Positions 1-64,000 of a stretch of 64,000 bases of DNA are shown one piece after another. Made by a program: the position numbers and the translations under genes. The notes beneath the pieces were generated by a model, which was not told where the DNA came from, did not search any database, and worked only from the letters and a program-made list of their open reading frames with translations. Positions within the stretch are counted from its first letter, which is position 1; each line of letters starts with the position of its first letter. Source of the DNA: Blastococcus xanthinilyticus (GTDB lineage: Bacteria > Actinomycetota > Actinomycetes > Mycobacteriales > Geodermatophilaceae); assembly GCF_008124835.1 (NCBI RefSeq), contig NZ_VNHW01000006.1, forward strand, positions 124,001 through 188,000. The letters run 5' to 3'.

Positions 1-636
1 GATCTCCCGCTCCCGCTCGGCCGACGGGTAGTCCAGCGCCAGGTAGAGGCAGCGCCGCTTGAGCGCCTCGGAGAGCTCCCGGGTGGCGTTGGAGGTGAGG
101 ACCACCATCGGCCGGCGGGTGGCCGTGATGGTGCCCAGCTCGGGGATGGTCACCTGGAAGTCGCTGAGCACCTCCAGCAGCAGGCCCTCCACCTCGACGT
201 CGGCCTTGTCGGTCTCGTCGATGAGCAGCACGGTGGGGTCGGTGCGGCGGATGGCGGTGAGCAGCGGCCGGGAGAGCAGGAACTCCTCGCCGAAGATGTC
301 GTCGTGGACGGTGTCCCAGTCGGCCCCGCCACTCCCCTGCGCCGCCTGGATGCGCAGCAGCTGCTTCTTGTAGTTCCACTCGTACAGCGCGCGGGCCTCG
401 TCCAGGCCCTCGTAGCACTGCAGCCGGATGAGCTCCGATCCGGTCGCCGTGGCCAGCGCCTTGGCCAGCTCGGTCTTGCCCGTCCCGGCCGGCCCCTCCA
501 CCAGCAGCGGCTTGCCCAGCCGGTCGGCGAGGAAGACCGTCGTCGCGATCTGCGCGTCGGGCAGGTAGCCGGCGGTGGACAGCCGCTTGCTGACGTCCGC
601 GACCGACGAGAAGTTCGGGGACTGCTGGCGGGGCAT
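1..636 (-). CDS. MoxR-family AAA+ ATPase, C-terminus cut by window edge
   Basis: AAA+ ATPase of the MoxR type, a family of chaperone-like ATPases that usually act with VWA-domain proteins to mature or insert cofactors in other complexes. The 212 codons visible start at ATG 634-636. They show Walker A (GPAGTGKTEL, residues about 39-48), Walker B (VLLIDETDKAD), a sensor segment (VVLTSNATREL) and the arginine-rich helix after it (EALKRRCLYL). The remainder, normally about 80 more residues, lies left of base 1. The gene follows proA on the same strand after about 24 bp, an arrangement also known from Mycobacterium (Rv2427c/Rv2426c). The partner VWA gene would be expected outside the window. Confidence 0.85.
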   Translation of the reverse strand, partial: MPRQQSPNFSSVADVSKRLSTAGYLPDAQIATTVFLADRLGKPLLVEGPAGTGKTELAKALATATGSELIRLQCYEGLDEARALYEWNYKKQLLRIQAAQGSGGADWDTVHDDIFGEEFLLSRPLLTAIRRTDPTVLLIDETDKADVEVEGLLLEVLSDFQVTIPELGTITATRRPMVVLTSNATRELSEALKRRCLYLALDYPSAEREREI

Positions 637-660
637 GCGGCTCCTCGATCGGGCGAGCGG

Positions 661-1914
661 TCAGCGCGTGTGGCCGGACCCGGTGACGACGTAGGTGGTG
701 GTGGTGAGTTCGGGCAGCCCGAGCGGGCCGCGGGCGTGCAGCTTCTGGGTGGAGATGCCGATCTCCGCGCCGAAGCCGAACTCACCCCCGTCGGTGAACC
801 GGGTGGAGGCGTTGACCAGCACGGCCGCGGCGTCGACGCCGGCGGTGAACTCGGCGACGGCGCGGGCGGAGTCCGCGACGATCGCCTCGGTGTGGCCCGT
901 GCTCCACCGCGCGATGTGGTCGAGGGCCTGCGGCAGGTCGTCGACGATCCGGACGGCCATGTCCATCGACAGGTACTCGGTCGCCCAGTCCTCGTCGGTG
1001 GCCGGCTGCACGCCGTCGTGGGCGGCCCGCGCCGCGTCGTCGCCGTGCAGCGTCACGCCGGCACCGGCGAGCGCGGCCAGCAGCCGCGGGAGGAACGGCA
1101 CGTCGCGGTGCACGAGCAGCGTCTCGGCGCTGTTGCAGACGCTCACCCGGTGCGTCTTGGAGTTGAGCACGACGGCTTCGGCGATCTCCGGGTCGGCCGA
1201 GGCGTCGACGTAGACGTGGCAGTTGCCCTCGCCCGTCTCGATCACCGGCACCCGCGATTCCCGCACCACCCGCTGGATCAGCGAGGCGCCGCCGCGCGGG
1301 ATGACGACGTCGACCAGGCCACGCGCGTTCAGCAGCTCGCCCACCGACGCGCGGTCGGCCGGCAGCAGCTCGACGAAGCCGGCAGGCAGGCCGGCCTTCT
1401 CCCCCGCCTCGGCGAGGACCGCGAGCAGCGCGGTGTTGGTGCCGAACGCCGACGCCGAGCCGCGCAGCAGCGCCGCGTTGCCGCTCTTGAGGCACAGCCC
1501 CGCCGCGTCGACGGTCACGTTGGGGCGGGCCTCGTAGACGATCCCCACCACGCCCAGGGGCACCCGTACCTGCTTCAGCTCGAGCCCGTTGGGCAGCCGC
1601 GACCCGCGGACGACGTCGCCCACCGGGTCGGGCAGCGCGACCAGCTGGCGCAGCGCGTCGGCGACCCCGACGACCCGCCCGGCATCCAGCCGCAGCCGGT
1701 CGACGATCGCCTCGGGCGTGCCGTCGGCCCGGGCCGCGGCGACGTCGGCCGCGTTCGCGGCCAGGATCTCGTCGGTGCGGTCCACCAGCGCCTCGGCCAT
1801 CGCCGCCAGCGCGGCGTCCTTGGTGTCCGTCGGCAGCGTGCGCAGCACCCGGGAGGCGGCCTTCGCGCGCAGCGCGGCGGCACCGATCAGCGGCAGGCCG
1901 GAGACGTCGGACAC
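661..1914 (-). CDS. proA: Gamma-glutamyl phosphate reductase (proline synthesis)
   Basis: Second enzyme of proline synthesis: it reduces L-glutamyl 5-phosphate to glutamate 5-semialdehyde with NADPH in the cytoplasm. The 417-residue length is typical. The protein has the aldehyde-dehydrogenase fold, with conserved [17 protein letters not shown] near residue 120, LRGSASAF, and the catalytic cysteine segment [12 protein letters not shown] at about residues 258-269. The start is GTG (1912-1914). Its pathway partner proB lies 4.7 kb away on the same strand, separated here by the zinc operon, a PEP mutase-family gene and def. The divergent znuA begins less than 90 bp upstream, so the proA promoter shares that short intergenic region. 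Confidence 0.95.
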
Positions 1915-1986
1915 ACCGGGATCCTACGCGCGCGCCCGTTCGGGTTCCCCGAGCGCGACCGGGCGCCGGTCAGACCGCGCCCTGTG

Positions 1987-2001
1987 TGAGAATGATTCCC
2001 A
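1987..2001 (+). promoter_or_regulatory. Zur-box-like dyad overlapping the znuA start
   Basis: The 15-bp sequence TGAGAATGATTCCCA is a near-perfect inverted repeat (TGAGAAT / TGGGAAT as reverse complement, one mismatch) around a central G. It resembles the AT-rich TGAAAATGATTTTCA-type zinc-uptake-regulator site of actinobacteria. It ends exactly on the A of ATG 2001, so a bound repressor would block RNA polymerase or a leaderless start. A zur gene is the last gene of the same operon, which supports autoregulation by zinc. That this is the Zur site is inference from the motif and context. Confidence 0.72.
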
Positions 2002-3005
2002 TGCACACGTTCTCGATGCGCCGGAGCGCGCTCGTGCTCGGTTCGGCCACGTGCCTGCTGCTCGCCGGCTGCGGCGGCGGGGAGACCGGCGGCAGCGGGG
2101 CGGCCGAGGGCGAGCTGTCCGTGCTCGCCGGCTTCTACCCGCTGCAGTGGGCCGCCGAGCAGGTCGGCGGCGACCGCGTGTCGGTCACCTCCGCCACCCC
2201 GCCCGGCGCCGAGCCGCACGACCTGGAGCTCACCCCGCAGGACGTCGCCGCGATCTCCGAGGCCGACCTGGTCGTCCACCTGGAGGGCTTCCAGCCCGCC
2301 CTGGACGAGGCGGTCGAGTCGGAGGCCGGCGACGCCGGGTGGGACGCCGGCCAGGCCGCCGACCTCTCGCTGACCCTCACCGGCGGGCACGACCACGCCC
2401 ACGAGGACGAGGCCCACGCCGCCGAGGAGGAGCACGCCGAGGAGGAGGCCCACGCCGAGGAGGAGCACGCCGAGGGCGAGGAGTCGGTCGACCCGCACTT
2501 CTGGCTGGACCCCACCCGCCTGGCCGACGTCGCCGACGCGATGGCCGACCGGCTCACCGAGCTGGACCCGGACGGCGCGGACACCTACGCGGAGAACGCC
2601 GCGGCCCTGCGCGCCGAGCTGGAGGCCCTCGACGCGGAGCTGCAGGACGCGCTCTCGACCTGCGCGGTGGACACCCTGGTGACGAGCCACGACGCCTTCG
2701 GCTACCTCGGCGACCGCTACGGTCTGGAGGTGGTCGGCATCAACGGTCTCAGCCCGACGCAGGAGCCCAGCGCCGCCCAGCTCGCCGAGATCACCGAGCT
2801 GGTGGCCGACCGCGCCGTCACCACGGTCTACACCGAGACGCTGGTCGATCCCGCGGTGGCCGAGACCGTGGCCACGGAGGCGGGCGTGCAGACCGCCGTC
2901 CTCGATCCGATCGAGGGGCTGACCGACGAGTCGGCCGGCGACGACTACCTCGAGGTCATGCGCGCCAACCTGGCCACCCTCCAGGAGGGTCAGAACTGCT
3001 CGTGA
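2001..3005 (+). CDS. znuA: Zinc ABC transporter substrate-binding lipoprotein, ZnuA/TroA family
   Basis: Extracytoplasmic metal-binding lipoprotein that captures Zn(II) and passes it to the ABC permease encoded two genes downstream. The start ATG 2001 gives a signal peptide ending in lipobox LAGC (Cys24); GTG 1986 lies inside the putative operator and is less likely, and ATG 2016 is also possible. Metal ligands expected for cluster A-I proteins are visible: GAEPHDLEL (His), VDPHFWLDP (His), TSHDAFGYL (His) and a late Asp (VLDPIEG). Between about residues 128 and 160 lies a His/Glu loop (GGHDHAHEDEAH and repeats of EEHAEEEAH) typical of zinc rather than manganese importers. It overlaps the next gene by 3 bp. 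Confidence 0.92.
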   Translation: MHTFSMRRSALVLGSATCLLLAGCGGGETGGSGAAEGELSVLAGFYPLQWAAEQVGGDRVSVTSATPPGAEPHDLELTPQDVAAISEADLVVHLEGFQPALDEAVESEAGDAGWDAGQAADLSLTLTGGHDHAHEDEAHAAEEEHAEEEAHAEEEHAEGEESVDPHFWLDPTRLADVADAMADRLTELDPDGADTYAENAAALRAELEALDAELQDALSTCAVDTLVTSHDAFGYLGDRYGLEVVGINGLSPTQEPSAAQLAEITELVADRAVTTVYTETLVDPAVAETVATEAGVQTAVLDPIEGLTDESAGDDYLEVMRANLATLQEGQNCS

Positions 3006-3853
3006 CCGGTCACCCCCTCGCCGAACAGCACCCCACGGAGCCCGATCGCGCCCCCGCGATCGGGCTCCGCGGCGCCAGCATCGGCTACGGCGACGTCCCC
3101 GTGGTCCAGGACGTCGACCTCAGCGTGCGCCCCGGCGAGGCCGTCGCCGTCCTGGGGTCCAACGGATCGGGGAAGACCACCCTCGCGCGCGGCCTGCTCG
3201 GCCTGGCCTCCGTGCTCGGCGGGGACGTGACCGTGCTCGGCGCGCCCGTGGGGCGGCTGCGCGAGCGCGGCCGGGTCGGCTACGTGCCGCAGCGGCACAC
3301 GGTGACCGGCGCGGTGCCGGCCACCGTCCGCGAGGTGGTCGGCGTCGGCCGGCTCGCCCGGCGGGGGCTGCTCGGCCGGCCGACGGCCGCGGACCGTGCC
3401 GCGGTCGCCGAGGCGATCGCCGCGGTGGGGCTCGGCGACCGGGAGCGCGATCCGGTGGCGTCCCTGTCGGGCGGGCAGCAGCGCCGTGTGCTCGTGGCCC
3501 GCGCACTCGCCGCCGAGCCGGAGCTGCTGATCATGGACGAGCCGACCGCCGGGGTCGACGCCGCCAACCAGGAGACCCTCGCCCGGGTCCTGGCCGAGGT
3601 CTCGGCGGCCGGGACCACTCTGCTGGTCGTCACCCACGAGGCCGGCCCGCTCGCCGGGGTGCTGACCCGCGCGGTCGTCGTCGACCACGGGCGGATCCGC
3701 TACGACGGGCCGCTCGCCGAGGCCGGCCCTCTCGCCGGCGACGCCGGGCACCACCACCCGGGGGACGCGGAGGACCGCCGCGGCACCGCCTACCGCCAGC
3801 ACCAGCCGTGGACGTCGTCCCGGCCGGTGCACGCCCGCGACGGGGAGCAGTGA
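3002..3853 (+). CDS. znuC: Zinc ABC transporter ATP-binding protein
   Basis: Cytoplasmic ATPase of the zinc importer, 283 residues, translated from GTG 3002 that overlaps the znuA stop (GTGA). It contains Walker A (GSNGSGKTTL, about residues 51-60), Q-loop (VGYVPQRHT), ABC signature (SLSGGQQRRVLVARAL), Walker B (LLIMDEPTAGVD) and the switch histidine (LLVVTHE). The C-terminal tail is longer than in E. coli ZnuC and carries a small His cluster (AGHHHPG), in keeping with the His-rich elements of its two partners. Operon order is substrate-binding protein, ATPase, permease, Zur. Confidence 0.92.
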   Translation: MTGHPLAEQHPTEPDRAPAIGLRGASIGYGDVPVVQDVDLSVRPGEAVAVLGSNGSGKTTLARGLLGLASVLGGDVTVLGAPVGRLRERGRVGYVPQRHTVTGAVPATVREVVGVGRLARRGLLGRPTAADRAAVAEAIAAVGLGDRERDPVASLSGGQQRRVLVARALAAEPELLIMDEPTAGVDAANQETLARVLAEVSAAGTTLLVVTHEAGPLAGVLTRAVVVDHGRIRYDGPLAEAGPLAGDAGHHHPGDAEDRRGTAYRQHQPWTSSRPVHARDGEQ

Positions 3854-3854
3854 C

Positions 3855-4883
3855 GTGGAGATCCTCCAGTACGAGTTCATGCAGCGGGCCCTGCTGGCCT
3901 CGCTGATGGTGGGCGTGACCGCACCGGCGGTCGGCGTCTTCCTGGTGCAGCGCCGGCTGTCGCTGCTGGGCGACGGCCTGGGGCACGTGGCCCTCGTCGG
4001 CGTGGGCGTCGGCGTCCTCACCTCGAGCGCGCCGGTGGGTGCGGCGCTGGTGGCTGCGATCGCCGGGGCGGTGCTCATCGAGCTCGTCCGCGCCCGCGGC
4101 CGGACCAGCGGCGACGTCGCGCTCGCCGTGCTCTTCTACGGCGGCATCGCCGGCGGCGTGGTGCTGCTCAGCCTGGCGCCCCCCGGTCAGGCGACCAACC
4201 TCGACGCCTACCTGTTCGGGGCGATCACCACCACGAGCACCGGCGATCTGGTCGCGTTCGGCGTCATCACCGTGGTGGTCCTGTCCGTGGTCGGGCTGCT
4301 GGGGCAGCGGCTGTACGCGGTGAGCGACGACGAGGAGTACGCCCGCGCGGTGGGCCTGCCGGTGCTGGCGCTCAACGTGGTGCTCGCCGCGCTCGTCGCC
4401 TCGACGGTCGTGCTGTCGATGCGCGTGGTCGGCCTGCTGCTGATCAGCGCGCTGATGATCCTGCCCAGCGCGGTCGCCCAGCTGCTGGCCGGCAGCTTCC
4501 GCCAGGCCGTGCTGCTGGCCTGCGGCATCGGCCTGGTGGTCAGCGTCACCGGCACCACGGCCTCGTACTACACGGGCACGCCCTCGGGCGGCACGATCGT
4601 GCTGCTGGCGATCGCCCTGTTCCTGCTCGTCACGCTGGCTGTCGCCGTCCGGGAGGCCACGGGCCGGCGGCGGCACCGGCGTAGGGTCGGCCTGCACGCC
4701 GCCCACCCCCACGAGCACGGGGAGGACTGCGGCCACCGGCCCGTCCCGCACGGCGACCACGTGGACTACGACCACGACGGCCACCTGCACGCACCGCACC
4801 GGACCGGCACGGGCGTGCACTACGACGAGCACGGCGCGCACCCGGTGACGACGCCGGCGGAGGGAAAGGCAGGCCGACCGTGA
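3855..4883 (+). CDS. znuB: Zinc ABC transporter permease with His-rich cytoplasmic tail
   Basis: Membrane channel subunit of the ABC-3 (ZnuB/TroC) family, 342 residues from GTG 3855. The first about 268 residues hold some eight hydrophobic segments and the family signature LLLISALMILPSAVAQLL. After the last membrane segment there is a basic stretch (GRRRHRRRV) followed by about 70 residues unusually rich in His and Asp, for example HPHEHGEDCGH, HGDHVDYDHDGHLHAPH and HYDEHGAHP. Standard ZnuB proteins end soon after the last helix. The tail probably binds zinc on the cytoplasmic side, by inference. The stop overlaps the zur start by 4 bp. Confidence 0.92.
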   Translation: MEILQYEFMQRALLASLMVGVTAPAVGVFLVQRRLSLLGDGLGHVALVGVGVGVLTSSAPVGAALVAAIAGAVLIELVRARGRTSGDVALAVLFYGGIAGGVVLLSLAPPGQATNLDAYLFGAITTTSTGDLVAFGVITVVVLSVVGLLGQRLYAVSDDEEYARAVGLPVLALNVVLAALVASTVVLSMRVVGLLLISALMILPSAVAQLLAGSFRQAVLLACGIGLVVSVTGTTASYYTGTPSGGTIVLLAIALFLLVTLAVAVREATGRRRHRRRVGLHAAHPHEHGEDCGHRPVPHGDHVDYDHDGHLHAPHRTGTGVHYDEHGAHPVTTPAEGKAGRP

Positions 4884-5299
4884 GCTCCCCCGACACCGTT
4901 CCCCCTGCCCGCCGGCAGACCCGCCAGCGGACCGCCGTCCTGGAGCTGCTCGACGAGCTCGACGGGTTCCGGAGCGCCCAGGACCTGCACTCGCTGCTGC
5001 GCGAGCGCGGCGACTCGGTGGGCCTGGCGACGGTCTACCGCACGCTCCAGTCGCTGGTGGACGAGGGCCGGCTCGACGTACTGCGCAGCCCGGACGGCGA
5101 GGCCGCCTACCGGAGCTGCTCCCCCAGCCACCACCACCACCTGGTCTGCCGGTCGTGCGGCCGGACGGTGGAGGTGTCCGACCCGCCGGTGGAGCGGTGG
5201 GCGGCCCGGATCGCCGCCGAGCACGGCTTCGCCGACGTGCAGCACGAGCTCGAGGTCTTCGGCACCTGCGGGAGCTGCGCCGCACCACCCGGGCGCTGA
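4880..5299 (+). CDS. zur: Zinc uptake regulator, Fur family
   Basis: Fur-family metalloregulator, 139 residues, start GTG 4880 overlapping the permease stop. The winged helix lies at about residues 8-75 (SVGLATVYRTLQSLVDEGRLDVL is the recognition region), followed by the metal/dimer domain with HHHHLVCRSCGRTVEVSDPPVE and a second CxxC (GTCGSCA) near the end, the structural zinc site of Fur proteins. Encoded last in the zinc-uptake operon, it is best called Zur rather than Fur, and it would repress the operon when zinc is sufficient through the dyad at 1987-2001. Confidence 0.9.
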   Translation: MSSPDTVPPARRQTRQRTAVLELLDELDGFRSAQDLHSLLRERGDSVGLATVYRTLQSLVDEGRLDVLRSPDGEAAYRSCSPSHHHHLVCRSCGRTVEVSDPPVERWAARIAAEHGFADVQHELEVFGTCGSCAAPPGR

Positions 5300-5318
5300 A
5301 CCCCGCGGATGACGGGCA

Positions 5319-5341
5319 CCGGGCGGGGCGGCTGCGCCCGG
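5319..5341. terminator. Candidate hairpin between convergent zur and PEP mutase-family gene
   Basis: CCGGGCG (5319-5325) pairs with CGCCCGG (5335-5341) across a 9-nt loop, in the 46-bp gap between two convergent genes. There is no U-run, as is normal for high-GC actinobacterial terminators. Short stem, so only moderate support. Confidence 0.45.
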
Positions 5342-5345
5342 ACGG

Positions 5346-6128
5346 TCAGTTCAGGGCGCGGGTCCCGGCCGGCAGCGTGCCGCCCGCGCCGATCTCGATG
5401 GCGGCGTCCTGCAGGGCGGTGAGGGCGACGCGTTGGGTGAACGGGCCGGTGGAGACGCGGGCGACCCCGAGCTCCTGCATCTCCCGGGCCGGCAGCGAGG
5501 CGCCGGGCACGCTGATCAGCGTCAGCCTGCCGCGCCCCAACCCCTCGACGACCTCGGCGATCTCGTCGCGGTCGACCAGGCGGGGCACGAAGACGACCGG
5601 CGCACCGGCCTCCAGGTACGCGCGGCCGCGGCGGATCGCCTCGGCGACGAGTTCGCCGCGGTCGGCGCCCTCGGGCGCGCGGACGAACGCGTCGGTGCGG
5701 GCGTTGAGCACGAAGTCGATGCCGGCGTCCCGTCCGGCGCGCAGCACCGCCTCGACGGCGGCGACCGCCTCGTCCAGCGGCTTCATCTGGTCCTCGAGGT
5801 TGCCGCCCACGACGCCGGCCCCGATGGCCCGGCGCGCGGTCTCGCCGGCGTCGCCGTAGCCGGCCTCCATGTCCATGCTCACCGGCAGGTCCACCGCGTC
5901 GGCGATCCGCCGGACCATGTCCAGGTGGAGATCGAGCGGGATGTTCTCGCCGTCCTCGTAGCCGAACGTCGCGGCGATGCCGTGGCTGGCCGTGGCGAGC
6001 GCCCGCACCCCGTCGGTGGCGGCGACGACCCGTGCGGAGACGACGTCCCAGACGTTGGCCAGGACGAGGATCTCCGGCGCCGTGTGCAGGTCGAGGAAGG
6101 TGCGGGCGCGGGTGGCGAGGTCGATCAC
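5346..6128 (-). CDS. Isocitrate lyase/PEP mutase superfamily protein
   Basis: TIM-barrel enzyme of the isocitrate lyase/phosphoenolpyruvate mutase superfamily, 260 residues. It shows the Mg-binding stretch SMDMEAGYGD (about residues 87-96), GGNLEDQ and NARTDAFVR. Superfamily members cleave or rearrange C-C or P-C bonds of oxaloacetate-like or methylisocitrate-like substrates. I do not see the KKCGH motif of true isocitrate or methylisocitrate lyases, and the exact substrate cannot be told from sequence. It lies 20 bp after def on the same strand, possibly co-transcribed, with no obvious functional link. Confidence 0.8.
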   Translation of the reverse strand: MIDLATRARTFLDLHTAPEILVLANVWDVVSARVVAATDGVRALATASHGIAATFGYEDGENIPLDLHLDMVRRIADAVDLPVSMDMEAGYGDAGETARRAIGAGVVGGNLEDQMKPLDEAVAAVEAVLRAGRDAGIDFVLNARTDAFVRAPEGADRGELVAEAIRRGRAYLEAGAPVVFVPRLVDRDEIAEVVEGLGRGRLTLISVPGASLPAREMQELGVARVSTGPFTQRVALTALQDAAIEIGAGGTLPAGTRALN

Positions 6129-6148
6129 GCGGGAACCGTACGACGGGC

Positions 6149-6631
6149 TCAGCGCTCCCGCAGCGCCCGCAGGGCGGACTTCCGGGCGTCCCCGGTGAGC
6201 CGGTCCAGGAACACCTTCCCGTCGAGGTGGTCGACCTCGTGCTGGAGGCAGCGGGCCATCAGCCCCTCCCCCTCCAGCCGCAGCGGTTTGCCGTCGACGT
6301 CGAAGCCCTCCGCGACGCAGCGCATCGCCCGGACCGTCGGCGCCCAGATCCCCGGCACCGACAGGCAGCCCTCGTCGCCGTCCTGGATCTCCTCCGAGCG
6401 CTCGACGATCACCGGGTTCACCAGGTGCCCGATGACGCCGTCGATGTTGTAGGAGAAGGCGCGCACGTTGACGCCGATCTGGGGTGCGGCGACCCCGGCC
6501 CGGCCGGGGTGGTCGACGGTCTCCTCCAGGTCGCGGACCAGCGCGGCCAGCCAGCCGTCGAAGGCCCGCACCGGGTCCGAGGGTGTGCGCAGCACCGGGT
6601 CGCCGAGTTCGCGGATGGGGCGGATCGTCAC
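6149..6631 (-). CDS. def: Peptide deformylase
   Basis: Fe/Zn hydrolase that removes the N-formyl group from nascent proteins at the ribosome exit. The 160 residues contain the three family motifs: motif 1 GVAAPQIG (about residues 46-53), motif 2 EGCLSVPG with the metal-binding Cys, and motif 3 QHEVDHLDG whose two His and Glu form the HExxH site. Size fits the short actinobacterial form. It sits 31 bp downstream of proB on the same strand and may be read with obg-proB. Confidence 0.95.
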   Translation of the reverse strand: MTIRPIRELGDPVLRTPSDPVRAFDGWLAALVRDLEETVDHPGRAGVAAPQIGVNVRAFSYNIDGVIGHLVNPVIVERSEEIQDGDEGCLSVPGIWAPTVRAMRCVAEGFDVDGKPLRLEGEGLMARCLQHEVDHLDGKVFLDRLTGDARKSALRALRER

Positions 6632-6662
6632 CGGGGCAGTCTCTCAGCCGAGGTCGCGGGGC

Positions 6663-7799
6663 TCAGCGCAGGCGTCCGACCAGCACCATCTCGTCGCGGT
6701 GCACGACCTCCCGGCGGTGCTCGGGCGGCAGGTCGCCGGTCTTGCGGCCGAGGAGGGCGGGCATCTCGCGGGCGTCGTAGGCCACCAGCCCGCGGGCGAC
6801 GACGGTCCCGTCCGGGCCGACCAGCTCGACCGGGTCGTCGGCGAGGAACTCCCCCGCCGTGCCGGTGATGCCGGCCGCCAGCAGCGAGGCGTGCCGTTCG
6901 CGGACGGCGACGACCGCGCCCTCGTCGAGGAGCAGCCGGCCGCGCGGTCGGCTGGCGTAGCGCAGCCAGAACTGCCGGGCGCTGGGGCGCCTGCCCATCG
7001 CGGCGAACAGGGTGCCCACGCGCTCACCGGCCAGCGCCTGCGCGGCCTGCGGCGTCGAGGTGACGACGACGGGCACGCCCGCGTGCGCGGCGATGAACGC
7101 GGCCTCGACCTTGGTGGCCATCCCGCCCGTGCCGACGCCGTTGCGGCTCGCCGACCCGAGGGTCACCGCGGCGAGGTCGGCCGGGTCACGCACCGTGTCG
7201 ACCAGCTGCGCGGGGCCGGTGCGCGGGTCACCGTCGTAGACGCCGTCGACGTCGGAGAGCAGCACCAGCCCCGCCGCCTGGGCGACGTGCGCCACGAGCG
7301 CGGCCAGCCGGTCGTTGTCGCCGAACCGGATCTCCTCGGTGGCGACCGTGTCGTTCTCGTTGACGATCGGCAGCACGCCCAGGCTCAGCAGCCGCTCCAC
7401 CGTCCGGTGGGCGTTGCGGTAGTGGCTGCGCCGGGTCAGGTCGTCGGCGGTCAGCAGCACCTGGCCGACCGTGATGCCGTGCCGGGCGAAGGCGTCGGCG
7501 TAGGTCTGCACCAGCCGCAGCTGCCCGACGCTGGCGGCCGCCTGCGCGGTGGCGAGGTCGCGCGGGCGCCCGTCGAGCCCGAGCGGGGCCAGGCCCGCGG
7601 CGATCGCCCCGGAGGACACCAGCACCACCTCGCGGCCCGACGCCCGCACGCCGGCGAGCACCTCGACCAGGGCGGTCAGCCGGTCGACGTCCAGGCCGCC
7701 CGGCAACGTGGTCAGCGACGAGGACCCCACCTTGACCACGACCCGGCCGGCACCCGCGATCTCCGGGCGCGCGACCGCGGCGAGGGGCGCGCCGCTCAC
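6663..7799 (-). CDS. proB: Glutamate 5-kinase
   Basis: First enzyme of proline synthesis, phosphorylating glutamate to glutamyl 5-phosphate in the cytoplasm. The 378 residues comprise an amino-acid-kinase domain ([11 protein letters not shown] near residue 20, [30 protein letters not shown]) and a C-terminal PUA domain from about residue 285 ([13 protein letters not shown] onward). The start GTG 7799 overlaps the obg stop (GTGA), so the two are translationally coupled; obg-proB adjacency is widespread in actinobacteria. ProB normally senses proline by feedback through the kinase domain. Confidence 0.95.
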
Positions 7800-9325
7800 C
7801 GCTCGTCCGGGTCGGCCCCGGCGGGGGCGTCCAGCCCCTCGAGATCCTCGTCGGTCCAGCCGTCGTCGGTGACCTCGAACGGCACCCGGCGGGCACGCTT
7901 GGCGGCGAGCCGCTCGGAGGCGCCGATCCGCTCGACGCGCTCCAGCCGGTTGTCGGTGCCGCGGCCGCCGAGGCCGGAGGACTCCTCGGCGGTGAGCGTG
8001 CCGGCCGGCAGCGTCGGGGCCCAGTCGAAGGTGACGTCGCCGATGGTGACCGCGTCGCCCTCGCGGGCACCCGCCTTCGCCAGCTGCTCCTCGACGCCGA
8101 GCCGGTTGAGCCGGTCGGCCAGGTAGCCGACCGCCTCGTCGTTGGTGAAGTCGGTCTGGCGCACCCAGCGCTCCGGCTTGGCGCCCCGGACGACGAACGC
8201 CTCGGCGTCGTCGGGGTCGCGCTCCACGGTGAAGCCGGTGTCGTCGACCGCCCGGGGGGTCAGCGTGATCCGCACCGGCTCCGGCGCCGGGAGGGCGGCC
8301 CGGTGCTCCTCGACCGCCGCGGCCAGCGCGTAGCCGAACGCGGCCAGCCCCTCACCCGTCGCCGCGCTGACCGGGAAGACCTGCAGGCCGCGCTCCTCGA
8401 GCGAGGCGCGCACCAGGTCGACCAGCTCGCGGCCGTCGGGCACGTCGATCTTGTTGAGCACCGCGATCCGGAGCCGGCCCACCAGATCCAGCTCCTCGTC
8501 GCCGGCCGCGGCGTCGGAGTACTGCGCGAGCTCGTGCTCGAGCGCCTCGATGTCGCTCTCGGGATCGCGGCCCGGCTCGATCGTGGCCATGTCGACGACG
8601 TGCACCAGGACCGCGCAGCGCTCGACGTGCCGCAGGAACTGCAGCCCCAGCCCCTTGCCGCTGGACGCGCCGGGGATCAGGCCGGGCACGTCGGCCATCG
8701 TGTAGACCACGTCACCGGAGCGGATCACGCCGAGGTTGGGCACCAGGGTGGTGAACGGGTAGTCGGCGATCTTCGGCCGGGCCGAGGACATCGCGGCGAT
8801 CAGCGACGACTTGCCGGCCGAGGGGTACCCGACCAGGCCGACGTCGGCGATGCTCTTGAGCTCCAGGACGGCGTCGAACGCCTCACCGGGCTCGCCCAGC
8901 AGCGCGAAGCCGGGGGCCTTGCGGCGGGGGTTGGCGAGCGCGGCGTTCCCGAGGCCGCCCTTGCCGCCGTGCGCGAGCACCACCCGGGTGCCGGCGCCCA
9001 TGAGGTCGGCGACCACGCGCCCGTCGGACGTGCTGACGACGGTGCCCTCGGGAACCCGCAGGACGCGGTCCTCACCCTGGGCCCCGTGCCGGTTGCTGCC
9101 GGCGCCGGGACGGCCGTTGGCCGCCTTCTGGTGCGGGCGGTGGTGGAAGTCCAGCAGGGTGTGCACGTTGGGGTCGACCTCGAGGATGACGTCCCCGCCG
9201 TCCCCGCCGTTGCCCCCGTCGGGGCCGCCCAGCGGCTTGAACTTCTCCCGGTGCACCGAGGACACGCCGTGCCCGCCGTTCCCGGCAGCGACGTGGATGG
9301 TGACGCGGTCGACGAATGCGGCCAT
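7796..9325 (-). CDS. obg: Obg/CgtA ribosome-associated GTPase
   Basis: Essential GTPase that binds the 50S subunit and takes part in ribosome assembly and stress control. In its 509 residues the order is Obg fold with Gly-rich strands (residues 1-160, [12 protein letters not shown]), G domain with G1 [10 protein letters not shown] (about 167-176), G3 DVPGLI, G4 NKID and G5 SAATGEG, then the OCT domain (about 345-425) and a charged actinobacterial tail. ATG 9325. A strong hairpin (9348-9381) lies just upstream and separates it from rplU-rpmA, so obg-proB probably has its own promoter or depends on read-through. Confidence 0.95.
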
Positions 9326-9347
9326 GTGTCAGCTACTCCTGAAACGC

Positions 9348-9381
9348 CGCGAGCGCACGGGCCCAGGCCCGTGCGCTCGCG
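9348..9381. terminator. Strong hairpin after rpmA
   Basis: Perfect 16-bp inverted repeat: CGCGAGCGCACGGGCC (9348-9363) and its complement (9366-9381), with two bases between (a real loop would open the inner pairs). It lies in the 75-bp gap between the end of rpmA and the start of obg. Rho-independent terminator without U-tract, as is usual in this GC range. Confidence 0.75.
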
Positions 9382-9400
9382 AAGCGGTTCGTTCGAGTGC

Positions 9401-9658
9401 TCAGGCCTCGACCGCGGTGATGGAGACGGTCTTGCGTCCCCGTCGCGTGCCGAAGGTGACCGAGCCCGGTGCGAGGGCGAACAGCGTGTCGTCGCCGCCG
9501 CGGCCGACGCCGAGGCCGGGGTGGAAGTGGGTGCCGCGCTGGCGCACGATGATCTCGCCCGCCTTCACGACCTGCCCACCGAAACGCTTCACGCCGAGGC
9601 GCTGGGCGTTCGAGTCACGACCGTTGCGGGACGACGAGGCGCCCTTCTTGTGTGCCAT
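9401..9658 (-). CDS. rpmA: 50S ribosomal protein L27
   Basis: Ribosomal protein L27, 85 residues, placed at the peptidyl-transferase centre of the 50S subunit. It begins [20 protein letters not shown] after Met, the classic N-terminus without the cleavable extension seen in Firmicutes, and contains [22 protein letters not shown]. It follows rplU by 7 bp and ends at a strong hairpin. Confidence 0.98.
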
Positions 9659-9665
9659 GTCGGCG

Positions 9666-9977
9666 TCAGCCCTTCGAGATGTCGCGGATCACGACGCTGG
9701 TCAGGGGCTGACGGTGCCCCTGCCGCTTGTGGTATCCGGTCTTGTTCTTGAACTTGTGGATGTGGATCTTCGGGCCCTTGCCGTGCTCGATGATCTCACC
9801 GGTCACGGTCACCTTGGCCAGGGCCGCCGCGTCGCTGGTGACGGTCTCGCCGTCGACCAGCAGGATCGCCGGGAGGGCGACGGTGTCGCCCGCCGCACCC
9901 TGCAGGCGGTTGATCGTGAACGTGTCGCCCACGGCCACCTTGTGCTGGCTGCCACCGGCCTTCACCACTGCGTACAC
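9666..9977 (-). CDS. rplU: 50S ribosomal protein L21
   Basis: Ribosomal protein L21, 103 residues, binding 23S rRNA. Two GTG codons stand in tandem (9980 and 9977). The second gives the canonical start [14 protein letters not shown] and lies 6 nt from a GGAG ribosome-binding site, so I prefer it. The family C-terminal segment [16 protein letters not shown] is present. First gene of the rplU-rpmA pair, downstream of RNase E/G, a conserved actinobacterial order. Confidence 0.97.
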
Positions 9978-10137
9978 CACTGACTCCTCGTTCGCTTCTT
10001 CACGTCAAGCTCTGTGTCCGGCGCGCACGACCGGAGCGGGTGCCGGGTGCTTGGACGGATTGCGCACGCCGTCCCGGCGGCACCCTGGGGCGCCCGCGCG
10101 GTGGCGCAGCAACCCGTCCAGCGTACCCGAGCCCCGC

Positions 10138-10180
10138 GGACGGGTCGACACGCCCTCGGTGTGGCGCTGCCGACCCGTCC
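10138..10180. terminator. Hairpin after the RNase E/G gene
   Basis: GGACGGGTCG (10138-10147) pairs with CGACCCGTCC (10171-10180), and an inner ACAC/GTGT pair shortens the loop. It lies directly downstream of the rne stop on the minus strand and before the rplU leader. Confidence 0.6.
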
Positions 10181-10185
10181 GGCGG

Positions 10186-13100
10186 TCAGGCGGGCGGCCC
10201 GGCCGGCCGGCTGGCGGCCCGCCGGCGGCGCGGCCGCGAGGCGGCAGCCGGCGGTTCGCCGTTCTCCGCGGCGGGCTCGGCCGGCGTGGTCGCCGAGTCC
10301 GGGACGACGTCGGCGGAGGTGGTGGCCGGGGTGATCGGCGACGTCGACTCGGCCGGCGCCTCGACGGCGGCCACCTCGCCGGCCGGGAGCACCTCGTCCT
10401 CGGCGTCCGCCGGCACCGGGGCCGGCGCAGCGGGGGCGGGCTCCGGCATCTGCGGGGCGTCGTCGACCGACACCGGCGCGGCGGGCACCGGCTCGACCGT
10501 CACCTCGGCCGACTCCCCGGCCGGCGTGCCGGGCTGCTCGTCCCGGGCCCCGGCGAGCACGGCGGCGTCCTCGGCGGCACGGTCCTCCCCCGACTGGCCG
10601 CGGTTGCGCCGGCCACGGTTGCGGCGGCTGCCGCCGCGACCGCCCTCGGCGTTCTCGCTCTCGCCGGCTCCCGGCTCCCCCTGCGCAGCGACGGCCTCGT
10701 CCTGGGCCGGCTCCGCTGCGGGCGCCTCGTCCTTGGCGGAGCCCTCGTTCCTGCCCGCGCCGACGCCCCGGCCCGAGCTCTCGTTGCCGGAGGCCTCCTT
10801 GGCCGAGCCCTCCTTGCCCGAGACGTCCTTGCCGGCGGTCTCCTTGCCGCCGCCGCCGCCGCCACCGCGGTTGCGGCCGCCGGAGTCCTTGCCACCGCCA
10901 CCGCCGCCGCCGTTGCCGGACTGGCCGGAGGAGTCCTTGCCACCGCCACCACCGCCGCCGTTGCCGCGGCGCTTCTCGTCGACGGGGTCGAGGTGCACGA
11001 GGATCCCGCGCCCGCGGCAGTGCTCGCAGGACTCGGAGAAGACCTCCAGCAGGCCCTGCCCGACCCGCTTGCGGGTCATCTGGACCAGGCCCAGCGAGGT
11101 CACCTCGGCGACCTGGTGCTTGGTGCGGTCCCGCCCGAGGCACTCGGTGAGCCGGCGCAGCACGAGGTCGCGGTTGCTCTCGAGCACCATGTCGATGAAG
11201 TCGATGACGATGATGCCGCCGATGTCGCGCAGCCGGAGCTGGCGGACGATCTCCTCGGCCGCCTCCATGTTGTTGCGCGTGACGGTCTGCTCGAGGTTGC
11301 CGCCGGAGCCGGTGAACTTGCCGGTGTTCACGTCGACGACCGTCATCGCCTCGGTGCGGTCGATGACCAGCGACCCGCCCGAGGGCAGCCACACCTTGCG
11401 GTCCAGCGCCTTGGTCAGCTGCTCGTCCACCCGCAGGTCGCGGAAGACGTCGCCCTCACCGGTGTAGCGGGTGAGCCGCTCGGTGAGCTCGGGGCTCACG
11501 TGGGCGACGTAGGCCTCGACGGTGTCCCAGGCGTCGTCGCCCTGGACCACCAGCTCCTTGAAGTCCTCGTTGAAGACGTCGCGGATGACCCGGATCGCGA
11601 GGTCGGGCTCCCCGTAGAGCAGGGTCGGCGCGCTGGAGGTCGACTCCGACTTCTTCTTGATCACGTCCCACTGCGCGGTGAGCCGGTTGACGTCGCGGGT
11701 GAGCTCTTCCTCCGAGGCGCCCTCCGCGGCGGTGCGGATGATCACGCCGGCGTCCTCGGGGACGATCCGCTTGAGGATGTCCTTGAGCCGCTGGCGCTCG
11801 GTGTCGGGCAGCTTGCGGCTGATCCCGGTCATCGAGCCGCCGGGCACGTAGACGAGGAAGCGCCCCGGCAGGTTGATCTGCTGGGTCAGCCGGGCGCCCT
11901 TGTGCCCGATCGGGTCCTTGGTCACCTGCACGAGGATCTTGTCGCCGGACTTGAACGCGGTCTCGATGGAGCGCTGCTTGCCCGACAGGCCGGCCGCGTC
12001 CCAGTTCACCTCACCGGCGTAGAGGACGGCGTTGCGCCCCTTGCCGATGTCGACGAAGGCCGCCTCCATGCTGGGCAGCACGTTCTGCACCCGGCCCAGG
12101 TAGACGTTGCCGGCGAACGACGTGGCCGACGCCTGGGTCACGTAGTGCTCGACCAGGATGTCGTCCTCGAGGACGGCGATCTGGGTGCGCTCCCCGCGCT
12201 GGCGGATGACCATCTTCCGGTCCACCGCCTCGCGGCGGGCCAGGAACTCGGACTCGGTGAGGATCGGCTGGCGGCGCCGGCCGGTGTCCCGGCCGTCCCG
12301 GCGCCGCTGGCGCTTGGCCTCCAGGCGGGTGGAGCCGGCGATGCCGCGGACGTCGTCGTCGCTGGTGCTGCGGCCGTTGCGGCCGGCCCGCTCGGGACGG
12401 TCGTCGTCGTCGCTCTCGTCGGCGGAGTCGTCGCTGCCCGAGCCCCCGCCGCCGCCGCTGCGGCGCCGGCGGCGCCGCCGCCGGCGGGTCCCCGACCCGG
12501 TCGAGCCCTCGTCGTCGCCGTCGTCCTCGGTCGACTCGTCGCCGCTGTCGGCGTCGTCCTCGTCGGATCCGGCGTCCGCCGTCCCGGGGCGCTCGTCCGC
12601 GTCGGTGTCGTCGTCGGTGTCGGCGTTGTCCTCGCCGCTGCGGCCACGGCCACGGCCGCGGCGGCCCCGACGGCGGCGGCGGCTGGCCGCCGAGCCGGAG
12701 TCGTCGCGGTCCTCGCCGGACTCGTCGCGGTCGTCGTCATCGGTGGACTCGTCGTCGGTGGCGCCGTCGTCGGCGGCCGGGATCTGCTCCTGCCGGTCCT
12801 CCGCCGCGCGGCCGCGGCGGGACCGGCTGCGGCGGGACCGGGGGGCCTCGTCGGCCGGCTCGTCACCGGCGTCGTTGCGGTCGTCGGCCGTCTCGTCGGG
12901 CGTCTCCGGGTCCGGCGACTCCGCCGGGCGGCGGCTGCGCCGGCGCGGGGCGACGGGCGCGTCGGCCTCCGGGGCGACGAAGGTGATGAAGGCCGGGACG
13001 GGCGCGGCCGGCGGCGCGGCCACCGCCTCCACCTGGCCGGGGTCCGCCGCGGCCGCGGGGCGGGTGGCCCGGCGGCGGGGGCGGGCGACGACGGCCGTGG

Positions 13101-13455
13101 GCTCCGGCGAGCTGAACTGGGCGCCGAAGCGGGAGTGCACCGGCTCGTGCTCCGCGGCCTCCGGATCGGCCGGGGCGGCTGCCTGGGACCGGGTGTCCGG
13201 CTCGGGGTCGGCCGCCTGCACGTCGGCCTCGGCGTCGTGCTCCTCGGCGTCCTGCTCCTCGGCGTCCGGCTCGTCCTCGGCGTCCGGCTCGTCCTCGGCG
13301 TCCGGCTCCGCAGCCGGCCCGTCCTCGGCGGGCGCCCCCTCCTCGGCGGTGGCCGGCATGCCGGTGGCCTCGGCCTCGGCGGGCTGCGGGGTGCCGGCCG
13401 GCACTCCCCCGCCCTGGGTCTCGTCGGTCTCGGTCGTGTGGTCGGTGTCAGCCAC
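10186..13455 (-). CDS. rne: Ribonuclease E/G
   Basis: Endoribonuclease for mRNA decay and rRNA/tRNA maturation. Start GTG 13455 (VADTDHTTETD) is preferred over the far upstream codon because AGGAGG lies at 13467-13472. The 1,089 residues have an acidic, Arg-rich disordered N-terminal extension (to about 420), a central catalytic core with S1 domain (GNVYLGRVQNVLPSMEAAFV), the DNase-I-like region (VIDFIDMVLESNRD) and zinc-link CEHCRGRG, and a Gly/Ser- and acid-rich C-terminal tail with poly-Gly runs. Both disordered flanks are typical of actinobacterial RNase E/G, where they serve as scaffold and RNA-binding parts. It lies upstream of rplU. Confidence 0.93.
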   Translation of the reverse strand: MADTDHTTETDETQGGGVPAGTPQPAEAEATGMPATAEEGAPAEDGPAAEPDAEDEPDAEDEPDAEEQDAEEHDAEADVQAADPEPDTRSQAAAPADPEAAEHEPVHSRFGAQFSSPEPTAVVARPRRRATRPAAAADPGQVEAVAAPPAAPVPAFITFVAPEADAPVAPRRRSRRPAESPDPETPDETADDRNDAGDEPADEAPRSRRSRSRRGRAAEDRQEQIPAADDGATDDESTDDDDRDESGEDRDDSGSAASRRRRRGRRGRGRGRSGEDNADTDDDTDADERPGTADAGSDEDDADSGDESTEDDGDDEGSTGSGTRRRRRRRRRSGGGGGSGSDDSADESDDDDRPERAGRNGRSTSDDDVRGIAGSTRLEAKRQRRRDGRDTGRRRQPILTESEFLARREAVDRKMVIRQRGERTQIAVLEDDILVEHYVTQASATSFAGNVYLGRVQNVLPSMEAAFVDIGKGRNAVLYAGEVNWDAAGLSGKQRSIETAFKSGDKILVQVTKDPIGHKGARLTQQINLPGRFLVYVPGGSMTGISRKLPDTERQRLKDILKRIVPEDAGVIIRTAAEGASEEELTRDVNRLTAQWDVIKKKSESTSSAPTLLYGEPDLAIRVIRDVFNEDFKELVVQGDDAWDTVEAYVAHVSPELTERLTRYTGEGDVFRDLRVDEQLTKALDRKVWLPSGGSLVIDRTEAMTVVDVNTGKFTGSGGNLEQTVTRNNMEAAEEIVRQLRLRDIGGIIVIDFIDMVLESNRDLVLRRLTECLGRDRTKHQVAEVTSLGLVQMTRKRVGQGLLEVFSESCEHCRGRGILVHLDPVDEKRRGNGGGGGGGKDSSGQSGNGGGGGGGKDSGGRNRGGGGGGGKETAGKDVSGKEGSAKEASGNESSGRGVGAGRNEGSAKDEAPAAEPAQDEAVAAQGEPGAGESENAEGGRGGSRRNRGRRNRGQSGEDRAAEDAAVLAGARDEQPGTPAGESAEVTVEPVPAAPVSVDDAPQMPEPAPAAPAPVPADAEDEVLPAGEVAAVEAPAESTSPITPATTSADVVPDSATTPAEPAAENGEPPAAASRPRRRRAASRPAGPPA

Positions 13456-13778
13456 GAGGGCTCTCGCCTCCTGTGTGGTGCTCCCGGGCGCCGATCGGAC
13501 TCGACTGGCGGCCGCGCAGGAGCACGGGTTGGGCGGGGCGGGTTGCCGCACGGGGTACGGCGGACTGGCTCGCCCTGCGAAGTCTGTGGGCGGCTCCCGC
13601 GCGACGGTTGCCGCGGCAGGGAGCCGGACTGCGGTGGTACGCGTCCCCGGTGACGCCGGAGGCGGTGGTGCGGGGGTCCTGCGTGGTCTGGGCGTCCGGA
13701 CCGGGTGGCCCGGATCGGGCGCGTCACGTCCGGCAGCCGTGTCGCTCGACGGCGCGCGGTCTCCGGGCGTCCGCCGGA
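13456..13778. other. Intergenic leader of rne, no gene seen
   Basis: A 323-bp stretch between the DUF2344 gene and rne, both read leftward. It contains the rne ribosome-binding site (AGGAGG complement, 13467-13472) and potential stems such as GGCTCCC/GGGAGCC near 13590-13620. Long structured leaders control RNase E in other bacteria; whether this does so here cannot be judged from the sequence. Frames that cross it look like chance GC-rich openings. Confidence 0.5.
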
Positions 13779-14546
13779 TCAGACCGGTGCGTGTTCCCCC
13801 TGGCAGCGGGTGCGCGCCACACGGTCAGGACCGAGCGGATCGGCCACGGTCCCGGTGTCGTCGAGCCGGCCCTGCGCCTCACGCACGGCCCGGGGGGGCA
13901 ACGGCGGGCGCAGGTCGGCGACGGCAGCCAGGGCGGCCAATACGTCGTCGGGTCGTACAGCGGGCGTCACCTGCCGGACGACCACGTGCAGTATGGCACA
14001 ACCTGCCTCTTCCGACGCCGACGCGCCGGCGACGGCGGGGCGGGCGTCGATGTCCTTCAGCCCGTTCTTGGTGCGCTTGGCGACGGTCACGACGTCGCTG
14101 GCGAGGAACTTCTCCACGGCCGGGGCGAGCTCCGCGAGGGCCAGGCCGGGCAGCTCCACCCGCCACACGGAGGTGTCGATCCGGTCGGCCAGGGAGCCGG
14201 TCCCCTCCTGCGCCTCCACGACCTCGAGGACGGCGACGTCGGGCGGCAGCGCCGTGTCCAGCGCGACCCGCACCGCCTCGGGGTCGCACCGGATGGCGAT
14301 GCCGATCTCCAGGTACTCCGCCTCGCTGGCCGCCCCGGTGGGCGCGGCCCCGATGTAGGAGATCTTCGGGTGCGGGCTGAACCCGGCCGAGAACGCCATC
14401 GGGACCTGCGCCCGGCGCAGCGCCCGCTCCAGGGCGCGGGCCAGGTCGCGGTGCGAGGCGAACCGGAGCCGGCCCCGCTTGGCGTAGCGGATCCGCAGCT
14501 TCTGGACGGTCGGCGGCGGGGGCGGGCCCTCGGGCTGGCGGGCCAT
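13779..14546 (-). CDS. DUF2344 / TIGR03936 radical-SAM-associated protein
   Basis: A 255-residue protein of the family always found beside or fused to the radical-SAM protein encoded upstream. The N-terminal part KLRIRYAKRGRLRFASHRDLARALERALRR (given here in pieces: RYAKRGRLRF, FASHRDLARA) and FSAGFSPHPKISY are the family hallmarks. Its ATG overlaps the stop of the radical-SAM gene by one base, so the two are made together. The biochemical role is not established to my knowledge; proximity to rne, rplU and rpmA suggests an RNA or ribosome modification. Confidence 0.85.
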   Translation of the reverse strand: MARQPEGPPPPPTVQKLRIRYAKRGRLRFASHRDLARALERALRRAQVPMAFSAGFSPHPKISYIGAAPTGAASEAEYLEIGIAIRCDPEAVRVALDTALPPDVAVLEVVEAQEGTGSLADRIDTSVWRVELPGLALAELAPAVEKFLASDVVTVAKRTKNGLKDIDARPAVAGASASEEAGCAILHVVVRQVTPAVRPDDVLAALAAVADLRPPLPPRAVREAQGRLDDTGTVADPLGPDRVARTRCQGEHAPV

Positions 14547-16489
14547 CAGACGACGGTCAGCGGCAGCAGGCTGCGACCGGTCGGGCCGATCTGGATCTCG
14601 GTGCCCATGGTCGGGCAGACGCCGCAGTCGTAGCAGGGCGTCCACCGGCAGTCGGCCACCTCCTCCTCGGAGAGCGCCTCCTGCCAGTCCTCCCAGAGCC
14701 ACTCCTTGTCCAGCCCGGAGTCCAGGTGGTCCCAGGGCAGGACCTCGTGCTCGGTGCGCTCCCGGGTGGTGAACCAGTCCAGGTCGACGCCGAACGCGGC
14801 GAGCTCCTCGGCGGCGGCCTGCGTCCACCGCTCGTAGGAGAAGTGCTCGCTCCAGCCGTCGAACCTCCCGCCCTCGCGCCACACCCGCTCGATGACCCGG
14901 CCGACCCGGCGGTCACCGCGGGACAGCAGTCCCTCGATCATCCCGGGCTTGCCGTCGTGGTACCGCAGCCCGATCGAGCGGCCGATGCGCCGGTCGGCGT
15001 TGATCGCCTGGCGCAGGGCCCGGAGGCGGGAGTCGATGGTCTCCGCGCTGGCCTGGGCCGCCCACTGGAACGGGGTGTGCGGCTTGGGCACGAAGCCACC
15101 GATGGAGACGGTGCAGCGGATGTCCTTGCGCCCGCTGGCCTCGCGGCCGGCGCGGATCACCTCGACCGCGAGCTCCGCGATCTCCAGGACGTCCTCGTCG
15201 GTCTCGGTGGGGAGCCCGCACATGAAGTAGAGCTTCACCTGGGTCCAGCCGTTGGCGTACGCCGTGGTCACCGTGCGGACGAGGTCCTCCTTGGACACCG
15301 TCTTGTTGATGACCCGGCGGATCCGCTCGCTGCCGCCCTCTGGGGCGAACGTGAGGCCGGAACGCCGTCCGTTGCGGGACAGCTCGTTGGCCAGCGTCAC
15401 GTTGAAGGCGTCGACGCGGGTGCTCGGCAGGCTCAGGCCGGTGTTGGTGCCCTCGTAGCGGTCGGCCAGCTCCTTGGCCACCTGGCCGATCTCCGAGTGG
15501 TCGGCCGACGACAGCGACAGCAGGCCGACCTCCTCGTAGCCGGTCGCCTTGAGACCCTGCTCGACCATGGAGCCGATGCCGGTGATCGTCCGCTCGCGCA
15601 CCGGGCGGGTGATCATCCCGGCCTGGCAGAACCGGCAGCCGCGGGTGCAGCCGCGGAAGATCTCCACGCTCATCCGCTCGTGCACGCTCTCGGCCAGCGG
15701 CACCAGCGGCGTCTTCGGGTAGGGCCACTCGTCGAGGTCCATGACGGTGCGCTTGCCGACCGTGACCGGGACGTCGTCCCGGGTGCGGGCGACGGCGGCG
15801 ATGGTGCCGTCGGGGCCGTACGAGAAGGCGTAGAAGCGCGGCACGTAGACGCCGTCGACGCGGGCCAGGCGGGCCAGCAGCTCCTCGCGGCCGCCGGGGC
15901 GGCCCTGCGACTTCCAGGCGGCGACGACGTCGGTGATGTCGCCGACGGCCTGCTCGCCGTCGCCGAGGACGGCGCAGTCGACGAAGTCGGCGACCGGCTC
16001 GGGGTTGAAGGCGGCGTGCCCGCCGGCGACGACGACCGGGTGGGTCTCGTCGCGGTCGACCGCGTGCAGCGGGACGCCGGCGAGGTCGAGGGCCTCGAGC
16101 AGGTTGGTGTAGCCCAGCTCGGTGGCGAAGCTGACGCCGAGCAGGTCGAAGTCGCGCACCGGGCGGTGCCCGTCGACGGTGAACTGCGGGACCCCGTGCT
16201 CGCGCATGAGGGCGGCGAGGTCGGGCCAGACGGCGTACGTGCGCTCGGCCAGGGCGTCCGGGCGCTCGTTGAGCACCTCGTACAGGATCATCAGGCCCTG
16301 GTTGGGCAGCCCCACCTCGTAGGCGTCGGGGTACATCAGCGCCCAGTGCACGGCCGCGGACTCCCACGGCTTCACCTGGGCGTTGAGTTCACCCCCCACG
16401 TACTGGATGGGCTTCTGGATCTGGGCCAGCAGCGGCTCGAGTCGCGGGTACAGCGACTCGCCTGCGGTGGCGCGGAGCTCTGCAGTCAT
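14546..16489 (-). CDS. TIGR03960-family radical SAM protein with B12-binding-like domain
   Basis: A 647-residue radical SAM enzyme. ATG 16489 is chosen; an upstream in-frame codon at 16519 adds ten poorly conserved residues. The N-terminal third resembles a cobalamin-binding domain (MYPDAYEVGLPNQGLMILYE, then VVVAGGHAAFNPEP). The iron-sulfur motif is CTRGCRFCQAG (CxxxCxxC) at about residue 290, followed by the SAM-barrel segment VGLLSLSSADH. The C-terminus has another Cys cluster (CRWTPCYDCGVCPTMG). It is paired with the DUF2344 protein. Probably methylates or thiolates an RNA or protein, but the substrate is unknown. Confidence 0.88.
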   Translation of the reverse strand: MTAELRATAGESLYPRLEPLLAQIQKPIQYVGGELNAQVKPWESAAVHWALMYPDAYEVGLPNQGLMILYEVLNERPDALAERTYAVWPDLAALMREHGVPQFTVDGHRPVRDFDLLGVSFATELGYTNLLEALDLAGVPLHAVDRDETHPVVVAGGHAAFNPEPVADFVDCAVLGDGEQAVGDITDVVAAWKSQGRPGGREELLARLARVDGVYVPRFYAFSYGPDGTIAAVARTRDDVPVTVGKRTVMDLDEWPYPKTPLVPLAESVHERMSVEIFRGCTRGCRFCQAGMITRPVRERTITGIGSMVEQGLKATGYEEVGLLSLSSADHSEIGQVAKELADRYEGTNTGLSLPSTRVDAFNVTLANELSRNGRRSGLTFAPEGGSERIRRVINKTVSKEDLVRTVTTAYANGWTQVKLYFMCGLPTETDEDVLEIAELAVEVIRAGREASGRKDIRCTVSIGGFVPKPHTPFQWAAQASAETIDSRLRALRQAINADRRIGRSIGLRYHDGKPGMIEGLLSRGDRRVGRVIERVWREGGRFDGWSEHFSYERWTQAAAEELAAFGVDLDWFTTRERTEHEVLPWDHLDSGLDKEWLWEDWQEALSEEEVADCRWTPCYDCGVCPTMGTEIQIGPTGRSLLPLTVV

Positions 16490-16529
16490 GACCGGTCCAG
16501 GGTAGCCGCCCCCGCGCACACCCCATGGT

Positions 16530-16546
16530 GATCAGGTGACCTGATC
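16530..16546. promoter_or_regulatory. Perfect 8+1+8 palindrome, operator candidate
   Basis: GATCAGGT (16530-16537), central G, ACCTGATC (16539-16546): perfect dyad symmetry in the divergent region between the radical-SAM gene and the small XRE-type regulator. Size and symmetry fit a dimeric helix-turn-helix repressor site. Confidence 0.5.
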
Positions 16547-16552
16547 GTTCCG

Positions 16553-16606
16553 GGTCCTGGCTCAGCGCCGGACGTGAGCCAGGACCGCACCAGGTGAGCC
16601 AGGACC
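16553..16606. repeat. Three copies of a 12-mer, one inverted and two direct
   Basis: GGTCCTGGCTCA (16553-16564) is the reverse complement of TGAGCCAGGACC, which occurs at 16575-16586 and again at 16595-16606. The two direct copies are spaced exactly 20 bp, about two helical turns, and the inverted copy can form a 12-bp stem with the first. They lie just upstream of the AT-rich putative -10 region of the XRE-type gene. Confidence 0.85.
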
Positions 16607-16650
16607 ACGTCGACTACGCGAAGCGTTGTATTAATGCTATGGTCCATCGC

Positions 16651-16917
16651 ATGGGACGACAGCCCAAGACCGAGGCGGACACGGTCCACGACCGAATCGC
16701 CGTGCTGCGCGCCGACCGCGGCGTCAGCCGGAAGGAACTGGCGGACGCCGTCGGCGTCCACCCGCAGACGATCGGCTACGTGGAGCGTGGCGACTACAGC
16801 CCGTCGCTGGCGCTGGCGCTTCGCATCGCGCGCTACTTCGACCTGCCCGTCGAGGCGATCTTCTCGCTCGACCCGCTGCCCTCACTCACCCAGGAACTTC
16901 TCCGGAGGACGTCGTGA
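16651..16917 (+). CDS. Small XRE-family helix-turn-helix regulator
   Basis: An 88-residue DNA-binding protein with one HTH_3 domain: RIAVLRADRGVSRKEL, AVGVHPQTIGYVERGDYSP and LALRIARYFDLPVEAIFSL, the compact YozG-like kind. ATG 16651 is preferred because the only AT-rich promoter-like tract (TATTAAT, 16629-16635) would place the transcription start after ATG 16639; GTG 16594 is also in frame. It overlaps the next gene (GTGA), so regulator and membrane protein are co-expressed. Such pairs commonly autoregulate, and the repeats directly upstream are suitable targets. The regulated process is unknown. Confidence 0.85.
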   Translation: MGRQPKTEADTVHDRIAVLRADRGVSRKELADAVGVHPQTIGYVERGDYSPSLALALRIARYFDLPVEAIFSLDPLPSLTQELLRRTS

Positions 16918-17420
16918 GCATCTCCCCCGACCAGACCTACCTCGCCCGCAACTTCGAGGACGAGCGCTGGGCGTGGGCGCGCCCGCGCCGCGTCCGCCGC
17001 CGCGCGGTGCTCGCGCAGGTGGTGCTCCTGACCGCGTTGATCGGGGCCACCGTGGTCGCCGCATCGACGGGCCCGGGCTGGACGACGTGGTACTTCGTCG
17101 CCCTGACCGTGAGCATGCTGGGGTTCATCCCCCTGCACTCGGTGCTCAATGCCGGCATCCGGGGCGTCTTCGACCGCAGCGACCGGTCGCTGGACGAGCA
17201 CCAGCAGCGGTTGCGCGACCGCTCCTACGTCGCGGTGGCCTGGCCGTCGTCGGGGTTGCACCTCAGCGCATGGGCCGGCGCCGTCGCCGTCGTCGCCCTC
17301 AGCGGGCACGTCGTGCTGGCGCTCTACCTGGGCTTCCTGCTCTGGTTCGCCGCCGGCCTGCTGGCCTACTGGCACCTGGCCTGGACGGCGCCCGACGAGC
17401 CGGCCGACGCCGACCTCTGA
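16914..17420 (+). CDS. Small four-helix membrane protein, unknown function
   Basis: A 168-residue protein from GTG 16914. Two hydrophobic pairs (about residues 33-52 and 60-78, then 118-136 and 138-156) are separated by a basic/acidic cytoplasmic stretch (VFDRSDRSLDEHQQRLRDRSY). It is always useful to read it with its overlapping partner: a small XRE regulator followed by a DUF2178-like or similar membrane protein is a common actinobacterial pair of unknown role. I do not assign a family. A strong hairpin follows the stop. Confidence 0.75.
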   Translation: MSISPDQTYLARNFEDERWAWARPRRVRRRAVLAQVVLLTALIGATVVAASTGPGWTTWYFVALTVSMLGFIPLHSVLNAGIRGVFDRSDRSLDEHQQRLRDRSYVAVAWPSSGLHLSAWAGAVAVVALSGHVVLALYLGFLLWFAAGLLAYWHLAWTAPDEPADADL

Positions 17421-17444
17421 GAGCTGACCTCGCCCTCGACCACT

Positions 17445-17491
17445 CGCGAGCTCGTGGCGGGCCCCTGCGAGGGGGCCGCCACGAGCTCGCG
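17445..17491. terminator. Bidirectional terminator between membrane gene and ndk
   Basis: Perfect 16-bp inverted repeat (17445-17460 with 17476-17491, core GCGAGCTCGTGGCGG). The inner GCCCC/GGGGG adds four pairs and leaves a 5-nt loop. It sits in the 73-bp gap between two convergent genes. Confidence 0.85.
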
Positions 17492-17493
17492 CC

Positions 17494-17904
17494 TCACGCC
17501 AGGTTCGGGAAGAAGAGCGTGACCTCGCGCTCGGCGGACTCGGGCGAGTCGGAGCCGTGCACGATGTTGTTCTGCACCTCGAGGGCGAAGTCGCCGCGGA
17601 TGGTGCCCGGGCCGGCCTTCACCGGGTCGGTGGCGCCGGCCAGCGCGCGGAACGCCTCGATGGCGCGCGGGCCCTCGACGACCAGCGCCATCAGCGGGCC
17701 GCCGGTGATGAACTCCACCAGGTCGGCGAAGAACGGCCGCTCGCGGTGCTCGGCGTAGTGCGTCTCGGCGGTCTCGCGGTCGAGGGTGCGGAGCTCGGCG
17801 GCGACCAGCCGCAGGCCCTTGCGCTCGAGCCGCGTGATCACCTCCCCGACCAGGCCGCGGGAGACGCCGTCGGGCTTGACGAGGACGAGGGTGCGTTCGG
17901 TCAC
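17494..17904 (-). CDS. ndk: Nucleoside diphosphate kinase
   Basis: Transfers the gamma-phosphate of ATP to other (deoxy)nucleoside diphosphates in the cytoplasm. The 136 residues from GTG 17904 begin [20 protein letters not shown]. The phospho-accepting histidine lies in [15 protein letters not shown] near residue 116. Length and motifs are canonical. It is preceded on the same strand by DUF4233 and folC, the usual actinobacterial folC-DUF4233-ndk cluster. Confidence 0.97.
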
Positions 17905-17915
17905 GGGGCCGGAGC

Positions 17916-18323
17916 CTACGGGGTGCCCGCCGGAGCGCCGTCGGCGTCGCCGTCCCGCGGCTCGGGAACGGGGCCGAACGGCGTCCCGACCAGCTGCTTG
18001 CGCACCTGCAGGAGGTAGCTCCAGATCAGCACGAAGGCGCCGGCCACGAACCACATGATCCCGTTCAGCAGGCCGGTGAGCAGCAGCGGCACCTGCAGGG
18101 CGGTGCCGATGAGCAGGCCGCGCTCCCGCCGCTGCACCCCCGAGGCGAGGATCAGCACGGTCGCCAGCACCAGCAGGATCGTCAGCCGGCCGGCGCCCAG
18201 GCCCTCCTCGGTCTGCGCGATCCCGCGCGGCACGAACAGCACCGCGATGCCCTCCAGCACGAGCACCGCGGCGGCGACGCCGCGCAGCGCCTTCGCGGCC
18301 CGCGCCGGGTCCGGCGCGGTCAC
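17916..18323 (-). CDS. DUF4233 membrane protein
   Basis: A 135-residue membrane protein of the DUF4233 family, which is nearly always placed between folC and ndk. It has about four hydrophobic segments (for example [20 protein letters not shown], given to its first 20 residues, and [16 protein letters not shown]), and a charged C-terminus. Start GTG 18323 overlaps the folC stop (GTGA). Function unknown. Confidence 0.85.
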
Positions 18324-19696
18324 CGGTTGCTCCGGGACAGCAGGCTGCGAGCCTCCCCGGCCGTGATGACGCTGCCGGTCACCAGCACGCCGGAACCACC
18401 GAGCGCGTCGTCCGGGCCGGCCTCTGCCAGCTCGATGGCCTCGGTGATCGCCTCCGGGAGCCGTGGCGAGACGCTGACCCGGTCGGCGCCGAAGACCTCG
18501 ACCGCCAGCGCGCCCAGCTCGTCGGCCGGGAGCGCGCGGGACGAGCTGTTCTGGGTGACGACCAGCTCGGCGCAGATGCCTTCCAGCACCTCCAGCATCC
18601 CGGTGACGTCCTTGCCGTGGACGGCGCCGACGACGCCGACCAGCCGGGTGAAGTCGAACGACTCGCGGATCGCCGCCACCGTCGCCTCCATGCCGGCCGG
18701 GTTGTGCGCGGCGTCGACGAGGACGGCGGGGCTGGTGCGCACCCGCTCCAGGCGGCCCGGCGAGCGGACGGCTGCGAACGCCGCGCGGACGGTCTCCTGC
18801 TCGATCGGGCCGGTGGCGGCCCCGGCGCCGAGGAACGCCTCGACCGCGGCCAGCGCCGTCGCCGCGTTCTGCGCCTGGTGCGCCCCGAACAGCGGCAGGA
18901 AGACCTCCTCGTACTCCCCGCCGAGCCCCTGCAGCCGCACCTGCTGCCCGCCGACGGCGACCCGCCGCTCGAGCACGCCGAACTCGGTGCCCTCGCGGGC
19001 GACGACGGCCTCGGCCTCGACCGCCCGGCGGACCAGGGCGTCCAGCGCCGTCGGCTGTTGGTGGGCCAGCACGGCGATCGCGTCGGCTTTGATGATCCCG
19101 GCCTTCTCCCCCGCGATCGTGCCGACGTCGGGCCCGAGGTACTCGGCGTGGTCCATCGCGACCGGCGTGACGACGGCGACCCGCGCGTCCGCCACGTTGG
19201 TGGCGTCCCACCGGCCACCCATGCCCACTTCGATGACCGCGACGTCGACCGGGGCGTCGGCGAACAGCGCGTAGGCCATGCCGACCGTCACCTCGAAGAA
19301 GCTCATCGGGATCTCGCCGGCGGCGTCGACCATCTGGATGTAGGGCGCGATGTCGTCGTAGGTCTCGACGAAGCGCTCGGCGCTCACCGGCTCGCCGTCG
19401 AGCACGATCCGCTCACGGATGGTCTGCAGGTGCGGGCTGGTGAAGCGGCCCACCCGGAGGCCGAAGCCGCGCAGCAGCTCGTCGATCATCCGCGCCGTCG
19501 TCGTCTTGCCGTTGGTGCCGGCGACCTGGATGACCGGCATCGCCCGGTGCGGCGAGCCGAGCAGGTCGACCAGCGCGCTGATGCGGGTGAGCGAGGGCTC
19601 CAGCCGGCTCTCCGGCCACCGGGCCAGCAGCTCGTTCTCGACCCGGGCCATGTCACCGGTGCTGCCGTTGCTCATCCTGCTCAGGATGCCAGCCAT
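18320..19696 (-). CDS. folC: Folylpolyglutamate synthase / dihydrofolate synthase
   Basis: Mur-ligase-type ATP enzyme that adds glutamate to dihydropteroate and to folates. The 458 residues have the P-loop [13 protein letters not shown] (about residues 59-71), GRFTSPHL, the Mg/ATP segment [12 protein letters not shown] and the C-terminal [15 protein letters not shown] 19696 is used; ATG 19675 with AGCAGG just ahead is a possible alternative start. It is divergent from valS (99 bp between the two), whereas in Mycobacterium valS and folC are co-directional. Confidence 0.94.
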
Positions 19697-19795
19697 GGCA
19701 CGGGGCCGGCTCCGCGCCCCGGTCCGCTCCTCCCCCGTTCCTCCTCCGATGCTCCCGGGGCTGTCGCCGACCGGTCACTCCCTACGATGAGGGGC

Positions 19796-22390
19796 ATGAC
19801 CACCGACATTCGCACCCCGGACGCCACGGCCCCGGGAGCTGGCGGTGGCGTACCCGAGAAGCCGACGATCGACGGCCTCGAGGAGAAGTGGGTCGCCCGC
19901 TGGGCGGCCGAGGACACCTACGGCTTCGACCGCGACGCCGCGCTGCAGGCGCCCCGGGAGCGGATCTACTCGATCGACACCCCGCCGCCGACCGCGAGCG
20001 GCTCGCTGCACGTGGGGCACGTCTTCAGCTACACCCACACCGACATCGTCGCCCGCTACCAGCGGATGCTCGGCAAGCACGTCTACTACCCGATGGGCTG
20101 GGACGACAACGGCCTGCCGACCGAGCGCCGCGTGCAGAACTACTACGGCGTCCGCTGCGACCCGGCGCTGCCCTACGACCCGTCGTTCGAGCCGCCGGCC
20201 AAGCCGGAGAAGAACCAGCTGCCGATCTCCCGGCGCAACTTCGTCGAGCTGTGCATGCAGCTGACGGAGGAGGACGAGGCCGAGTACGAGAAGCTCTGGC
20301 GCCGCGTCGGGCTCTCGGTCAACTTCGCCAACGTCTACCGGACGATCTCCGAGACCTCGCGGGCGACGGCGCAGCGGATGTTCCTGCGCAACCTGGCCCG
20401 CGGCGAGGCCTACGCGCAGGAGGCGCCGACCCTCTGGGACGTCACCTTCCGCACCGCCGTCGCCCAGGCCGAGCTGGAGGACCGGGAGCGGCCCGGCGCC
20501 TACCACCGGATCTCCTTCTCCTCCCCCGAGGGCCCGGTGTTCATCGAGACCACCCGGCCGGAGTTGCTGCCGGCCTGCGTCGCGCTGGTCGCCCACCCCG
20601 ACGACGACCGGTACGAGCCGCTGTTCGGCACGACGGTGCGGACGCCGCTGTTCGACGTCGAGGTGCCGGTGGTCGCGCACCGCCTGGCCGAGCCGGACAA
20701 GGGCTCGGGCATCGCGATGATCTGCACCTTCGGCGACCTCAACGACGTCACCTGGTGGCGCGAGCTGCAGCTGCCCACCCGGGCGATCGTCGGCTGGGAC
20801 GGCCGGATCCTCGCCGACCCGCCGCCCGGCGTGCCCGCGCAGCCCTACGACGAACTGGCCGGCAAGACGATGTTCAGCGCCCAGCAGCGGATCGTGGAGT
20901 TGCTGCGCGAGTCCGGCGACCTCGACGGCGAGCCGAAGCAGATCACCCACCCGGTGAAGTTCTTCGAGAAGGGCGAGCGCCCGCTGGAGATCGTCACCAC
21001 GCGGCAGTGGTACGTCCGCAACGGTGGCCGGGACGCCGACCTGCGCGAGGCGCTCGTCGCCCGCGGCAAGGAGATCCAGTGGGTGCCCGAGCACATGCGG
21101 CACCGCTACGACAACTGGGTCGAGGGCCTCAACGGCGACTGGCTGATCAGCCGGCAGCGGTTCTTCGGCGTCCCGTTCCCGGTCTGGTACCGGCTGGACG
21201 CCTCCGGTGAGCCGGTCCACGACGAGCCGATCCTCGCCGACGAGGCGTCCCTGCCGGTCGACCCGTCCTCCGACGTGCCGCCGGGCTTCGACGAGTCGCA
21301 GCGCGGCAAGCCGGGCGGCTTCATCGCCGATCCCGACGTGATGGACACCTGGGCGACGTCGTCGCTGTCGCCGCAGGTGGCCTCGGGGTGGGACACCGAC
21401 CCGGAGCTGTTCGCCGCGGTCTTCCCGATGGACCAGCGGCCACAGGCGCACGACATCATCCGCACCTGGCTGTTCTCCACCGTCGTCCGCGCGCACTTCG
21501 AGCACGGCACGGTGCCCTGGACGCACGCCACCATCTCCGGCTTCGTGGTCGACCCCGACCGCAAGAAGATGTCGAAGTCCAAGGGCAACGCGACCACGCC
21601 GATCGACGTGCTGGAGCGCTACGGCACCGACGCGGTGCGCTGGCGCGCGGCCGGTGCCCGGCCGGGCGCCGACTCGCCGTTCGACGAGGCGCAGATGAAG
21701 GTCGGCCGCCGGCTGGCCATGAAGATCCTCAACGTGGGCAAGTTCGTGCTCGGGCTGGGCGCCGGGGACGTGGAGCTCGAGTCGGCCGCCGAGCGGATCA
21801 CCGAGCCGATCGACCGGGCGCTGCTCACCGCGCTGGCCGCCGTCGTGGACGAGGCGACCGCGGCGATGGACGCCTACAACTACACCCGCGCGCTCGAGGT
21901 CACCGAGACGTTCTTCTGGTCGTTCTGCGACGACTACGTGGAGCTGGTGAAGTCCCGCGCCTACCGGTCCGACGACGCCGCCGCCTCCGCGCAGGCGGCG
22001 CTGGCGCTCGCGCTGTCGGTGCAGCTGCGGCTGTTCGCCCCGGTGCTGCCCTTCGTGACCGAGGAGGTCTGGTCGTGGTGGCAGACGGGCTCGGTGCACC
22101 GCGCGCCGTGGCCGGCCGCCACGGAGCTCCCGGCCGACGGAGACCCGGCCGTGGTGACGGTGGCCGCGGCGGCGCTGGCCGCGGTGCGCAAGGCGAAGTC
22201 CGACGCCAAGCAGTCGATGCGCGCCGACGTCGAGTCCGCGACCGTCACCGCCAGCCCCGACCAGGTGCCCCTGGTGGAGGCCATCCAGCCGGACCTGATC
22301 GACGCCGGCCGGATCCAGACGCTGATGGTGCGCCCGGGCGAGGGCCCGCTCACCGTCGACGTGGTGCTGGCCCCGACGCCGGAGGGCTGA
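19796..22390 (+). CDS. valS: Valyl-tRNA synthetase
   Basis: Class I synthetase charging tRNA-Val, 864 residues. HIGH motif variant [16 protein letters not shown] (about residues 59-74) and KMSKS motif KKMSKSKGN (about residue 587) are both present, with the CP1 editing domain between them and the anticodon-binding domain after residue 670. The [20 protein letters not shown] segment marks the actinobacterial subtype, which lacks the long C-terminal coiled coil. The start is ATG 19796. It is transcribed opposite to its conserved neighbours, and its stop lies inside a 17-bp inverted repeat. Confidence 0.95.
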
Positions 22391-22438
22391 CCGGGTGAGG
22401 GCGTGTTCCCGATCGAGAGCGCGCCCTCACCCGGTCAG
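22387..22438. terminator. Inverted repeat covering the stop codons of two convergent genes
   Basis: CTGACCGGGTGAGGGCG (22387-22403) pairs with its exact complement at 22422-22438, with an 18-nt loop. The left arm contains the valS TGA, and the right arm contains the TGA of the DUF1697 gene. A bidirectional terminator embedded in both coding ends. Confidence 0.85.
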
Positions 22439-22962
22439 CGGGTGAGCTCCGCCAGCTTCCGGACCGTGTTCCAGTTCCGGTTGGTGCCGACGCCCAGCAG
22501 CTGGGTCCAGGCGCGCTCGGTCCTGCGGTCGCTCTGCAGGCCGTCGGGCAGCCAGATGTAGACCTCGCGGCCGCGCGGCACGTACTCCCAGCCGTCAGCA
22601 GGCGGGAGTGCCGCCACGCGCTCGGGGTCCAGCGGCTCGGCGTAGAAGGTGACCGAGTAGCGCGCCGGGTTGGTCGCGACGTGACCGAGCGGATCGGCGG
22701 CCACCACGTCGGCCAGCTCGTCCGCCGTCCGCACCACGACGGGGACGTCGATGGCGAACTCGTCGTCGATCGCCCTGGTGAGCTCGGCGGCGAGCTCCGC
22801 CTCCGGGAGCAGGCTGTCGAGCAGGACGTTGCCGCTGCCGAGGTGGGTGCGGACGGCGCCGAAGCCGCGAGCGGTGAGCGCCTCGCGCAGCCGGGGCATC
22901 GGCACCCGCCGGGTGGCACCCAGGTTGATCGCCCGGAGCAGCGCGACGTACCGCGTGGTCAT
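22435..22962 (-). CDS. DUF1697 family protein
   Basis: A 175-residue cytoplasmic protein of the DUF1697 family. ATG 22962 gives the family N-terminus TTRYVALLRAINLGATRRVP, then THLGSGNVLLDS and the C-terminal TNRNWNTVRKLAELT. No catalytic function is established. It is convergent with valS and shares the terminator repeat with it. No obvious ribosome-binding site precedes the start. Confidence 0.85.
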   Translation of the reverse strand: MTTRYVALLRAINLGATRRVPMPRLREALTARGFGAVRTHLGSGNVLLDSLLPEAELAAELTRAIDDEFAIDVPVVVRTADELADVVAADPLGHVATNPARYSVTFYAEPLDPERVAALPPADGWEYVPRGREVYIWLPDGLQSDRRTERAWTQLLGVGTNRNWNTVRKLAELTR

Positions 22963-23109
22963 GGCCGGCACGCTAGCCCGCCCGCCGGATCGCGGCATTG
23001 AACCAGTGGAGCCCGATAGCGCAGTCATTTCGAAGCCGAGTGGTTCATTGCTCGCCTCGTCCACAGGGCCTCTGCGGCGGCGCCCACGGTTCGACCAGCA
23101 TCTCCGGTC

Positions 23110-24033
23110 ATGCGCGACCTCGCCCAGCTCTTGCCGCATGGCGTCACCACACGCATCGAGCTGACTCTCGCCACCAGCAGCAGCTCGGTTGCGCGGTGGA
23201 CCGCCGCCGGTGACCTCGTCCACGTGCACCCGGGCGTGGTCATGCTCCCGGGGGCGGTCGACGACCCCCTGGCTCGGGCCCGCGGCGCCGCACTATGGGC
23301 GAAGGGCCCGTTGAGCCACCTGTCGGCCCTGGCGTTGTGGGACGCCACGCCGTCGTGGACCCCGCAGCTGCACGTCACCGTGCCGGCCGACCGGTACCCC
23401 CGCCGGACCGGGGGCGTGGTGGTTCACCGAACGACGCTACCGCTCCCCACGACCCGCATCCGGGGCATCCCGGTCACCGCCCTCCCCCGCAGCCTGGTCG
23501 ACTCGTGGGACTGGGCCCACCGCACGCGACGAGGGCAGCACCCGCCCGGAGCGCGGGCCGCGGCCCGTCAGGCGGTCATCGAGACCGTGCGGTCGAGGCG
23601 GCTCACCGTTCCCACGCTTCGGCTGGAGGCCGACGCCTGCAGGAAGCACGCCGGACGGGCAGACCTCTTCCGACTGCTCGACCTGGTCGAGAGCGGGTGC
23701 GAGAGCGAGCTGGAGATCTGGGGCGTGACCGCCGTCCTCCCGGGACCGCCTCGGGTTCCCGCGCCCTCCCTGCAGCACGCCGTCCGCCTGGGCAACGGGC
23801 GGTGGGTTCGGCTGGACGCCGCCTGGCCTCCTGCTCGTGTGGCGGTCGAGCTCGACGGCGCCGCGTTCCACGGCAGCCGGGAGGCACGCGAGCGCGATCT
23901 GCGGCGGGACACTGCCCTGGCCGCACTCGGCTGGGTGGTGCTGCGGTTCAGCTATGCGCGCCTCATGAGCGATCCCCTGGGCTGCCGGCGGGAGATCGAA
24001 GCCGTGATCCTCGGCCGGATGGCGAGCCGCTGA
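23110..24033 (+). CDS. AbiEi/DUF559-like protein with C-terminal nuclease-like domain
   Basis: A 307-residue protein of a type common in many copies in actinobacterial genomes. The N-terminal half resembles AbiEi-type winged-helix/antitoxin proteins (DLVHVHPGVVMLPGAV, LSHLSALALWDATP, GIPVTALPRSLVDSW). The C-terminal part is a DUF559/Vsr-like endonuclease fold (VRLDAAWPPARVAVELDG, then AFHGSREARERDLRRD and GWVVLRFSYARLM). In this family the Asp and ELDG act as metal ligands. Neither an AbiEii toxin partner nor another defence gene is adjacent, so it is an orphan and a defence role is only a possibility. Confidence 0.75.
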   Translation: MRDLAQLLPHGVTTRIELTLATSSSSVARWTAAGDLVHVHPGVVMLPGAVDDPLARARGAALWAKGPLSHLSALALWDATPSWTPQLHVTVPADRYPRRTGGVVVHRTTLPLPTTRIRGIPVTALPRSLVDSWDWAHRTRRGQHPPGARAAARQAVIETVRSRRLTVPTLRLEADACRKHAGRADLFRLLDLVESGCESELEIWGVTAVLPGPPRVPAPSLQHAVRLGNGRWVRLDAAWPPARVAVELDGAAFHGSREARERDLRRDTALAALGWVVLRFSYARLMSDPLGCRREIEAVILGRMASR

Positions 24034-24078
24034 ACCAGAGAGGCCCAGAACCGCGCGGGTTCTGGGCCTCTCTGGTTC
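24032..24078. terminator. 21-bp perfect inverted repeat between convergent genes
   Basis: The arm 24032-24052 (GAACCAGAGAGGCCCAGAAC plus one C) and its exact complement at 24058-24078 flank the loop GCGCG. Its first two bases belong to the stop of the upstream gene, and clpX ends 11 bp further on. Bidirectional terminator. Confidence 0.9.
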
Positions 24079-24088
24079 TAGCTGCTGC

Positions 24089-25363
24089 TTAGGCGGACTT
24101 CTCGCGGGGGGCGCGGGAGGGCTTGCGCGGCACGATCGTCGGGTTGACGTGCTCCAGCACGACCTCCTTGGTGACGACGACGGAGGCGACGTCCTCACGG
24201 CTGGGGATGTCGTACATGACCGACTGGAGCACCTCCTCCATGATCGCGCGGAGCCCGCGGGCGCCGGTGCCGCGGAGGATCGCCTGGTCGGCGACGGCCT
24301 CGAGCGCGTCGTCGGTGAACTCCAGCTCCACGCCGTCGAGCTCGAACAGCTTCCGGTACTGGCGCACCAGGGCGTTCTTCGGCTGGGTCAGGATGTTGAT
24401 CAGCGCCTGGCGGTCCAGCTTGCGCACGCTGGTGATGACCGGGAGCCGGCCGATGAACTCCGGGATCATCCCGAACTTCAGCAGGTCCTCGGGCATGACC
24501 TCGGCGAACGCGTTGGCGTCCTCGATCTCCTGCTTCCCGCGGATCTCGCCGGCGAAGCCGATGCCCTGCTTGCCGGCGCGGGCCTCGATGACCTGCTCCA
24601 GGCCGGCGAAGGCACCGCCCACGATGAACAGCACGTTCGTCGTGTCGATCTGGATGAACTCCTGGTGCGGGTGCTTGCGGCCGCCCTGCGGAGGCACCGA
24701 CGCCGTCGTCCCCTCGAGGATCTTCAGCAGCGCCTGCTGCACGCCCTCGCCGGAGACGTCGCGGGTGATCGACGGGTTCTCGCTCTTGCGGGCGATCTTG
24801 TCGACCTCGTCGATGTAGATGATGCCGGTCTCGGCGCGCTTCACGTCGTAGTCGGCGGCCTGGATCAGCTTGAGGAGGATGTTCTCGACGTCCTCACCCA
24901 CGTAGCCGGCCTCGGTGAGCGCCGTGGCGTCGGCGATGGCGAACGGCACGTTGAGCATCCGGGCCAGGGTCTGCGCCAGGTGCGTCTTGCCGCAGCCGGT
25001 GGGGCCGATCAGCAGGATGTTGGACTTGGCCAGCTCGACGGCGTCCTCGCGGGAGGCGCGGTCACCGCCGGCCTGGATCCGCTTGTAGTGGTTGTAGACC
25101 GCGACCGAGAGGGTCCGCTTGGCCTTGTCCTGGCCGATGACGTACTGGTCGAGGAAGTCGTGGATCTCCTTGGGCTTCGGCAGCTCGTCGAACTTCAGGT
25201 CCGACGACTCCGAGAGCTCCTCCTCGATGATCTCGTTGCAGAGATCGATGCACTCGTCGCAGATGTAGACCCCGGGGCCAGCGATGAGCTTCTTGACCTG
25301 CTTCTGGCTCTTGCCGCAGAACGAGCACTTGAGCAGATCACCGCTCTCACCGATTCGTGCCAC
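24089..25363 (-). CDS. clpX: ClpX ATPase subunit of Clp protease
   Basis: AAA+ unfoldase that feeds substrates to the ClpP1P2 peptidase. GTG 25363 is chosen: it follows GGAGGT by 6 nt and gives the usual N-terminus [20 protein letters not shown]. The 424 residues contain the C4 zinc-binding domain (CSFCGKS and CDECIDLC), Walker A GPTGCGKT, Walker [11 protein letters not shown] and the sensor-2 segment GTGARGLRA. It is separated from clpP2 by 297 bp with a terminator-like hairpin, so it probably has its own promoter. Confidence 0.96.
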
Positions 25364-25610
25364 CTGCTGACCTCCACCTCGACAGTCGCCGGTCCTGGTG
25401 TCAGGTACCCGCGGGTTGGACTTGTCTTGCGTGCTACCCCGTGCATTCGACCTCGCCGACAGGCTGTCCCGCGAGGCTCCCTCCCGGCGCTTCCGGCCGG
25501 GGATCGGGTGTTCGCCGAACGTACCTGCCGCCGTGGACGGGGTCGGGCAATGACTCACCCGGTTCCGCCCCGGCCGTCCCACTCGTTCCGCCGTGCTCTC
25601 AGACCCCCGA

Positions 25611-25655
25611 CGGTACGGGCCGAACACGCGTCACGCGCGTCTCCGGCCCGTACCG
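25611..25655. terminator. Hairpin after clpP2
   Basis: CGGTACGGGCCG (25611-25622) pairs with CGGCCCGTACCG (25644-25655). The loop can form an extra ACGCG/CGCGT stem. It lies just downstream of the clpP2 stop on the minus strand. The rest of the 25364-25660 gap holds the clpX leader and no gene that I can support. Confidence 0.7.
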
Positions 25656-25660
25656 ATCGG

Positions 25661-26287
25661 TCAGGACTGGAGGGCGTTGAGCTTGCGGCTCTGGATCACC
25701 TGGTCGACGATCCCGTACTCCTTGGCCTGGGTGGCCGTCAGGATCTTGTCGCGGTCGATGTCGGTGCGGACCTGCTCCTGGCTCCGGCCGGTGTGCCGGG
25801 CCAGGATCTCCTCCATCTGCACCCGCACCCGCTCGATCTCGGCGGCGTGGATCTCCAGGTCGGTGACCTGGCCACCGGCCTCGCCCGAGGGCTGGTGGAT
25901 GAGCACGCGGGAGTACGGCAGCGCCAGGCGCTTGCCCGGCGTCCCGGCCGCGAGCAGCACGGCGGCGGCCGAGGCGGCCTGGCCCATGACCACGGTCTGG
26001 ATGTCGGGCCGGACGAACATCATCGTGTCGTAGATGGCCATCAGCGAGGTGAACGAGCCACCGGGCGAGTTGATGTAGATGGTGATGTCGCGGTCCGGGT
26101 CGGCCGACTCGAGCGTGATGAGCTGGGCCATCACGTCGTTCGCCGACGCGTCGTCGATCTGCACCCCGAGGAAGATGATCCGTTCCTCGAAGAGCTTGTT
26201 GTAGGGGTTGGACTCCTTCATGCCGTAGCTCGTGCGCTCCACGAAGGAGGGCAGGATGTAGCGGCTGGAGGGCATCTCGAAGCTCAT
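25661..26287 (-). CDS. clpP2: ClpP2 proteolytic subunit
   Basis: Serine peptidase subunit of the mixed ClpP1P2 tetradecamer of actinobacteria. ATG 26287 is preferred over GTG 26305 because AGGAC lies 8 nt ahead. The 208 residues carry the catalytic Ser in [15 protein letters not shown], His in RVLIHQPSG and Asp near RDKILTATQ, plus NSPGGSFTS of the substrate groove. It follows clpP1 by 20 bp in one operon. Confidence 0.95.
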
Positions 26288-26307
26288 CGTCTGGTGTCCT
26301 CGCACGC

Positions 26308-26946
26308 TCAGTTGTCGGAGACCGGGTTGGCGCTGTCGGTCATGGCCGCCTTGCTCACCACGTGATCGACGAAGCCGTACTCGAGGGCCTCCTGCGCGGT
26401 GAACCAGCGGTCGCGGTCGGAGTCCTCGTTGATCCGCTCGATCGTCTGACCGGTGTGGAACGACTGCAGCTCGTTCAGCTCGCGCTTGGTGCGGCGGAAC
26501 AGGTCGGCCTGGATGGCGATGTCGGCTGCGGTGCCGCCGACGCCGGCGGACGGCTGGTGCATCATGATCCGCGCGTGCGGCAGGGCGTAGCGCTTGCCCT
26601 TGGTGCCCGCCGTCAGCAGGAACTGGCCCATCGACGCGGCCAGGCCCATCCCGTAGGTGGCGACGTCGCAGTCGATGAACTGCATCGTGTCGTAGATGGC
26701 CATGCCGGCGCTGACGGAGCCGCCGGGCGAGTTGATGTACAGGTGGATGTCGCGCTTGGGGTCCTCGGCCGACAGCAGGAGCATCTGCGCGGCGAGCTGG
26801 TTGGCGATGACGTCGTCGACCTGGGTGCCGAGGAAGATGATCCGCTCGCGCAGCAGGCGCTCGTAGACCGAGTCGCCCAGGTTCATCATTCCGCCGGCAC
26901 CGCGCATCATCGGTGCGCTCGCCAGGTTCGGGTCGGTGGTGCTCAC
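26308..26946 (-). CDS. clpP1: ClpP1 proteolytic subunit
   Basis: First ClpP paralogue, 212 residues from GTG 26946, which lies 10 nt after GGAGGT. Catalytic Ser in [16 protein letters not shown], His in [10 protein letters not shown], Asp near [23 protein letters not shown] of the groove is present. It is followed closely by clpP2. Two sites matching the ClgR consensus lie 170-207 bp upstream, so it is probably part of the ClgR protein-quality regulon (inference). Confidence 0.95.
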
Positions 26947-27114
26947 GGGTGCGGTGACCTCCGTTGGACGTCGTGGCAGGTGGATCTCGGTGGTAGGTGG
27001 TCTCGGGTGGTACGGGCCCGGAACGGCCCGCCGGGAGGCGGGCCCCCCGGCGATCGCCTGAGTCCTGTCGACCCTAACCCGCACCTGCGACGGGACAGTC
27101 CCGGTGCGGGCGGT

Positions 27115-27153
27115 GTTCGCCGTCGGCGCAGCGTCTCGTCGCCGAACGCGACG
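27115..27153. promoter_or_regulatory. Two ClgR-like sites upstream of clpP1P2
   Basis: GTTCGC-N5-GCG occurs at 27115-27128, and a perfect dyad CGTCGC-N5-GCGACG at 27137-27153. The published ClgR target of actinobacteria, as I recall it, is GTTCGC-N5-GCG upstream of clpP1P2. The second dyad overlaps the left arm of the tig terminator. Chance CGC/GCG dyads are frequent in this base composition, so the first site carries most weight. Confidence 0.5.
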
Positions 27154-27191
27154 ACGCCGCCCCGCCCGGAGGGGGCGGAACGGCGTCGTCG
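27149..27191. terminator. Terminator of tig
   Basis: CGACGACGCCG (27149-27159) pairs with CGGCGTCGTCG (27181-27191), with a further CCGCCC/GGGCGG inner helix. It lies 21 bp after the tig stop on the minus strand. Confidence 0.75.
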
Positions 27192-27212
27192 GGGTGGTGC
27201 TGGTCGTGCGGG

Positions 27213-28682
27213 TTACGCCTTGGTGACGTCCTCGGTGTCCTCGGTCGCCCCTTCGGCGGCCTCGGTGGCGACGGCCTTGACGCCCAGGTCCTCGTCCGCG
27301 GCCGGCGCGTCCTCGGAGCCGGCGTCCTCGGAGCCGGCGTCCTCGGCGGGGGCCTGGACCGTCTTCGGGCGGAGGGCCTCGAGGTCGACGGTGTTGCCCG
27401 ACTCGTCGGTGATCGTGGTCTGCTCGAGCAGCTGCGCCAGGGTCTTGGTGCGGCGGACGTCGGCGACGAACTCGGCGATGTTGCCGCTCTGCTGGAGCTG
27501 CTGGGCGTACTGCTCCGGGCTCATCCGGTTGCGCTGCGCCTGGGCCACGATCTGCGCCGACAGGTCGTCGTTGTCGACGGTGACCTCACGGGCGTCGGCG
27601 ATCGCGTCGAGGATGAACTGCGTCTTGACGGCTTCCTCGACGGTCTTCTTCTGGTCGGTGTCGTAGGCCTCGCGGCTCTCGATGCCGGACATCTGCAGGA
27701 ACGCGTCCCAGTCCATGCCGGCCTGGAGCAGCTCCCGCTCGAGGGCCTGGCTGCGCCACTCGACCTCGCGCTGGACGAGGTTCTCCGGGATCGGCACCTC
27801 GACGGTCTCGAGCAGGTGCTCGACCAGCTTGTCGCGCGCCTGGGCGCCCTGCTGGATCACCTTCGTGCGGGCCACGCGGGTGCGGACGTCCTCGCGGAGC
27901 TCCTCCAGCGTGTCGAACTCGCTGGCGGTGGAGGCGAAGTCGTCGTCCAGCTCCGGCAGCTCCTTCTCCTTCACCGAGCGGACGGTGACGGTGACGTCGG
28001 CCTGCTCGCCGGCGTTGGGGCCGGACAGCAGCGCGGTCTGGAAGCTCTTGCTCTCGTCGGCGGACAGCCCGCGGACGGCGTCGTCGAGGCCCTCCATGAG
28101 GTTGCCGGAGCCGACCTCGTAGGACATGCCCGTCGTCGAGCCGTCCTCGAGCACCTCGCCGTTCAGCTTGGCCTCGAGGTCGATGGAGACGAAGTCGCCG
28201 TCCTGCGCGGCGCGCTCGACGCCGGTCAGCATGGAGAAGCGCTCACGCATGACCGAGACCTGCTGGTCGATCTCCTCGTCGGTGACCTCGACGTCGTCGA
28301 CGGTCACGGCGAGGTCGTCCAGCCCGGGCAGCTCCAGCTGCGGGGCGACGTCGACCTCGGCGGTGAAGGCGAGGGTGTCGTTGTCGTCGAGGCGGGTGAC
28401 CTCGATCTCGGGCTGGCCGAGCACGCGCACCTGGTTCTCGCGGATGACCTCGGAGTAGACCTCCGGGATCGCGTGCTGCACGACCTGCTCGAGGACGACG
28501 GGGCGGCCGATGCGCTGGTCGAGGACGCGGTTGGGCACCTTGCCGGGGCGGAACCCGGGCACGCGGACCTGCTTGCCCAGCTCCTTGTAGACCTCACCGA
28601 AGGCGTGGTCCAGGTCCCCCCAGGGCACCTCGATCGCCATCCGGACCCGCGTGGGGCCCAGTTCCTCGATGGTGCTCTTCAC
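27213..28682 (-). CDS. tig: Trigger factor, ribosome-bound chaperone
   Basis: Chaperone and peptidyl-prolyl isomerase at the ribosome exit. GTG 28682 ([15 protein letters not shown]) is 10 nt after GAGGAG. The 489 residues include the ribosome-binding signature [17 protein letters not shown] near residue 43, the FKBP-type PPIase domain (about 150-240, [11 protein letters not shown]) and the C-terminal chaperone arms. The acidic tail holds a short tandem repeat ([14 protein letters not shown]), a common actinobacterial extension. It ends at a strong hairpin before clpP1P2. Confidence 0.95.
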
Positions 28683-28813
28683 AGCGGCAGTGCTCCTCGA
28701 TACAGACAGCAGGGGGATCGGGCGCTCCGCAGGCACGCGGACGCCGAACTGCCCACGAGTCTAGAGACGCGTGAGCAGGTTGGGGATGGCGGTGCCGTGA
28801 CACCGGCACGAGC

Positions 28814-28887
28814 TGGTCGGGGTGACGGGATGTGGACCTGCAGCAGGACCTGGTCGGGGTGACGGGATGTGGACCTGCAGCAGGACC
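28814..28887. repeat. Two perfect tandem 37-bp units resembling the tRNA-Pro 3' end
   Basis: Identical units at 28814-28850 and 28851-28887 abut the 3' end of tRNA-Pro (28888 onward). The first 30 bases of each unit match the complement of the tRNA 3' end, including CCA, acceptor strand and T arm, at about 26 of 30 positions (TGGTCGGGGTGAC is identical). These are either nested attachment-site scars or slippage copies of the tRNA end. Confidence 0.85.
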
Positions 28888-28964
28888 TGGTCGGGGTGAC
28901 AGGATTTGAACCTGCGGCCCCCTGCTCCCAAAGCAGGTGCGCTACCAAGCTGCGCCACACCCCG
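28888..28964 (-). tRNA. tRNA-Pro(TGG)
   Basis: Read on the minus strand, CGGGGTG starts at 28964 and pairs with CACCCCG. D arm GCGC/GCGC, anticodon stem CCTGC/GCAGG with loop TTTGGGA (anticodon TGG), T arm GCAGG-TTCAAAT-CCTGT, discriminator A (28891) and an encoded CCA (28888-28890). All arms fold, so it should be functional. Its 3' end is followed by two decayed tandem copies of itself. Confidence 0.95.
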
Positions 28965-29048
28965 TGGCCGCCCGAGTCTAGGCGCACCCCTCCCCCGCGA
29001 CGGACGCCCGCGGACGCCGGGGCACCGCGGCGGCCGGCCGGGCGACGT

Positions 29049-30509
29049 TCATGCGGACACCGCCGGACGGCGGCCGGCCCAGGGCGCCGCCTCCTCCAGC
29101 GCGGCGGCCACGCGCACCAGCACGTCCTCCCGGCCGTACGCCGCGACCAGCTGGACGCCGACGGGCAGCCCCTCGTCGGTCCAGTGCAGCGGCAGGCTGA
29201 TCGCCGGCTGGCCGGTGACGTTGAACTGGGCGGTGTACGGCATGAGGCTGTTGATCCGCCGGCCCTCCTCCTTCGGCCCGGCGGCGGTCATCCAGCCGAG
29301 CTGCGGCGGCGGCGCGGCGATCGTCGGGGTGACGAGCAGGTCGAACCCCTGCCCACCCTGCTCCCCCGGCGCCCAGAACTCCGCCATCCGCCGGGTCCAC
29401 GACCCGAGCCACTGGCGGGCGCCCAGGTACTCCTCGGCGGAGAGCCTCCGGCCCACGGCGCGGTAGAAGACGTTGCGCGGCTCCAGCTCTCCGTCCTCCA
29501 CCGATCGGCCCAGCGACCGCTCCAGCGCGGAGAGGGTCAGCGCCACGTCGGCGGCGATGGTCGTGGTGAAGAAGCGCGGGAACCGCGGATCGAACATCGC
29601 ACCGGGCGTGCCCGGCCCGACGTCGCAGCCGAGGTCGGCCAGCAGCCGGCCGGCGCGCTCCACGGCCGCCCGGCAGGACGGGTCGTCGAGGTACTGCTCC
29701 CCCGGCTCGGCGTCCAGCAGGCCGACGCGCAGCCGGCCCACGGGAGCGCCGACCTCCTGCGCGAGCGGCCGGGGCAGCGGCGGCGCGACGTACGGGTCAC
29801 CGGGCATGGGTCCGCTGATGACGTCGAGGACGGCGGCGGTGTCGCGCACCGTGCGGGTGACGACGCCGTCGATGGTCGCGCCGGCCCAGCTCTCCCCCAC
29901 CTCGGGGCCTTGGCTGACCCTGGCGCGGGTGGGCTTGAGCCCGACCAGCCCGCACTCGGCGGCGGGGATGCGGATCGACCCGCCCCCGTCGTTGGCGTGC
30001 GCGAGCGGCACGAGTCCGGCGGCGACCGCGGCCGCGGAGCCTCCGCTGGAGCCCCCGGTCGAACGGGTCGTGTCGTAGGGATTCCGGGCCGGCGGATGGG
30101 CGGCCGGCTCGGTGGTAATGGTCGTGCCGAACTCCGGCACGTTCGTCCGGCCGAGGACGACGAAACCGGCCGCTCGTAAGCGCTGGGCGAGGTGGCTGTC
30201 GACCGACCACCGGTGCCCGGCGTCCCGGAGGAACGAGGTGCCGTAGTTCGTGGCCTCACCGGCGACGTGGCAGCCGAGGTCCTTCAGGAGCAGCGGCACA
30301 CCGCGGAACGGACCGTCCGGGAGGTCGCCGGCCGCCTCGGCGCGGGCGGCGTCGAACCGGTCGCGGATGACCGCGTCCAGCTGGGGGTTCACCCGCTCGA
30401 TCCGCTCGATCGCCGCCTCGACCAGTTCGGCCGGAGAGCACTCTCCCGTCTGGACCAGCTCGGCCTGCGCGGTGGCGTCCAGCCAGGTCGGATCGGTCAC
30501 CTCAGGCAC
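29049..30509 (-). CDS. Amidase signature family hydrolase
   Basis: A 486-residue amidase of the Ser-Ser-Lys type. Catalytic Lys in [10 protein letters not shown] (about residue 77), Gly/Ser-rich signature [17 protein letters not shown] with the cis-Ser, and nucleophile Ser in [15 protein letters not shown]. Members hydrolyse acylamides, and some are the GatA subunit; no gatB or gatC is near, and the sequence [21 protein letters not shown] is of the stand-alone 6-aminohexanoate-hydrolase-like group. GTG 30509 is used; in-frame GTG 30554 is possible. Divergent from the next gene. Confidence 0.85.
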
Positions 30510-30581
30510 GCTAACGGCGATCGCGCCGGCTGTGGAGGGATGCCGCGGAACCACCGGGGCCCGGAAGCCGTTCCTCCGGCC

Positions 30582-32504
30582 ATGGCCGGTCGTCGAGCAG
30601 CGTTCGTCCTCGTTCCCCTACTGGGTCTGGCGGCCTGCACGGGCACCGACGGGGACGACACCTCCCCGGCACCCACCGCCGGCGGCGTGGAGCTGGGGGC
30701 GTGCGACTTCGACGTGCCGGCGGGTGTGGAGATCGAGTGCGGCACGCTGCCGGTCCCGGCCGACCGCGACGATCCCGGTGCCGGCGAGATCCAGCTGGCC
30801 TTCGGCATCATCCGGAGCGACGCCGACAGCCCGGCGGAGGATCCCGTCGTCTACCTGTCGGGAGGACCGGGCGGGAGCACGCTGGAGCTCGTGCCGCAGG
30901 GGTTCGGCCAGCTCTACGAGCCGCTCACCGCCCACCGGGACCTCGTGCTCGTCGACCAGCGGGGCACCGGGCTGACCGAGCCGTCACTGGCCTGCGACGA
31001 GTACACCTCGTGGGTGCGGGAGTCGCTGGGCTCCGACGTCTCCCCGGAGGAGCTGGCGGCCCAGGCGGTGCAGTCGCTGGACGAGTGCCGGCAGCGCCTG
31101 GTCGACGAGGGCGTCGACTTCGCCGACTACGACAGCGCCGCCTCGGCGGCCGACCTCGAGGACCTGCGGGTGGCCCTCGGCTACGACGAGTGGAACCTCT
31201 ACGGCGTCTCCTACGGCACCCGGCTGGCGCAGGCCGCCATGCGGGACCACCCCGACGGCATCCGGTCGGTGGTGCTCGACTCCGCCTACCCGGTCGACGC
31301 CGACCTCTACGAGGAGACGCCGGGCAATGCCGTCCGGGCCATGGCGGCGCTGTTCGCGACCTGCGCCGAGGATCCCGCCTGCGCCGCCGAGTACCCCGAC
31401 CTCGAGCAGCGGTTCAGCAATCTGGTCGACGAGCTGAACGCCTCGCCGGCACCGATCACCGTCGTCGACCCGACGAACGGGCAGCGCGTGGAGGACCAGT
31501 TGGACGGGGACTCGCTCGTCGGCTTCCTGTTCCAGACGCTGTACTCCACGGAGCTGATCGCGCACCTCCCGGAGGTCATCGCCGCCGCGGACGACGGCGA
31601 GTTCGGCACCGTCGGCCTGCTCCTCGGGGCGCTCTCCGCGCAGCTGGAACTGGTCAGCATCGGGCAGCAGCTGGCCGTGCAGTGCGAGGAGGAGGTCGCG
31701 TTCGGCTCCCAGGAGGAGGTGGCCGCAGCCGCCGCGGAGCATCCGCTGGTCCAGGGTTTCTTCGAGGGCGCGCCGACCCTGGGCCCCGGCGTCTTCGACG
31801 TGTGCGACTCGTGGGACGCCGGCGAGCCCGGCGACGGCGCGAACGACCCGGTGACGAGCGAGATCCCCGCGCTGGTGCTGGCCGGCGAGCTGGACCCGAT
31901 CACGCCACCGAGTTGGGGCGAGGAGCTCGCCGAGCAGCTGCCGAACAGCTACCTCGTCCGGTTCCCGTCCACCGGGCACGGCGTCCTGCCGAGCCGCGAC
32001 TGCGCCGTCCGGATCGCCGAGGACTTCCTGGACGACCCTCGCAGTGAGCCGGAGACCGGCTGCGTGGACGAGGTGGAGCCGCCGGCCTTCACGGCGGAGG
32101 ACGTCCAGGTCGAGATGACGTCGTTCGAGAGCGAGGAACTCGGCCTCAGCGGGCTGCGGCCGGAGGGCTGGACCGAGGTGGTCCCCGGCGTGTGGCAGGA
32201 GTCTGCCCTGGTGACGCTGATCCAGCAGGTCGTGCCCGGCGCCACCGCCGAGCAGCTGCTCCAGCAGGTCGGCACGCAGCTGGGCCTACCCGAGCCACCT
32301 CAGCCGGTGGGCGAGCTGACGACCGCGGCGTTCACCTGGCAGCTGTACCAGTTGGACGACCTCGGCCAGCAGGTCGAGCTGGCGCTCGCCGACGGGCCGG
32401 ACGGCCTGCTCCTGGTGCAGCTGACGACAAGTCCGGCCCGCGGTGACCTGCACCGCGGGCAGGTCTTCCTGCCGGCCGTCGAAGCACTCGCTCCGCAGTC
32501 CTGA
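30582..32504 (+). CDS. Secreted lipoprotein, tripeptidyl-aminopeptidase-like alpha/beta hydrolase
   Basis: A 640-residue exported alpha/beta hydrolase. ATG 30582 gives a signal peptide with lipobox LAAC (Cys at about 17). The oxyanion region is YLSGGPGGSTLE, the nucleophile Ser lies in LYGVSYGTRLAQ, the acid in VLAGELDPITPPSWGEEL and the His in PSTGHGVLPSRDC, followed by the TAP-like C-terminal domain of Streptomyces SlpD/tripeptidyl aminopeptidases. After about residue 520 there is an extra about 120-residue domain of unknown type (SGLRPEGWTEVVPGVWQES). It probably trims peptides outside the membrane. Confidence 0.85.
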   Translation: MAGRRAAFVLVPLLGLAACTGTDGDDTSPAPTAGGVELGACDFDVPAGVEIECGTLPVPADRDDPGAGEIQLAFGIIRSDADSPAEDPVVYLSGGPGGSTLELVPQGFGQLYEPLTAHRDLVLVDQRGTGLTEPSLACDEYTSWVRESLGSDVSPEELAAQAVQSLDECRQRLVDEGVDFADYDSAASAADLEDLRVALGYDEWNLYGVSYGTRLAQAAMRDHPDGIRSVVLDSAYPVDADLYEETPGNAVRAMAALFATCAEDPACAAEYPDLEQRFSNLVDELNASPAPITVVDPTNGQRVEDQLDGDSLVGFLFQTLYSTELIAHLPEVIAAADDGEFGTVGLLLGALSAQLELVSIGQQLAVQCEEEVAFGSQEEVAAAAAEHPLVQGFFEGAPTLGPGVFDVCDSWDAGEPGDGANDPVTSEIPALVLAGELDPITPPSWGEELAEQLPNSYLVRFPSTGHGVLPSRDCAVRIAEDFLDDPRSEPETGCVDEVEPPAFTAEDVQVEMTSFESEELGLSGLRPEGWTEVVPGVWQESALVTLIQQVVPGATAEQLLQQVGTQLGLPEPPQPVGELTTAAFTWQLYQLDDLGQQVELALADGPDGLLLVQLTTSPARGDLHRGQVFLPAVEALAPQS

Positions 32505-32551
32505 ACCGGTATCCGCTCGATCCGCGGGCGGCGTCACCGGCCGTTAGCCTG

Positions 32552-32579
32552 CCGGGAGGGCGCGCACCCGTCCTCCCGG
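32552..32579. terminator. Hairpin after the hydrolase gene
   Basis: CCGGGAGG (32552-32559) pairs with CCTCCCGG (32572-32579) over a 12-nt loop, between the hydrolase and the pair of tiny genes. It could serve as terminator of the first. Confidence 0.45.
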
Positions 32580-32615
32580 ACGGTCGGCGCGTGCCCCACG
32601 GACGGAGGCCTCGTG

Positions 32616-32786
32616 GTGGAGATCGACGACGACGACCTCGGCCCGGCCACTCCCCCGCCTCCGCCGCAGTTCGGAGTCCTACCGGCGGCCGTGGCGCTGG
32701 TGCGCCTCCCCTTCGACCTGGCGGTCCTGCTCGGCTACACGGTGCGCGAGCTGCCGCTGTTGGTCCAGGACGTGCGAGCACGGTGA
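32616..32786 (+). CDS. Tiny protein with one hydrophobic segment, unknown
   Basis: A 56-residue ORF from GTG 32616, 7 nt after GGAGG (32604-32608); GTG 32613 is an alternative. It reads VEIDDDDLGPATPPPPPQF, then a hydrophobic stretch VLPAAVALVRLPFDLAVLLG and TVRELPLLVQDVRAR. Acidic head, proline hinge and amphipathic segment suggest membrane association. The stop overlaps the next start (GTGA), which argues that both are genes although neither resembles a family that I know. Confidence 0.6.
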   Translation: MEIDDDDLGPATPPPPPQFGVLPAAVALVRLPFDLAVLLGYTVRELPLLVQDVRAR

Positions 32787-33001
32787 ACGACGTCGCCCGG
32801 CTGGTGCACCACGGTGAGCGGGGAGGGGCGCTGCAGGAGCTGCTCGACAGCCTCGCGCGCGCGGCGCGGGCGGACAGCGCGGGCGCGCTCACGTACCTGC
32901 TGCGGTCGGCCGGCGAACTGGCCGCGGTGCGGGCCGAGGTCGAGCGGCTCCGCCTGCTGACCGGGGACGTCGACCCCGTCGGGGACCGCGGAGACGGCTG
33001 A
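32783..33001 (+). CDS. Small helical protein, unknown
   Basis: A 72-residue ORF from GTG 32783, overlapping the previous stop by 4 bp. It is predicted to be almost all helix (NDVARLVHHGERGGALQELL, then LTYLLRSAGELAAVRAEVER) and ends in a short acidic tail. The partner upstream is a tiny membrane-associated protein, so a small membrane-adaptor pair is conceivable. No family recognised. Confidence 0.55.
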   Translation: MNDVARLVHHGERGGALQELLDSLARAARADSAGALTYLLRSAGELAAVRAEVERLRLLTGDVDPVGDRGDG

Positions 33002-33010
33002 GCCCGCTGG

Positions 33011-33700
33011 TCACCCGACCGGCTGGACCGGGGCCGTGCGCGAGCCGGGGGGCGTGCGGCGCCGGCCCGACGGACGGCGGATCAGCCACTCGGCGACCGC
33101 GAGGTTGATCAGCCAGCCCGCCCCCATGGGCCAGGCCTCGCTGGCGGCGCTGATCTCCCCGACGACCGCCAGCCAGGCGCCGGCGGTGAACACCTGGGTG
33201 CCCGCCGCGATGCCCAGCGCGTAGCCGCGCAGCATCCAGGCGCGGTGCCGCGCGAGGTCCCGGCGGAGGACGGCGATGACGCCCAGGGCGAGGGAGCCGG
33301 CCATGCCGATCCCCGCCGCCGCCCGGAACAGCGTCAGCAGGCCGCCGTCCGCGCCGGTGATGGCGATGGTCAGCCACAGCCCGCTGAGCGCGGTCACCAG
33401 GCCCGCGGGAGCGGCGATCCGCCCGGTGACGCGGTGCCAGCGTGGCCGCCGCCCGCGGGTGCCGGGCACGAACTGGAAGGCACCCACCACGGTGAACACC
33501 AGCGCGCTGACGATGTGCACGACCAGCGGCAGGGGCACGGCCGCCGACCGCGGCGCCTCGGGCAGGACGGCCGCACCCCCGGAGAGCTCCACGAGGCGCG
33601 CGGCGCCGGCCGCGAGCGGCACGAGGGCCAGGGCGATCAGGGCGGCGGGCACCAGCCACCGCAGCCGGGGGCGGGACGTCGGCGGCGCTGCAGAGGTCAT
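33011..33700 (-). CDS. DUF2306 membrane protein
   Basis: A 229-residue integral membrane protein with six to seven hydrophobic segments, matching the DUF2306 family (VHIVSALVFTVVGAFQFVPG, with family RWHRVTGRIAAPAGLVTALS and RRDLARHRAWMLRGYAL). The conserved His in VHIVSA, RWHRVTG and ARHRAWM would suit cofactor or metal binding in the membrane. It lies 79 bp downstream of a two-component system on the same strand and may be a target of it (inference). Confidence 0.8.
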   Translation of the reverse strand: MTSAAPPTSRPRLRWLVPAALIALALVPLAAGAARLVELSGGAAVLPEAPRSAAVPLPLVVHIVSALVFTVVGAFQFVPGTRGRRPRWHRVTGRIAAPAGLVTALSGLWLTIAITGADGGLLTLFRAAAGIGMAGSLALGVIAVLRRDLARHRAWMLRGYALGIAAGTQVFTAGAWLAVVGEISAASEAWPMGAGWLINLAVAEWLIRRPSGRRRTPPGSRTAPVQPVG

Positions 33701-33779
33701 GCAGCAATCGTCGGGAGCGGCCGGCTCGCGGTCATCGGGCGAAGGTGCGGACCCGGCGTCGTCCGAAGGTATGAGCCGG

Positions 33780-34442
33780 TCACCGGCCGGGCGTCACCCG
33801 GCGGGTCTCGTAGGCCCAGATGGCCAGCTCGACCCGGTTCCGGACGCCGATCTTGGCCATGAGGCTGGCGACGTGCGTCTTCACCGTGCTCAGCGTGATG
33901 TGCAGCTCGCGGGCGACCTCGTCGTTCGAGCGGCCGCGGGCGACCGCGGCAAGGACGTCCTCCTCGCGGTCTGTCAGCGGGGCGACCGGCTGTGCGGGTG
34001 GACTCGCGGGGCCGGTGCCGGCGAAGGCGTCGAGCAGCCGCGCGGTGACGCTGGGGGCGATGAGCGCGTCGCCGCGGGCGGCGGCGTGCACCGCCTGGGC
34101 GAGCAGGTCGGGGCCGGCGTCCTTGAGCAGGAAGCCCCGGGCCCCCGCGCGCAGCGCGGCGTAGACGTACTCGTCGAGGTCGAAGGTGGTGATGACGACG
34201 ACCGCGACCGGGTCGGCGACACCCGGCCCGGCGAGCCGGCGGGTGGCCTCGAGGCCGTCAGTGCCGGGCATGCGGATGTCGAGCAGGCAGACGTCGGGGC
34301 GCAGCTTGCGGGCGAGGCGCACGGCCTGCTCGCCGTCGGCGGCCTCGCCGACCACCTCGACGCCGGGCTGGGCGTCGAGGATCATCCGCAGCCCGGTGCG
34401 CACGATCTCCTGGTCGTCGGCGACCAGGACGCGCACCGTCAC
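33780..34442 (-). CDS. NarL/FixJ-type response regulator
   Basis: A 220-residue two-component regulator. The receiver domain has acidic pocket VADDQE, phospho-acceptor Asp in CLLDIRMPGTDG (about residue 54), Thr/Ser VITTFD and Lys in GFLLKDAG. The LuxR-type HTH at about 150-215 is LTDREEDVLAAVARGRSNDE with ELHITLSTVKTHVASLMAKI. It is encoded last in an overlapping pair with the sensor kinase (GTGA). Confidence 0.93.
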   Translation of the reverse strand: MTVRVLVADDQEIVRTGLRMILDAQPGVEVVGEAADGEQAVRLARKLRPDVCLLDIRMPGTDGLEATRRLAGPGVADPVAVVVITTFDLDEYVYAALRAGARGFLLKDAGPDLLAQAVHAAARGDALIAPSVTARLLDAFAGTGPASPPAQPVAPLTDREEDVLAAVARGRSNDEVARELHITLSTVKTHVASLMAKIGVRNRVELAIWAYETRRVTPGR

Positions 34443-35569
34443 GCGGGTCCCCGGCGGGGCAGCACGGCGGTGACCGTCCAGCCGCCCTCGGGGCCGGGGC
34501 CGGCGTCGAAGGTGCCGCCGAGGAGGGCGGCCCGCTCGGCCATGCCGGGCAGGCCGAAGCCGGCGTCGCGCCGGGCCGGCGCGCCCTCGCCGTCGTCGGT
34601 GACCCGGAGCTGCACGGAGGCATCGTCCACGACGAGCCGGACGTCGACCCGGGTGGCCCGCCGCGCGTGCCGGCGCGCGTTGGTGACCGACTCCTGCGCC
34701 AGCCGGTAGACCGCGGCTGCCACGGACGGCGGGACCGCGTCCACGTCGCCGGTGATCCCGACGTCGACCGCCAGCCCGTCGTCACCGGCCAGCCGGCGGA
34801 GGTCGGCGAGCCCGGGCGTGGGCGCGAGTTCCGCGGGCCCGTCGCGGCGCAGCGTCCGCACCATGCTGCGCATCTCGGCCAGCGTGCTGGAGGCCTCCGC
34901 CTCGATCAGCCGCAGCGCCTCCGTGGCGGCCTCGGGCCGCACGGCGGCGGTGGCGAGGCCCGCCTGCGCGCGGATGGCGATGGCCGAGACGTGGTGGGCG
35001 ACGGTGTCATGCAGGTCGCGGGCGAGATCCGCCCGCTCCCGGGCGGCCACCTGGTCGAGCTCCCGGGCCCGGGCGCGCGCCCGGTATCGGGCCGCCGAGC
35101 CGAGGGCCAGGGCCGAGGCGAGGACGGCGACGCCGCCGATCGCGTCGGTGGCGGACGTCGGGCCCACGAGCATCAAGCCGACGGCGCTGACCAGCACGAA
35201 CGCCAGCCCGGCGAGCGCCTCGCGCCCGGACCCCCAGCGCACCAGTGCGTACGGCAGGACCAGCCCGACGACCGCCGAGTAGAGGCCGTCGCCGTCCCCG
35301 GTGACGAGTGCGAGCACGTCGAGGGCGAGGAACCAGCCGACGAGGACGAGCAGCGGGTGCGTCCGGCGCCACGGCAGCAGCGGCACCAGGGCGGAGAGCA
35401 CGGCGACCTGCAGCCAGCGGAACGGCAGGTCGGGGCGGAGGACGCCCTCCAGCACGGTCGCGACCAGGGCGAGGCCGACGAGGGCCCAGTCCGGCCAGGC
35501 GCGAGCCGGCGGGCCGGGTGGTCTCGGCTCGTGCCAGACCGAGCGCAGCAGGGCGTTCACGCCGGTCAC
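34439..35569 (-). CDS. Sensor histidine kinase, HisKA_3 (DesK-like)
   Basis: A 376-residue membrane sensor from GTG 35569. About four to five hydrophobic segments (35-175) have almost no external loop, so it probably senses a membrane-borne signal. The dimerisation/phospho-acceptor box is ARDLHDTVAHHVSAIAIRAQ, and the HATPase_c domain shows YRLAQESVTNARRHA and DAGFGLPGMAERAALLGG. It is overlapped by its response regulator gene. The signal is unknown. Confidence 0.92.
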   Translation of the reverse strand: MTGVNALLRSVWHEPRPPGPPARAWPDWALVGLALVATVLEGVLRPDLPFRWLQVAVLSALVPLLPWRRTHPLLVLVGWFLALDVLALVTGDGDGLYSAVVGLVLPYALVRWGSGREALAGLAFVLVSAVGLMLVGPTSATDAIGGVAVLASALALGSAARYRARARARELDQVAARERADLARDLHDTVAHHVSAIAIRAQAGLATAAVRPEAATEALRLIEAEASSTLAEMRSMVRTLRRDGPAELAPTPGLADLRRLAGDDGLAVDVGITGDVDAVPPSVAAAVYRLAQESVTNARRHARRATRVDVRLVVDDASVQLRVTDDGEGAPARRDAGFGLPGMAERAALLGGTFDAGPGPEGGWTVTAVLPRRGPA

Positions 35570-35716
35570 CGTACGAGCCCGGGACGGTGTTGTTGATCAG
35601 CCGGAAGGAGGAGATCGCCGGCGCGGACGGCGACGTGGCGCGGTCGGTGTTCCGGGGAGGCGCTACCCTCGACGCGGACTCCGGCCCACCGGTCTCGACC
35701 GGCGGGCGGCTGCTCC

Positions 35717-35790
35717 GCGGGTGTAGCTCAATGGTAGAGCCCCAGCCTTCCAAGCTGGCCATGCCGGTTCGATCCCGGTCACCCGCTCCA
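35717..35790 (+). tRNA. tRNA-Gly(TCC)
   Basis: Acceptor GCGGGTG/CACCCGC, D arm GCTC/GAGC, anticodon stem CCAGC/GCTGG with loop CTTCCAA (anticodon TCC), T arm CCGG-TTCGATC-CCGG, discriminator T and encoded CCA (35788-35790). It is on the plus strand with convergent genes downstream. Bases 35753-35792, from the anticodon stem to just past CCA, recur in degenerate form at 63685-63724. Confidence 0.95.
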
Positions 35791-35851
35791 CGTCGTGACC
35801 TGGAACTGCGGTGTCGACCAGCTCCGGCATTCCCGTCGCCCGGCCCTCGAG

Positions 35852-36511
35852 TCAGGGTGCGGACGATGTCCCGGGACAGGTGCGCACGAAGTCCTGGACT
35901 CGGGCATCGCCGGAGCTGCCGTCGTGGACGAGTGGGAGTCGTCGGCGCAGCCAGCGCACGAGCTCGACCACGACGGTGATGAGCGCGGCCAGCCCTACGC
36001 CGACGAGCACGCCGAGCAACGGGTCGTGTGCGAACGCCGCCGAGCCGAGGAAGCCGAGCAGCACGCACATCGCGGTCCACAGCACGGCGGCGATCGCGGT
36101 CGCCGCCGCGAAACGGGCCGGCGGATACCCCAGGGCGCCGCTGGCCGTCGTCACCGCCGTCCGGCCGCCCGGGATGAAACGGGCGGACACGATCAGCTGC
36201 CCGCCACGCCGGTCCAGTGCGCGTCGCACGCCCGCCAGCCGCCCGGGCCGGGCGCCGAGCCGGCGGCCGAGCAGCCACCGGCCGGCGCCGTAGGCCAGGT
36301 GGTCGCCCACGAACGCACCCAGCACGGTCGCGAGGAACACCAGGAAGAGCAGCGGGGTGCCCGTGGTGAACGCGAAGACGCTGGCGCTGATCACGAGTGT
36401 CTCGCTCGGCAGCAGCGGCAGGACGGCGTCGAGGGCGACCAGGGCGAAGATCGCCAGGTAGACCCACGGAGAGGTCAGGGTGGCCTCCAGCAGGTCGGTC
36501 AGCCAGGTCAC
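35852..36511 (-). CDS. DedA-family membrane protein
   Basis: A 219-residue DedA/SNARE-associated (VTT) membrane protein from GTG 36511, overlapping the DUF998 gene (GTGA). It shows ESLVISAS-like SETLVISASVFA, GAFVGDHLAYGAGRWLLGRR and the conserved RFIPGGRTAVTTASGALGYP (G-x-x-x-P/R motif), then LWTAMCVLLGFLG. DedA proteins move phospholipids or undecaprenyl-phosphate across the membrane. Last gene of a four-gene operon with a glycosyltransferase, which fits a lipid-carrier role. Confidence 0.88.
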   Translation of the reverse strand: MTWLTDLLEATLTSPWVYLAIFALVALDAVLPLLPSETLVISASVFAFTTGTPLLFLVFLATVLGAFVGDHLAYGAGRWLLGRRLGARPGRLAGVRRALDRRGGQLIVSARFIPGGRTAVTTASGALGYPPARFAAATAIAAVLWTAMCVLLGFLGSAAFAHDPLLGVLVGVGLAALITVVVELVRWLRRRLPLVHDGSSGDARVQDFVRTCPGTSSAP

Positions 36512-37227
36512 CGGAGACCTCCCTCGGCAGCGGGCGGCGAAGCCTCGGCACCGGCCAGGCCCGCGGCGACGAGCACCGCCGTGGCCGCCGTGCCGGCCAG
36601 CAGCAGCCGCTCGACCAGCCCGATGCCCGGCACCGGATCGGCGCCCGTGGACACGACGGGCACGTGCAGGGCCAGGAAGGACGCGCCCAGCCCGCCGAGG
36701 CCGACCGCCGCCCCGCGCAGGGCGCGGCGAGCCGGGAGTGAACAGGCCGCCGCGACCAGGAGCCCGACGACCGACGGCACCACCATCGCCACGGCGGCCG
36801 CCACCTGGTGCACCCGTCCCCACGCCGTCGTGTCGAGCCCGGGCAGGTCGGTGGGGAACGCGGCCACCGCGGCGAGGCCGACCGACCACAGCGCCAGCAG
36901 TCCGAGCACCGCGGTCCGCCGGGCACCGGCCGCCATGCCTCGGTGCACGCCGAGGGCCGTACCGGCCGCCGCGATCTCCACCCCCACGATGCAGCCCGCC
37001 AGCCACCAGCCGCCGGCGGGCCGGTGCACGGCGTCGCTGAGCATGCTGTCGAGGGTGTTGTCGCCGACGACGTCGGTGCCGATCCCGGCCAGGACTGCGA
37101 CGGCCACGCCGAGCAGGACGACCGGGAACCACGGCGCGGACCGGCTGCCGGTTCCCGCGACCGGGCGGACCTCCGCTGCGACGGCCGTCGCCGCCCCGGG
37201 TCGCGGTGGCGCCGAGAGCGCGGTCAT
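36508..37227 (-). CDS. DUF998 membrane protein
   Basis: A 239-residue protein with about six hydrophobic segments, of the DUF998 type. Family features are the loop FPTDLPGLDTTAWGRVHQVA and the later GIGLVERLLLAG. ATG 37227 overlaps the glycosyltransferase stop (ATGA), and its own stop overlaps the DedA start. Function of the family is unknown; the operon suggests a part in surface-lipid or glycan export. Confidence 0.82.
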   Translation of the reverse strand: MTALSAPPRPGAATAVAAEVRPVAGTGSRSAPWFPVVLLGVAVAVLAGIGTDVVGDNTLDSMLSDAVHRPAGGWWLAGCIVGVEIAAAGTALGVHRGMAAGARRTAVLGLLALWSVGLAAVAAFPTDLPGLDTTAWGRVHQVAAAVAMVVPSVVGLLVAAACSLPARRALRGAAVGLGGLGASFLALHVPVVSTGADPVPGIGLVERLLLAGTAATAVLVAAGLAGAEASPPAAEGGLR

Positions 37228-38432
37228 GTCGGCACCAGGACGTCGCGGCGGGGCCGGTCGGCCGAACGGGAGCGGAGGCAGGCGTCGTAGAGGCCGACGA
37301 ACGCGCTGAGCGTGGCGCCCAGGTCATGCTCCGCGGCGACGGCCCGGGCGCGCCGGCCCATCCGCCGGGCGGACGCCGGGTCGTCCAGCAGGGCGGTCAG
37401 CCGCCCGGCGAGCTCCTCGACGTCACCGTGCCGGTAGAGCCAGCCGGTCCGCCCGTGGTGCACCAGCTGCGGTAGCGCGCCGGCGTCGACGCCCAGCACC
37501 GGCAGCCCGGTGGCCATCGCCTCCAGGGTCACCAGGCTCTGCAGCTCCGCGGTGCCGGCCATGCCGAAGAGGTCCGCGGCCGCGTAGGCCTCCGGCAGCT
37601 CGGCGTCGCTCAGGACGCCGGTGAACGTCACCGCACCCCTCACGCCCCGCGCTGCGGCCAGGGCCTCGAGCCGCCCGCGTTCCTGCCCGTCCCCGACGAC
37701 GAGCAGGTGGAGGTCCCACCGCGCCCGGACCAGGGCGAGCGCCTCGATGAGCTCGTGCACGTTCTTCTCCGGGTCCAGCCGGCCGACGTAGGCCAGGACG
37801 GGAACCGACGGCAGGCCGCGCGACCGGCGGAACCGGGCGCCGTCCCGCTCTGGGGAGAACCGATCCAGGTCCAGCCCGCAGGAGATGGGCAGCACGGGCC
37901 CGGGCACCCCGGCCGACTCCGCCAGGGCCGCGGCGAACGGCGTGGGGCTGGTGACCACGTCGGCGAGGGCGAGCACCCGGGCGGCGTCCCGCCACGCCCA
38001 GGCGTGCGCCCGGCGCCGGACGGCGGCGCCACCGGGCACGTAGTGCAGCAGGTTCTCCGGCATGAAGTGGTTGGTGGCGACCACGGGGATGCCCAGTGCG
38101 CGCGCCGCACGGAGCACCGCCCGTCCCACCAGGAAGTGGCTCTGGATGTGCACCACGTCCGGTCGCACCGTCCGGAGCACCGCTCGCACGCGGCGGTGCA
38201 GCCCGGCGGGCGGGCAGATCCGGAAGCCGCGGCGGAGCAGCACCGGCACGGAACGCACCCGGTGCTCGGTGACGCCTCCGGTGGCCTGCGCGGAGTTGCT
38301 GTGATGGCTCTGGGAGGGGGCGAGCACGTGCACCTCGTGCTCGGTGGCCAGGCCTGCGGCCAGCCGCTGGGCGAAGTAGGACGCGCCGTTGACGTCGGGC
38401 GCATAGGTGTCGGCGGCGATCAGGATCTTCAC
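37224..38432 (-). CDS. Glycosyltransferase family 4
   Basis: A 402-residue GT-B glycosyltransferase from GTG 38432, 7 nt after GAGGAG. The N-terminal domain has ADTYAPDVNGASYFAQRLA and HVLAPSQSHH; DVVHIQSHF and TNHFMPENLL follow. The nucleotide-sugar domain has AYVGRLDPEKNVHELIEALA, VVGDGQERGRLE and the ExxxxxE region TAELQSLVTLEAMATGLPVL. The closest match by eye is the alpha-mannosyltransferase (PimB/MgtA-like) group acting on lipid acceptors. Flanked by two DedA-type proteins in one operon. Confidence 0.88.
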   Translation of the reverse strand: MKILIAADTYAPDVNGASYFAQRLAAGLATEHEVHVLAPSQSHHSNSAQATGGVTEHRVRSVPVLLRRGFRICPPAGLHRRVRAVLRTVRPDVVHIQSHFLVGRAVLRAARALGIPVVATNHFMPENLLHYVPGGAAVRRRAHAWAWRDAARVLALADVVTSPTPFAAALAESAGVPGPVLPISCGLDLDRFSPERDGARFRRSRGLPSVPVLAYVGRLDPEKNVHELIEALALVRARWDLHLLVVGDGQERGRLEALAAARGVRGAVTFTGVLSDAELPEAYAAADLFGMAGTAELQSLVTLEAMATGLPVLGVDAGALPQLVHHGRTGWLYRHGDVEELAGRLTALLDDPASARRMGRRARAVAAEHDLGATLSAFVGLYDACLRSRSADRPRRDVLVPT

Positions 38433-39037
38433 TGGGGAACTCCTCGAGTCCGTAGGGAGAACAACCTCTTGGCGACGAGCGAGACGGCGAGCACACCGGC
38501 ACCCAGGGCCGCGCTGAGCGCGACGAAGGCCCAGGGCGAGCTGGTGATCCCCGCGATGTGCGGACCCGCCAGCAGGCCGAGGGCGACCAGCACGGCCGCT
38601 CGCGCGGAGCTGGTGAACGCGACCCAGCCGACGAAGCGGCGGTAGGGGACGCCGGCCAGACCGGCGGCCAGGAACGCCGGGACGGCGCCGATGTCGACGA
38701 GCTTGGCGCCGATGACGACCCGCGGAAGGTGACGCCCGACGTCCTTCCGGAGCCGCGCTGCGCGGGGTCCGGAGACGCCGAGCCGGGCGAGCAGCGGGGA
38801 CACGCGCCGATGCCCGCCGCACCGGCCGAGGGCGAACAGCAAGCTGTCGCCGACGACGTCGGCGGAGACTGCCAGCAGCCACACGGGCAGCAGCGCCAGC
38901 ACACCGGCGCCGACCATCGAACCGGCCGCCACCGTGGTGGCCGGTCCCTCCAGCAGCATCAGCACCGCGAGGACGAGATAGGGCTGCACCTGGTCGCTGC
39001 TCCCTCCCGACCCGCCCCGGGCGACGGGGCGGATCAA
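38429..39037 (-). CDS. DedA-like (VTT domain) membrane protein
   Basis: A 202-residue membrane protein, first gene of the operon, overlapping the glycosyltransferase start (GTGA). It has VTT-like features: LLEGPATTVAAGSMVG (the E-GP helix), DVVGDSLLFALGRCGG, KLVDIGAVPAFLAAGLAGVP in place of the usual RFIPG loop, and a hydrophobic C-terminal half. It is more diverged than the DedA protein at the other end of the operon. Probably a lipid scramblase-like partner of the glycosyltransferase. Confidence 0.75.
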   Translation of the reverse strand: MIRPVARGGSGGSSDQVQPYLVLAVLMLLEGPATTVAAGSMVGAGVLALLPVWLLAVSADVVGDSLLFALGRCGGHRRVSPLLARLGVSGPRAARLRKDVGRHLPRVVIGAKLVDIGAVPAFLAAGLAGVPYRRFVGWVAFTSSARAAVLVALGLLAGPHIAGITSSPWAFVALSAALGAGVLAVSLVAKRLFSLRTRGVPQ

Positions 39038-39142
39038 CCGCCGGACCGTCCGGCGGCGAGGAGAAGCTAGGACGGCGAGGACGCCGTGGTCGTCGGCCTG
39101 CGGAGCTGTTCGGCATGCCTCCGGGGTGGCTGCACCAGGGGC

Positions 39143-39171
39143 GGGACCCCGTACCGCGGTAGGGGGGTCCC
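39143..39171. promoter_or_regulatory. Nested concentric dyads between operon and sensor kinase
   Basis: Outer arms GGGACCCC (39143-39150) and GGGGTCCC (39164-39171) enclose the perfect palindrome TACCGCGGTA (39152-39161), with the two symmetry centres within 1 bp of each other. It lies in the 261-bp divergent region, 128 bp before the sensor kinase ATG. A strong candidate operator for the response regulator encoded next to it. Confidence 0.55.
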
Positions 39172-39298
39172 CCGCTCGGGAGAGGGACGACGGTCCCGCC
39201 GCGACGCTCTAGCGTGCATGCAGGAGAGCCCGCGGAAGGGGATCGCCGGCGGGGCCGGTGCCCGTCCGGACGGCGGAGGATCGGCAGGTGGAGGACGG

Positions 39299-40573
39299 AT
39301 GGCGGTGACCCGGCCGGTCGGCCGTGCCCCGGCGTGGTCCTGGACGGCGGGCACGGCGATCGCCGGGATCCTGCTGGTCCTCCTGCAGGTACCGACCACG
39401 ACGGGTACCTACGGCCTGGCGCTCGGCGCGGGGATACCGCTCGGCCTGCTGCAGGGCCTCGCGCTCCCGCTGGCGTTGCGCCGTCCACTGCTCGCCACCG
39501 CCGTCCAGTTCGTGGCGGCGGCGGCCACCGCCCTGGTGGTCGACCCCGTGGACGGGCATGCCTGGCCGCTCACGGTCCCGGGTGTCCTGCTGCTCGTGGC
39601 GCACGTCGGGCTGCTGGCGGTCTCCCGCGGCTGGCGGCCGGCCGCCCTGGTCTGGGGCGCCTCGCTCGGAGGCGTCGCCTGCCTGATGGCCGTCCAGGTG
39701 GGCGAATGGGGCAGCGAGACCGCCGGTGACATCACCGTCGCGGTCTACGCGGCCAGCTCTCTGCTCGTGCTGGTGGCCGGGTCGGTGTGGCAGCAGCGGT
39801 CCCGGCTGGCCGGCGAGCTGTCGGCGGCCCAGCGCGACGTGGCGGTCGAGCAGGCCCGCCGGGCGCTGGTCGAGGAGCGCACCCGGATCGCGCGGGAGCT
39901 GCACGACGTCGTGGCGCACACGATGTCGGTCGTGCACATGCAGGCCACGACCGCCCGCTTCCGGCTCCCCGACCTCAGCTCCGGGGCCGCCGCCGAGCTG
40001 CAGCAGATCGCCGGCTCCGCCAAGGCGGCCATGGCGGAGATGCGCCAGCTGCTCGGCGTGCTGCGGGACGACGGGGCGAACGCCCCGGTCACGCCGACCC
40101 CGACACTGGCCGACCTGCCCGAGCTGGTCGCCGGAACGGCGCGCGGTGGAACGGCGGCCCGGCTGACGGTGGACCCGGCGCTGGCGGTCCGGGAGGTCCC
40201 GGAGATCGTGCAGGCGGCGGCGTACCGGGTGATCCAGGAGGCGCTGAGCAACGTCGTCCGGCACGCCCCGGGTGCGCCGGCGACCGTCGACGTCCGGCTC
40301 GCACCGGACGGCCGCGCGATCGAGCTGTCGATCAGCAACCCGCCGTCCGCGTCCCCCGGTCCGGGCCTCGACGTCCGTGACACCACCCGGGCACGACACG
40401 GGCTGATCGGCATCCGCGAACGCGCAGCGCTGCTGGGGGGCTGGTCGAGCGCGGGTCCCGTACCCGGTGGCGGATGGCAGGTGGGTGCCCACCTGCCGCT
40501 GGCGGCGGAGGTCCCCGTCGCGACCGACCTGCCCGACCACGGCGTGGCGGCCGGACCAGGGGCTGCTCCGTGA
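39299..40573 (+). CDS. Sensor histidine kinase, HisKA_3 (DesK-like)
   Basis: A 424-residue sensor kinase. ATG 39299 follows GGAGG closely; the long frame upstream is not coding. Five or six hydrophobic segments (about 13-165) lead to a short coiled coil and the phospho-acceptor box RIARELHDVVAHTMSVVHMQ, then MRQLLGVLRDDG and the ATPase domain (YRVIQEALSNVVRHAPG, ARHGLIGIRERAALLGG). It overlaps its response regulator. This is the second system of the same class in the window. Confidence 0.93.
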   Translation: MAVTRPVGRAPAWSWTAGTAIAGILLVLLQVPTTTGTYGLALGAGIPLGLLQGLALPLALRRPLLATAVQFVAAAATALVVDPVDGHAWPLTVPGVLLLVAHVGLLAVSRGWRPAALVWGASLGGVACLMAVQVGEWGSETAGDITVAVYAASSLLVLVAGSVWQQRSRLAGELSAAQRDVAVEQARRALVEERTRIARELHDVVAHTMSVVHMQATTARFRLPDLSSGAAAELQQIAGSAKAAMAEMRQLLGVLRDDGANAPVTPTPTLADLPELVAGTARGGTAARLTVDPALAVREVPEIVQAAAYRVIQEALSNVVRHAPGAPATVDVRLAPDGRAIELSISNPPSASPGPGLDVRDTTRARHGLIGIRERAALLGGWSSAGPVPGGGWQVGAHLPLAAEVPVATDLPDHGVAAGPGAAP

Positions 40574-41247
40574 TCCGCGTGCTCGTCGTCGACGACCAGT
40601 CGATGATCCGGCTGGGCATCCGCTCCGTCGTCGACGCCCAGGAGGACATGACCGTCGTCGGCGAGGCGGAGAACGGGGAACGGGCGCTCGCGGCGGCCCG
40701 GAGCCTGCGTCCCGACGTCGTGCTGATGGATGTGCGGATGCCCGTGCTCGACGGGCTGCAGGCGACGCGGCGGATGCTGGCCGCGGACCAGCCGGGCAGC
40801 CACCGGCCGAAGGTGGTGGTGCTGACCACCTTCGACCTCGACGACTACGTCTACGCCGCGTTGCAGGCGGGAGCCGGCGGCTTCCTGCTCAAGGACAGCG
40901 AACCCGAGGAGGTGCTGCGGGCGATCCGGGTGGTCGCCGCCGGTGAGGCCCTCCTGGCGCCGGGGGTGACCCGCCGGCTGATCGAGCAGTTCGTCGACGC
41001 CCGCAGCACCGCCCGCCCGCCCGACCCAGCGCTGAACGGGCTGACCGAGCGGGAGCGGGAGGTGCTGACGCTGATGGCGGCCGGCCGGTCCAACGCCGAG
41101 ATCGCCGCGGCGCTGTTCATCGCCGAGCAGACGGCCAAGAGCCACGTGAGCCGGGTGCTGCAGAAGCTGCACCTGCGCGACCGCGTGCAGGCAGTGGTCT
41201 ACGGCTACGAGAACGGGCTGGTCCGGCCCGGTGACCCGGACCGCTGA
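40570..41247 (+). CDS. NarL/FixJ-type response regulator
   Basis: A 225-residue regulator from GTG 40570 (GTGA overlap). Receiver: VVDDQSMIRLGI, Asp in VLMDVRMPVLDG, VLTTFDLDDYVYAALQAGAG, Lys in GFLLKDSE. LuxR HTH: LTEREREVLTLMAAGRSNAE and EQTAKSHVSRVLQKLHLRDR. It is closely similar in design to the regulator at 33780-34442. The nested dyad ahead of the kinase gene may be its own target. Confidence 0.93.
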   Translation: MIRVLVVDDQSMIRLGIRSVVDAQEDMTVVGEAENGERALAAARSLRPDVVLMDVRMPVLDGLQATRRMLAADQPGSHRPKVVVLTTFDLDDYVYAALQAGAGGFLLKDSEPEEVLRAIRVVAAGEALLAPGVTRRLIEQFVDARSTARPPDPALNGLTEREREVLTLMAAGRSNAEIAAALFIAEQTAKSHVSRVLQKLHLRDRVQAVVYGYENGLVRPGDPDR

Positions 41248-41278
41248 GCCGGTGGCGGGGGCCGCCGGAGTGCAGCCA

Positions 41279-42448
41279 CTAGCCGGTGCGTCCAGGCACC
41301 CCCTCGTCGGCGGACGAGTGGGGCGCGCTGACGCGTGCCGCTCCGTCGCCTGTGAAGACCTCGCGCGTCTCGTCCCGTCCCGGTCCGCCGCGCCCTCGCC
41401 GACGGCTACCGCGTGGCCGAGGCCGGGGGTGTTGCGGCAGCGGCGTGCTCCCTTCCTTCCCGATCGACGGCAGCGTCGGGACGCTGCGGACGATCGTGTC
41501 CTGCGCCCAGCGCTCGCTGAACCCCGCGAGGAAGGCGACGCTCGCGAAGAAGTAGCCCTCGACGTCGGCCTCGCCGGGCCGGGCGATCGGCAGGAGTCCC
41601 CCCTCCATGAAGACGTAGAGGGCCGCGCCGAAGACCGCGCCGATCAAGGGCCGGAATGCCCCGGCCAGCAGCGTGACGGCATGACCCTGCTCGCTGTCGA
41701 TGACGAGGTTCTGCCCCCGGGTGATGCGCACCATCACGCTCACGATGGCGCCGATGCCTCCGCAGGCGAGACATATCTGCATGAGCGTGGGCGGAGTGCC
41801 GATCAGTTCGAGCCTTCGCGCCGACCACGTCATCGCGACGATGACGGCACCGCCTATCGGCAGCCCGACCAGGTACCAGCGCAGCGACGCCTTGCGCGCC
41901 GCGGACCGGCGGAAGGCATCGAGCCGTTCCAGTTCGTCCTTCACCGCGTCGAGGGCCGCCTGGATGCGCTCGCGATCCCCGGGCGCACCCAGATTGCCCG
42001 TGGCCTTCAGGGAGTCCAGGACCCCCAACAGGTACGCGATGATCACGAAGATCATCTCGGTGAGGACCTTGCGCGAACGGCCGCCGAGCACGAGTCCGGA
42101 CTCGCGTTCGAGGGCCCGCGCCCGCCACAGCGCCGCCTCGAAGGAGGGTTGGACACCCGCCGTGATGGCGTTGTCGTAGCGCACCCGGATCCTGCGCACG
42201 CCACGGGGCCCAGCCATGAACCCGGGCGGCTGGATCAGGACGGCACCGGTGTTCCTGATGTTCCGGGCGTAGAACTCGTCCTTGATCTTCCCGTTCTCCC
42301 GCTGGTACTCCAGCTTGACCTGTTCGTAGGGCTCGGAACCCGATCTCTGGTCCTGCGTGTAGGCCCTGATCAGGTCGTCCAGCGACGGAGGCAACTGCGC
42401 CCGTTCCCTGACGCCGTTCGACTGCGCGGTCCTGTTGCGGAGAACCAT
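41279..42448 (-). CDS. Large membrane protein with N-terminal soluble domain, unrecognised
   Basis: A 389-residue protein from ATG 42448, which follows GGGAGG by 4 nt. The first about 120 residues are soluble (VRIRVRYDNAITAG with an aromatic/proline stretch TGAVLIQPPGFMAGP). Five hydrophobic segments follow: near MIFVIIAYLLGVLDSL, WYLVGLPIGGAVIVAMTW, LMQICLACGGIGAIVSVMV, LIGAVFGAALYVFMEGGLLP and GYFFASVAFLAGFSERWAQD. The tail is long, basic and disordered. The GFSERWAQD ending of the membrane part looks conserved, but I cannot name the family. Convergent with the response regulator (31 bp). Confidence 0.7.
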   Translation of the reverse strand: MVLRNRTAQSNGVRERAQLPPSLDDLIRAYTQDQRSGSEPYEQVKLEYQRENGKIKDEFYARNIRNTGAVLIQPPGFMAGPRGVRRIRVRYDNAITAGVQPSFEAALWRARALERESGLVLGGRSRKVLTEMIFVIIAYLLGVLDSLKATGNLGAPGDRERIQAALDAVKDELERLDAFRRSAARKASLRWYLVGLPIGGAVIVAMTWSARRLELIGTPPTLMQICLACGGIGAIVSVMVRITRGQNLVIDSEQGHAVTLLAGAFRPLIGAVFGAALYVFMEGGLLPIARPGEADVEGYFFASVAFLAGFSERWAQDTIVRSVPTLPSIGKEGSTPLPQHPRPRPRGSRRRGRGGPGRDETREVFTGDGAARVSAPHSSADEGVPGRTG

Positions 42449-42601
42449 GGTGCCTCCCGAGAACAGGCCCTCAGTAGGCCCCCGTGCCACCACGCCGTCA
42501 AGGACTCACCGTGCCGCACGTGCTGGCACCGGAACGTCGTGCCGAGCGGCGACCGGCCCGCTCCGCCGGTGCTGCTCGGCGTCGCGGGCCGGACGTCGGG
42601 A

Positions 42602-43045
42602 TCAGTCGGGGTAGGCGATGTGCACGTCCTTGGGCGACGGCGCACCCTCCCCGGTCTCGACCAGCTGCTTCAGGCTCATCAGGTAGGTGGCCCACTTCGT
42701 GCTGCAGTGGTGCATGAACTCCACCGGCTCCGCCCAGCCCTGGTGCTCGAACAGCACGACCGTGTAGTCGCCGTCGCGGCGCAGCTGCCAGTCGACGGTC
42801 GTCCCCACCCACTCCGCCGGGCCGGCGACCACCTCCCACGTGACCCGCTCGCCCGGCCGCCGGTCGAGAACCTTCATGTCGAAACCGCCGGGCGGAAACC
42901 GGAACTCCAGCACCCCGCCGACGTCGGGGTCGCCCGTGACGTCGTCGGTCCACCACCCGGCCAGCCCCTCGACCGTGGTCAGCGCGTCGTACACCTTCTC
43001 GGGCGCGGAGTTCTCGATCCCCACCCGGTGCAGGATGTCCACCAT
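42602..43045 (-). CDS. SRPBCC (AHSA1-like) domain protein
   Basis: A 147-residue START/Bet-v1-like protein of the activator-of-Hsp90 homologue family: HRVGIENSAPEKVYDALTTV, LAGWWTDDVTGDP, LEFRFPPGGFDMKVLDRRPG, and WQLRRDGDYTVVLFEHQGW. ATG 43045 lies 9 nt after GGGAG. It is last in a three-gene set SRPBCC-ArsR-SRPBCC read leftward. The domain binds a hydrophobic ligand; the ligand is unknown. Confidence 0.85.
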   Translation of the reverse strand: MVDILHRVGIENSAPEKVYDALTTVEGLAGWWTDDVTGDPDVGGVLEFRFPPGGFDMKVLDRRPGERVTWEVVAGPAEWVGTTVDWQLRRDGDYTVVLFEHQGWAEPVEFMHHCSTKWATYLMSLKQLVETGEGAPSPKDVHIAYPD

Positions 43046-43141
43046 TGCCTCGTTCTCCCTCTGTGCTCGTGGAACCGCGCGGGGGCAGGACCTGTCTCCG
43101 CGTTGAGGGGCCGCCCCCTCGACCTGACCGCTCCGGTGAGC

Positions 43142-43492
43142 TCAGGCCTGCCTGGTGCGCTGGATCGTCTCGGCGATGCGCTTGATGCGCTGCAGCCGTG
43201 CGTCCCATGCCGAACCGACCGACGACAGGTCGGCGATCGCCCGCGCGAGCTGGGCCTCGTCGACCCGGTAGCGCTTCTCCCGGCCCTGCGGCATCCCCCG
43301 CACCAGCCCGGCCCGGTCGAGCACGCCGAGGTGCTTGGCCACCGCCTGGCGGCTCACGGGCAGCCGCTGGCCCAGGGTGGTCGCGGTGCCGTCGCCGTCC
43401 TGGAGCAGCAGGTCGAGCATGCGGCGCCGGGTCGGGTCACCGATCGCCGACCACAGGTCGTCGTCGACCTGCCGGGCCGGGGTGCCGCTCAC
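43142..43492 (-). CDS. ArsR-family winged-helix regulator
   Basis: A 116-residue regulator from GTG 43492, overlapping the preceding SRPBCC gene (GTGA). Winged helix: DDLWSAIGDPTRRRMLDLLL, LGQRLPVSRQAVAKHLGVLD and GLVRGMPQGREKRYRVD. No metal-binding Cys motif is present, so it is of the non-metal, ligand-sensing type that usually accompanies SRPBCC genes. It probably binds the paired CAA-N5-GGTTG sites upstream of the operon. Confidence 0.88.
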   Translation of the reverse strand: MSGTPARQVDDDLWSAIGDPTRRRMLDLLLQDGDGTATTLGQRLPVSRQAVAKHLGVLDRAGLVRGMPQGREKRYRVDEAQLARAIADLSSVGSAWDARLQRIKRIAETIQRTRQA

Positions 43493-43950
43493 CGCCGGGC
43501 CCCGAGGTCCGCCGCGTAGGACACCAGCCGCGGCAGGAAGAAGTCCCACCCGGTGGTGTGCTCCCGGTACCGCTCCTCGAGGACGGCGGCCTCCCAGCCC
43601 TGCTCGCGGAAGCCGGTCTCGGTCATCCTCAGCAGCGTCCCGCTGCCCGAGGGAGTCAGGTCGAAGGTGACCAGCAGCGAGTTGCCGTGCACCGCCGCTG
43701 CCCCGGCCGGGTGGGTCCAGCGGAAGGAGAACGTCCGCGGCGGCTGCACCTCGACGACGCTGAACGACACCACCGTGCCGCCGGCAGCCGGGTCGCCGAA
43801 CACGATCTCGCCCTCCGCGCCGGGCACCGGCTCGTACCGGGCGTCGTCCGGCCACCACTGCTTCACGTGCTCCGGGCTGCTGACCACCTCGAAGACGACG
43901 TCGGGCGTTGCCTCGATGTAGACCTCTCGGGTGAGGGTGCCGAGCTCCAT
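43489..43950 (-). CDS. SRPBCC (AHSA1-like) domain protein
   Basis: A 153-residue AHSA1-like protein: TREVYIEATPDVVFEVVSSP, HVKQWWPDDARYEPVPGAEG and TGWDFFLPRLVSYAADLG. Two in-frame ATGs compete: 43956 sits directly on the AGGAGG ribosome-binding site with no spacing, while ATG 43950 has the normal 6 nt, so 43950 is chosen. First gene of the operon, with two operator-like sites upstream. The domain probably senses or binds the same ligand as the second SRPBCC protein. Confidence 0.88.
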   Translation of the reverse strand: MELGTLTREVYIEATPDVVFEVVSSPEHVKQWWPDDARYEPVPGAEGEIVFGDPAAGGTVVSFSVVEVQPPRTFSFRWTHPAGAAAVHGNSLLVTFDLTPSGSGTLLRMTETGFREQGWEAAVLEERYREHTTGWDFFLPRLVSYAADLGARR

Positions 43951-43963
43951 TACCATCCTCCTG

Positions 43964-43976
43964 CAATATTTGGTTG
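43964..43976. promoter_or_regulatory. ArsR operator candidate, proximal copy
   Basis: CAATATTTGGTTG matches CAA-N5-GGTTG, 14 bp upstream of ATG 43950 and overlapping the likely leader. The only AT-rich tract nearby. The same pattern recurs 46 bp further upstream. Confidence 0.6.
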
Positions 43977-44005
43977 CGGGTGAGGTTAGCGCCGTCCAGA
44001 GAGAT

Positions 44006-44026
44006 CGCGCAACTATCGGTTGCGCG
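44006..44026. promoter_or_regulatory. ArsR operator candidate, distal copy with perfect 8-bp arms
   Basis: CGCGCAAC (44006-44013) and GTTGCGCG (44019-44026) form a perfect dyad with a 5-bp spacer; its core CAACTATCGGTTG shares the CAA-N5-GGTTG pattern with the proximal site. Two matching sites ahead of an ArsR operon support autoregulation. Confidence 0.65.
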
Positions 44027-44110
44027 TTGATCGATCCGGGCGTTGTTCGACTGCCTTACCGGCCGTCCGTGTGCCCACCGTCCTCGGCCCGGCAGCGCTC
44101 CGCGCCCCCC

Positions 44111-44440
44111 GGCCGGCCACGAGGCCCCGAGCACCGTGACGGCGAGCACCACCGCGAAGAGGGCCGGCGAACCACCGAATACCAGGACCGGACCTGCCGC
44201 GAGTCCTCCGCTCGCGGCGGCGACCGCCATACCGGCCTCGCCGAGGCCATCCGCCCCCGTCCGCGCCGGGCAGGGCAGGGCAGAACCTGCACCAGCCAGC
44301 TGCTGGCGGCCACGACCTGGGTGCTCCAGGCGGCCCCGACGATCACCGACACCGGCGTAACACGTGTCCGTGGTCACGTCCCGATGCAGCCCCAGCAGGC
44401 AGGCGAGGCCCATCAGCCCGGTACCGGCGAGTGCGGTCGA
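44111..44440 (-). pseudogene. Remnant of an MFS transporter C-terminus, frameshifted
   Basis: Three pieces of typical MFS membrane sequence lie in order in two frames. First LAGTGLMGLACLLGLHRDVT (frame continuing from the truncated NTF2-like gene), then VIVGAAWSTQVVAASSWLVQ (other frame, about 44270-44352), then back to the first frame with LGEAGMAVAAASGGLAAGPV and LFAVVLAVTVLGASW (about 44110-44260). The pieces together would make about 110 codons of the last four helices. No start or N-terminal half exists, so this is a dead fragment. Confidence 0.65.
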
Positions 44441-44455
44441 CCGGGGCCGGAACCC

Positions 44456-44590
44456 CAGCGGCTCCTTGCCGACGTAGGGCCGGTGGACGATCGGTGACAG
44501 GAAGGTGCAGTCGTCGGTGAACAGCGCGACGGCCGCGTCGACGTCGCGGCCCCCCACGGCGGCGCGGAAGCCGGCGAACGGATCGGCCAT
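44456..44590 (-). pseudogene. Truncated NTF2/SnoaL-like gene, N-terminal third only
   Basis: ATG 44590 opens a clear NTF2/SnoaL N-terminus: MADPFAGFRAAVGGRDVDAA then LFTDDCTFLSPIVHRPYVGK. Homology stops at about codon 45, and the frame passes without a stop into the MFS remnant. A full NTF2-like protein needs about 120-140 residues, so the fold cannot form. The abrupt join of two truncated genes points to a deletion at about 44440-44456. Confidence 0.7.
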
Positions 44591-44711
44591 GGGACGGTGG
44601 TCCTCCGGGCTCGGGGCTGCCGTCCCGAGCGGTCGATCGGCACAGTTGTGCTCAACCGAGCGACGCGCCCGATCCCCGGAGTCGGCCAGGGCCGGACCCG
44701 GCCGGTCGTGC

Positions 44712-46463
44712 TCAGCCGGCCGCGACGGTGAACTCCGCGGTGGCGAGCGAGCTCTCGAACTCGCCGAACCGGAGGGACACCTGCACCCGCCAGGCGCCCG
44801 CCGCGGGGAGCACGACCGAGGCGGTGTAGCGGCCGGCCGCCGCGAACGCCAGGGGCACGGTGCCCAGGTCCAGCTCCTCCGACGAGACCCGCGCCGACAG
44901 CGACTGGACGGTCCCGGCCGGCCCGCCGGTCGGGTCCGCCACCTCGATGGTGAGGGTGTTCGGGCCGACCGCCTGCGGGGAGAGCGCGGCCCGCACGACG
45001 ACGTCCTCCAGTCGCACGGTCTGCACACCGCCTCCTCCCGTCCCGGCGGAGGCGGCCCGCGCGACCGAGCCCTCGGGGCTCCGGTCGACCAGGAACCCGG
45101 TGACGAGGACGACGGCCACGAGGACCGCCGCCTCGGCCGCGACGGACCGGGTGACGAGCCGCGCACCGGACCGGCGGGCCGGCTCGCGGCTCGCCCGGCG
45201 GACGCGGGGCAGCAGCCGGAACCGGTTCCAGGCCGCGATGCCGACGGCGAGCGCAGCCACCCCGATCTTGAGCAGCAGCAGCTGGCCGTAACCGGTGCCG
45301 GTCAGCCCGTCCCAGGAGCCGACGAACCGCCAGGCCAGCACCGACCCGGTGACCACCAGGACGGCCAGGATGCCCGCTGCGACGCCGGAGAACCGGGCGA
45401 GCACCTCGGCGGCACCGGTCCCCCGCCCGGCGAGCTCCGGCAGGGTCAGCGCGAGCCCGACGAGCCCACCGAACCAGACGCTGCCGGCGAGCAGATGCAG
45501 CACGTCCACCCCGACGGCCAGCACCTCCGGTGACGCCGCCCGGGTGTGCCCGGTCCAGGCCGGGGCCCCGGCCGCGACCACCGCCACGGTGAGCGCGAGC
45601 CTCCCCCCGGATCGGCCGCGGCCCAGCAGCGCCACGGCCGCGACCACGCCGACGACGACCGCCGCGGTGACGCTGTGCTCGGCGGCGGACAACGACGACC
45701 AGCCCGTGCGCCCCGGGAACAGCGACGCGCCGGCGCCGACCCGGTACGACGCGGTGAGCGGCAGCACCGCGAGCCACGCCAGCGCCGTCACCACGGCTCC
45801 GGCGCGCGCCACCGTCGCGATCCGGCGCCGGGCCCGGTTCGCGGACGGGGGCAGGAACAGCGCCGCGAACCCCACCAGCCCGGTGGCCAGGAACAGGCCG
45901 GCGTAGCCCCCCCAGCGAACCAGGCTCAGCGCCGGCGGCGCCTGCGCGGCCCCGGCCGCGGCGGCCGGCGGCCGGGCGATGTCGGTGCTGGCGGCACCGA
46001 CGGAGAAGCTGAGCGACCCGTTGAGGGGATGGCCGTCCTCGGAGACCACCCGCCAGACGACGACGAGCGTCCCCTCCCCCACCGACCCGGGCAGCGTCAC
46101 GAGCAGCTCCGCGCCACCGACCGCCGCCGACGACTCGATCGCCCGCCCCCGGGCGTCGAAGACCTGGACGCCGCCGGGCACCTCGACGACCGGTTCGTCG
46201 AACGTGAACACGGCCCGGTCGGGCGCCGCCGTCAGCACCGCGCCCTCGGCGGGCGCGGTGCCGATCAGCGTCGCGTGGGCGCGGGCCGGCCCGGCCGTGC
46301 CGAGTACGAGCACCGGCACGGCCACGAGCGCGGCGAGGACCGCCAGCACGGCACGCGCCGCCCACCGGCCGGCCCGTCCCGCCCGACCGGCCGGGCCTCG
46401 GCGGGATCGGCACGTGGGCGCACGGGGAGATGGCGGCTGCGCCCCCGCCCCCGGACGATCCAC
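44712..46463 (-). CDS. CopC-CopD fusion, copper resistance/uptake protein
   Basis: A 583-residue membrane protein that joins a CopC domain, the CopD permease and a C-terminal YtkA/FixH-like beta domain. After a signal segment the mature N-terminus begins with His (ARAHATLIGTAPAEGAVL), the copper ligand of CopC; the second site is SEDGHPLNGSLSFSVG. CopD has about eight helices with SVWFGGLVGLALTLPEL and MTGSVLAWR-like VTGSVLAWRFVG. The last domain (about 490-583) is extracytoplasmic. GTG 46463 is used. It follows the aldehyde dehydrogenase by 13 bp but its function is not obviously linked to it. Confidence 0.88.
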   Translation of the reverse strand: MDRPGAGAQPPSPRAPTCRSRRGPAGRAGRAGRWAARAVLAVLAALVAVPVLVLGTAGPARAHATLIGTAPAEGAVLTAAPDRAVFTFDEPVVEVPGGVQVFDARGRAIESSAAVGGAELLVTLPGSVGEGTLVVVWRVVSEDGHPLNGSLSFSVGAASTDIARPPAAAAGAAQAPPALSLVRWGGYAGLFLATGLVGFAALFLPPSANRARRRIATVARAGAVVTALAWLAVLPLTASYRVGAGASLFPGRTGWSSLSAAEHSVTAAVVVGVVAAVALLGRGRSGGRLALTVAVVAAGAPAWTGHTRAASPEVLAVGVDVLHLLAGSVWFGGLVGLALTLPELAGRGTGAAEVLARFSGVAAGILAVLVVTGSVLAWRFVGSWDGLTGTGYGQLLLLKIGVAALAVGIAAWNRFRLLPRVRRASREPARRSGARLVTRSVAAEAAVLVAVVLVTGFLVDRSPEGSVARAASAGTGGGGVQTVRLEDVVVRAALSPQAVGPNTLTIEVADPTGGPAGTVQSLSARVSSEELDLGTVPLAFAAAGRYTASVVLPAAGAWRVQVSLRFGEFESSLATAEFTVAAG

Positions 46464-46476
46464 GTGCCGGCCGCCG

Positions 46477-47973
46477 TCAGCTGATGTCGGCGATGACGGT
46501 CTTGAGCTCGGTGAAGTCGTCGAGGCCGAACGAGCCGAGCTCGCGTCCCCAGCCGGACTCCTTGAACCCACCGCGCGGGAGCACCACGTCGTCGGCGTGC
46601 CAGGTGTTCAGCCACACGGTGCCCGCCCGCAGGGCCGCGCCCGCCCGGTGCGCCCGGCCCGAGTCGCGCGTCCAGACACCGGCAGCCAGCCCGTACCGGG
46701 TGTCGTTGGCCAGCCGAAACACCTCCTCCTCGGTATCGAACGGCGTCGCGGTGACCACCGGGCCGAAGACCTCCAGCCGCTGCATCGGGGCGTCCTCCCC
46801 GACGCCGGTGAGCAGCGTGGGCTGCATGAAGAAGCCCTCGTCGCGGCCCCGGGCACCGCCGGCCACGGCGGTGGCGCCGTCAGCCATGCTGCGCTCCACG
46901 TGGCCGAGCACCATCGCCTGCTGCTCGGCGGTGATGAGCGGCCCCATGTCGGTGGCCGGGTCGAAGCCGCTGCCGAGGGTGATGCCCCGGGCGACCTCGG
47001 CGATCCCGGCCACCACCTCGTCGAACACGTCCCGCTGGACGTAGAGGCGTGAGCCGTTCACGCAGCACTGGCCCTGGTTGAAGAACCCCGCGTGCGCCGA
47101 CCCCGCGATGGCCGCAGGCAGATCGGCGTCGGCGAAGATGATGTTGGGCGCCTTGCCGCCGAGCTCGAGCGACACCTTCTTCAGGTTGCCGGCGGCCGCG
47201 GCGACGATGCGCTTACCGGTCTCGGTCGAGCCGGTGAAAGCGACCTTGTCGACGTTCGGGTGGGCGACAATCGCCGCCCCGGCGTCCCCGAACCCGGTGA
47301 CGATGTTGAGCACGCCGGTCGGGAGCCCGGCCTCGAGCAGCAGCTCCCCCAGCCGCAGGGCCGACAGCGGGGTCTGCTCGGCCGGCTTGAGCACCACGGT
47401 GTTCCCGGCCGTCAGCGACGGGATCACCTTGAAGCAGGCCATCGTCAACGGGAAGTTCCACGGGACGATCGCGCCGACCACCCCGACAGGCTCGCGCACG
47501 GTGTAGGCGAGGTAACTGCGGTCCTCGGTGGACATCGGGATGGTGGTGCCTTCGATCTTGGTGGCCCAGCCCGCGAAGTAGCGGAACAGCTCGGCCGCGA
47601 CGCCGACGTCCCCGAGGGCGCTGGCGATCGGCTTGCCGTTGTCGAGGGTCTCCAGCTGGGCGAGCTCCTCGGCGTGGGCGTCGATCAGCTCGGCGGTGCG
47701 CCAGAGGAGCCGGGCACGCTGCCGGGGCGTCGTGCGCCGCCACGCCGAGCCGGGCTCGAACGCCGCGCGGGCGGCCCGGACGGCGCGGTCGACGTCGCCC
47801 TCGTCGGCCTGCGGAACGCTAGTGAGCACCTGGCCGGTGGCGGGGTCGAGGGTGTCGAAGGTGCGGCCGGACGCGGCCGGCACCCACTCGTCGCCGATCA
47901 GCATCCGCCGCTCTGCGGCGAGGAAGGCCGACACGGCGGGCAGCAGGTCGGTGCGGGGCAGGGTGGTGGTCAC
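46477..47973 (-). CDS. Aldehyde dehydrogenase family protein
   Basis: A 498-residue NAD(P)-dependent aldehyde dehydrogenase with all catalytic elements: PWNFPLTMACFKVIPSLTAG with the catalytic Asn, VAFTGSTETGKRIV, the Glu in SLELGGKAPNIIFADADL, and the nucleophile Cys in FFNQGQCCVNGSRL. The sequence is of the betaine-aldehyde/general ALDH type, and the substrate cannot be assigned. An 18-bp site very similar to the one between kdgK and iclR lies 29 bp upstream, so it probably belongs to the uronate regulon. Confidence 0.9.
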   Translation of the reverse strand: MTTTLPRTDLLPAVSAFLAAERRMLIGDEWVPAASGRTFDTLDPATGQVLTSVPQADEGDVDRAVRAARAAFEPGSAWRRTTPRQRARLLWRTAELIDAHAEELAQLETLDNGKPIASALGDVGVAAELFRYFAGWATKIEGTTIPMSTEDRSYLAYTVREPVGVVGAIVPWNFPLTMACFKVIPSLTAGNTVVLKPAEQTPLSALRLGELLLEAGLPTGVLNIVTGFGDAGAAIVAHPNVDKVAFTGSTETGKRIVAAAAGNLKKVSLELGGKAPNIIFADADLPAAIAGSAHAGFFNQGQCCVNGSRLYVQRDVFDEVVAGIAEVARGITLGSGFDPATDMGPLITAEQQAMVLGHVERSMADGATAVAGGARGRDEGFFMQPTLLTGVGEDAPMQRLEVFGPVVTATPFDTEEEVFRLANDTRYGLAAGVWTRDSGRAHRAGAALRAGTVWLNTWHADDVVLPRGGFKESGWGRELGSFGLDDFTELKTVIADIS

Positions 47974-48001
47974 GAGGGCCTCCGGTGGTCTCGGTGCGGG
48001 C

Positions 48002-48019
48002 TTCTGACGTATGGGAACA
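48002..48019. promoter_or_regulatory. Second copy of the IclR-type operator, upstream of ALDH
   Basis: TTCTGACGTATGGGAACA matches TGTTCACGTATGCGAACA (56170-56187) at 14 of 18 positions, with ACGTATG and GAACA conserved. It lies 29-46 bp upstream of the ALDH start in the 79-bp gap after the ABC permease. Confidence 0.55.
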
Positions 48020-48052
48020 GGTGGGTACGGGCGGCGCGGAGCAGCCGGGTGG

Positions 48053-49057
48053 TCATTTGAGGACGTCGAGCTTGGTGCGGTCGATCGTCACGGCGACCGC
48101 GCCGATGATCAGGACGCCGTAGATGATCGACTCGAATCCGGCGTCGACCCCGATCAGCGACAGGCCGACACGGAGGACGATGACGATGAGCGCGCCGATG
48201 ACGGTCCGGCCGATGCCGCCGAACCCACCGGTGATAGCGGTGCCGCCGACGACGACCGCGGCGACCGCGGGCAGGAGCAGCGTGGCGCCGAGGCTGGGCG
48301 CGCCGCTGAACGTCCGGGCGACGAGCAGCACCCCGGCCAGGCCGGCGCAGGCGCCCGAGGTGGTGAACGCCGCGACCTTCACCGCGCCCACCGGGATGCC
48401 GGCGAGCCGGGCGGCCTGCTCGGCGTGGCCCACCGCGCGCACCCACCGGCCGGCGGGCGTCAGGCGGAGCACCGAACCGAGCACCACGACGGCGCCCAGG
48501 GCGATCAGCACCGCGCTCGGCAGGCCGGCGACCGTCGTGAAGGCCCACCGGATCGCGTCCACGTCGCTGACGGGCACGGTCCTGGCGCCGGAGATCACCA
48601 GAGCGATGCCCGACCACAGGGCCAGGCCACCCAGGGTGACGATGAAGGAGTTGACCTTGGCCTTGACGTGCACCAGGCCCTGCACCGCCCCGGCGAGGGC
48701 GGCGACGGCGATCACCGGCACCGCGGCGGCCGCCCCGAACAGCGGGATCCACATCGCGAACAGCACCGAGGACAGCGCCGCCAGGGCCGCGATCGACAGG
48801 TCGATGCCCCCGCAGAGGATGACCACGGTGACCCCGATGGCCAGCACCATCAGCGGCGCGGCGCTGTCGGCGATGGCCAGCAGGCTGTCCGGCGAGAGCA
48901 GGTCGGGGTTGCGCGTCGACAGGGCGAGGAGGAGTAGCACCAGCACGGCACCGGGCATGACCAGCAGCGCCAGGTCGCGCCGCGACCGGCGCGCCGCCCC
49001 GGAGGCCGGGCCGTCGTCGTCCCCCGGTCCGGTCGTCTCGACAGCGGTCTCGGTCAC
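48053..49057 (-). CDS. Sugar ABC transporter permease, RbsC-like
   Basis: A 334-residue permease of the CUT2 (ribose/xylose) class from GTG 49057, overlapping the ATPase gene. Features are VILCGGIDLSIAALAALSSV, the conserved loop GRWVRAVGHAEQAARLAGIP and TAITGGFGGIGRTVIGALIV. About eight to ten helices. It is the second permease of the operon and probably forms a heterodimer with the product of 50607-51698. Confidence 0.9.
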   Translation of the reverse strand: MTETAVETTGPGDDDGPASGAARRSRRDLALLVMPGAVLVLLLLALSTRNPDLLSPDSLLAIADSAAPLMVLAIGVTVVILCGGIDLSIAALAALSSVLFAMWIPLFGAAAAVPVIAVAALAGAVQGLVHVKAKVNSFIVTLGGLALWSGIALVISGARTVPVSDVDAIRWAFTTVAGLPSAVLIALGAVVVLGSVLRLTPAGRWVRAVGHAEQAARLAGIPVGAVKVAAFTTSGACAGLAGVLLVARTFSGAPSLGATLLLPAVAAVVVGGTAITGGFGGIGRTVIGALIVIVLRVGLSLIGVDAGFESIIYGVLIIGAVAVTIDRTKLDVLK

Positions 49058-50607
49058 ACCATCGCCTCCATGATCGCTACGGGGTCGGGCTTGCCCCCAC
49101 GGGGCGCGTCGAGGCAGGCGGTGATCCGCCCGTCCTTCATCACCAGGACGCGGTGGCTCATGGCCAGCGCCTCCTCCAAGGTGTCCGACAGCAGCAGGAC
49201 GGCGCAGCCGGAGGCGGCGAGCTCGCGGATGAGCTCGTAGACCTCCGACTTCGCCCCCACGTCGAGGCCACGGGTCGGGTGGTCCAGGATCAGCAGCCGC
49301 AGGCCCTCCGAGACCATCCAGCGGGCGAGGACGACCTTCTGCTGGTTGCCGCCGGACAGGGTGCCGATGGCGGTGTCCCCCGACGGCGTCCGGATGCCGA
49401 GGCGGCGCACCCACGTGTCCACCAGCTCCCGCTCGCGGCGGCCGTCGATCAGCGGGCCCCGGCAGACGGTCCCGACGTGGGCCATCGACAGGTTCTCCGT
49501 GACCGACATGGAGCTGACCACCCCCTCGGTGCGCCGCTCCGACGGCACGTACCCGACGCCGGCGAGGACGGCCGCCCGCGGTGAGTCCAGGCGCAGGGGT
49601 CTGCCGTCGAGCAGCACCTGGCCGCGGGCGCCCGGCATCGCCCCGAACAGGGCGCGGCACAGCTCCTCGCGACCGGAGCCCTGGACGCCGGCCACACCGA
49701 GGACCTCGCCGGAGCGGATCTCGAAGGAGACCTTGTCGCACCCGGCCGTCTGCAGCTCCCGGACCGACAGCCGGACGTCTCCGGCCGGCTCCTGCTGGGC
49801 GTCGTCGTGGTAATGGCTGCCGGTCGACTCCCGCCCGACCAGCAGGTGGTGGAGATCGGTGGCGTCGACCTCGGCCGGGTCCACCTCGGCGACGACGCGG
49901 CCGTTGCGCAGCACGTAGACCCGGTCGGAGATCTCCAGGACCTCGTCGAGGCGGTGGGAGACGAACACGACCGACGCGCGCTCGCGCAGCCGGCGCACCT
50001 GGGCGAAGAGGGTCTCGACCTCCTCCCGCTCCAGGACGCTGGTGGGCTCGTCGAGCAGCACCACCGGCTCGTGCGCCGTGCGCTCCTCCAGCGCCAGCAC
50101 CTTCGCCACCTCGACCATCTGGCGTTGGGCGAACGTCAGGCTGTCGGTGCGGGCACGCGGGGAGACGGCGGAGCCGATCTTGTCCAGCTGCACCTGCGCC
50201 AGCTCGGCCATGCGGTGCCACCGGAACAGCCCGCCCCGGACCCCTGCCCCCTCGGCACCGAGCAGGATGTTCTCGGCGACGCTGATGTTGGGGACCAGCG
50301 ACTGCTCCTGGAACACCATGCCGATCCCGACCGAGGCGGCATGTGCGACACCGCGCAGCCGGACCTCCTCGCCGCGGACGACGATGGAGCCGGAATCGGG
50401 CTGCGCCAGGCCGACCAGCGACTTCAGCAGGGTCGACTTCCCGGCCCCGTTCTCGCCGATGAGCCCGACGACCTCGCGGGGGCGCACCTCCAGGACCATG
50501 CCGTCGAGGGCCAGGACGCCGGGGTAGCGCTTGGTCAGGCCGCGCACGGCCAGGACCGGAGCAGTCGACCGGGAGGCGTCCGGTGCGATCGGCGCGTGGT
50601 TCGACAT
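49054..50607 (-). CDS. Sugar ABC transporter ATP-binding protein, two-domain RbsA-like
   Basis: A 517-residue protein with two nucleotide-binding domains. Domain 1: Walker A GENGAGKSTLLKSL, signature LTFAQRQMVEVAKVL, Walker B VVLLDEPTSVLE. Domain 2: degenerate Walker A GVQGSGREELCRAL and signature LSGGNQQKVVLARWM, usual for this class, and Walker B LLILDHPTRGLDVG with His where Glu is common. So hydrolysis is probably carried by the first site. ATG 50607 shares a base with the stop of the upstream permease. CUT2 importers take up monosaccharides, which fits the kdu genes next to it. Confidence 0.93.
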   Translation of the reverse strand: MSNHAPIAPDASRSTAPVLAVRGLTKRYPGVLALDGMVLEVRPREVVGLIGENGAGKSTLLKSLVGLAQPDSGSIVVRGEEVRLRGVAHAASVGIGMVFQEQSLVPNISVAENILLGAEGAGVRGGLFRWHRMAELAQVQLDKIGSAVSPRARTDSLTFAQRQMVEVAKVLALEERTAHEPVVLLDEPTSVLEREEVETLFAQVRRLRERASVVFVSHRLDEVLEISDRVYVLRNGRVVAEVDPAEVDATDLHHLLVGRESTGSHYHDDAQQEPAGDVRLSVRELQTAGCDKVSFEIRSGEVLGVAGVQGSGREELCRALFGAMPGARGQVLLDGRPLRLDSPRAAVLAGVGYVPSERRTEGVVSSMSVTENLSMAHVGTVCRGPLIDGRRERELVDTWVRRLGIRTPSGDTAIGTLSGGNQQKVVLARWMVSEGLRLLILDHPTRGLDVGAKSEVYELIRELAASGCAVLLLSDTLEEALAMSHRVLVMKDGRITACLDAPRGGKPDPVAIMEAMV

Positions 50608-51698
50608 CACTTGACCACTCCCAGACGGCGGCGCACGGGCCAGGTGGCGACGGCGACCGCGAGGACGACGATGACGCCCTGGACCGCCTGTTGGACGTAA
50701 GGGCTGACGCCGGTGAGGATCAGGCCGTTGGCCAGCACCGTGAGGGCCAGCACGCCGATCATCGACTGCAGGACACCGCCGCGGCCGCCCGAGAGCAGGG
50801 TCCCGCCGATGACCGCCGCGGTGATGGCGGCGAAGTCCGTCCCGGCACCGGCCTCGACAACACCCGAGCCCAGCCGGGCGGTGAGCATGACCGCGCCGAG
50901 GCCGTAGAAGGCGCCGGCCACCCCGAAGGCCAGGGTCTTGTACCTGGCGACGGGGACGCCCGACAGGAGGACGATGTCCTCCGCTCCGCCGATGGCCGCG
51001 GCGTACCGGCCGATGCGGGTCCAGCGCTGAATGGCCCAGCCCAGCGCGACGGCCGCCACGGCGAGCAGGCTCATGACGGTGAACCCGCCGATCCGGTGCG
51101 CGGCCCACGCACCGAGGCCCTCGTCGAGCACGACGGGGCGGACGCCGGCGAACAGGATGGTGGCGATGCCGAGGCCGATGGCCGACATCCCCAGCGTCGT
51201 CATGAACGTCGGGATCCGCAGCCGGGTCGACAGCACGCCCGACAGCAGCCCGAACCCCGCCCCCAGCAGGATCGTGAGGCCGATCCCCAGCAGTCCGAGG
51301 TCCTGGGTGTTCCGCGAGTTGGCCACCAGGAGCGAGACGGTCATGGCGCACGCACCGATGACGCCGGGCAGGCTCAAGTCGATGGCGCCGAGCAACAGCA
51401 CGAAGGTGATGCCGGTCGCCAGGACGGCGAGAACCGCCGCCGCGTCGATGATCTGCTGGAGGTTGCCGACGGTGCGGAACTGCGGGCTGATGGCGGCGAA
51501 CACCACGACCAGCACCGCCAGGGCGATGAGCGAGGCCCGGGTCTGCACGACGTCGGCGCTGCGGGTCGCACGTGCCCGGCCCGACGTCGTGCCCGGGGCG
51601 TCTCCGTTCCCCCCGCCCGCCCCCGGGGCCGGCGCATCCGCGAGGGGCGCCGGCTCCAGGGAACGGGTCGGAGCATGCGGTGTGGTGTCGCCGGCCAT
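50607..51698 (-). CDS. Sugar ABC transporter permease, RbsC-like
   Basis: A 363-residue CUT2 permease, ATG 51698 with TGATG overlap to the binding-protein stop (GTG 51701 also possible). A long Pro/Ala/Gly-rich N-terminal tail (about 40 residues) precedes TRASLIALAVLVVVFAAISP. Conserved LLLGAIDLSLPGVIGACAMT, RIGRYAAAIGGAEDIVLLSG and GGTLLSGGRGGVLQSMIGVL. About nine helices. Pairs with the permease at 48053-49057. Confidence 0.9.
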   Translation of the reverse strand: MAGDTTPHAPTRSLEPAPLADAPAPGAGGGNGDAPGTTSGRARATRSADVVQTRASLIALAVLVVVFAAISPQFRTVGNLQQIIDAAAVLAVLATGITFVLLLGAIDLSLPGVIGACAMTVSLLVANSRNTQDLGLLGIGLTILLGAGFGLLSGVLSTRLRIPTFMTTLGMSAIGLGIATILFAGVRPVVLDEGLGAWAAHRIGGFTVMSLLAVAAVALGWAIQRWTRIGRYAAAIGGAEDIVLLSGVPVARYKTLAFGVAGAFYGLGAVMLTARLGSGVVEAGAGTDFAAITAAVIGGTLLSGGRGGVLQSMIGVLALTVLANGLILTGVSPYVQQAVQGVIVVLAVAVATWPVRRRLGVVK

Positions 51699-52804
51699 CA
51701 CGACGCGGCGATCGGACCAGTCGCGCGGCTGAACAGCGAGTCGCAGTCGAACTCCGACATGTCGAGCTGGGGGTCGGAGAACTCCTGGACGTTGTCCTCG
51801 GTGATGAGGAACTGCTCGGCGAAGAAGGCGCGGTCGTCGGCGTCGATGCTCGCGACGTCGAGCTCACCGGTGGCCGCGCAGTAGCCCATGGCCAGACCCA
51901 CGGCGCCCTGCCACGGACCGTCGCTGGACACGGTCGCGGTCATGCTGCCGTCGGCGATCGCCTCGAGGGCCTCGGGGACGGCGTCGATGCCGGCGACGGC
52001 GACCCCGTCGACGCCCGCGGCCTCGAGCGCCTGGACGGCACCCAGGGCCATGTCGTCGTTGGCGGCCCAGACGCCGCCCACCTTGTCACCGTGCTGGGTG
52101 AGCAGGGTGCGGGTGACCTCGAGAGCCGTCGCGCGGTCGAAGTCCGCGGTCTGGTCGTCGAGCAGCTCGATGTCGGGGTACTCCTCGAGCGCCTTCTGGA
52201 GGCCCAGGAACCGGTCCTGCGCCGCCGCGGTGTCGAGGATGCCCTGCAGGGCGATGACCCCGCCGCTGCCGCCCATCTCCTCGAAGAGCGCCTTGGCGAT
52301 CTGGTAGCCGGACTCGACGCCGTCGTAGGTCAGGTGGGCGATCCACCGCTCGTACTCGGTCGGGTCCAGGTCGGCCGGCTTGTTCCACTGCGTGACCAGC
52401 CAGGCATCGGCACTGTCCGCCGCGTTCACGATCGGGGTCGTGTCGCTGTCGCCGTTGGGCAGCGCGTTGATGACCGTGCACGACGCGTCGCCCGAGGCGA
52501 GCACCTGGCGGATCTGCTCCTGCTGCTGCTGGGAGTCCCCGTCGTAGGTCAGCTTCTGCTGCTCGAGGCCCACGGATTCCGCGAAGGCGTCACCGCCCGC
52601 GAGCCACGCCGCCTCGTAGGGGTTGGTCTGGTTGCGGACCTGGCCGACGAGCGTGATGTCCTCGGGCGCGCAGTTCCCGGTCGAACCGGAGCCCTCCCCT
52701 TCCGCCTCCGCCGACGACTCGCCGCCGCAGGCCGACAGGGCGAGCGCCACGACGACGCTACCGATCAGTGCTGTGCCGCGAGTGCGGTTCATCCGTGCTG
52801 CCAT
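51698..52804 (-). CDS. Sugar ABC transporter substrate-binding lipoprotein
   Basis: A 368-residue type I periplasmic-binding-protein-like lipoprotein. Signal peptide with lipobox ALSAC (Cys at about 26), acidic linker, then the two-lobe fold: QVRNQTNPYEAAWLAGGDAF, NALPNGDSDTTPIVNAADSA, GVWAANDDMALGAVQALEAA and GIDAVPEALEAIADGSMTAT. GGAGA lies 9 nt before ATG 52804. It follows kduD after a 79-bp gap with a hairpin, so its level may be tuned separately. Ligand probably an uronate-type sugar, by context only. Confidence 0.9.
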   Translation of the reverse strand: MAARMNRTRGTALIGSVVVALALSACGGESSAEAEGEGSGSTGNCAPEDITLVGQVRNQTNPYEAAWLAGGDAFAESVGLEQQKLTYDGDSQQQQEQIRQVLASGDASCTVINALPNGDSDTTPIVNAADSADAWLVTQWNKPADLDPTEYERWIAHLTYDGVESGYQIAKALFEEMGGSGGVIALQGILDTAAAQDRFLGLQKALEEYPDIELLDDQTADFDRATALEVTRTLLTQHGDKVGGVWAANDDMALGAVQALEAAGVDGVAVAGIDAVPEALEAIADGSMTATVSSDGPWQGAVGLAMGYCAATGELDVASIDADDRAFFAEQFLITEDNVQEFSDPQLDMSEFDCDSLFSRATGPIAAS

Positions 52805-52833
52805 GACGGGTCATCTCCTTTGTGGTGCGCAGT

Positions 52834-52858
52834 GACCGGGGGCTCGTGCCCCCTGGTC
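52834..52858 (-). terminator. Hairpin between kduD and the binding-protein gene
   Basis: GACCGGGGGC (52834-52843) pairs with GCCCCCTGGTC (52848-52858) with one bulged T and a TCGT loop. It lies inside the presumed kdg/kdu-ABC transcript and could be a terminator, an attenuator or an mRNA-stabilising stem that raises the level of the binding protein. Confidence 0.5.
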
Positions 52859-52883
52859 GGGTCCTCTCCTCCAGCCGGTCGCA

Positions 52884-53657
52884 CTACCTCGCCATCCATC
52901 CCCCGTCGACGACGAGCACGTGCCCGTTGACGTAGTCGGAGGCGCTCGAGGCGAGGAAGACGGCCGCGCCGACCAGGTCCTCGGGGCGCCCCCAGCGCTC
53001 CGCCGGGATCCGGCTGTCGATGCTGCGGCGACGCTCCGCGTCCTCGCGGAGAGGGGCGGTGTTGTCGGTCTCGATGTAGCCGGGAGCGATGGCGTTGATC
53101 TGCACCCCGGCGGCGGCCCACTCGTTGGCCAGCGCCCGGGTCAACCCCGCGACGGCGTGCTTGCTGGCCGCGTAGGAGGTGACGCGCAGCCCGCCCTGGA
53201 ACGACAGCAGGCTCGCGACGTTGATCACCTTGCCGGCGCCGCGCTCCAGCATCGGGCGGGCCAGCACCCGGGTGAGCTGGAACAGCGAGGTCAGGTTGAC
53301 GTCGACGACCGCGTTCCACGCGGCCAGGTCGACGTCGACGGCGTCGTCCCGGGCAATCGCCCCGGCGTTGTTGACCAGCACGTCGACGGGCCCGGGCAGC
53401 CGGTCGAGCAGGCCGGCGCCGATGTCCGCCGGGCTGGAGAGATCCAGGTCGACGGTGGAGGCGGCCGCGCCCATGCCGGCCAGCGCCTCCAGCGTGCCCT
53501 CGCTTCTCCCCGGCCGTCCGGCCAGGACGATCTCCGCGCCCGCCGCGGCGAGGCCGACGGCCAGCGCGCGCCCGATCCCGCGCCCGGCGCCGGTGACCAG
53601 CGCCCGTCGGCCGGCGAGCGAGAAGGCCCCCAGCGCGGCGGCCGGACCGGCGGTCAC
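52884..53657 (-). CDS. kduD: Short-chain dehydrogenase, KduD-like
   Basis: A 257-residue NAD(P)-dependent SDR; start GTG 53657 overlaps the kduI stop. Cofactor motif TGAGRGIGRALAVGL, NNAG motif LVNNAGAIARDD, catalytic Ser in INVASLLSFQGG, Tyr and Lys in SYAASKHAVAGL. As KduD it would reduce 2,5-diketo-3-deoxygluconate to 2-keto-3-deoxygluconate. The assignment rests on family resemblance and on its place between kduI and the transporter. Confidence 0.85.
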   Translation of the reverse strand: MTAGPAAALGAFSLAGRRALVTGAGRGIGRALAVGLAAAGAEIVLAGRPGRSEGTLEALAGMGAAASTVDLDLSSPADIGAGLLDRLPGPVDVLVNNAGAIARDDAVDVDLAAWNAVVDVNLTSLFQLTRVLARPMLERGAGKVINVASLLSFQGGLRVTSYAASKHAVAGLTRALANEWAAAGVQINAIAPGYIETDNTAPLREDAERRRSIDSRIPAERWGRPEDLVGAAVFLASSASDYVNGHVLVVDGGWMAR

Positions 53658-54496
53658 AGCTCCCCCACCGGGACGGGTCCCAGGTCGGTGTAGTCGTTGT
53701 TCTCGCCGGCCATCGCCCAGATGAAGGCGTAGGAACCGGTGCCGGCGCCGGCGTGCACCGACCACGGGGGACTGATGACCGCCTCGCCGTCGTCGAGCCA
53801 GACGTGGCGGGTGCGGCCCGGCTCCCCCATCACGTGGAGGACCCGGGCCCCCTCCTGGAGGCCGGTGTAGCAGTAGACCTCGGTACGGCGGTCGTGCAGG
53901 TGCGGGGGCATGGTGTTCCACACCGAGCCGTCGGCGACGACGGTCACCCCGATCTGCAGCTGGCAGGACGGGTGCCCGCCGGGCCCCCAGACGTAGCGGT
54001 ACAGGCCGCGGCGGCTGGCGCCGGCCTGGTCCCCGACCGCCACGGGCTCGACCTCGTGGTGGCGGAAGACGGCCGTCTCGCCGTCGGTGTGGGCGGTGGC
54101 GGACGCCAGGTAGAAGCGGGCGCCCTCGCCGCGGAACCCGACGTCGCGGCCGCGCGGCACGTACATGCCGTCGAGCCGGCCCAGCCGGTGCGCCTGCCCG
54201 TCGACCAGCACCTCGCCGTCGTCGCCGACGTTGATGATGCCGAGCTCGCGGCGGGCGAGGAACGGGCCCTCCCCGAGCACCGGGCTCTCGCCCAGAGGCA
54301 GCACGTCCGTGCCGACCGGGACGGCGCCGGCGACGACCATGCGGTCGTGGTGGGTGTAGGTGCCGCGGACCTCGCCGGGGACGAAGAGGCCGGAGACGAC
54401 GAAGCGCGCGCGCAGCTCCTCCGTCGTCGCGGTCTCGACGGAGCTGGGGGCGGCGGCGTGGCGGATCTCGAGCATCGGCCGGTTCTCGGCGGTCAC
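53654..54496 (-). CDS. kduI: 5-dehydro-4-deoxy-D-glucuronate isomerase
   Basis: A 280-residue cupin-type isomerase that converts 5-keto-4-deoxyuronate, the open form of the unsaturated uronate released by polysaccharide lyases, to 2,5-diketo-3-deoxygluconate. Conserved zinc-ligand segments: NTMPPHLHDRRTEVYCYTGL and SPPWSVHAGAGTGSYAFIWA; the N-terminal part has GTYTHHDRMVVAGAVP and REL(G)IINVG. Start GTG 54496 (GTGA overlap) gives the family length of about 280; ATG 54475 is a shorter alternative. Confidence 0.92.
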   Translation of the reverse strand: MTAENRPMLEIRHAAAPSSVETATTEELRARFVVSGLFVPGEVRGTYTHHDRMVVAGAVPVGTDVLPLGESPVLGEGPFLARRELGIINVGDDGEVLVDGQAHRLGRLDGMYVPRGRDVGFRGEGARFYLASATAHTDGETAVFRHHEVEPVAVGDQAGASRRGLYRYVWGPGGHPSCQLQIGVTVVADGSVWNTMPPHLHDRRTEVYCYTGLQEGARVLHVMGEPGRTRHVWLDDGEAVISPPWSVHAGAGTGSYAFIWAMAGENNDYTDLGPVPVGEL

Positions 54497-55176
54497 GACG
54501 GAACTCCCAGGGTGTGTGGTCGATGGGTGGGGCGGTGCTGGCCGGCGGTCGCGGCAGCGGTTGCGGCCAGCGCCGCGACCGCATCCGCGCCCCCGGAGGC
54601 GTGCGCCGCGTCGAGCTCGCTGCCGATCGCGACGGCGAGGGCGCCGGCGCCCAGCCACTGCGGCACCTGGGCGACGGAGATCCCGCCCGAGGGCAGCAGC
54701 GGCACCTGCGGCATGACCGCGACGACGGACTTCAGGAAGGACAGCCCCAGGGCACCGGCCGGGAAGACCTTCACGACGGGGGCGCCGAGGCGCCGGCCGA
54801 GCGCGATCTCGCTGGGCGTCGCGGCGCCGGGGACGAACGGCACCCCCGCGGCGACCGCGGTGGCGACGACGTCCGGGTCGGTGGCCGGTGAGACCAGGAA
54901 GCGTGCGCCGGCGTCGACCACCGCGTGGACCTGGTCGGGGTCGAGCACGGTCCCCGCGCCGACCAGCACCCCCTCCGGGGCACCGGCGGCGAGGTCCGAG
55001 AGGAGTGCGACGGCGTCGGGGGTCGTCAGGGTGATCTCGATCAGGCCCAGGCCGCCGGCGATGCAGGCGCGGGCGATCTCCCGCGCCGCGTCGGCGTCGT
55101 GGTGGCGGACGACGGCCACCACCCGGTGCCGGCCGAGCGAGGCGACGAACGACCCCGCCGTCATCGCCCCGGTCAT
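54493..55176 (-). CDS. eda: 2-keto-3-deoxy-6-phosphogluconate aldolase
   Basis: A 227-residue class I aldolase that splits KDPG to pyruvate and glyceraldehyde 3-phosphate. Catalytic Glu in GLIEITLTTPDA, Schiff-base Lys in PVVKVFPAGALG, and VGAGTVLDPDQV, FLVSPATDPDVV, LLPSGGISVAQV of the barrel. ATG 55176 overlaps the kinase stop (ATGA). The final step of the uronate route encoded here. Tail longer than E. coli Eda (Ala/His/Pro-rich). Confidence 0.92.
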   Translation of the reverse strand: MTGAMTAGSFVASLGRHRVVAVVRHHDADAAREIARACIAGGLGLIEITLTTPDAVALLSDLAAGAPEGVLVGAGTVLDPDQVHAVVDAGARFLVSPATDPDVVATAVAAGVPFVPGAATPSEIALGRRLGAPVVKVFPAGALGLSFLKSVVAVMPQVPLLPSGGISVAQVPQWLGAGALAVAIGSELDAAHASGGADAVAALAATAAATAGQHRPTHRPHTLGVPS

Positions 55177-56132
55177 CGGGCCACCCCCGGGCGCGGGGAG
55201 GTCTCGGGAGACAGCTCGGCGGCGAGCTCGCTGGCCAGCGGCAGCCCCTCGTAGTCGCCGCAGTGGCCGATCGCCCGGCCGGCGACCCACGCTCCGATGG
55301 CGAGCCGTGTCCGGATGTCGGCTCCGGTCAGCACGCCGTGCAGGTAGCCGACCGCGAAGCCGTCGCCGGCCCCGACCGGGTCCACGACGACCGCCGGAGA
55401 CGGCTCCACCTCGGCGACGAGGTTGCCGTCGACGAACGCGACGGCGCCGCCGCGCGCGCCCTTCACCACGACGGTCGGCGCGCCGAGCCGGCACGCGTAG
55501 TCATGCACCGCGGCTTTCTCCGCGGACCCGGCGCAGACGACGGCGTCGGACCAGCTCAGCAGGATGTGGTCGGCCAGCGGGGCCAGCTCGTTGAACTGCC
55601 CGACCAGCTCCTCCGAGGTGCCCATCTTGTGGCGGAAGTTGGCGTCCAGCGACACCTGGACACCGGCCGCCCGTGCGGCGGTCGCGGCCGTCAGCGCCGC
55701 CTTGCGGGGCCCCTGCCCCAGGGCCAGCGTCACCCCGGTCAGGTGCAGGACCCGGGCCCTGGCGACGAGGTCGAGGTCGACGTCGGACGCATCCAACGCC
55801 GATCCGGCGCTCATGGTCCGGTAGTAGTAGACCGACACGCGGGAGTCCCAGCGCTCCTTGAGCAGCAGCCCCGTGGGGCGGGAGACGTCGCGCTCCAGGC
55901 GGGAGACGTCGACCCCCTCGCCGCGGAGGGTGCGCTCGACCTCGCGGCCGAAGGGATCGTCACCGACCCGCCCCATGAAGGCGGTGCGGTGGCCCAGCCG
56001 GGAGAGGCCGATCACCGTGTTGCTCTCGGCGCCCCCGACGGACTTCGTCAGCGTGCGGGCCGACTCGATGCGACCTCCGCCGCTGTCGAGGCCGATCAGG
56101 GCCTCGCCCAGCGTCGCCACGTCCAGGTCCAC
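55173..56132 (-). CDS. kdgK: 2-keto-3-deoxygluconate kinase, PfkB family
   Basis: A 319-residue PfkB/ribokinase-type kinase phosphorylating KDG to KDPG. GTG 56132 lies 8 nt after GAGGG. N-terminal Gly pair in VGGAESNTVIGLSRLG, substrate loop VYYYRTMSAGSAL, and the catalytic signature VVDPVGAGDGFAVGYLHG with the base Asp. The substrate follows from the neighbours eda, kduI and kduD. First gene of the operon, divergent from iclR, with an operator-like dyad 38 bp upstream. Confidence 0.9.
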   Translation of the reverse strand: MDLDVATLGEALIGLDSGGGRIESARTLTKSVGGAESNTVIGLSRLGHRTAFMGRVGDDPFGREVERTLRGEGVDVSRLERDVSRPTGLLLKERWDSRVSVYYYRTMSAGSALDASDVDLDLVARARVLHLTGVTLALGQGPRKAALTAATAARAAGVQVSLDANFRHKMGTSEELVGQFNELAPLADHILLSWSDAVVCAGSAEKAAVHDYACRLGAPTVVVKGARGGAVAFVDGNLVAEVEPSPAVVVDPVGAGDGFAVGYLHGVLTGADIRTRLAIGAWVAGRAIGHCGDYEGLPLASELAAELSPETSPRPGVAR

Positions 56133-56169
56133 CGCGTCATCCCTCGCTCGTCGACATCACCACCACTGC

Positions 56170-56187
56170 TGTTCACGTATGCGAACA
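56170..56187. promoter_or_regulatory. IclR-type operator between kdgK and the regulator gene
   Basis: TGTTCACGTATGCGAACA: arms TGTTC/GAACA are exact, and the 7-bp arms differ at one base. It lies in the 140-bp divergent region of kdgK and iclR. A near copy occurs upstream of ALDH (48002-48019), which links the two transcription units. Confidence 0.65.
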
Positions 56188-56272
56188 GCGTCCGCAACAG
56201 TGACCGAGGCCACTCAATCAACGCGTCGAACGGTTGTCAAGGATGTGAACGCGATCTGCTAACCTGGACGGC

Positions 56273-57088
56273 ATGGTGGCTCAGCTCGGCATGGCCGGAG
56301 GAGCGGATAAGACCACGGATCACCCGACGGACGACGTCGGTGCGACCGGCGACGAGTTCCGGCCGGTGAAGTCCGCGGCCCGGGTGCTCGAGGTCCTGGA
56401 GGCCCTCGCCACGGACGGTCCCCTCACGCTGCGAGACCTCGCGGCTCATCTGCAGGTCCCCAAGAGCAGCATGCATGCGCTGCTGCGGACGATGCAGTGG
56501 CGCGGCTGGCTGGAGACCGACGTCACCGGGACCCTGTACGGCCTCGGAGTCCGCTCACTGCTCGCCGGCTCCGCCTACGTCGACAGCGACGCCGTCGTCC
56601 GCCAGACCGCCCCGGTGCTCGACCAGCTGGCCCAGCAGACCGGGGAGACGGTGCACCTCGGTCGCATCGAGGGGGGCGACGTCGTGTATCTCGCCAAGCG
56701 GGAGTCGACGCACCCGCTCCGGCTCTTCTCCTCCGTCGGACGGCGCCTGCCGGCCCATTCCGTGGCCCTCGGCAAGGCGCTGCTCGCCGAGATGGCACCC
56801 GAGGCGGCGCTCGCCTGCCTGCCGCCCCAGCTCGATGCGATGACGCCGAAGACGATCACCGACCGTGCGCGGCTGCTCGAGGACCTCGATCGGATCCGGC
56901 GCACGGGTTACGCGATCGACGACGAGGAATCCGCCTCGGACCTGCGCTGCTTCGGGGTCGCCCTGCGACAGCGTGCGGGCACGCGCGATGCGATCAGCAT
57001 CTCCGTGCCGGTCGTCCGCCTGGACGAGGCACGCGAGCAGGAGATCGTCTCGCTGCTCCTGCAGGCCCGGGCCACGTTCAGCCACTGA
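56273..57088 (+). CDS. IclR-family transcriptional regulator (KdgR-like)
   Basis: A 271-residue IclR regulator. Winged helix at about residues 33-95 (SAARVLEVLEALATDGPLTL, HLQVPKSSMHALLRTMQWRG), then the effector domain (ETVHLGRIEGGDVVYLAKRE, LPAHSVALGKALLAEMAPE, YAIDDEESASDLRCFGVALR). A promoter with TTGTCA at 56234 and TAACCT at 56260 would give a very short leader. It is divergent from the uronate operon, so it most likely controls it in response to KDG or a related keto-acid, as KdgR does elsewhere (inference). Confidence 0.9.
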   Translation: MVAQLGMAGGADKTTDHPTDDVGATGDEFRPVKSAARVLEVLEALATDGPLTLRDLAAHLQVPKSSMHALLRTMQWRGWLETDVTGTLYGLGVRSLLAGSAYVDSDAVVRQTAPVLDQLAQQTGETVHLGRIEGGDVVYLAKRESTHPLRLFSSVGRRLPAHSVALGKALLAEMAPEAALACLPPQLDAMTPKTITDRARLLEDLDRIRRTGYAIDDEESASDLRCFGVALRQRAGTRDAISISVPVVRLDEAREQEIVSLLLQARATFSH

Positions 57089-57117
57089 CCACCTGCTCGC
57101 CTCAGAAGGGGACTGCC

Positions 57118-57345
57118 ATGCCCAACATCACCGTCGAACTCCTCCGCGGCCGGACCGTGGACCAGCGCCGCGCCTTCGCCCAGGCCGTCGCGGACAGCGC
57201 TGTGGAGATCCTCGGCGCCCGCCGCCAGGACGTCCGCATGGTGTTCACCGAGATCACGCCCGACATCGTCGCCAACGGCGGGGTCCTCGCCTCCGAGGAC
57301 GACAGCCGCGCCGCGGTGGTCGCAGCCCTCGGTGACGAGGTCTGA
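57118..57345 (+). CDS. 4-oxalocrotonate tautomerase-like enzyme
   Basis: A 75-residue tautomerase. ATG 57118 is followed by Pro2, which becomes the catalytic N-terminal proline (PNITVELLRGRTVDQRRAFA), and Arg residues of the active site lie in ARRQDVRMVFTE. AAGGGG precedes by 6 nt. It lies 29 bp after the IclR gene, so it is co-transcribed. Members interconvert keto and enol forms of short diacids; a role on a keto-uronate intermediate is possible but not shown. Confidence 0.85.
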   Translation: MPNITVELLRGRTVDQRRAFAQAVADSAVEILGARRQDVRMVFTEITPDIVANGGVLASEDDSRAAVVAALGDEV

Positions 57346-57364
57346 ACACACTTCTCCGAGCTCC

Positions 57365-57399
57365 CGAAGCCGGCCGGGCCCTGGGCCCGGCCGGCTTCG
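57365..57399. terminator. 17-bp perfect hairpin after the tautomerase
   Basis: CGAAGCCGGCCGGGCCC (57365-57381) and its exact complement (57383-57399), one base apart, so several inner pairs must open to form a loop. It lies 20 bp after the tautomerase stop. Confidence 0.85.
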
Positions 57400-57727
57400 T
57401 GCCGTGATGGCCCAGCACCGGGCGGACGGTGAGGCGCGGCGACGCCTACCGAGCCGGGGCACCGGCCGGCGAGCAGGCTGACGAGGGGTTCGCCCCCCGA
57501 CCTACCGGGTGTGGCGGCCCCACCGGGACCCGGCCGCGGCACCGTGACGAGGCGACATCGCCGAGCAGCGTCGGCGCCCTGCCGCGGGCGCGGCAGGGCG
57601 CCGACGTACCGCCCCAGGGTCTCGACCGCGCAGTCTGGAGGATCCGCAGGCCGCGCGGTGGAGGGACTTGAGGACGGACACCACGGGGCCCGGAGGCTGT
57701 CCTCCGGACCCCGTGGGTGCTCTGGGC
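57400..57727. other. Gene-free spacer with two further hairpins
   Basis: A 328-bp convergent spacer with no supported gene. A perfect 17-bp repeat with loop GGGC lies at 57569-57585 and 57590-57606. A 16-bp repeat with one mismatch (57681-57696 with 57701-57716, core CCACGGGG) lies 11 bp after the oxidase stop and is its likely terminator. Including the hairpin at 57365, three strong stems separate the two transcripts. Confidence 0.75.
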
Positions 57728-60700
57728 CTAGCCGAGCTTGTAGCTGACCGTCTGCCGCACCGAGGCGGCCAGATCGCTACCCCGGTAGACCACGGTCATC
57801 GTCCCGGAGTTCTTGGTCCGCTTCGGCAGCGTCAGGACCACCGAACCGTCCCGCAGAGTTCCGGTGACCGTCGTGCCACCCGTGGCCGTGACGTCGACCT
57901 CCCCGGTGAGCGGGATGTCGTCGGAGGCCGTGAGGGACACCGTGACGGTCGCGTTCTTCCCGTCCTTCACCGGCGCCCCCACCGTCATGGTCGGGGTGAC
58001 CTTCTCCACCTCGACCGACAGGTACGTCACCGAGGGGGCGTGGGCCTCGTCGCCCACGTAACGCACGCTCAGCAGGTGCGATCCCGGGAGCAGTGACTTC
58101 GCCGGCAGCGTGACCGTGGCCTGTCCCGCCGACAGGGTCGCCGTCCCGACGACCGTCGTCCCCTCCCGCACCGCGACCACACCTTCGGCCGTCCCCGGGG
58201 TCACGGTCGCGACGACCGTGCCCGGCTGGCCGTAGGTGAACGTCTCGGCCGTCGCAACGGTCTGCGTGACCGCCGGCGGCGCAGCCCGCTCGACGGTGAG
58301 CGTCACCCGGACCGGCTCGGACTTCGCGCTGCCGTCGGTCACGGCGTACGTGAAGAGGTCCTTGCCGCTGAACCCGGCGTCGGGGGTGTAGGTGAACGAC
58401 CCGTCCGCCCCCACCGTCACGGTTCCGTTGACCGGCTGGGTGACGTCGGTAGCCGTCAGTGCGTCGCCGTCGGCATCGGTGTCGTTGGCGAGCACCCCGG
58501 GCGCCGGGACGGTCAGGGCCATACCCTCCTCGGTGGTGTAGGCGTCGGAGACGCCGACCGGGGCGGTGTTCGGGCTGTCCGGCGGCTGGTAGAGCTCCTG
58601 GACCTGCTCGGCCGTGAGCTCGTAGCCGTACATCCGGAAGTCGTCGACCAGGCCGTCCAGGTGCGGGTCGCCCCAGCTGGTGTTCCCGATGAAGTTGGCC
58701 GTGGTGCCGCCGGCCCCGATGTCACCGATGTCGATGGTGAAGTCGGTGCGCGTGCCCTGGAGCTCGCCGTCGAAGTAGATCTTCCCGGTCGAGCCCCGCT
58801 GGGTGAACACCACGTGCGTCCACTCGTTCAGGGGCAGGTCGTTGCCCGCGCCGAGCGCGAGCCGCTCCTGGGCCGGCACGCCGGCCTTCTTGAACGTGGC
58901 GGCGAAGCCGGTGGCCCCGTTCGCCTGCGTGGAGGACTGCAGCAGGAAGAACTTGTCGGTGCTGCTGCCGATCTGCACGTGCGGCACCCAGTTGGGCAGC
59001 GCGTCCGGCCTGATCCACAACGACACGGTGAACTCCGTGTCCATGCCTGCCGAGATGTTGTCCGGCAGGTCGACGAAGTGCGGGGTTCCCGAGGCGCCAC
59101 CGGGCAGCGACACCGCGGGCCCGAACCGACCGTCCGGGGTCCAGGTCGTGTCGCCGGAGAGCACCGCCGGACCGATCGACGGATCGGTGCCGGAGTTGCC
59201 GGCCTGGGTGCCCGCGCCCTCGTCGAAGGTGTAGTGAACGGGGACCCCCTCGCCCACCGGCGGACGCTCCACGGTGTGGGTCACCGATGCCGTGGAGTTG
59301 CGCCAGCCTTCTGCGGCGAGGTACCGGACCTCGATCTGGTGGTCACCCGGGGACAACGCGACCTCGGGGAACGAGACGGCTCCGGCGGTCACCACAGCGG
59401 CGTCGCCCTTGCGCGCCCCGTCGATCCACAGCTCGGCACGGCCCTCGGCCGGCTGGCCGTCGGCGCCCTGCACCTCGGCCGACACCGTCAGCGGCTCACC
59501 GAACGGTGAGGGCGACGCCGGGGCGACCGAGACCGTCGTGGTCGTCCGCAGCGCCGAGCCCTCGGCGTGCAGTGCGGCCACGTCGGTCGCGGAGAGCGTG
59601 GACCGGTAGAGCCGGACCTCGTCCATGAGGCCGTTCAGCGCGGCATCCGGGTACCCGTTCCGACCGAGCCAGTTGTCGGCGGTCGCGCCGAGGTCGGCCA
59701 TGTCGATGGTCAGGTCGTCGCGGCTGGCGATCGCGGCACCGTTGAGGTACAGCGTGCCGGTCGTGCCGCTCCGCGTGAAGGCGACATGGTTCCACTGGCC
59801 CAGGACCAGGTCGGTGGCCGGGCCGGCGTGGACCCGCTCCTGCAGATCGGCTCCGGGTGCCTTGAAGGTGGCCGCCAACCCCGTCGGGCCGTCGGCCTGG
59901 GTGCCGGTCTGGATCTGGAAGAAGCCGTCGGTCCCGTTGCCGATGTGGAACAGGCCGGTCCAGTTCGTGCGCGGCTCGTCGGGACGGACCCAGAACGACG
60001 TGGAGAAGTCCGCCGCACCCCGGAGCAGGTCGTCCGGCAGGTCCACCGCGTTGGCGCGGTCGCCGCCCGGCAGGTCGACGGCCGTGCCGTAGACGCCCTC
60101 CTCGGACCACGCCGTGCCGCCGGTGAGGGTCGCCGAGCCGACGGACGCGTCGCCGCCGGTGTTGGCCGCCGTGGTGCCGGCACCCTCCTCGAACGAGTAC
60201 TGCACGGGCACGTCACCGGTGCCGGGGTCGGCACTGATGATCACGAGGTCGTCGACGACCATGCCGGCACCGGTACCGGGCCCGGCGAGGGTGAGCGTCT
60301 CCGACCGGGCCGACGCCGTGAAGGTCCCGACGTAGGTCCCGAAGGTGACCGCCCGGCCGCTCTGCGACGGGTTGCCCGCCGCGGTCGCGGTGATGGTGGC
60401 GTCCAGGGACCCGATGGCGACCCGCGCCGTCGCGTCACCGCTCTCGGCCGCTGCCCGGCTGTCGCGGGCGTAGCGCAGCGAGAGCCGGTACTCACGGCCG
60501 ACGTCGAGACCGGAGATCCGGCGCTCGATGGTGCCGGCCGGGCCCAGGGCCAGGTGGTAGCCGACGTGGCCCAGGCCGCCGTTGCTCGGGGCCGTGGCAC
60601 GCACCAGCTGCACCGGGCTGACGATCCCCCACGGGGACATCCGGCCGTTGCCCGGCGCGACGTCCACCACGGTCGGCGGGGTGGCGCTCCGCCACTCGGC

Positions 60701-63190
60701 GGGCACCCGGGGGTACTCGAACTGGTCGACGACCTGCGGGGTCCGCGTGTCCATCGGGACGGTGGGATCGATCGTCACGATCGAGGCCACCGAGGGCGTC
60801 CCGTCGGCGTCGAAGACGAACAGCATGTAGGCACCGGGGGGCGCGTACGTGCCGTCCTGCGGGGCGGTGATGCTGACCTGTCCGGGACCGGTCTGCACGA
60901 ACTCGAGGTCCTGGAAGTTCTGGTCGTTGTTGAACCCGTGCGTCACCGACCCATTGCGCACCAGGGTCACGCGGGAGACGTCACCGGAGGTGGCGACGTC
61001 GAACGTCCCGGCGTAGCCGATGCTCTCCGGGGCCTGCAGGATCTCCGGGCGGGCCGCAGGGGCGTCGCCGTCGAAGAGGTAGGCCGGCGAGTAGTACTCG
61101 ACGTCGGTGTAGTTCCGCGGACCGGGGGTGCCGCCGCCACCGAGCATCACGCGCCCGTCGGGCAGCAGGAGCGCGGTGGAGTGGTAGAGCCGGGCGTGCT
61201 CGTGCGGCACGTCGACGGTGGTCCACTTCCCGGTCTCCGGGTCCCAGATCTCCGGGTTGGTCACGACGTCGTCGCGGCCGTTGTTCTCCCGGCCGCCGCC
61301 GGTGACCAGCACGTCCCCGTCGGGCAGGACGGTCGAGGTCGCCCAGTGGCGCTGGTACCGCATCGGCTCGGTGGGTGCCATCACCGGGTTCGCCGTTCCG
61401 TCGGCTCCGGTGATGTCGACGGTGAAGCCGGCGCGCGCGCCGTCGGGGCCGCCACCGTTGGCCCACCAGCCGCCACCGACCTGGAGGATCTTGCCGGGCC
61501 GGTACATGGTGGCCGTGGAGGTCGCGCCCACCGGGTTGCCGAGGCCGCCCTGGCTGGCGACGGCCGCCGGGAGCGTGCCGCGCAGCGTCAGGGTGCCCTC
61601 GCCGCTGGGGTCGAGCTCGAACATCTGCGTGCCGCTGATGTTGAACAGGTTGCCGTTGCCCGGCGCCACGAAGGCACGCGGGTACCACCAGCGGTTCTCG
61701 TCCTGGCCCGCGTGGTCCCCGCCGCCGTCGCCGTAGGCGACGGAGCTGGTCGCGCCGGTCAGCACCCGCCACCCGGCTCCCTCGTCGGCGGTGCGGATCT
61801 CGGGTGTGTGCACGCCCGGGCCGGCGACACCACGCACGCTGCCGCCCTGCACGACGATGTCGCCGTTGGGCATCGTGGTCCCGGTCGGGTACCACCGGGG
61901 GTAGTTCATCGGGGCCTCGGTCTGCAGGCCGTTGTTCGTTGAGTAGCTTGTGACGCCGACGGCGCCGTTCACCGGGTCGTTGAAGTCGCCGAGGCCGTCG
62001 TCACCGCCCACGGTCATCGTGGAATGGCGGTGCGGGTCCTGCACCTGCATCGCGCAGAACAGGTCGGTGTAGGTGGTGTTGGGGACGACTCCGTCGCGGA
62101 GGTTCGCCAGCGTGCGCGGCGTCGCGGGGTCCCACACGTCGATCTCGAACTGGCCGCCCTGCGCGACGCAGCTGTTGCCCGACCAGTCGTAGGGGTTGCC
62201 GTCGGTGCACCCGGTCGACACGCTGCCGAAGGACTGCACCCGCCCGTCGGAGGTCAGGGCGACGTTGATGGGCACCAGCGGCCAGGGCGTGACACCGCTC
62301 CAGGCGCCGACCTCCTCCTTGACCGGCGGCGAGCAGTCTGCGGCGACGACGCCGGCGGCGTAGGCCAGGCCCTGTCGCATCTGCGCCTGCATGACCGGCT
62401 CGGCGTACGCCGTCCCCTCGTGGCCCATCGCGGTGTACCAGGACCGGCCCTCGTCGATCTCCTGGCACCACGTGATCGGGTGCGAGGTGCCCTGGCGGCC
62501 GCCGCTGTCGTCGGTCACGTACGAGGCCTCGTCGGCCTCGAGCAGCGTGCGGACGTTCGGGGCCGGGTTGACCACCCAGTCGTACCACTCGTCGCTGCGG
62601 GTGAACTCCGCCGGCAGGCCCTGCGTGAGCGGGTGCCCCGGGTCCTTCACGACGACGCGACCGGGCCGCACGGCCGGGTTCTCCGGGTGCCCCTCCGAGA
62701 CGGCACCGACGAGGCGGGCGTAGAAGGGGTTCACGTCGTGCTCGCTCTGCCCCACCGACCAGCCGGCGTAGTGCAGGCCCATGTAGCCGCCGCCGCCGCG
62801 GATGAACGTCTCGAGGGCCGCGCGCTGGGCGTCGTCGAAAAGGATGCCGCCGGTCTGCGCGAAGACGACCGCGTCCTTGTCCGCGAGGTTCGCGTCGGTG
62901 AAGGTGCCGGCGTCGTCGGTCTCCTGGATCTCCACCGTCTGACCGGACGAGGCGCCGATCTCGGTGGCCAGCTGACGGACGGCCTCACGCGCCTGGACGT
63001 GGGAGGCGTGGAAATTGGGCTTGTAGAAGAGAACGATCTTGAGCACGCCGTCCACCGGCGCCGCGACGGCCTTGGCCGCCGATGCGATGCCGAGCACTCC
63101 GAACGCGAGGGCCAGTGACAGCAGGAGCGCGAACGATCGGCGGAGCGGCGCATGAGCGCGTCGGTGGACGGGTGGATGGCTCGACGTCAT
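57728..63190 (-). CDS. Secreted ThuA / galactose-oxidase-like copper radical oxidase with LamG and Ig modules
   Basis: A 1,820-residue exported protein; signal peptide to about residue 44. Order: ThuA-like domain (about 48-290, LKIVLFYKPNFHASHV, GGGGYMGLHYAGW); galactose/glyoxal-oxidase propeller and DUF1929-like domain (about 300-860); LamG (about 994-1210); Ig-like (1217-1307); second LamG (1313-1530); cadherin-like (1541-1634, LANDTDADGDALTATDVT); Ig-like repeats to the end. The copper-site set of galactose oxidase is present: Cys in DLFCAMQVQ (about 379), Tyr in RWYPTGT (about 434), Tyr-His in RLYHSTALLLPDGRV (about 670), and His in VTHGFNNDQNFQ (about 750). It should oxidise an alcohol or aldehyde to give H2O2. 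The LamG domains probably bind glycans. Confidence 0.88.
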   Translation of the reverse strand: MTSSHPPVHRRAHAPLRRSFALLLSLALAFGVLGIASAAKAVAAPVDGVLKIVLFYKPNFHASHVQAREAVRQLATEIGASSGQTVEIQETDDAGTFTDANLADKDAVVFAQTGGILFDDAQRAALETFIRGGGGYMGLHYAGWSVGQSEHDVNPFYARLVGAVSEGHPENPAVRPGRVVVKDPGHPLTQGLPAEFTRSDEWYDWVVNPAPNVRTLLEADEASYVTDDSGGRQGTSHPITWCQEIDEGRSWYTAMGHEGTAYAEPVMQAQMRQGLAYAAGVVAADCSPPVKEEVGAWSGVTPWPLVPINVALTSDGRVQSFGSVSTGCTDGNPYDWSGNSCVAQGGQFEIDVWDPATPRTLANLRDGVVPNTTYTDLFCAMQVQDPHRHSTMTVGGDDGLGDFNDPVNGAVGVTSYSTNNGLQTEAPMNYPRWYPTGTTMPNGDIVVQGGSVRGVAGPGVHTPEIRTADEGAGWRVLTGATSSVAYGDGGGDHAGQDENRWWYPRAFVAPGNGNLFNISGTQMFELDPSGEGTLTLRGTLPAAVASQGGLGNPVGATSTATMYRPGKILQVGGGWWANGGGPDGARAGFTVDITGADGTANPVMAPTEPMRYQRHWATSTVLPDGDVLVTGGGRENNGRDDVVTNPEIWDPETGKWTTVDVPHEHARLYHSTALLLPDGRVMLGGGGTPGPRNYTDVEYYSPAYLFDGDAPAARPEILQAPESIGYAGTFDVATSGDVSRVTLVRNGSVTHGFNNDQNFQDLEFVQTGPGQVSITAPQDGTYAPPGAYMLFVFDADGTPSVASIVTIDPTVPMDTRTPQVVDQFEYPRVPAEWRSATPPTVVDVAPGNGRMSPWGIVSPVQLVRATAPSNGGLGHVGYHLALGPAGTIERRISGLDVGREYRLSLRYARDSRAAAESGDATARVAIGSLDATITATAAGNPSQSGRAVTFGTYVGTFTASARSETLTLAGPGTGAGMVVDDLVIISADPGTGDVPVQYSFEEGAGTTAANTGGDASVGSATLTGGTAWSEEGVYGTAVDLPGGDRANAVDLPDDLLRGAADFSTSFWVRPDEPRTNWTGLFHIGNGTDGFFQIQTGTQADGPTGLAATFKAPGADLQERVHAGPATDLVLGQWNHVAFTRSGTTGTLYLNGAAIASRDDLTIDMADLGATADNWLGRNGYPDAALNGLMDEVRLYRSTLSATDVAALHAEGSALRTTTTVSVAPASPSPFGEPLTVSAEVQGADGQPAEGRAELWIDGARKGDAAVVTAGAVSFPEVALSPGDHQIEVRYLAAEGWRNSTASVTHTVERPPVGEGVPVHYTFDEGAGTQAGNSGTDPSIGPAVLSGDTTWTPDGRFGPAVSLPGGASGTPHFVDLPDNISAGMDTEFTVSLWIRPDALPNWVPHVQIGSSTDKFFLLQSSTQANGATGFAATFKKAGVPAQERLALGAGNDLPLNEWTHVVFTQRGSTGKIYFDGELQGTRTDFTIDIGDIGAGGTTANFIGNTSWGDPHLDGLVDDFRMYGYELTAEQVQELYQPPDSPNTAPVGVSDAYTTEEGMALTVPAPGVLANDTDADGDALTATDVTQPVNGTVTVGADGSFTYTPDAGFSGKDLFTYAVTDGSAKSEPVRVTLTVERAAPPAVTQTVATAETFTYGQPGTVVATVTPGTAEGVVAVREGTTVVGTATLSAGQATVTLPAKSLLPGSHLLSVRYVGDEAHAPSVTYLSVEVEKVTPTMTVGAPVKDGKNATVTVSLTASDDIPLTGEVDVTATGGTTVTGTLRDGSVVLTLPKRTKNSGTMTVVYRGSDLAASVRQTVSYKLG

Positions 63191-63684
63191 GGAGATCCCC
63201 TGGGCTCGATAGGAAGCCGGCAGTCCGGACCGGCCCCTCTATGGGCGGGCACGCTAGGGCGCGTCGCATACAGCGTCAAGAACTCTGTCCTCACACGTGA
63301 ATATCTACCGAAGGCCGTTCATGTACGTGGACGGTATCGTGCCCGGGCGGCCCCCAGGAAGGAGGTGCACGCCGACCAGGAAGCGGCAGGGACCAACGCT
63401 GCTGGGCAGGGCGCGGCATTGATCCTGAGCTGTGGCGTGGCCATGCTGGGCGCATCCGGCCGACGCCCCGACCAGGGCAAGCAGCGGTCGCTGAATGGCT
63501 GCGAGGCCGCTGTGGGCCGCGGTGACCTCCCGCGAGGCCGCAGAGACGGGTAGGCGTCGGCCGCCCTTCCGTCCGGGCGCGGGGGTCCGTTCGCCCGACG
63601 GCCGACCGCCGCCGGCCGAGGGGCGGCCGGACGAGGCTCCGGCCACGCTTCACCTCTGGTCGGCCCGGGAGCGCAGGCAGAGCG
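63191..63684. other. Non-coding region upstream of the oxidase gene
   Basis: About 494 bp without a gene that I can support; the open frames are short and overlap on both strands. It contains the promoter at 63251-63279 and, at 63315-63334, the imperfect palindrome CCGTTCATGTACGTGGACGG (16 of 20 symmetric), which weakly resembles the IclR-type site (12 of 18). The rest shows no feature. Confidence 0.5.
63251..63279 (-). promoter_or_regulatory. Sigma-70-like promoter of the oxidase gene
   Basis: On the minus strand TTGACG (complement at 63274-63279), a 17-bp spacer and TAGCGT (complement at 63251-63256). This would start transcription near 63244, some 54 nt before ATG 63190. Box quality and spacing are good for a housekeeping-type actinobacterial promoter. 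Confidence 0.6.
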
Positions 63685-63724
63685 AGCCGGCCATGCCGGT
63701 ACGACCCCCGTCACCGGCTCCACG
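63685..63724 (+). repeat. Degenerate copy of the tRNA-Gly 3' half, att-like
   Basis: These 40 bp match 35753-35792 (tRNA-Gly from the 3' side of the anticodon stem to past the CCA) at 35 of 40 positions, in the same orientation; GGCCATGCCGGT and CTCCACG are identical. The T-loop TTCGATC has become TACGACC, and there is no 5' half, so it is not a tRNA. It looks like the distal attachment site of an element once integrated at tRNA-Gly. Confidence 0.75.
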
Positions 63725-63741
63725 CGTTCCCGCGTCGCGGT

Positions 63742-63993
63742 GTGGAACCGGCACGTCCGCTGGAGTCGTCATCCGGTCGTGGACCTCGTACCCAGCCGGA
63801 TACCGACACGTCGCCGATCGTCACGATCGCGCACCGACGCCGGTCGACAGCCCGATCACGGGCCCCGGGCTGCGCCGTGCGACGCCTCCTCGCCCCGGCT
63901 GCGCTGATCCTGGTCCTGCTCGTCGGGCTGCACCGGTCCTTCCGGGAGAGCCGGGGAGCGCGGATGCCGCCGGAGGTGCGGTCGCCCCCGTGA
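63742..63993 (+). CDS. Possible small membrane protein at window end
   Basis: An 83-codon frame from GTG 63742. Only the last 40 codons look protein-like, with one hydrophobic segment (LLAPAALILVLLVGLHRSF) and a charged tail; a later GTG near 63877 may be the real start. No clear ribosome-binding site. GTGA at the stop could be the start of a following gene that leaves the window. Weak call. Confidence 0.3.
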   Translation: MEPARPLESSSGRGPRTQPDTDTSPIVTIAHRRRSTARSRAPGCAVRRLLAPAALILVLLVGLHRSFRESRGARMPPEVRSPP

Positions 63994-64000
63994 CGGCCGT

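Follow-up and report, generated by a model that had tools for sequence, protein, structure and literature searches.

A probably composite genomic island without an integrase at the tRNA-Gly(TCC) gene of Blastococcus xanthinilyticus

Blastococcus xanthinilyticus is a soil bacterium of the Blastococcus group. In actinomycetes, some integrative and conjugative elements use tRNA genes, and such an element is defined by an integrase together with an FtsK-type transfer gene. Islander is a catalogue of genomic islands in tRNA and tmRNA genes, and the filter described for it demands an integrase inside the island (PMC4383910). Cis-mobilizable elements (CIMEs) are described as keeping their att sites while integration and transfer genes are absent, in an account that also deals with accretion (PMC5704250). 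In the report on the tandem ssrA islands of Dehalococcoides, 15 islands are without integration modules and, according to its authors, might be cis-mobilizable elements (PMC3146451). The literature on Blastococcus and the Geodermatophilaceae that our search covered, with subscription papers mostly outside its coverage, contains nothing about the site studied here, judging by titles and the starts of abstracts. The main text of PMC3218068 makes no mention of Blastococcus, Geodermatophilus, Modestobacter or tRNA-Gly. Blastococcus figures in PMC11706625 for a dinuclease, and the part of that paper considered here holds no tRNA-Gly site.

Here we describe a tRNA-bounded interval in a 64,000-nucleotide stretch of B. 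xanthinilyticus DNA (contig NZ_VNHW01000006.1, positions 124,001 to 188,000), which we call the window. It was compared across 23 genomes of the genus, namely its own (G000) and 22 relatives. We consider it very probable that positions 35791-63684 are a composite genomic island without an integrase at a tRNA-Gly(TCC) hotspot, and that the island likely grew by repeated site-specific insertion. We call it composite because its two parts, a private segment of 8.9 kb and a module of 18.7 kb shared with one relative, differ in history.

The tRNA-Gly gene, its displaced copy and the search for an integrase

The intact tRNA-Gly(TCC) gene, called by ARAGORN at 35717-35790 on the plus strand, forms the left edge of the island and is the integration target in our reading. 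At the right edge, positions 63685-63724 of the same strand hold a displaced, degenerate copy of its 3' half, the scar, which is identical to the tRNA at 35 of 40 bases (88%; E 6.6e-7 in a search of its own 4.6-Mb genome). A preliminary description of the stretch had pointed to this pair, and both members are borne out. When up to 8 mismatches were allowed, the tRNA and the scar were the sole places for the 38-base 3' half in the window and the 39 kb to its right. The same search detected no inner scar at the 44.69-kb seam between the two parts of the 27.9-kb interval, which counts against a composite island. An ARAGORN call of tRNA-Leu(CAG) at 57327-57422 was rejected as a false positive over the end of a tautomerase gene and a strong hairpin; at Rfam gathering scores, Gly and Pro are the only tRNA calls between 28000 and 64000.

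The scar has counterparts in G005 (Blastococcus sp. DSM 46786) and G007. In both, the corresponding position holds a tRNA-Gly fragment, and the same right flank comes next (74% identity to window 63683-64049 in G005 and 72% to 63767-64060 in G007). Thus, the scar is not a chance match. Together with a gene order that is broken relative to relatives, these counterparts support the earlier view of a tRNA-bounded region.

It had also been claimed that the island has no integrase, and our searches agree. The PF00589 profile, at E ≤ 10, marks nine places in the genome, of which none is within the island; a single one shares the window's contig (G000:C6:52182) and lies about 107 kb to the left. With the integrases of three relatives as queries, tblastn found no match below E 1 in the window or the flank to its right. 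Three integrase queries likewise found no integrase in the reading frames of the G005 hotspot, and none of the five PF00589 places listed out of six in G005 is on its contig 37. Transfer domains were absent from the island ORFs scanned, with 43.96-44.69 kb among the stretches outside the scan.

Relatives do carry integrases at this site. A tyrosine integrase gene ends 39 bp before a tRNA-Gly fragment in G009 and 36 bp before the full tRNA-Gly gene in G021 (Blastococcus sp. VKM Ac-2987). In G008 (B. saxobsidens DSM 44509), G010 (B. saxobsidens 67B17), G014 and G018, a related integrase lies inside the hotspot and is not beside a detected fragment, which counts against the composite-hotspot reading. 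Away from the contig of the tRNA, fragments on G006:C3 and G018:C3 (L161, L162) and at G001:C6:144093-145630 each lie beside an integrase frame of 412-465 amino acids. The G006 and G018 integrases are close relatives, and sequence like that downstream of the tRNA follows their fragments.

The site across the genus

A full-length match to tRNA-Gly(TCC) is present in 23 of the 23 genomes, with the G012 copy at 91%. Of the 101 matches in the full listing of the search, 23 are full genes, 23 fall on another tRNA-Gly and 55 are fragments. The fragments are spread over 21 genomes; G002 and G011 (Blastococcus sp. TBT05-19) have none at all, and this also counts against our reading. Most fragments extend to about the 3' end, and 49 of the 55 start between tRNA positions 19 and 31, which corresponds to the anticodon-centred class in the terms given for Islander (PMC4383910). 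Further genera have fragments too (G049, G053 and G068, for example), among the matches listed for 96 genomes of the family, 19 of them from this genus.

Twenty-seven fragments, in 13 genomes, are on the same contig as the tRNA. All 27 lie on its strand, 23 downstream and 4 upstream, and G009 has six downstream fragments, the nearest 63 kb and the farthest 164 kb away from the gene. The other 28 are on other contigs; they include two in our own genome, 4 kb apart at G000:C18:1732-1767 and 5679-5733 (L192). This scatter is what favours the idea that the 40-bp match is a dispersed repeat or a product of chance and that the region is ordinary variable chromosome. We regard that idea as exceedingly improbable, given the uniform strand of the same-contig fragments and the fragments that G005 and G007 have at corresponding sites next to a shared flank.

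Among the matches listed, 10 of the 23 genomes have tRNA and right flank on one contig; the two are separated there by 5.7 to 174 kb, and what lies in between is largely different. Measured to the nearest matched base of the flank, the distance is 5.7 kb in G022, 8.8 kb in G011, 23.8 kb in G005, 25.6 kb in G004, 28.4 kb in the window, 32.2 kb in G007, 52.4 kb in G018, 66.4 kb in G021, 109 kb in G008 and 174 kb in G009 (the query was 64.17-66.60 kb, of which only the far end matched in G004 and G009). Between the hotspots of 16 genomes, 42 other segments of at least 800 bp are shared, 20 of them at least 85% identical; some of these segments are close to the right flank or consist of integrase genes. 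Cross-species segments at 92-97% within the hotspot link G015 (Blastococcus sp. TF02A-35) with G018, G009 with G021, and G004 with G007.

In G021, a 38-39-base fragment of the 5' half of tRNA-Gly (G021:C1:521214-521251, L189) is next to the left flank; the full tRNA that directly follows the integrase gene comes 37.5 kb downstream. This arrangement suggests that an element came in at the 5' side. For comparison, Islander is reported to hold 159 islands with 5' fragments versus 3760 with 3' fragments (PMC4383910).

The genes to the left of the tRNA had been taken for core genes, and this is true of only part of them. The stretch 24.08-28.80 kb is matched in 23 of 23 genomes; among the matches listed, all 21 genomes that have it on one contig with the tRNA carry it on the strand of the tRNA and upstream. 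The stretch 33.0-35.6 kb belongs to part of the genus only: G018 and G010 have it next to the tRNA, G009 has it in pieces, and G005 carries it on a different contig. The left flank reaches the tRNA in G018 and G010 and, with gaps, in G009 and G022. Nearer the tRNA there are differences among the genomes, and the tRNA-Pro counterpart ends 78 bp (G013) or 61 bp (G014) before tRNA-Gly. Directly left of the tRNA, window 33011-35569 holds a DUF2306 gene, a response regulator and a histidine kinase.

To the right of the scar lies the remnant of a DUF4349 gene (63725-64000, plus strand, continuing to 64065 past the window end), a gene that is named in G005 and G021, and then an antiporter gene (64.17-66.60 kb). 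The 67.8-75.2 kb stretch of G021 is collinear with G020, and its sole match of at least 100 bp across the window and the sequence to the right of it is 63883-64065. The flank adjoining the scar therefore looks decayed in the window, with about 180 bp matched of a 7.4-kb stretch that is collinear in those two genomes.

An empty site, that is, an intact tRNA without the insert, had been suggested earlier as what would confirm the island. Ten of the 23 genomes allowed a judgement, and we found none in these; this result, too, counts against our reading. Two candidates were rejected. G011 is fragment-free, but the 8.8 kb after its tRNA is not the right flank of the relatives. After the tRNA of G005 come a decayed part of the right flank (a piece of what is presumably a cyclase-like gene, the end of an acetyltransferase gene and the DUF4349 gene) and then the module.

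Contents and divergence of the island

The private segment (35791-44689, no strand assigned) has no close counterpart in the 22 relatives among the matches listed, with 13 candidates scored per genome. Its long non-self matches are at about 70-75%, and short ones (97-148 bases) reach up to 82%, again among the matches listed. It encodes a DUF998 protein (36508-37227, minus), glycosyltransferase domains (about 37340-38393, minus), a VTT membrane protein (38429-39037, minus), a histidine kinase with a response regulator (39086-41247, plus) and two AHSA1 genes (42602-43045 and 43489-43956, both minus).

The module (44690-63349, 18.7 kb) is common to the window and G005, where it lies at the same tRNA. 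The two copies are 94% identical over 44690-57421 (12.7 kb) and 92% over 57562-63349 (5.8 kb), and G005 is the only one of the 22 relatives with the module at high identity among the matches listed (13 candidates scored per genome). Its genes are on the minus strand except where stated. The first encodes a protein with CopC and CopD domains (44712-46571; PF04234, PF05425), followed by an aldehyde dehydrogenase (46477-47973; PF00171, E 6e-173) and a sugar-type ABC transporter with ATPase, permease and binding protein (49054-52804). At 52884-56132 the module is predicted to encode an unsaturated-uronate pathway. A KduI-type isomerase (NCBIfam NF002091, 322.7 bits, cut-off 250) and a KDPG aldolase (TIGR01182, 164.6, cut-off 156.05) score above their curated thresholds; a KduD-like dehydrogenase falls just below that of kduD (TIGR01832, 326.5, cut-off 338.85), and a PfkB sugar kinase exceeds no NCBIfam cut-off and matches PF00294. 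Next come an IclR-type regulator (56273-57088, plus; PF01614) and a tautomerase gene (57118-57345, plus; PF01361). The last gene (57728-63190) encodes an 1820-amino-acid protein with ThuA, galactose-oxidase-like, laminin-G and Ig-like domains; its frame is open in G005 as well, where the protein is 93% identical.

These contents bear on the proposal of the preliminary description, in which a single old island arose by one integration, lost its integrase and is now fixed. In its favour, one scar only was detected in the window and no integrase match lies in the interval. However, 8.9 kb without a close counterpart stands beside 18.7 kb that is 92-94% identical to G005, and G005 comes close to having the module alone beside its own scar. 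Additionally, a scar counterpart adjoins the same flank in both G005 and G007, and the cargo of G007 is different, so that the scar is likely older than the present cargo. A single integration is thus not supported, and we give it little credence.

The divergence of the module from G005 differs from that of its surroundings. At fourfold-degenerate sites the difference is 0.139 for nine module genes (range 0.063-0.178), 0.277 for 10 left-flank genes and 0.346 for three right-flank genes (0.317-0.372); the module and flank gene values are separated by a one-sided Mann-Whitney test (P 9e-5). Genes were kept if they had at least 150 codons and at least 50 fourfold sites, lay within composition limits and were matched at more than 60% coverage and more than 70% protein identity. 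The CopC-CopD gene is outside this filter, and its difference of 0.179 is just over the kept range. As the module is far less diverged from G005 than the flanks are, it has a younger ancestry than they have. On these sequence comparisons, the younger ancestry points to horizontal exchange or to separate acquisition from a common pool.

Composition does not help to delimit the island. The codon-distance ratio is 1.37 for 17 island genes versus 1.21 for 45 flanking genes (P 0.05), GC3 is 0.930 versus 0.946 (P 0.02), and GC is 73.2-73.8% inside versus 73.6% on the left and 75.0% on the right. A comparison of codon use, suggested earlier as a check, thus gives almost no signal; we rejected composition as an island test since the differences are too weak, and this weakness counts against the composite-hotspot reading.

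The ends of the module complicate its history. It stops 335 bp before the scar in the window (spacer 63350-63684) and 219 bp before it in G005. The two spacers give no BLAST match, and their best local score of 42.5 (200 shuffles averaged 29.7 and peaked at 41.5) indicates at best a faint likeness. With spacers so little alike, one clean integration of the same element leaves the pair unexplained, and it is not evident that the most recent move brought a single att-to-att element cleanly into each of the two genomes. This counts against a simple form of our reading. It could be argued instead that the module spread by homologous recombination via the conserved flanks, with the tRNA and scar recording an older event only. 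The module ends that do not coincide with the scar are consistent with this, as is the finding of no integrase with the module in the window or, within the scope given above, in the G005 hotspot and contig 37. On the other hand, in the three adjoining right-flank genes there is no tract that diverges less from G005, and the left neighbour of the module differs between the window and G005. A third-party donor could conceal such a tract. On balance, we think spread by homologous recombination rather unlikely, yet a serious rival to our model.

Model and comparison with known systems

We retain the composite island as our model. We propose that tyrosine-recombinase elements crossed over in the part of tRNA-Gly that runs from the anticodon to the 3' end. 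Every insertion would have restored a full tRNA and displaced the previous fragment rightwards. The integrases may have been lost afterwards by decay, which would also have worn the outermost fragment. The module itself likely moved between species as passive cargo, aided by an integrase encoded elsewhere.

A broader version of this model is possible, and we offer it only tentatively. tRNA-Gly(TCC) may be a two-sided cargo dock of the whole family, where elements enter at the 3' side and, in one case or more, at the 5' side, with ordered scars, and with integrase-less cargo such as the uronate module crossing species via any integrase that recognises the scars.

These results indicate that a single tRNA gene, whose scars can be read in 21 of the 23 genomes, is where this genus exchanges catabolic cargo. 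The module of the window looks like an integrase-less island that crossed species, and thus the question of whether such an island is dead or mobile in trans becomes testable.

How does the island compare with known systems? Unlike an actinomycete integrative and conjugative element, it has no integrase, and no FtsK-type transfer domain was found in the ORFs scanned. Its gene order is broken relative to relatives, as in islands in general. As described for Islander islands, an intact tDNA is followed downstream, on one replicon, by a 3' fragment in the same orientation, and 27.9 kb is within the 2-200 kb length range; unlike them, the interval is without an integrase ORF and the fragment is worn (PMC4383910). 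The Islander definition thus fits save for the absent integrase.

The closest concept is the CIME as set out in PMC5704250. The island resembles a CIME in its att-like repeats at both ends, in cargo stacked at one site and in having neither an integrase nor, in the ORFs scanned, a transfer domain. Compared with the attL and attR of a CIME, its right repeat is degenerate, 5 of 40 bases off the tRNA, and is a candidate att site at most. The closest published picture that we have seen is that of the tandem ssrA islands of Dehalococcoides. Those islands, as reported, use a serine recombinase and tmRNA, whereas we find tyrosine recombinases (in the relatives) and tRNA-Gly; in both, several displaced repeats lie downstream of one RNA gene, the cargo is catabolic, and some islands are without an integration module (PMC3146451).
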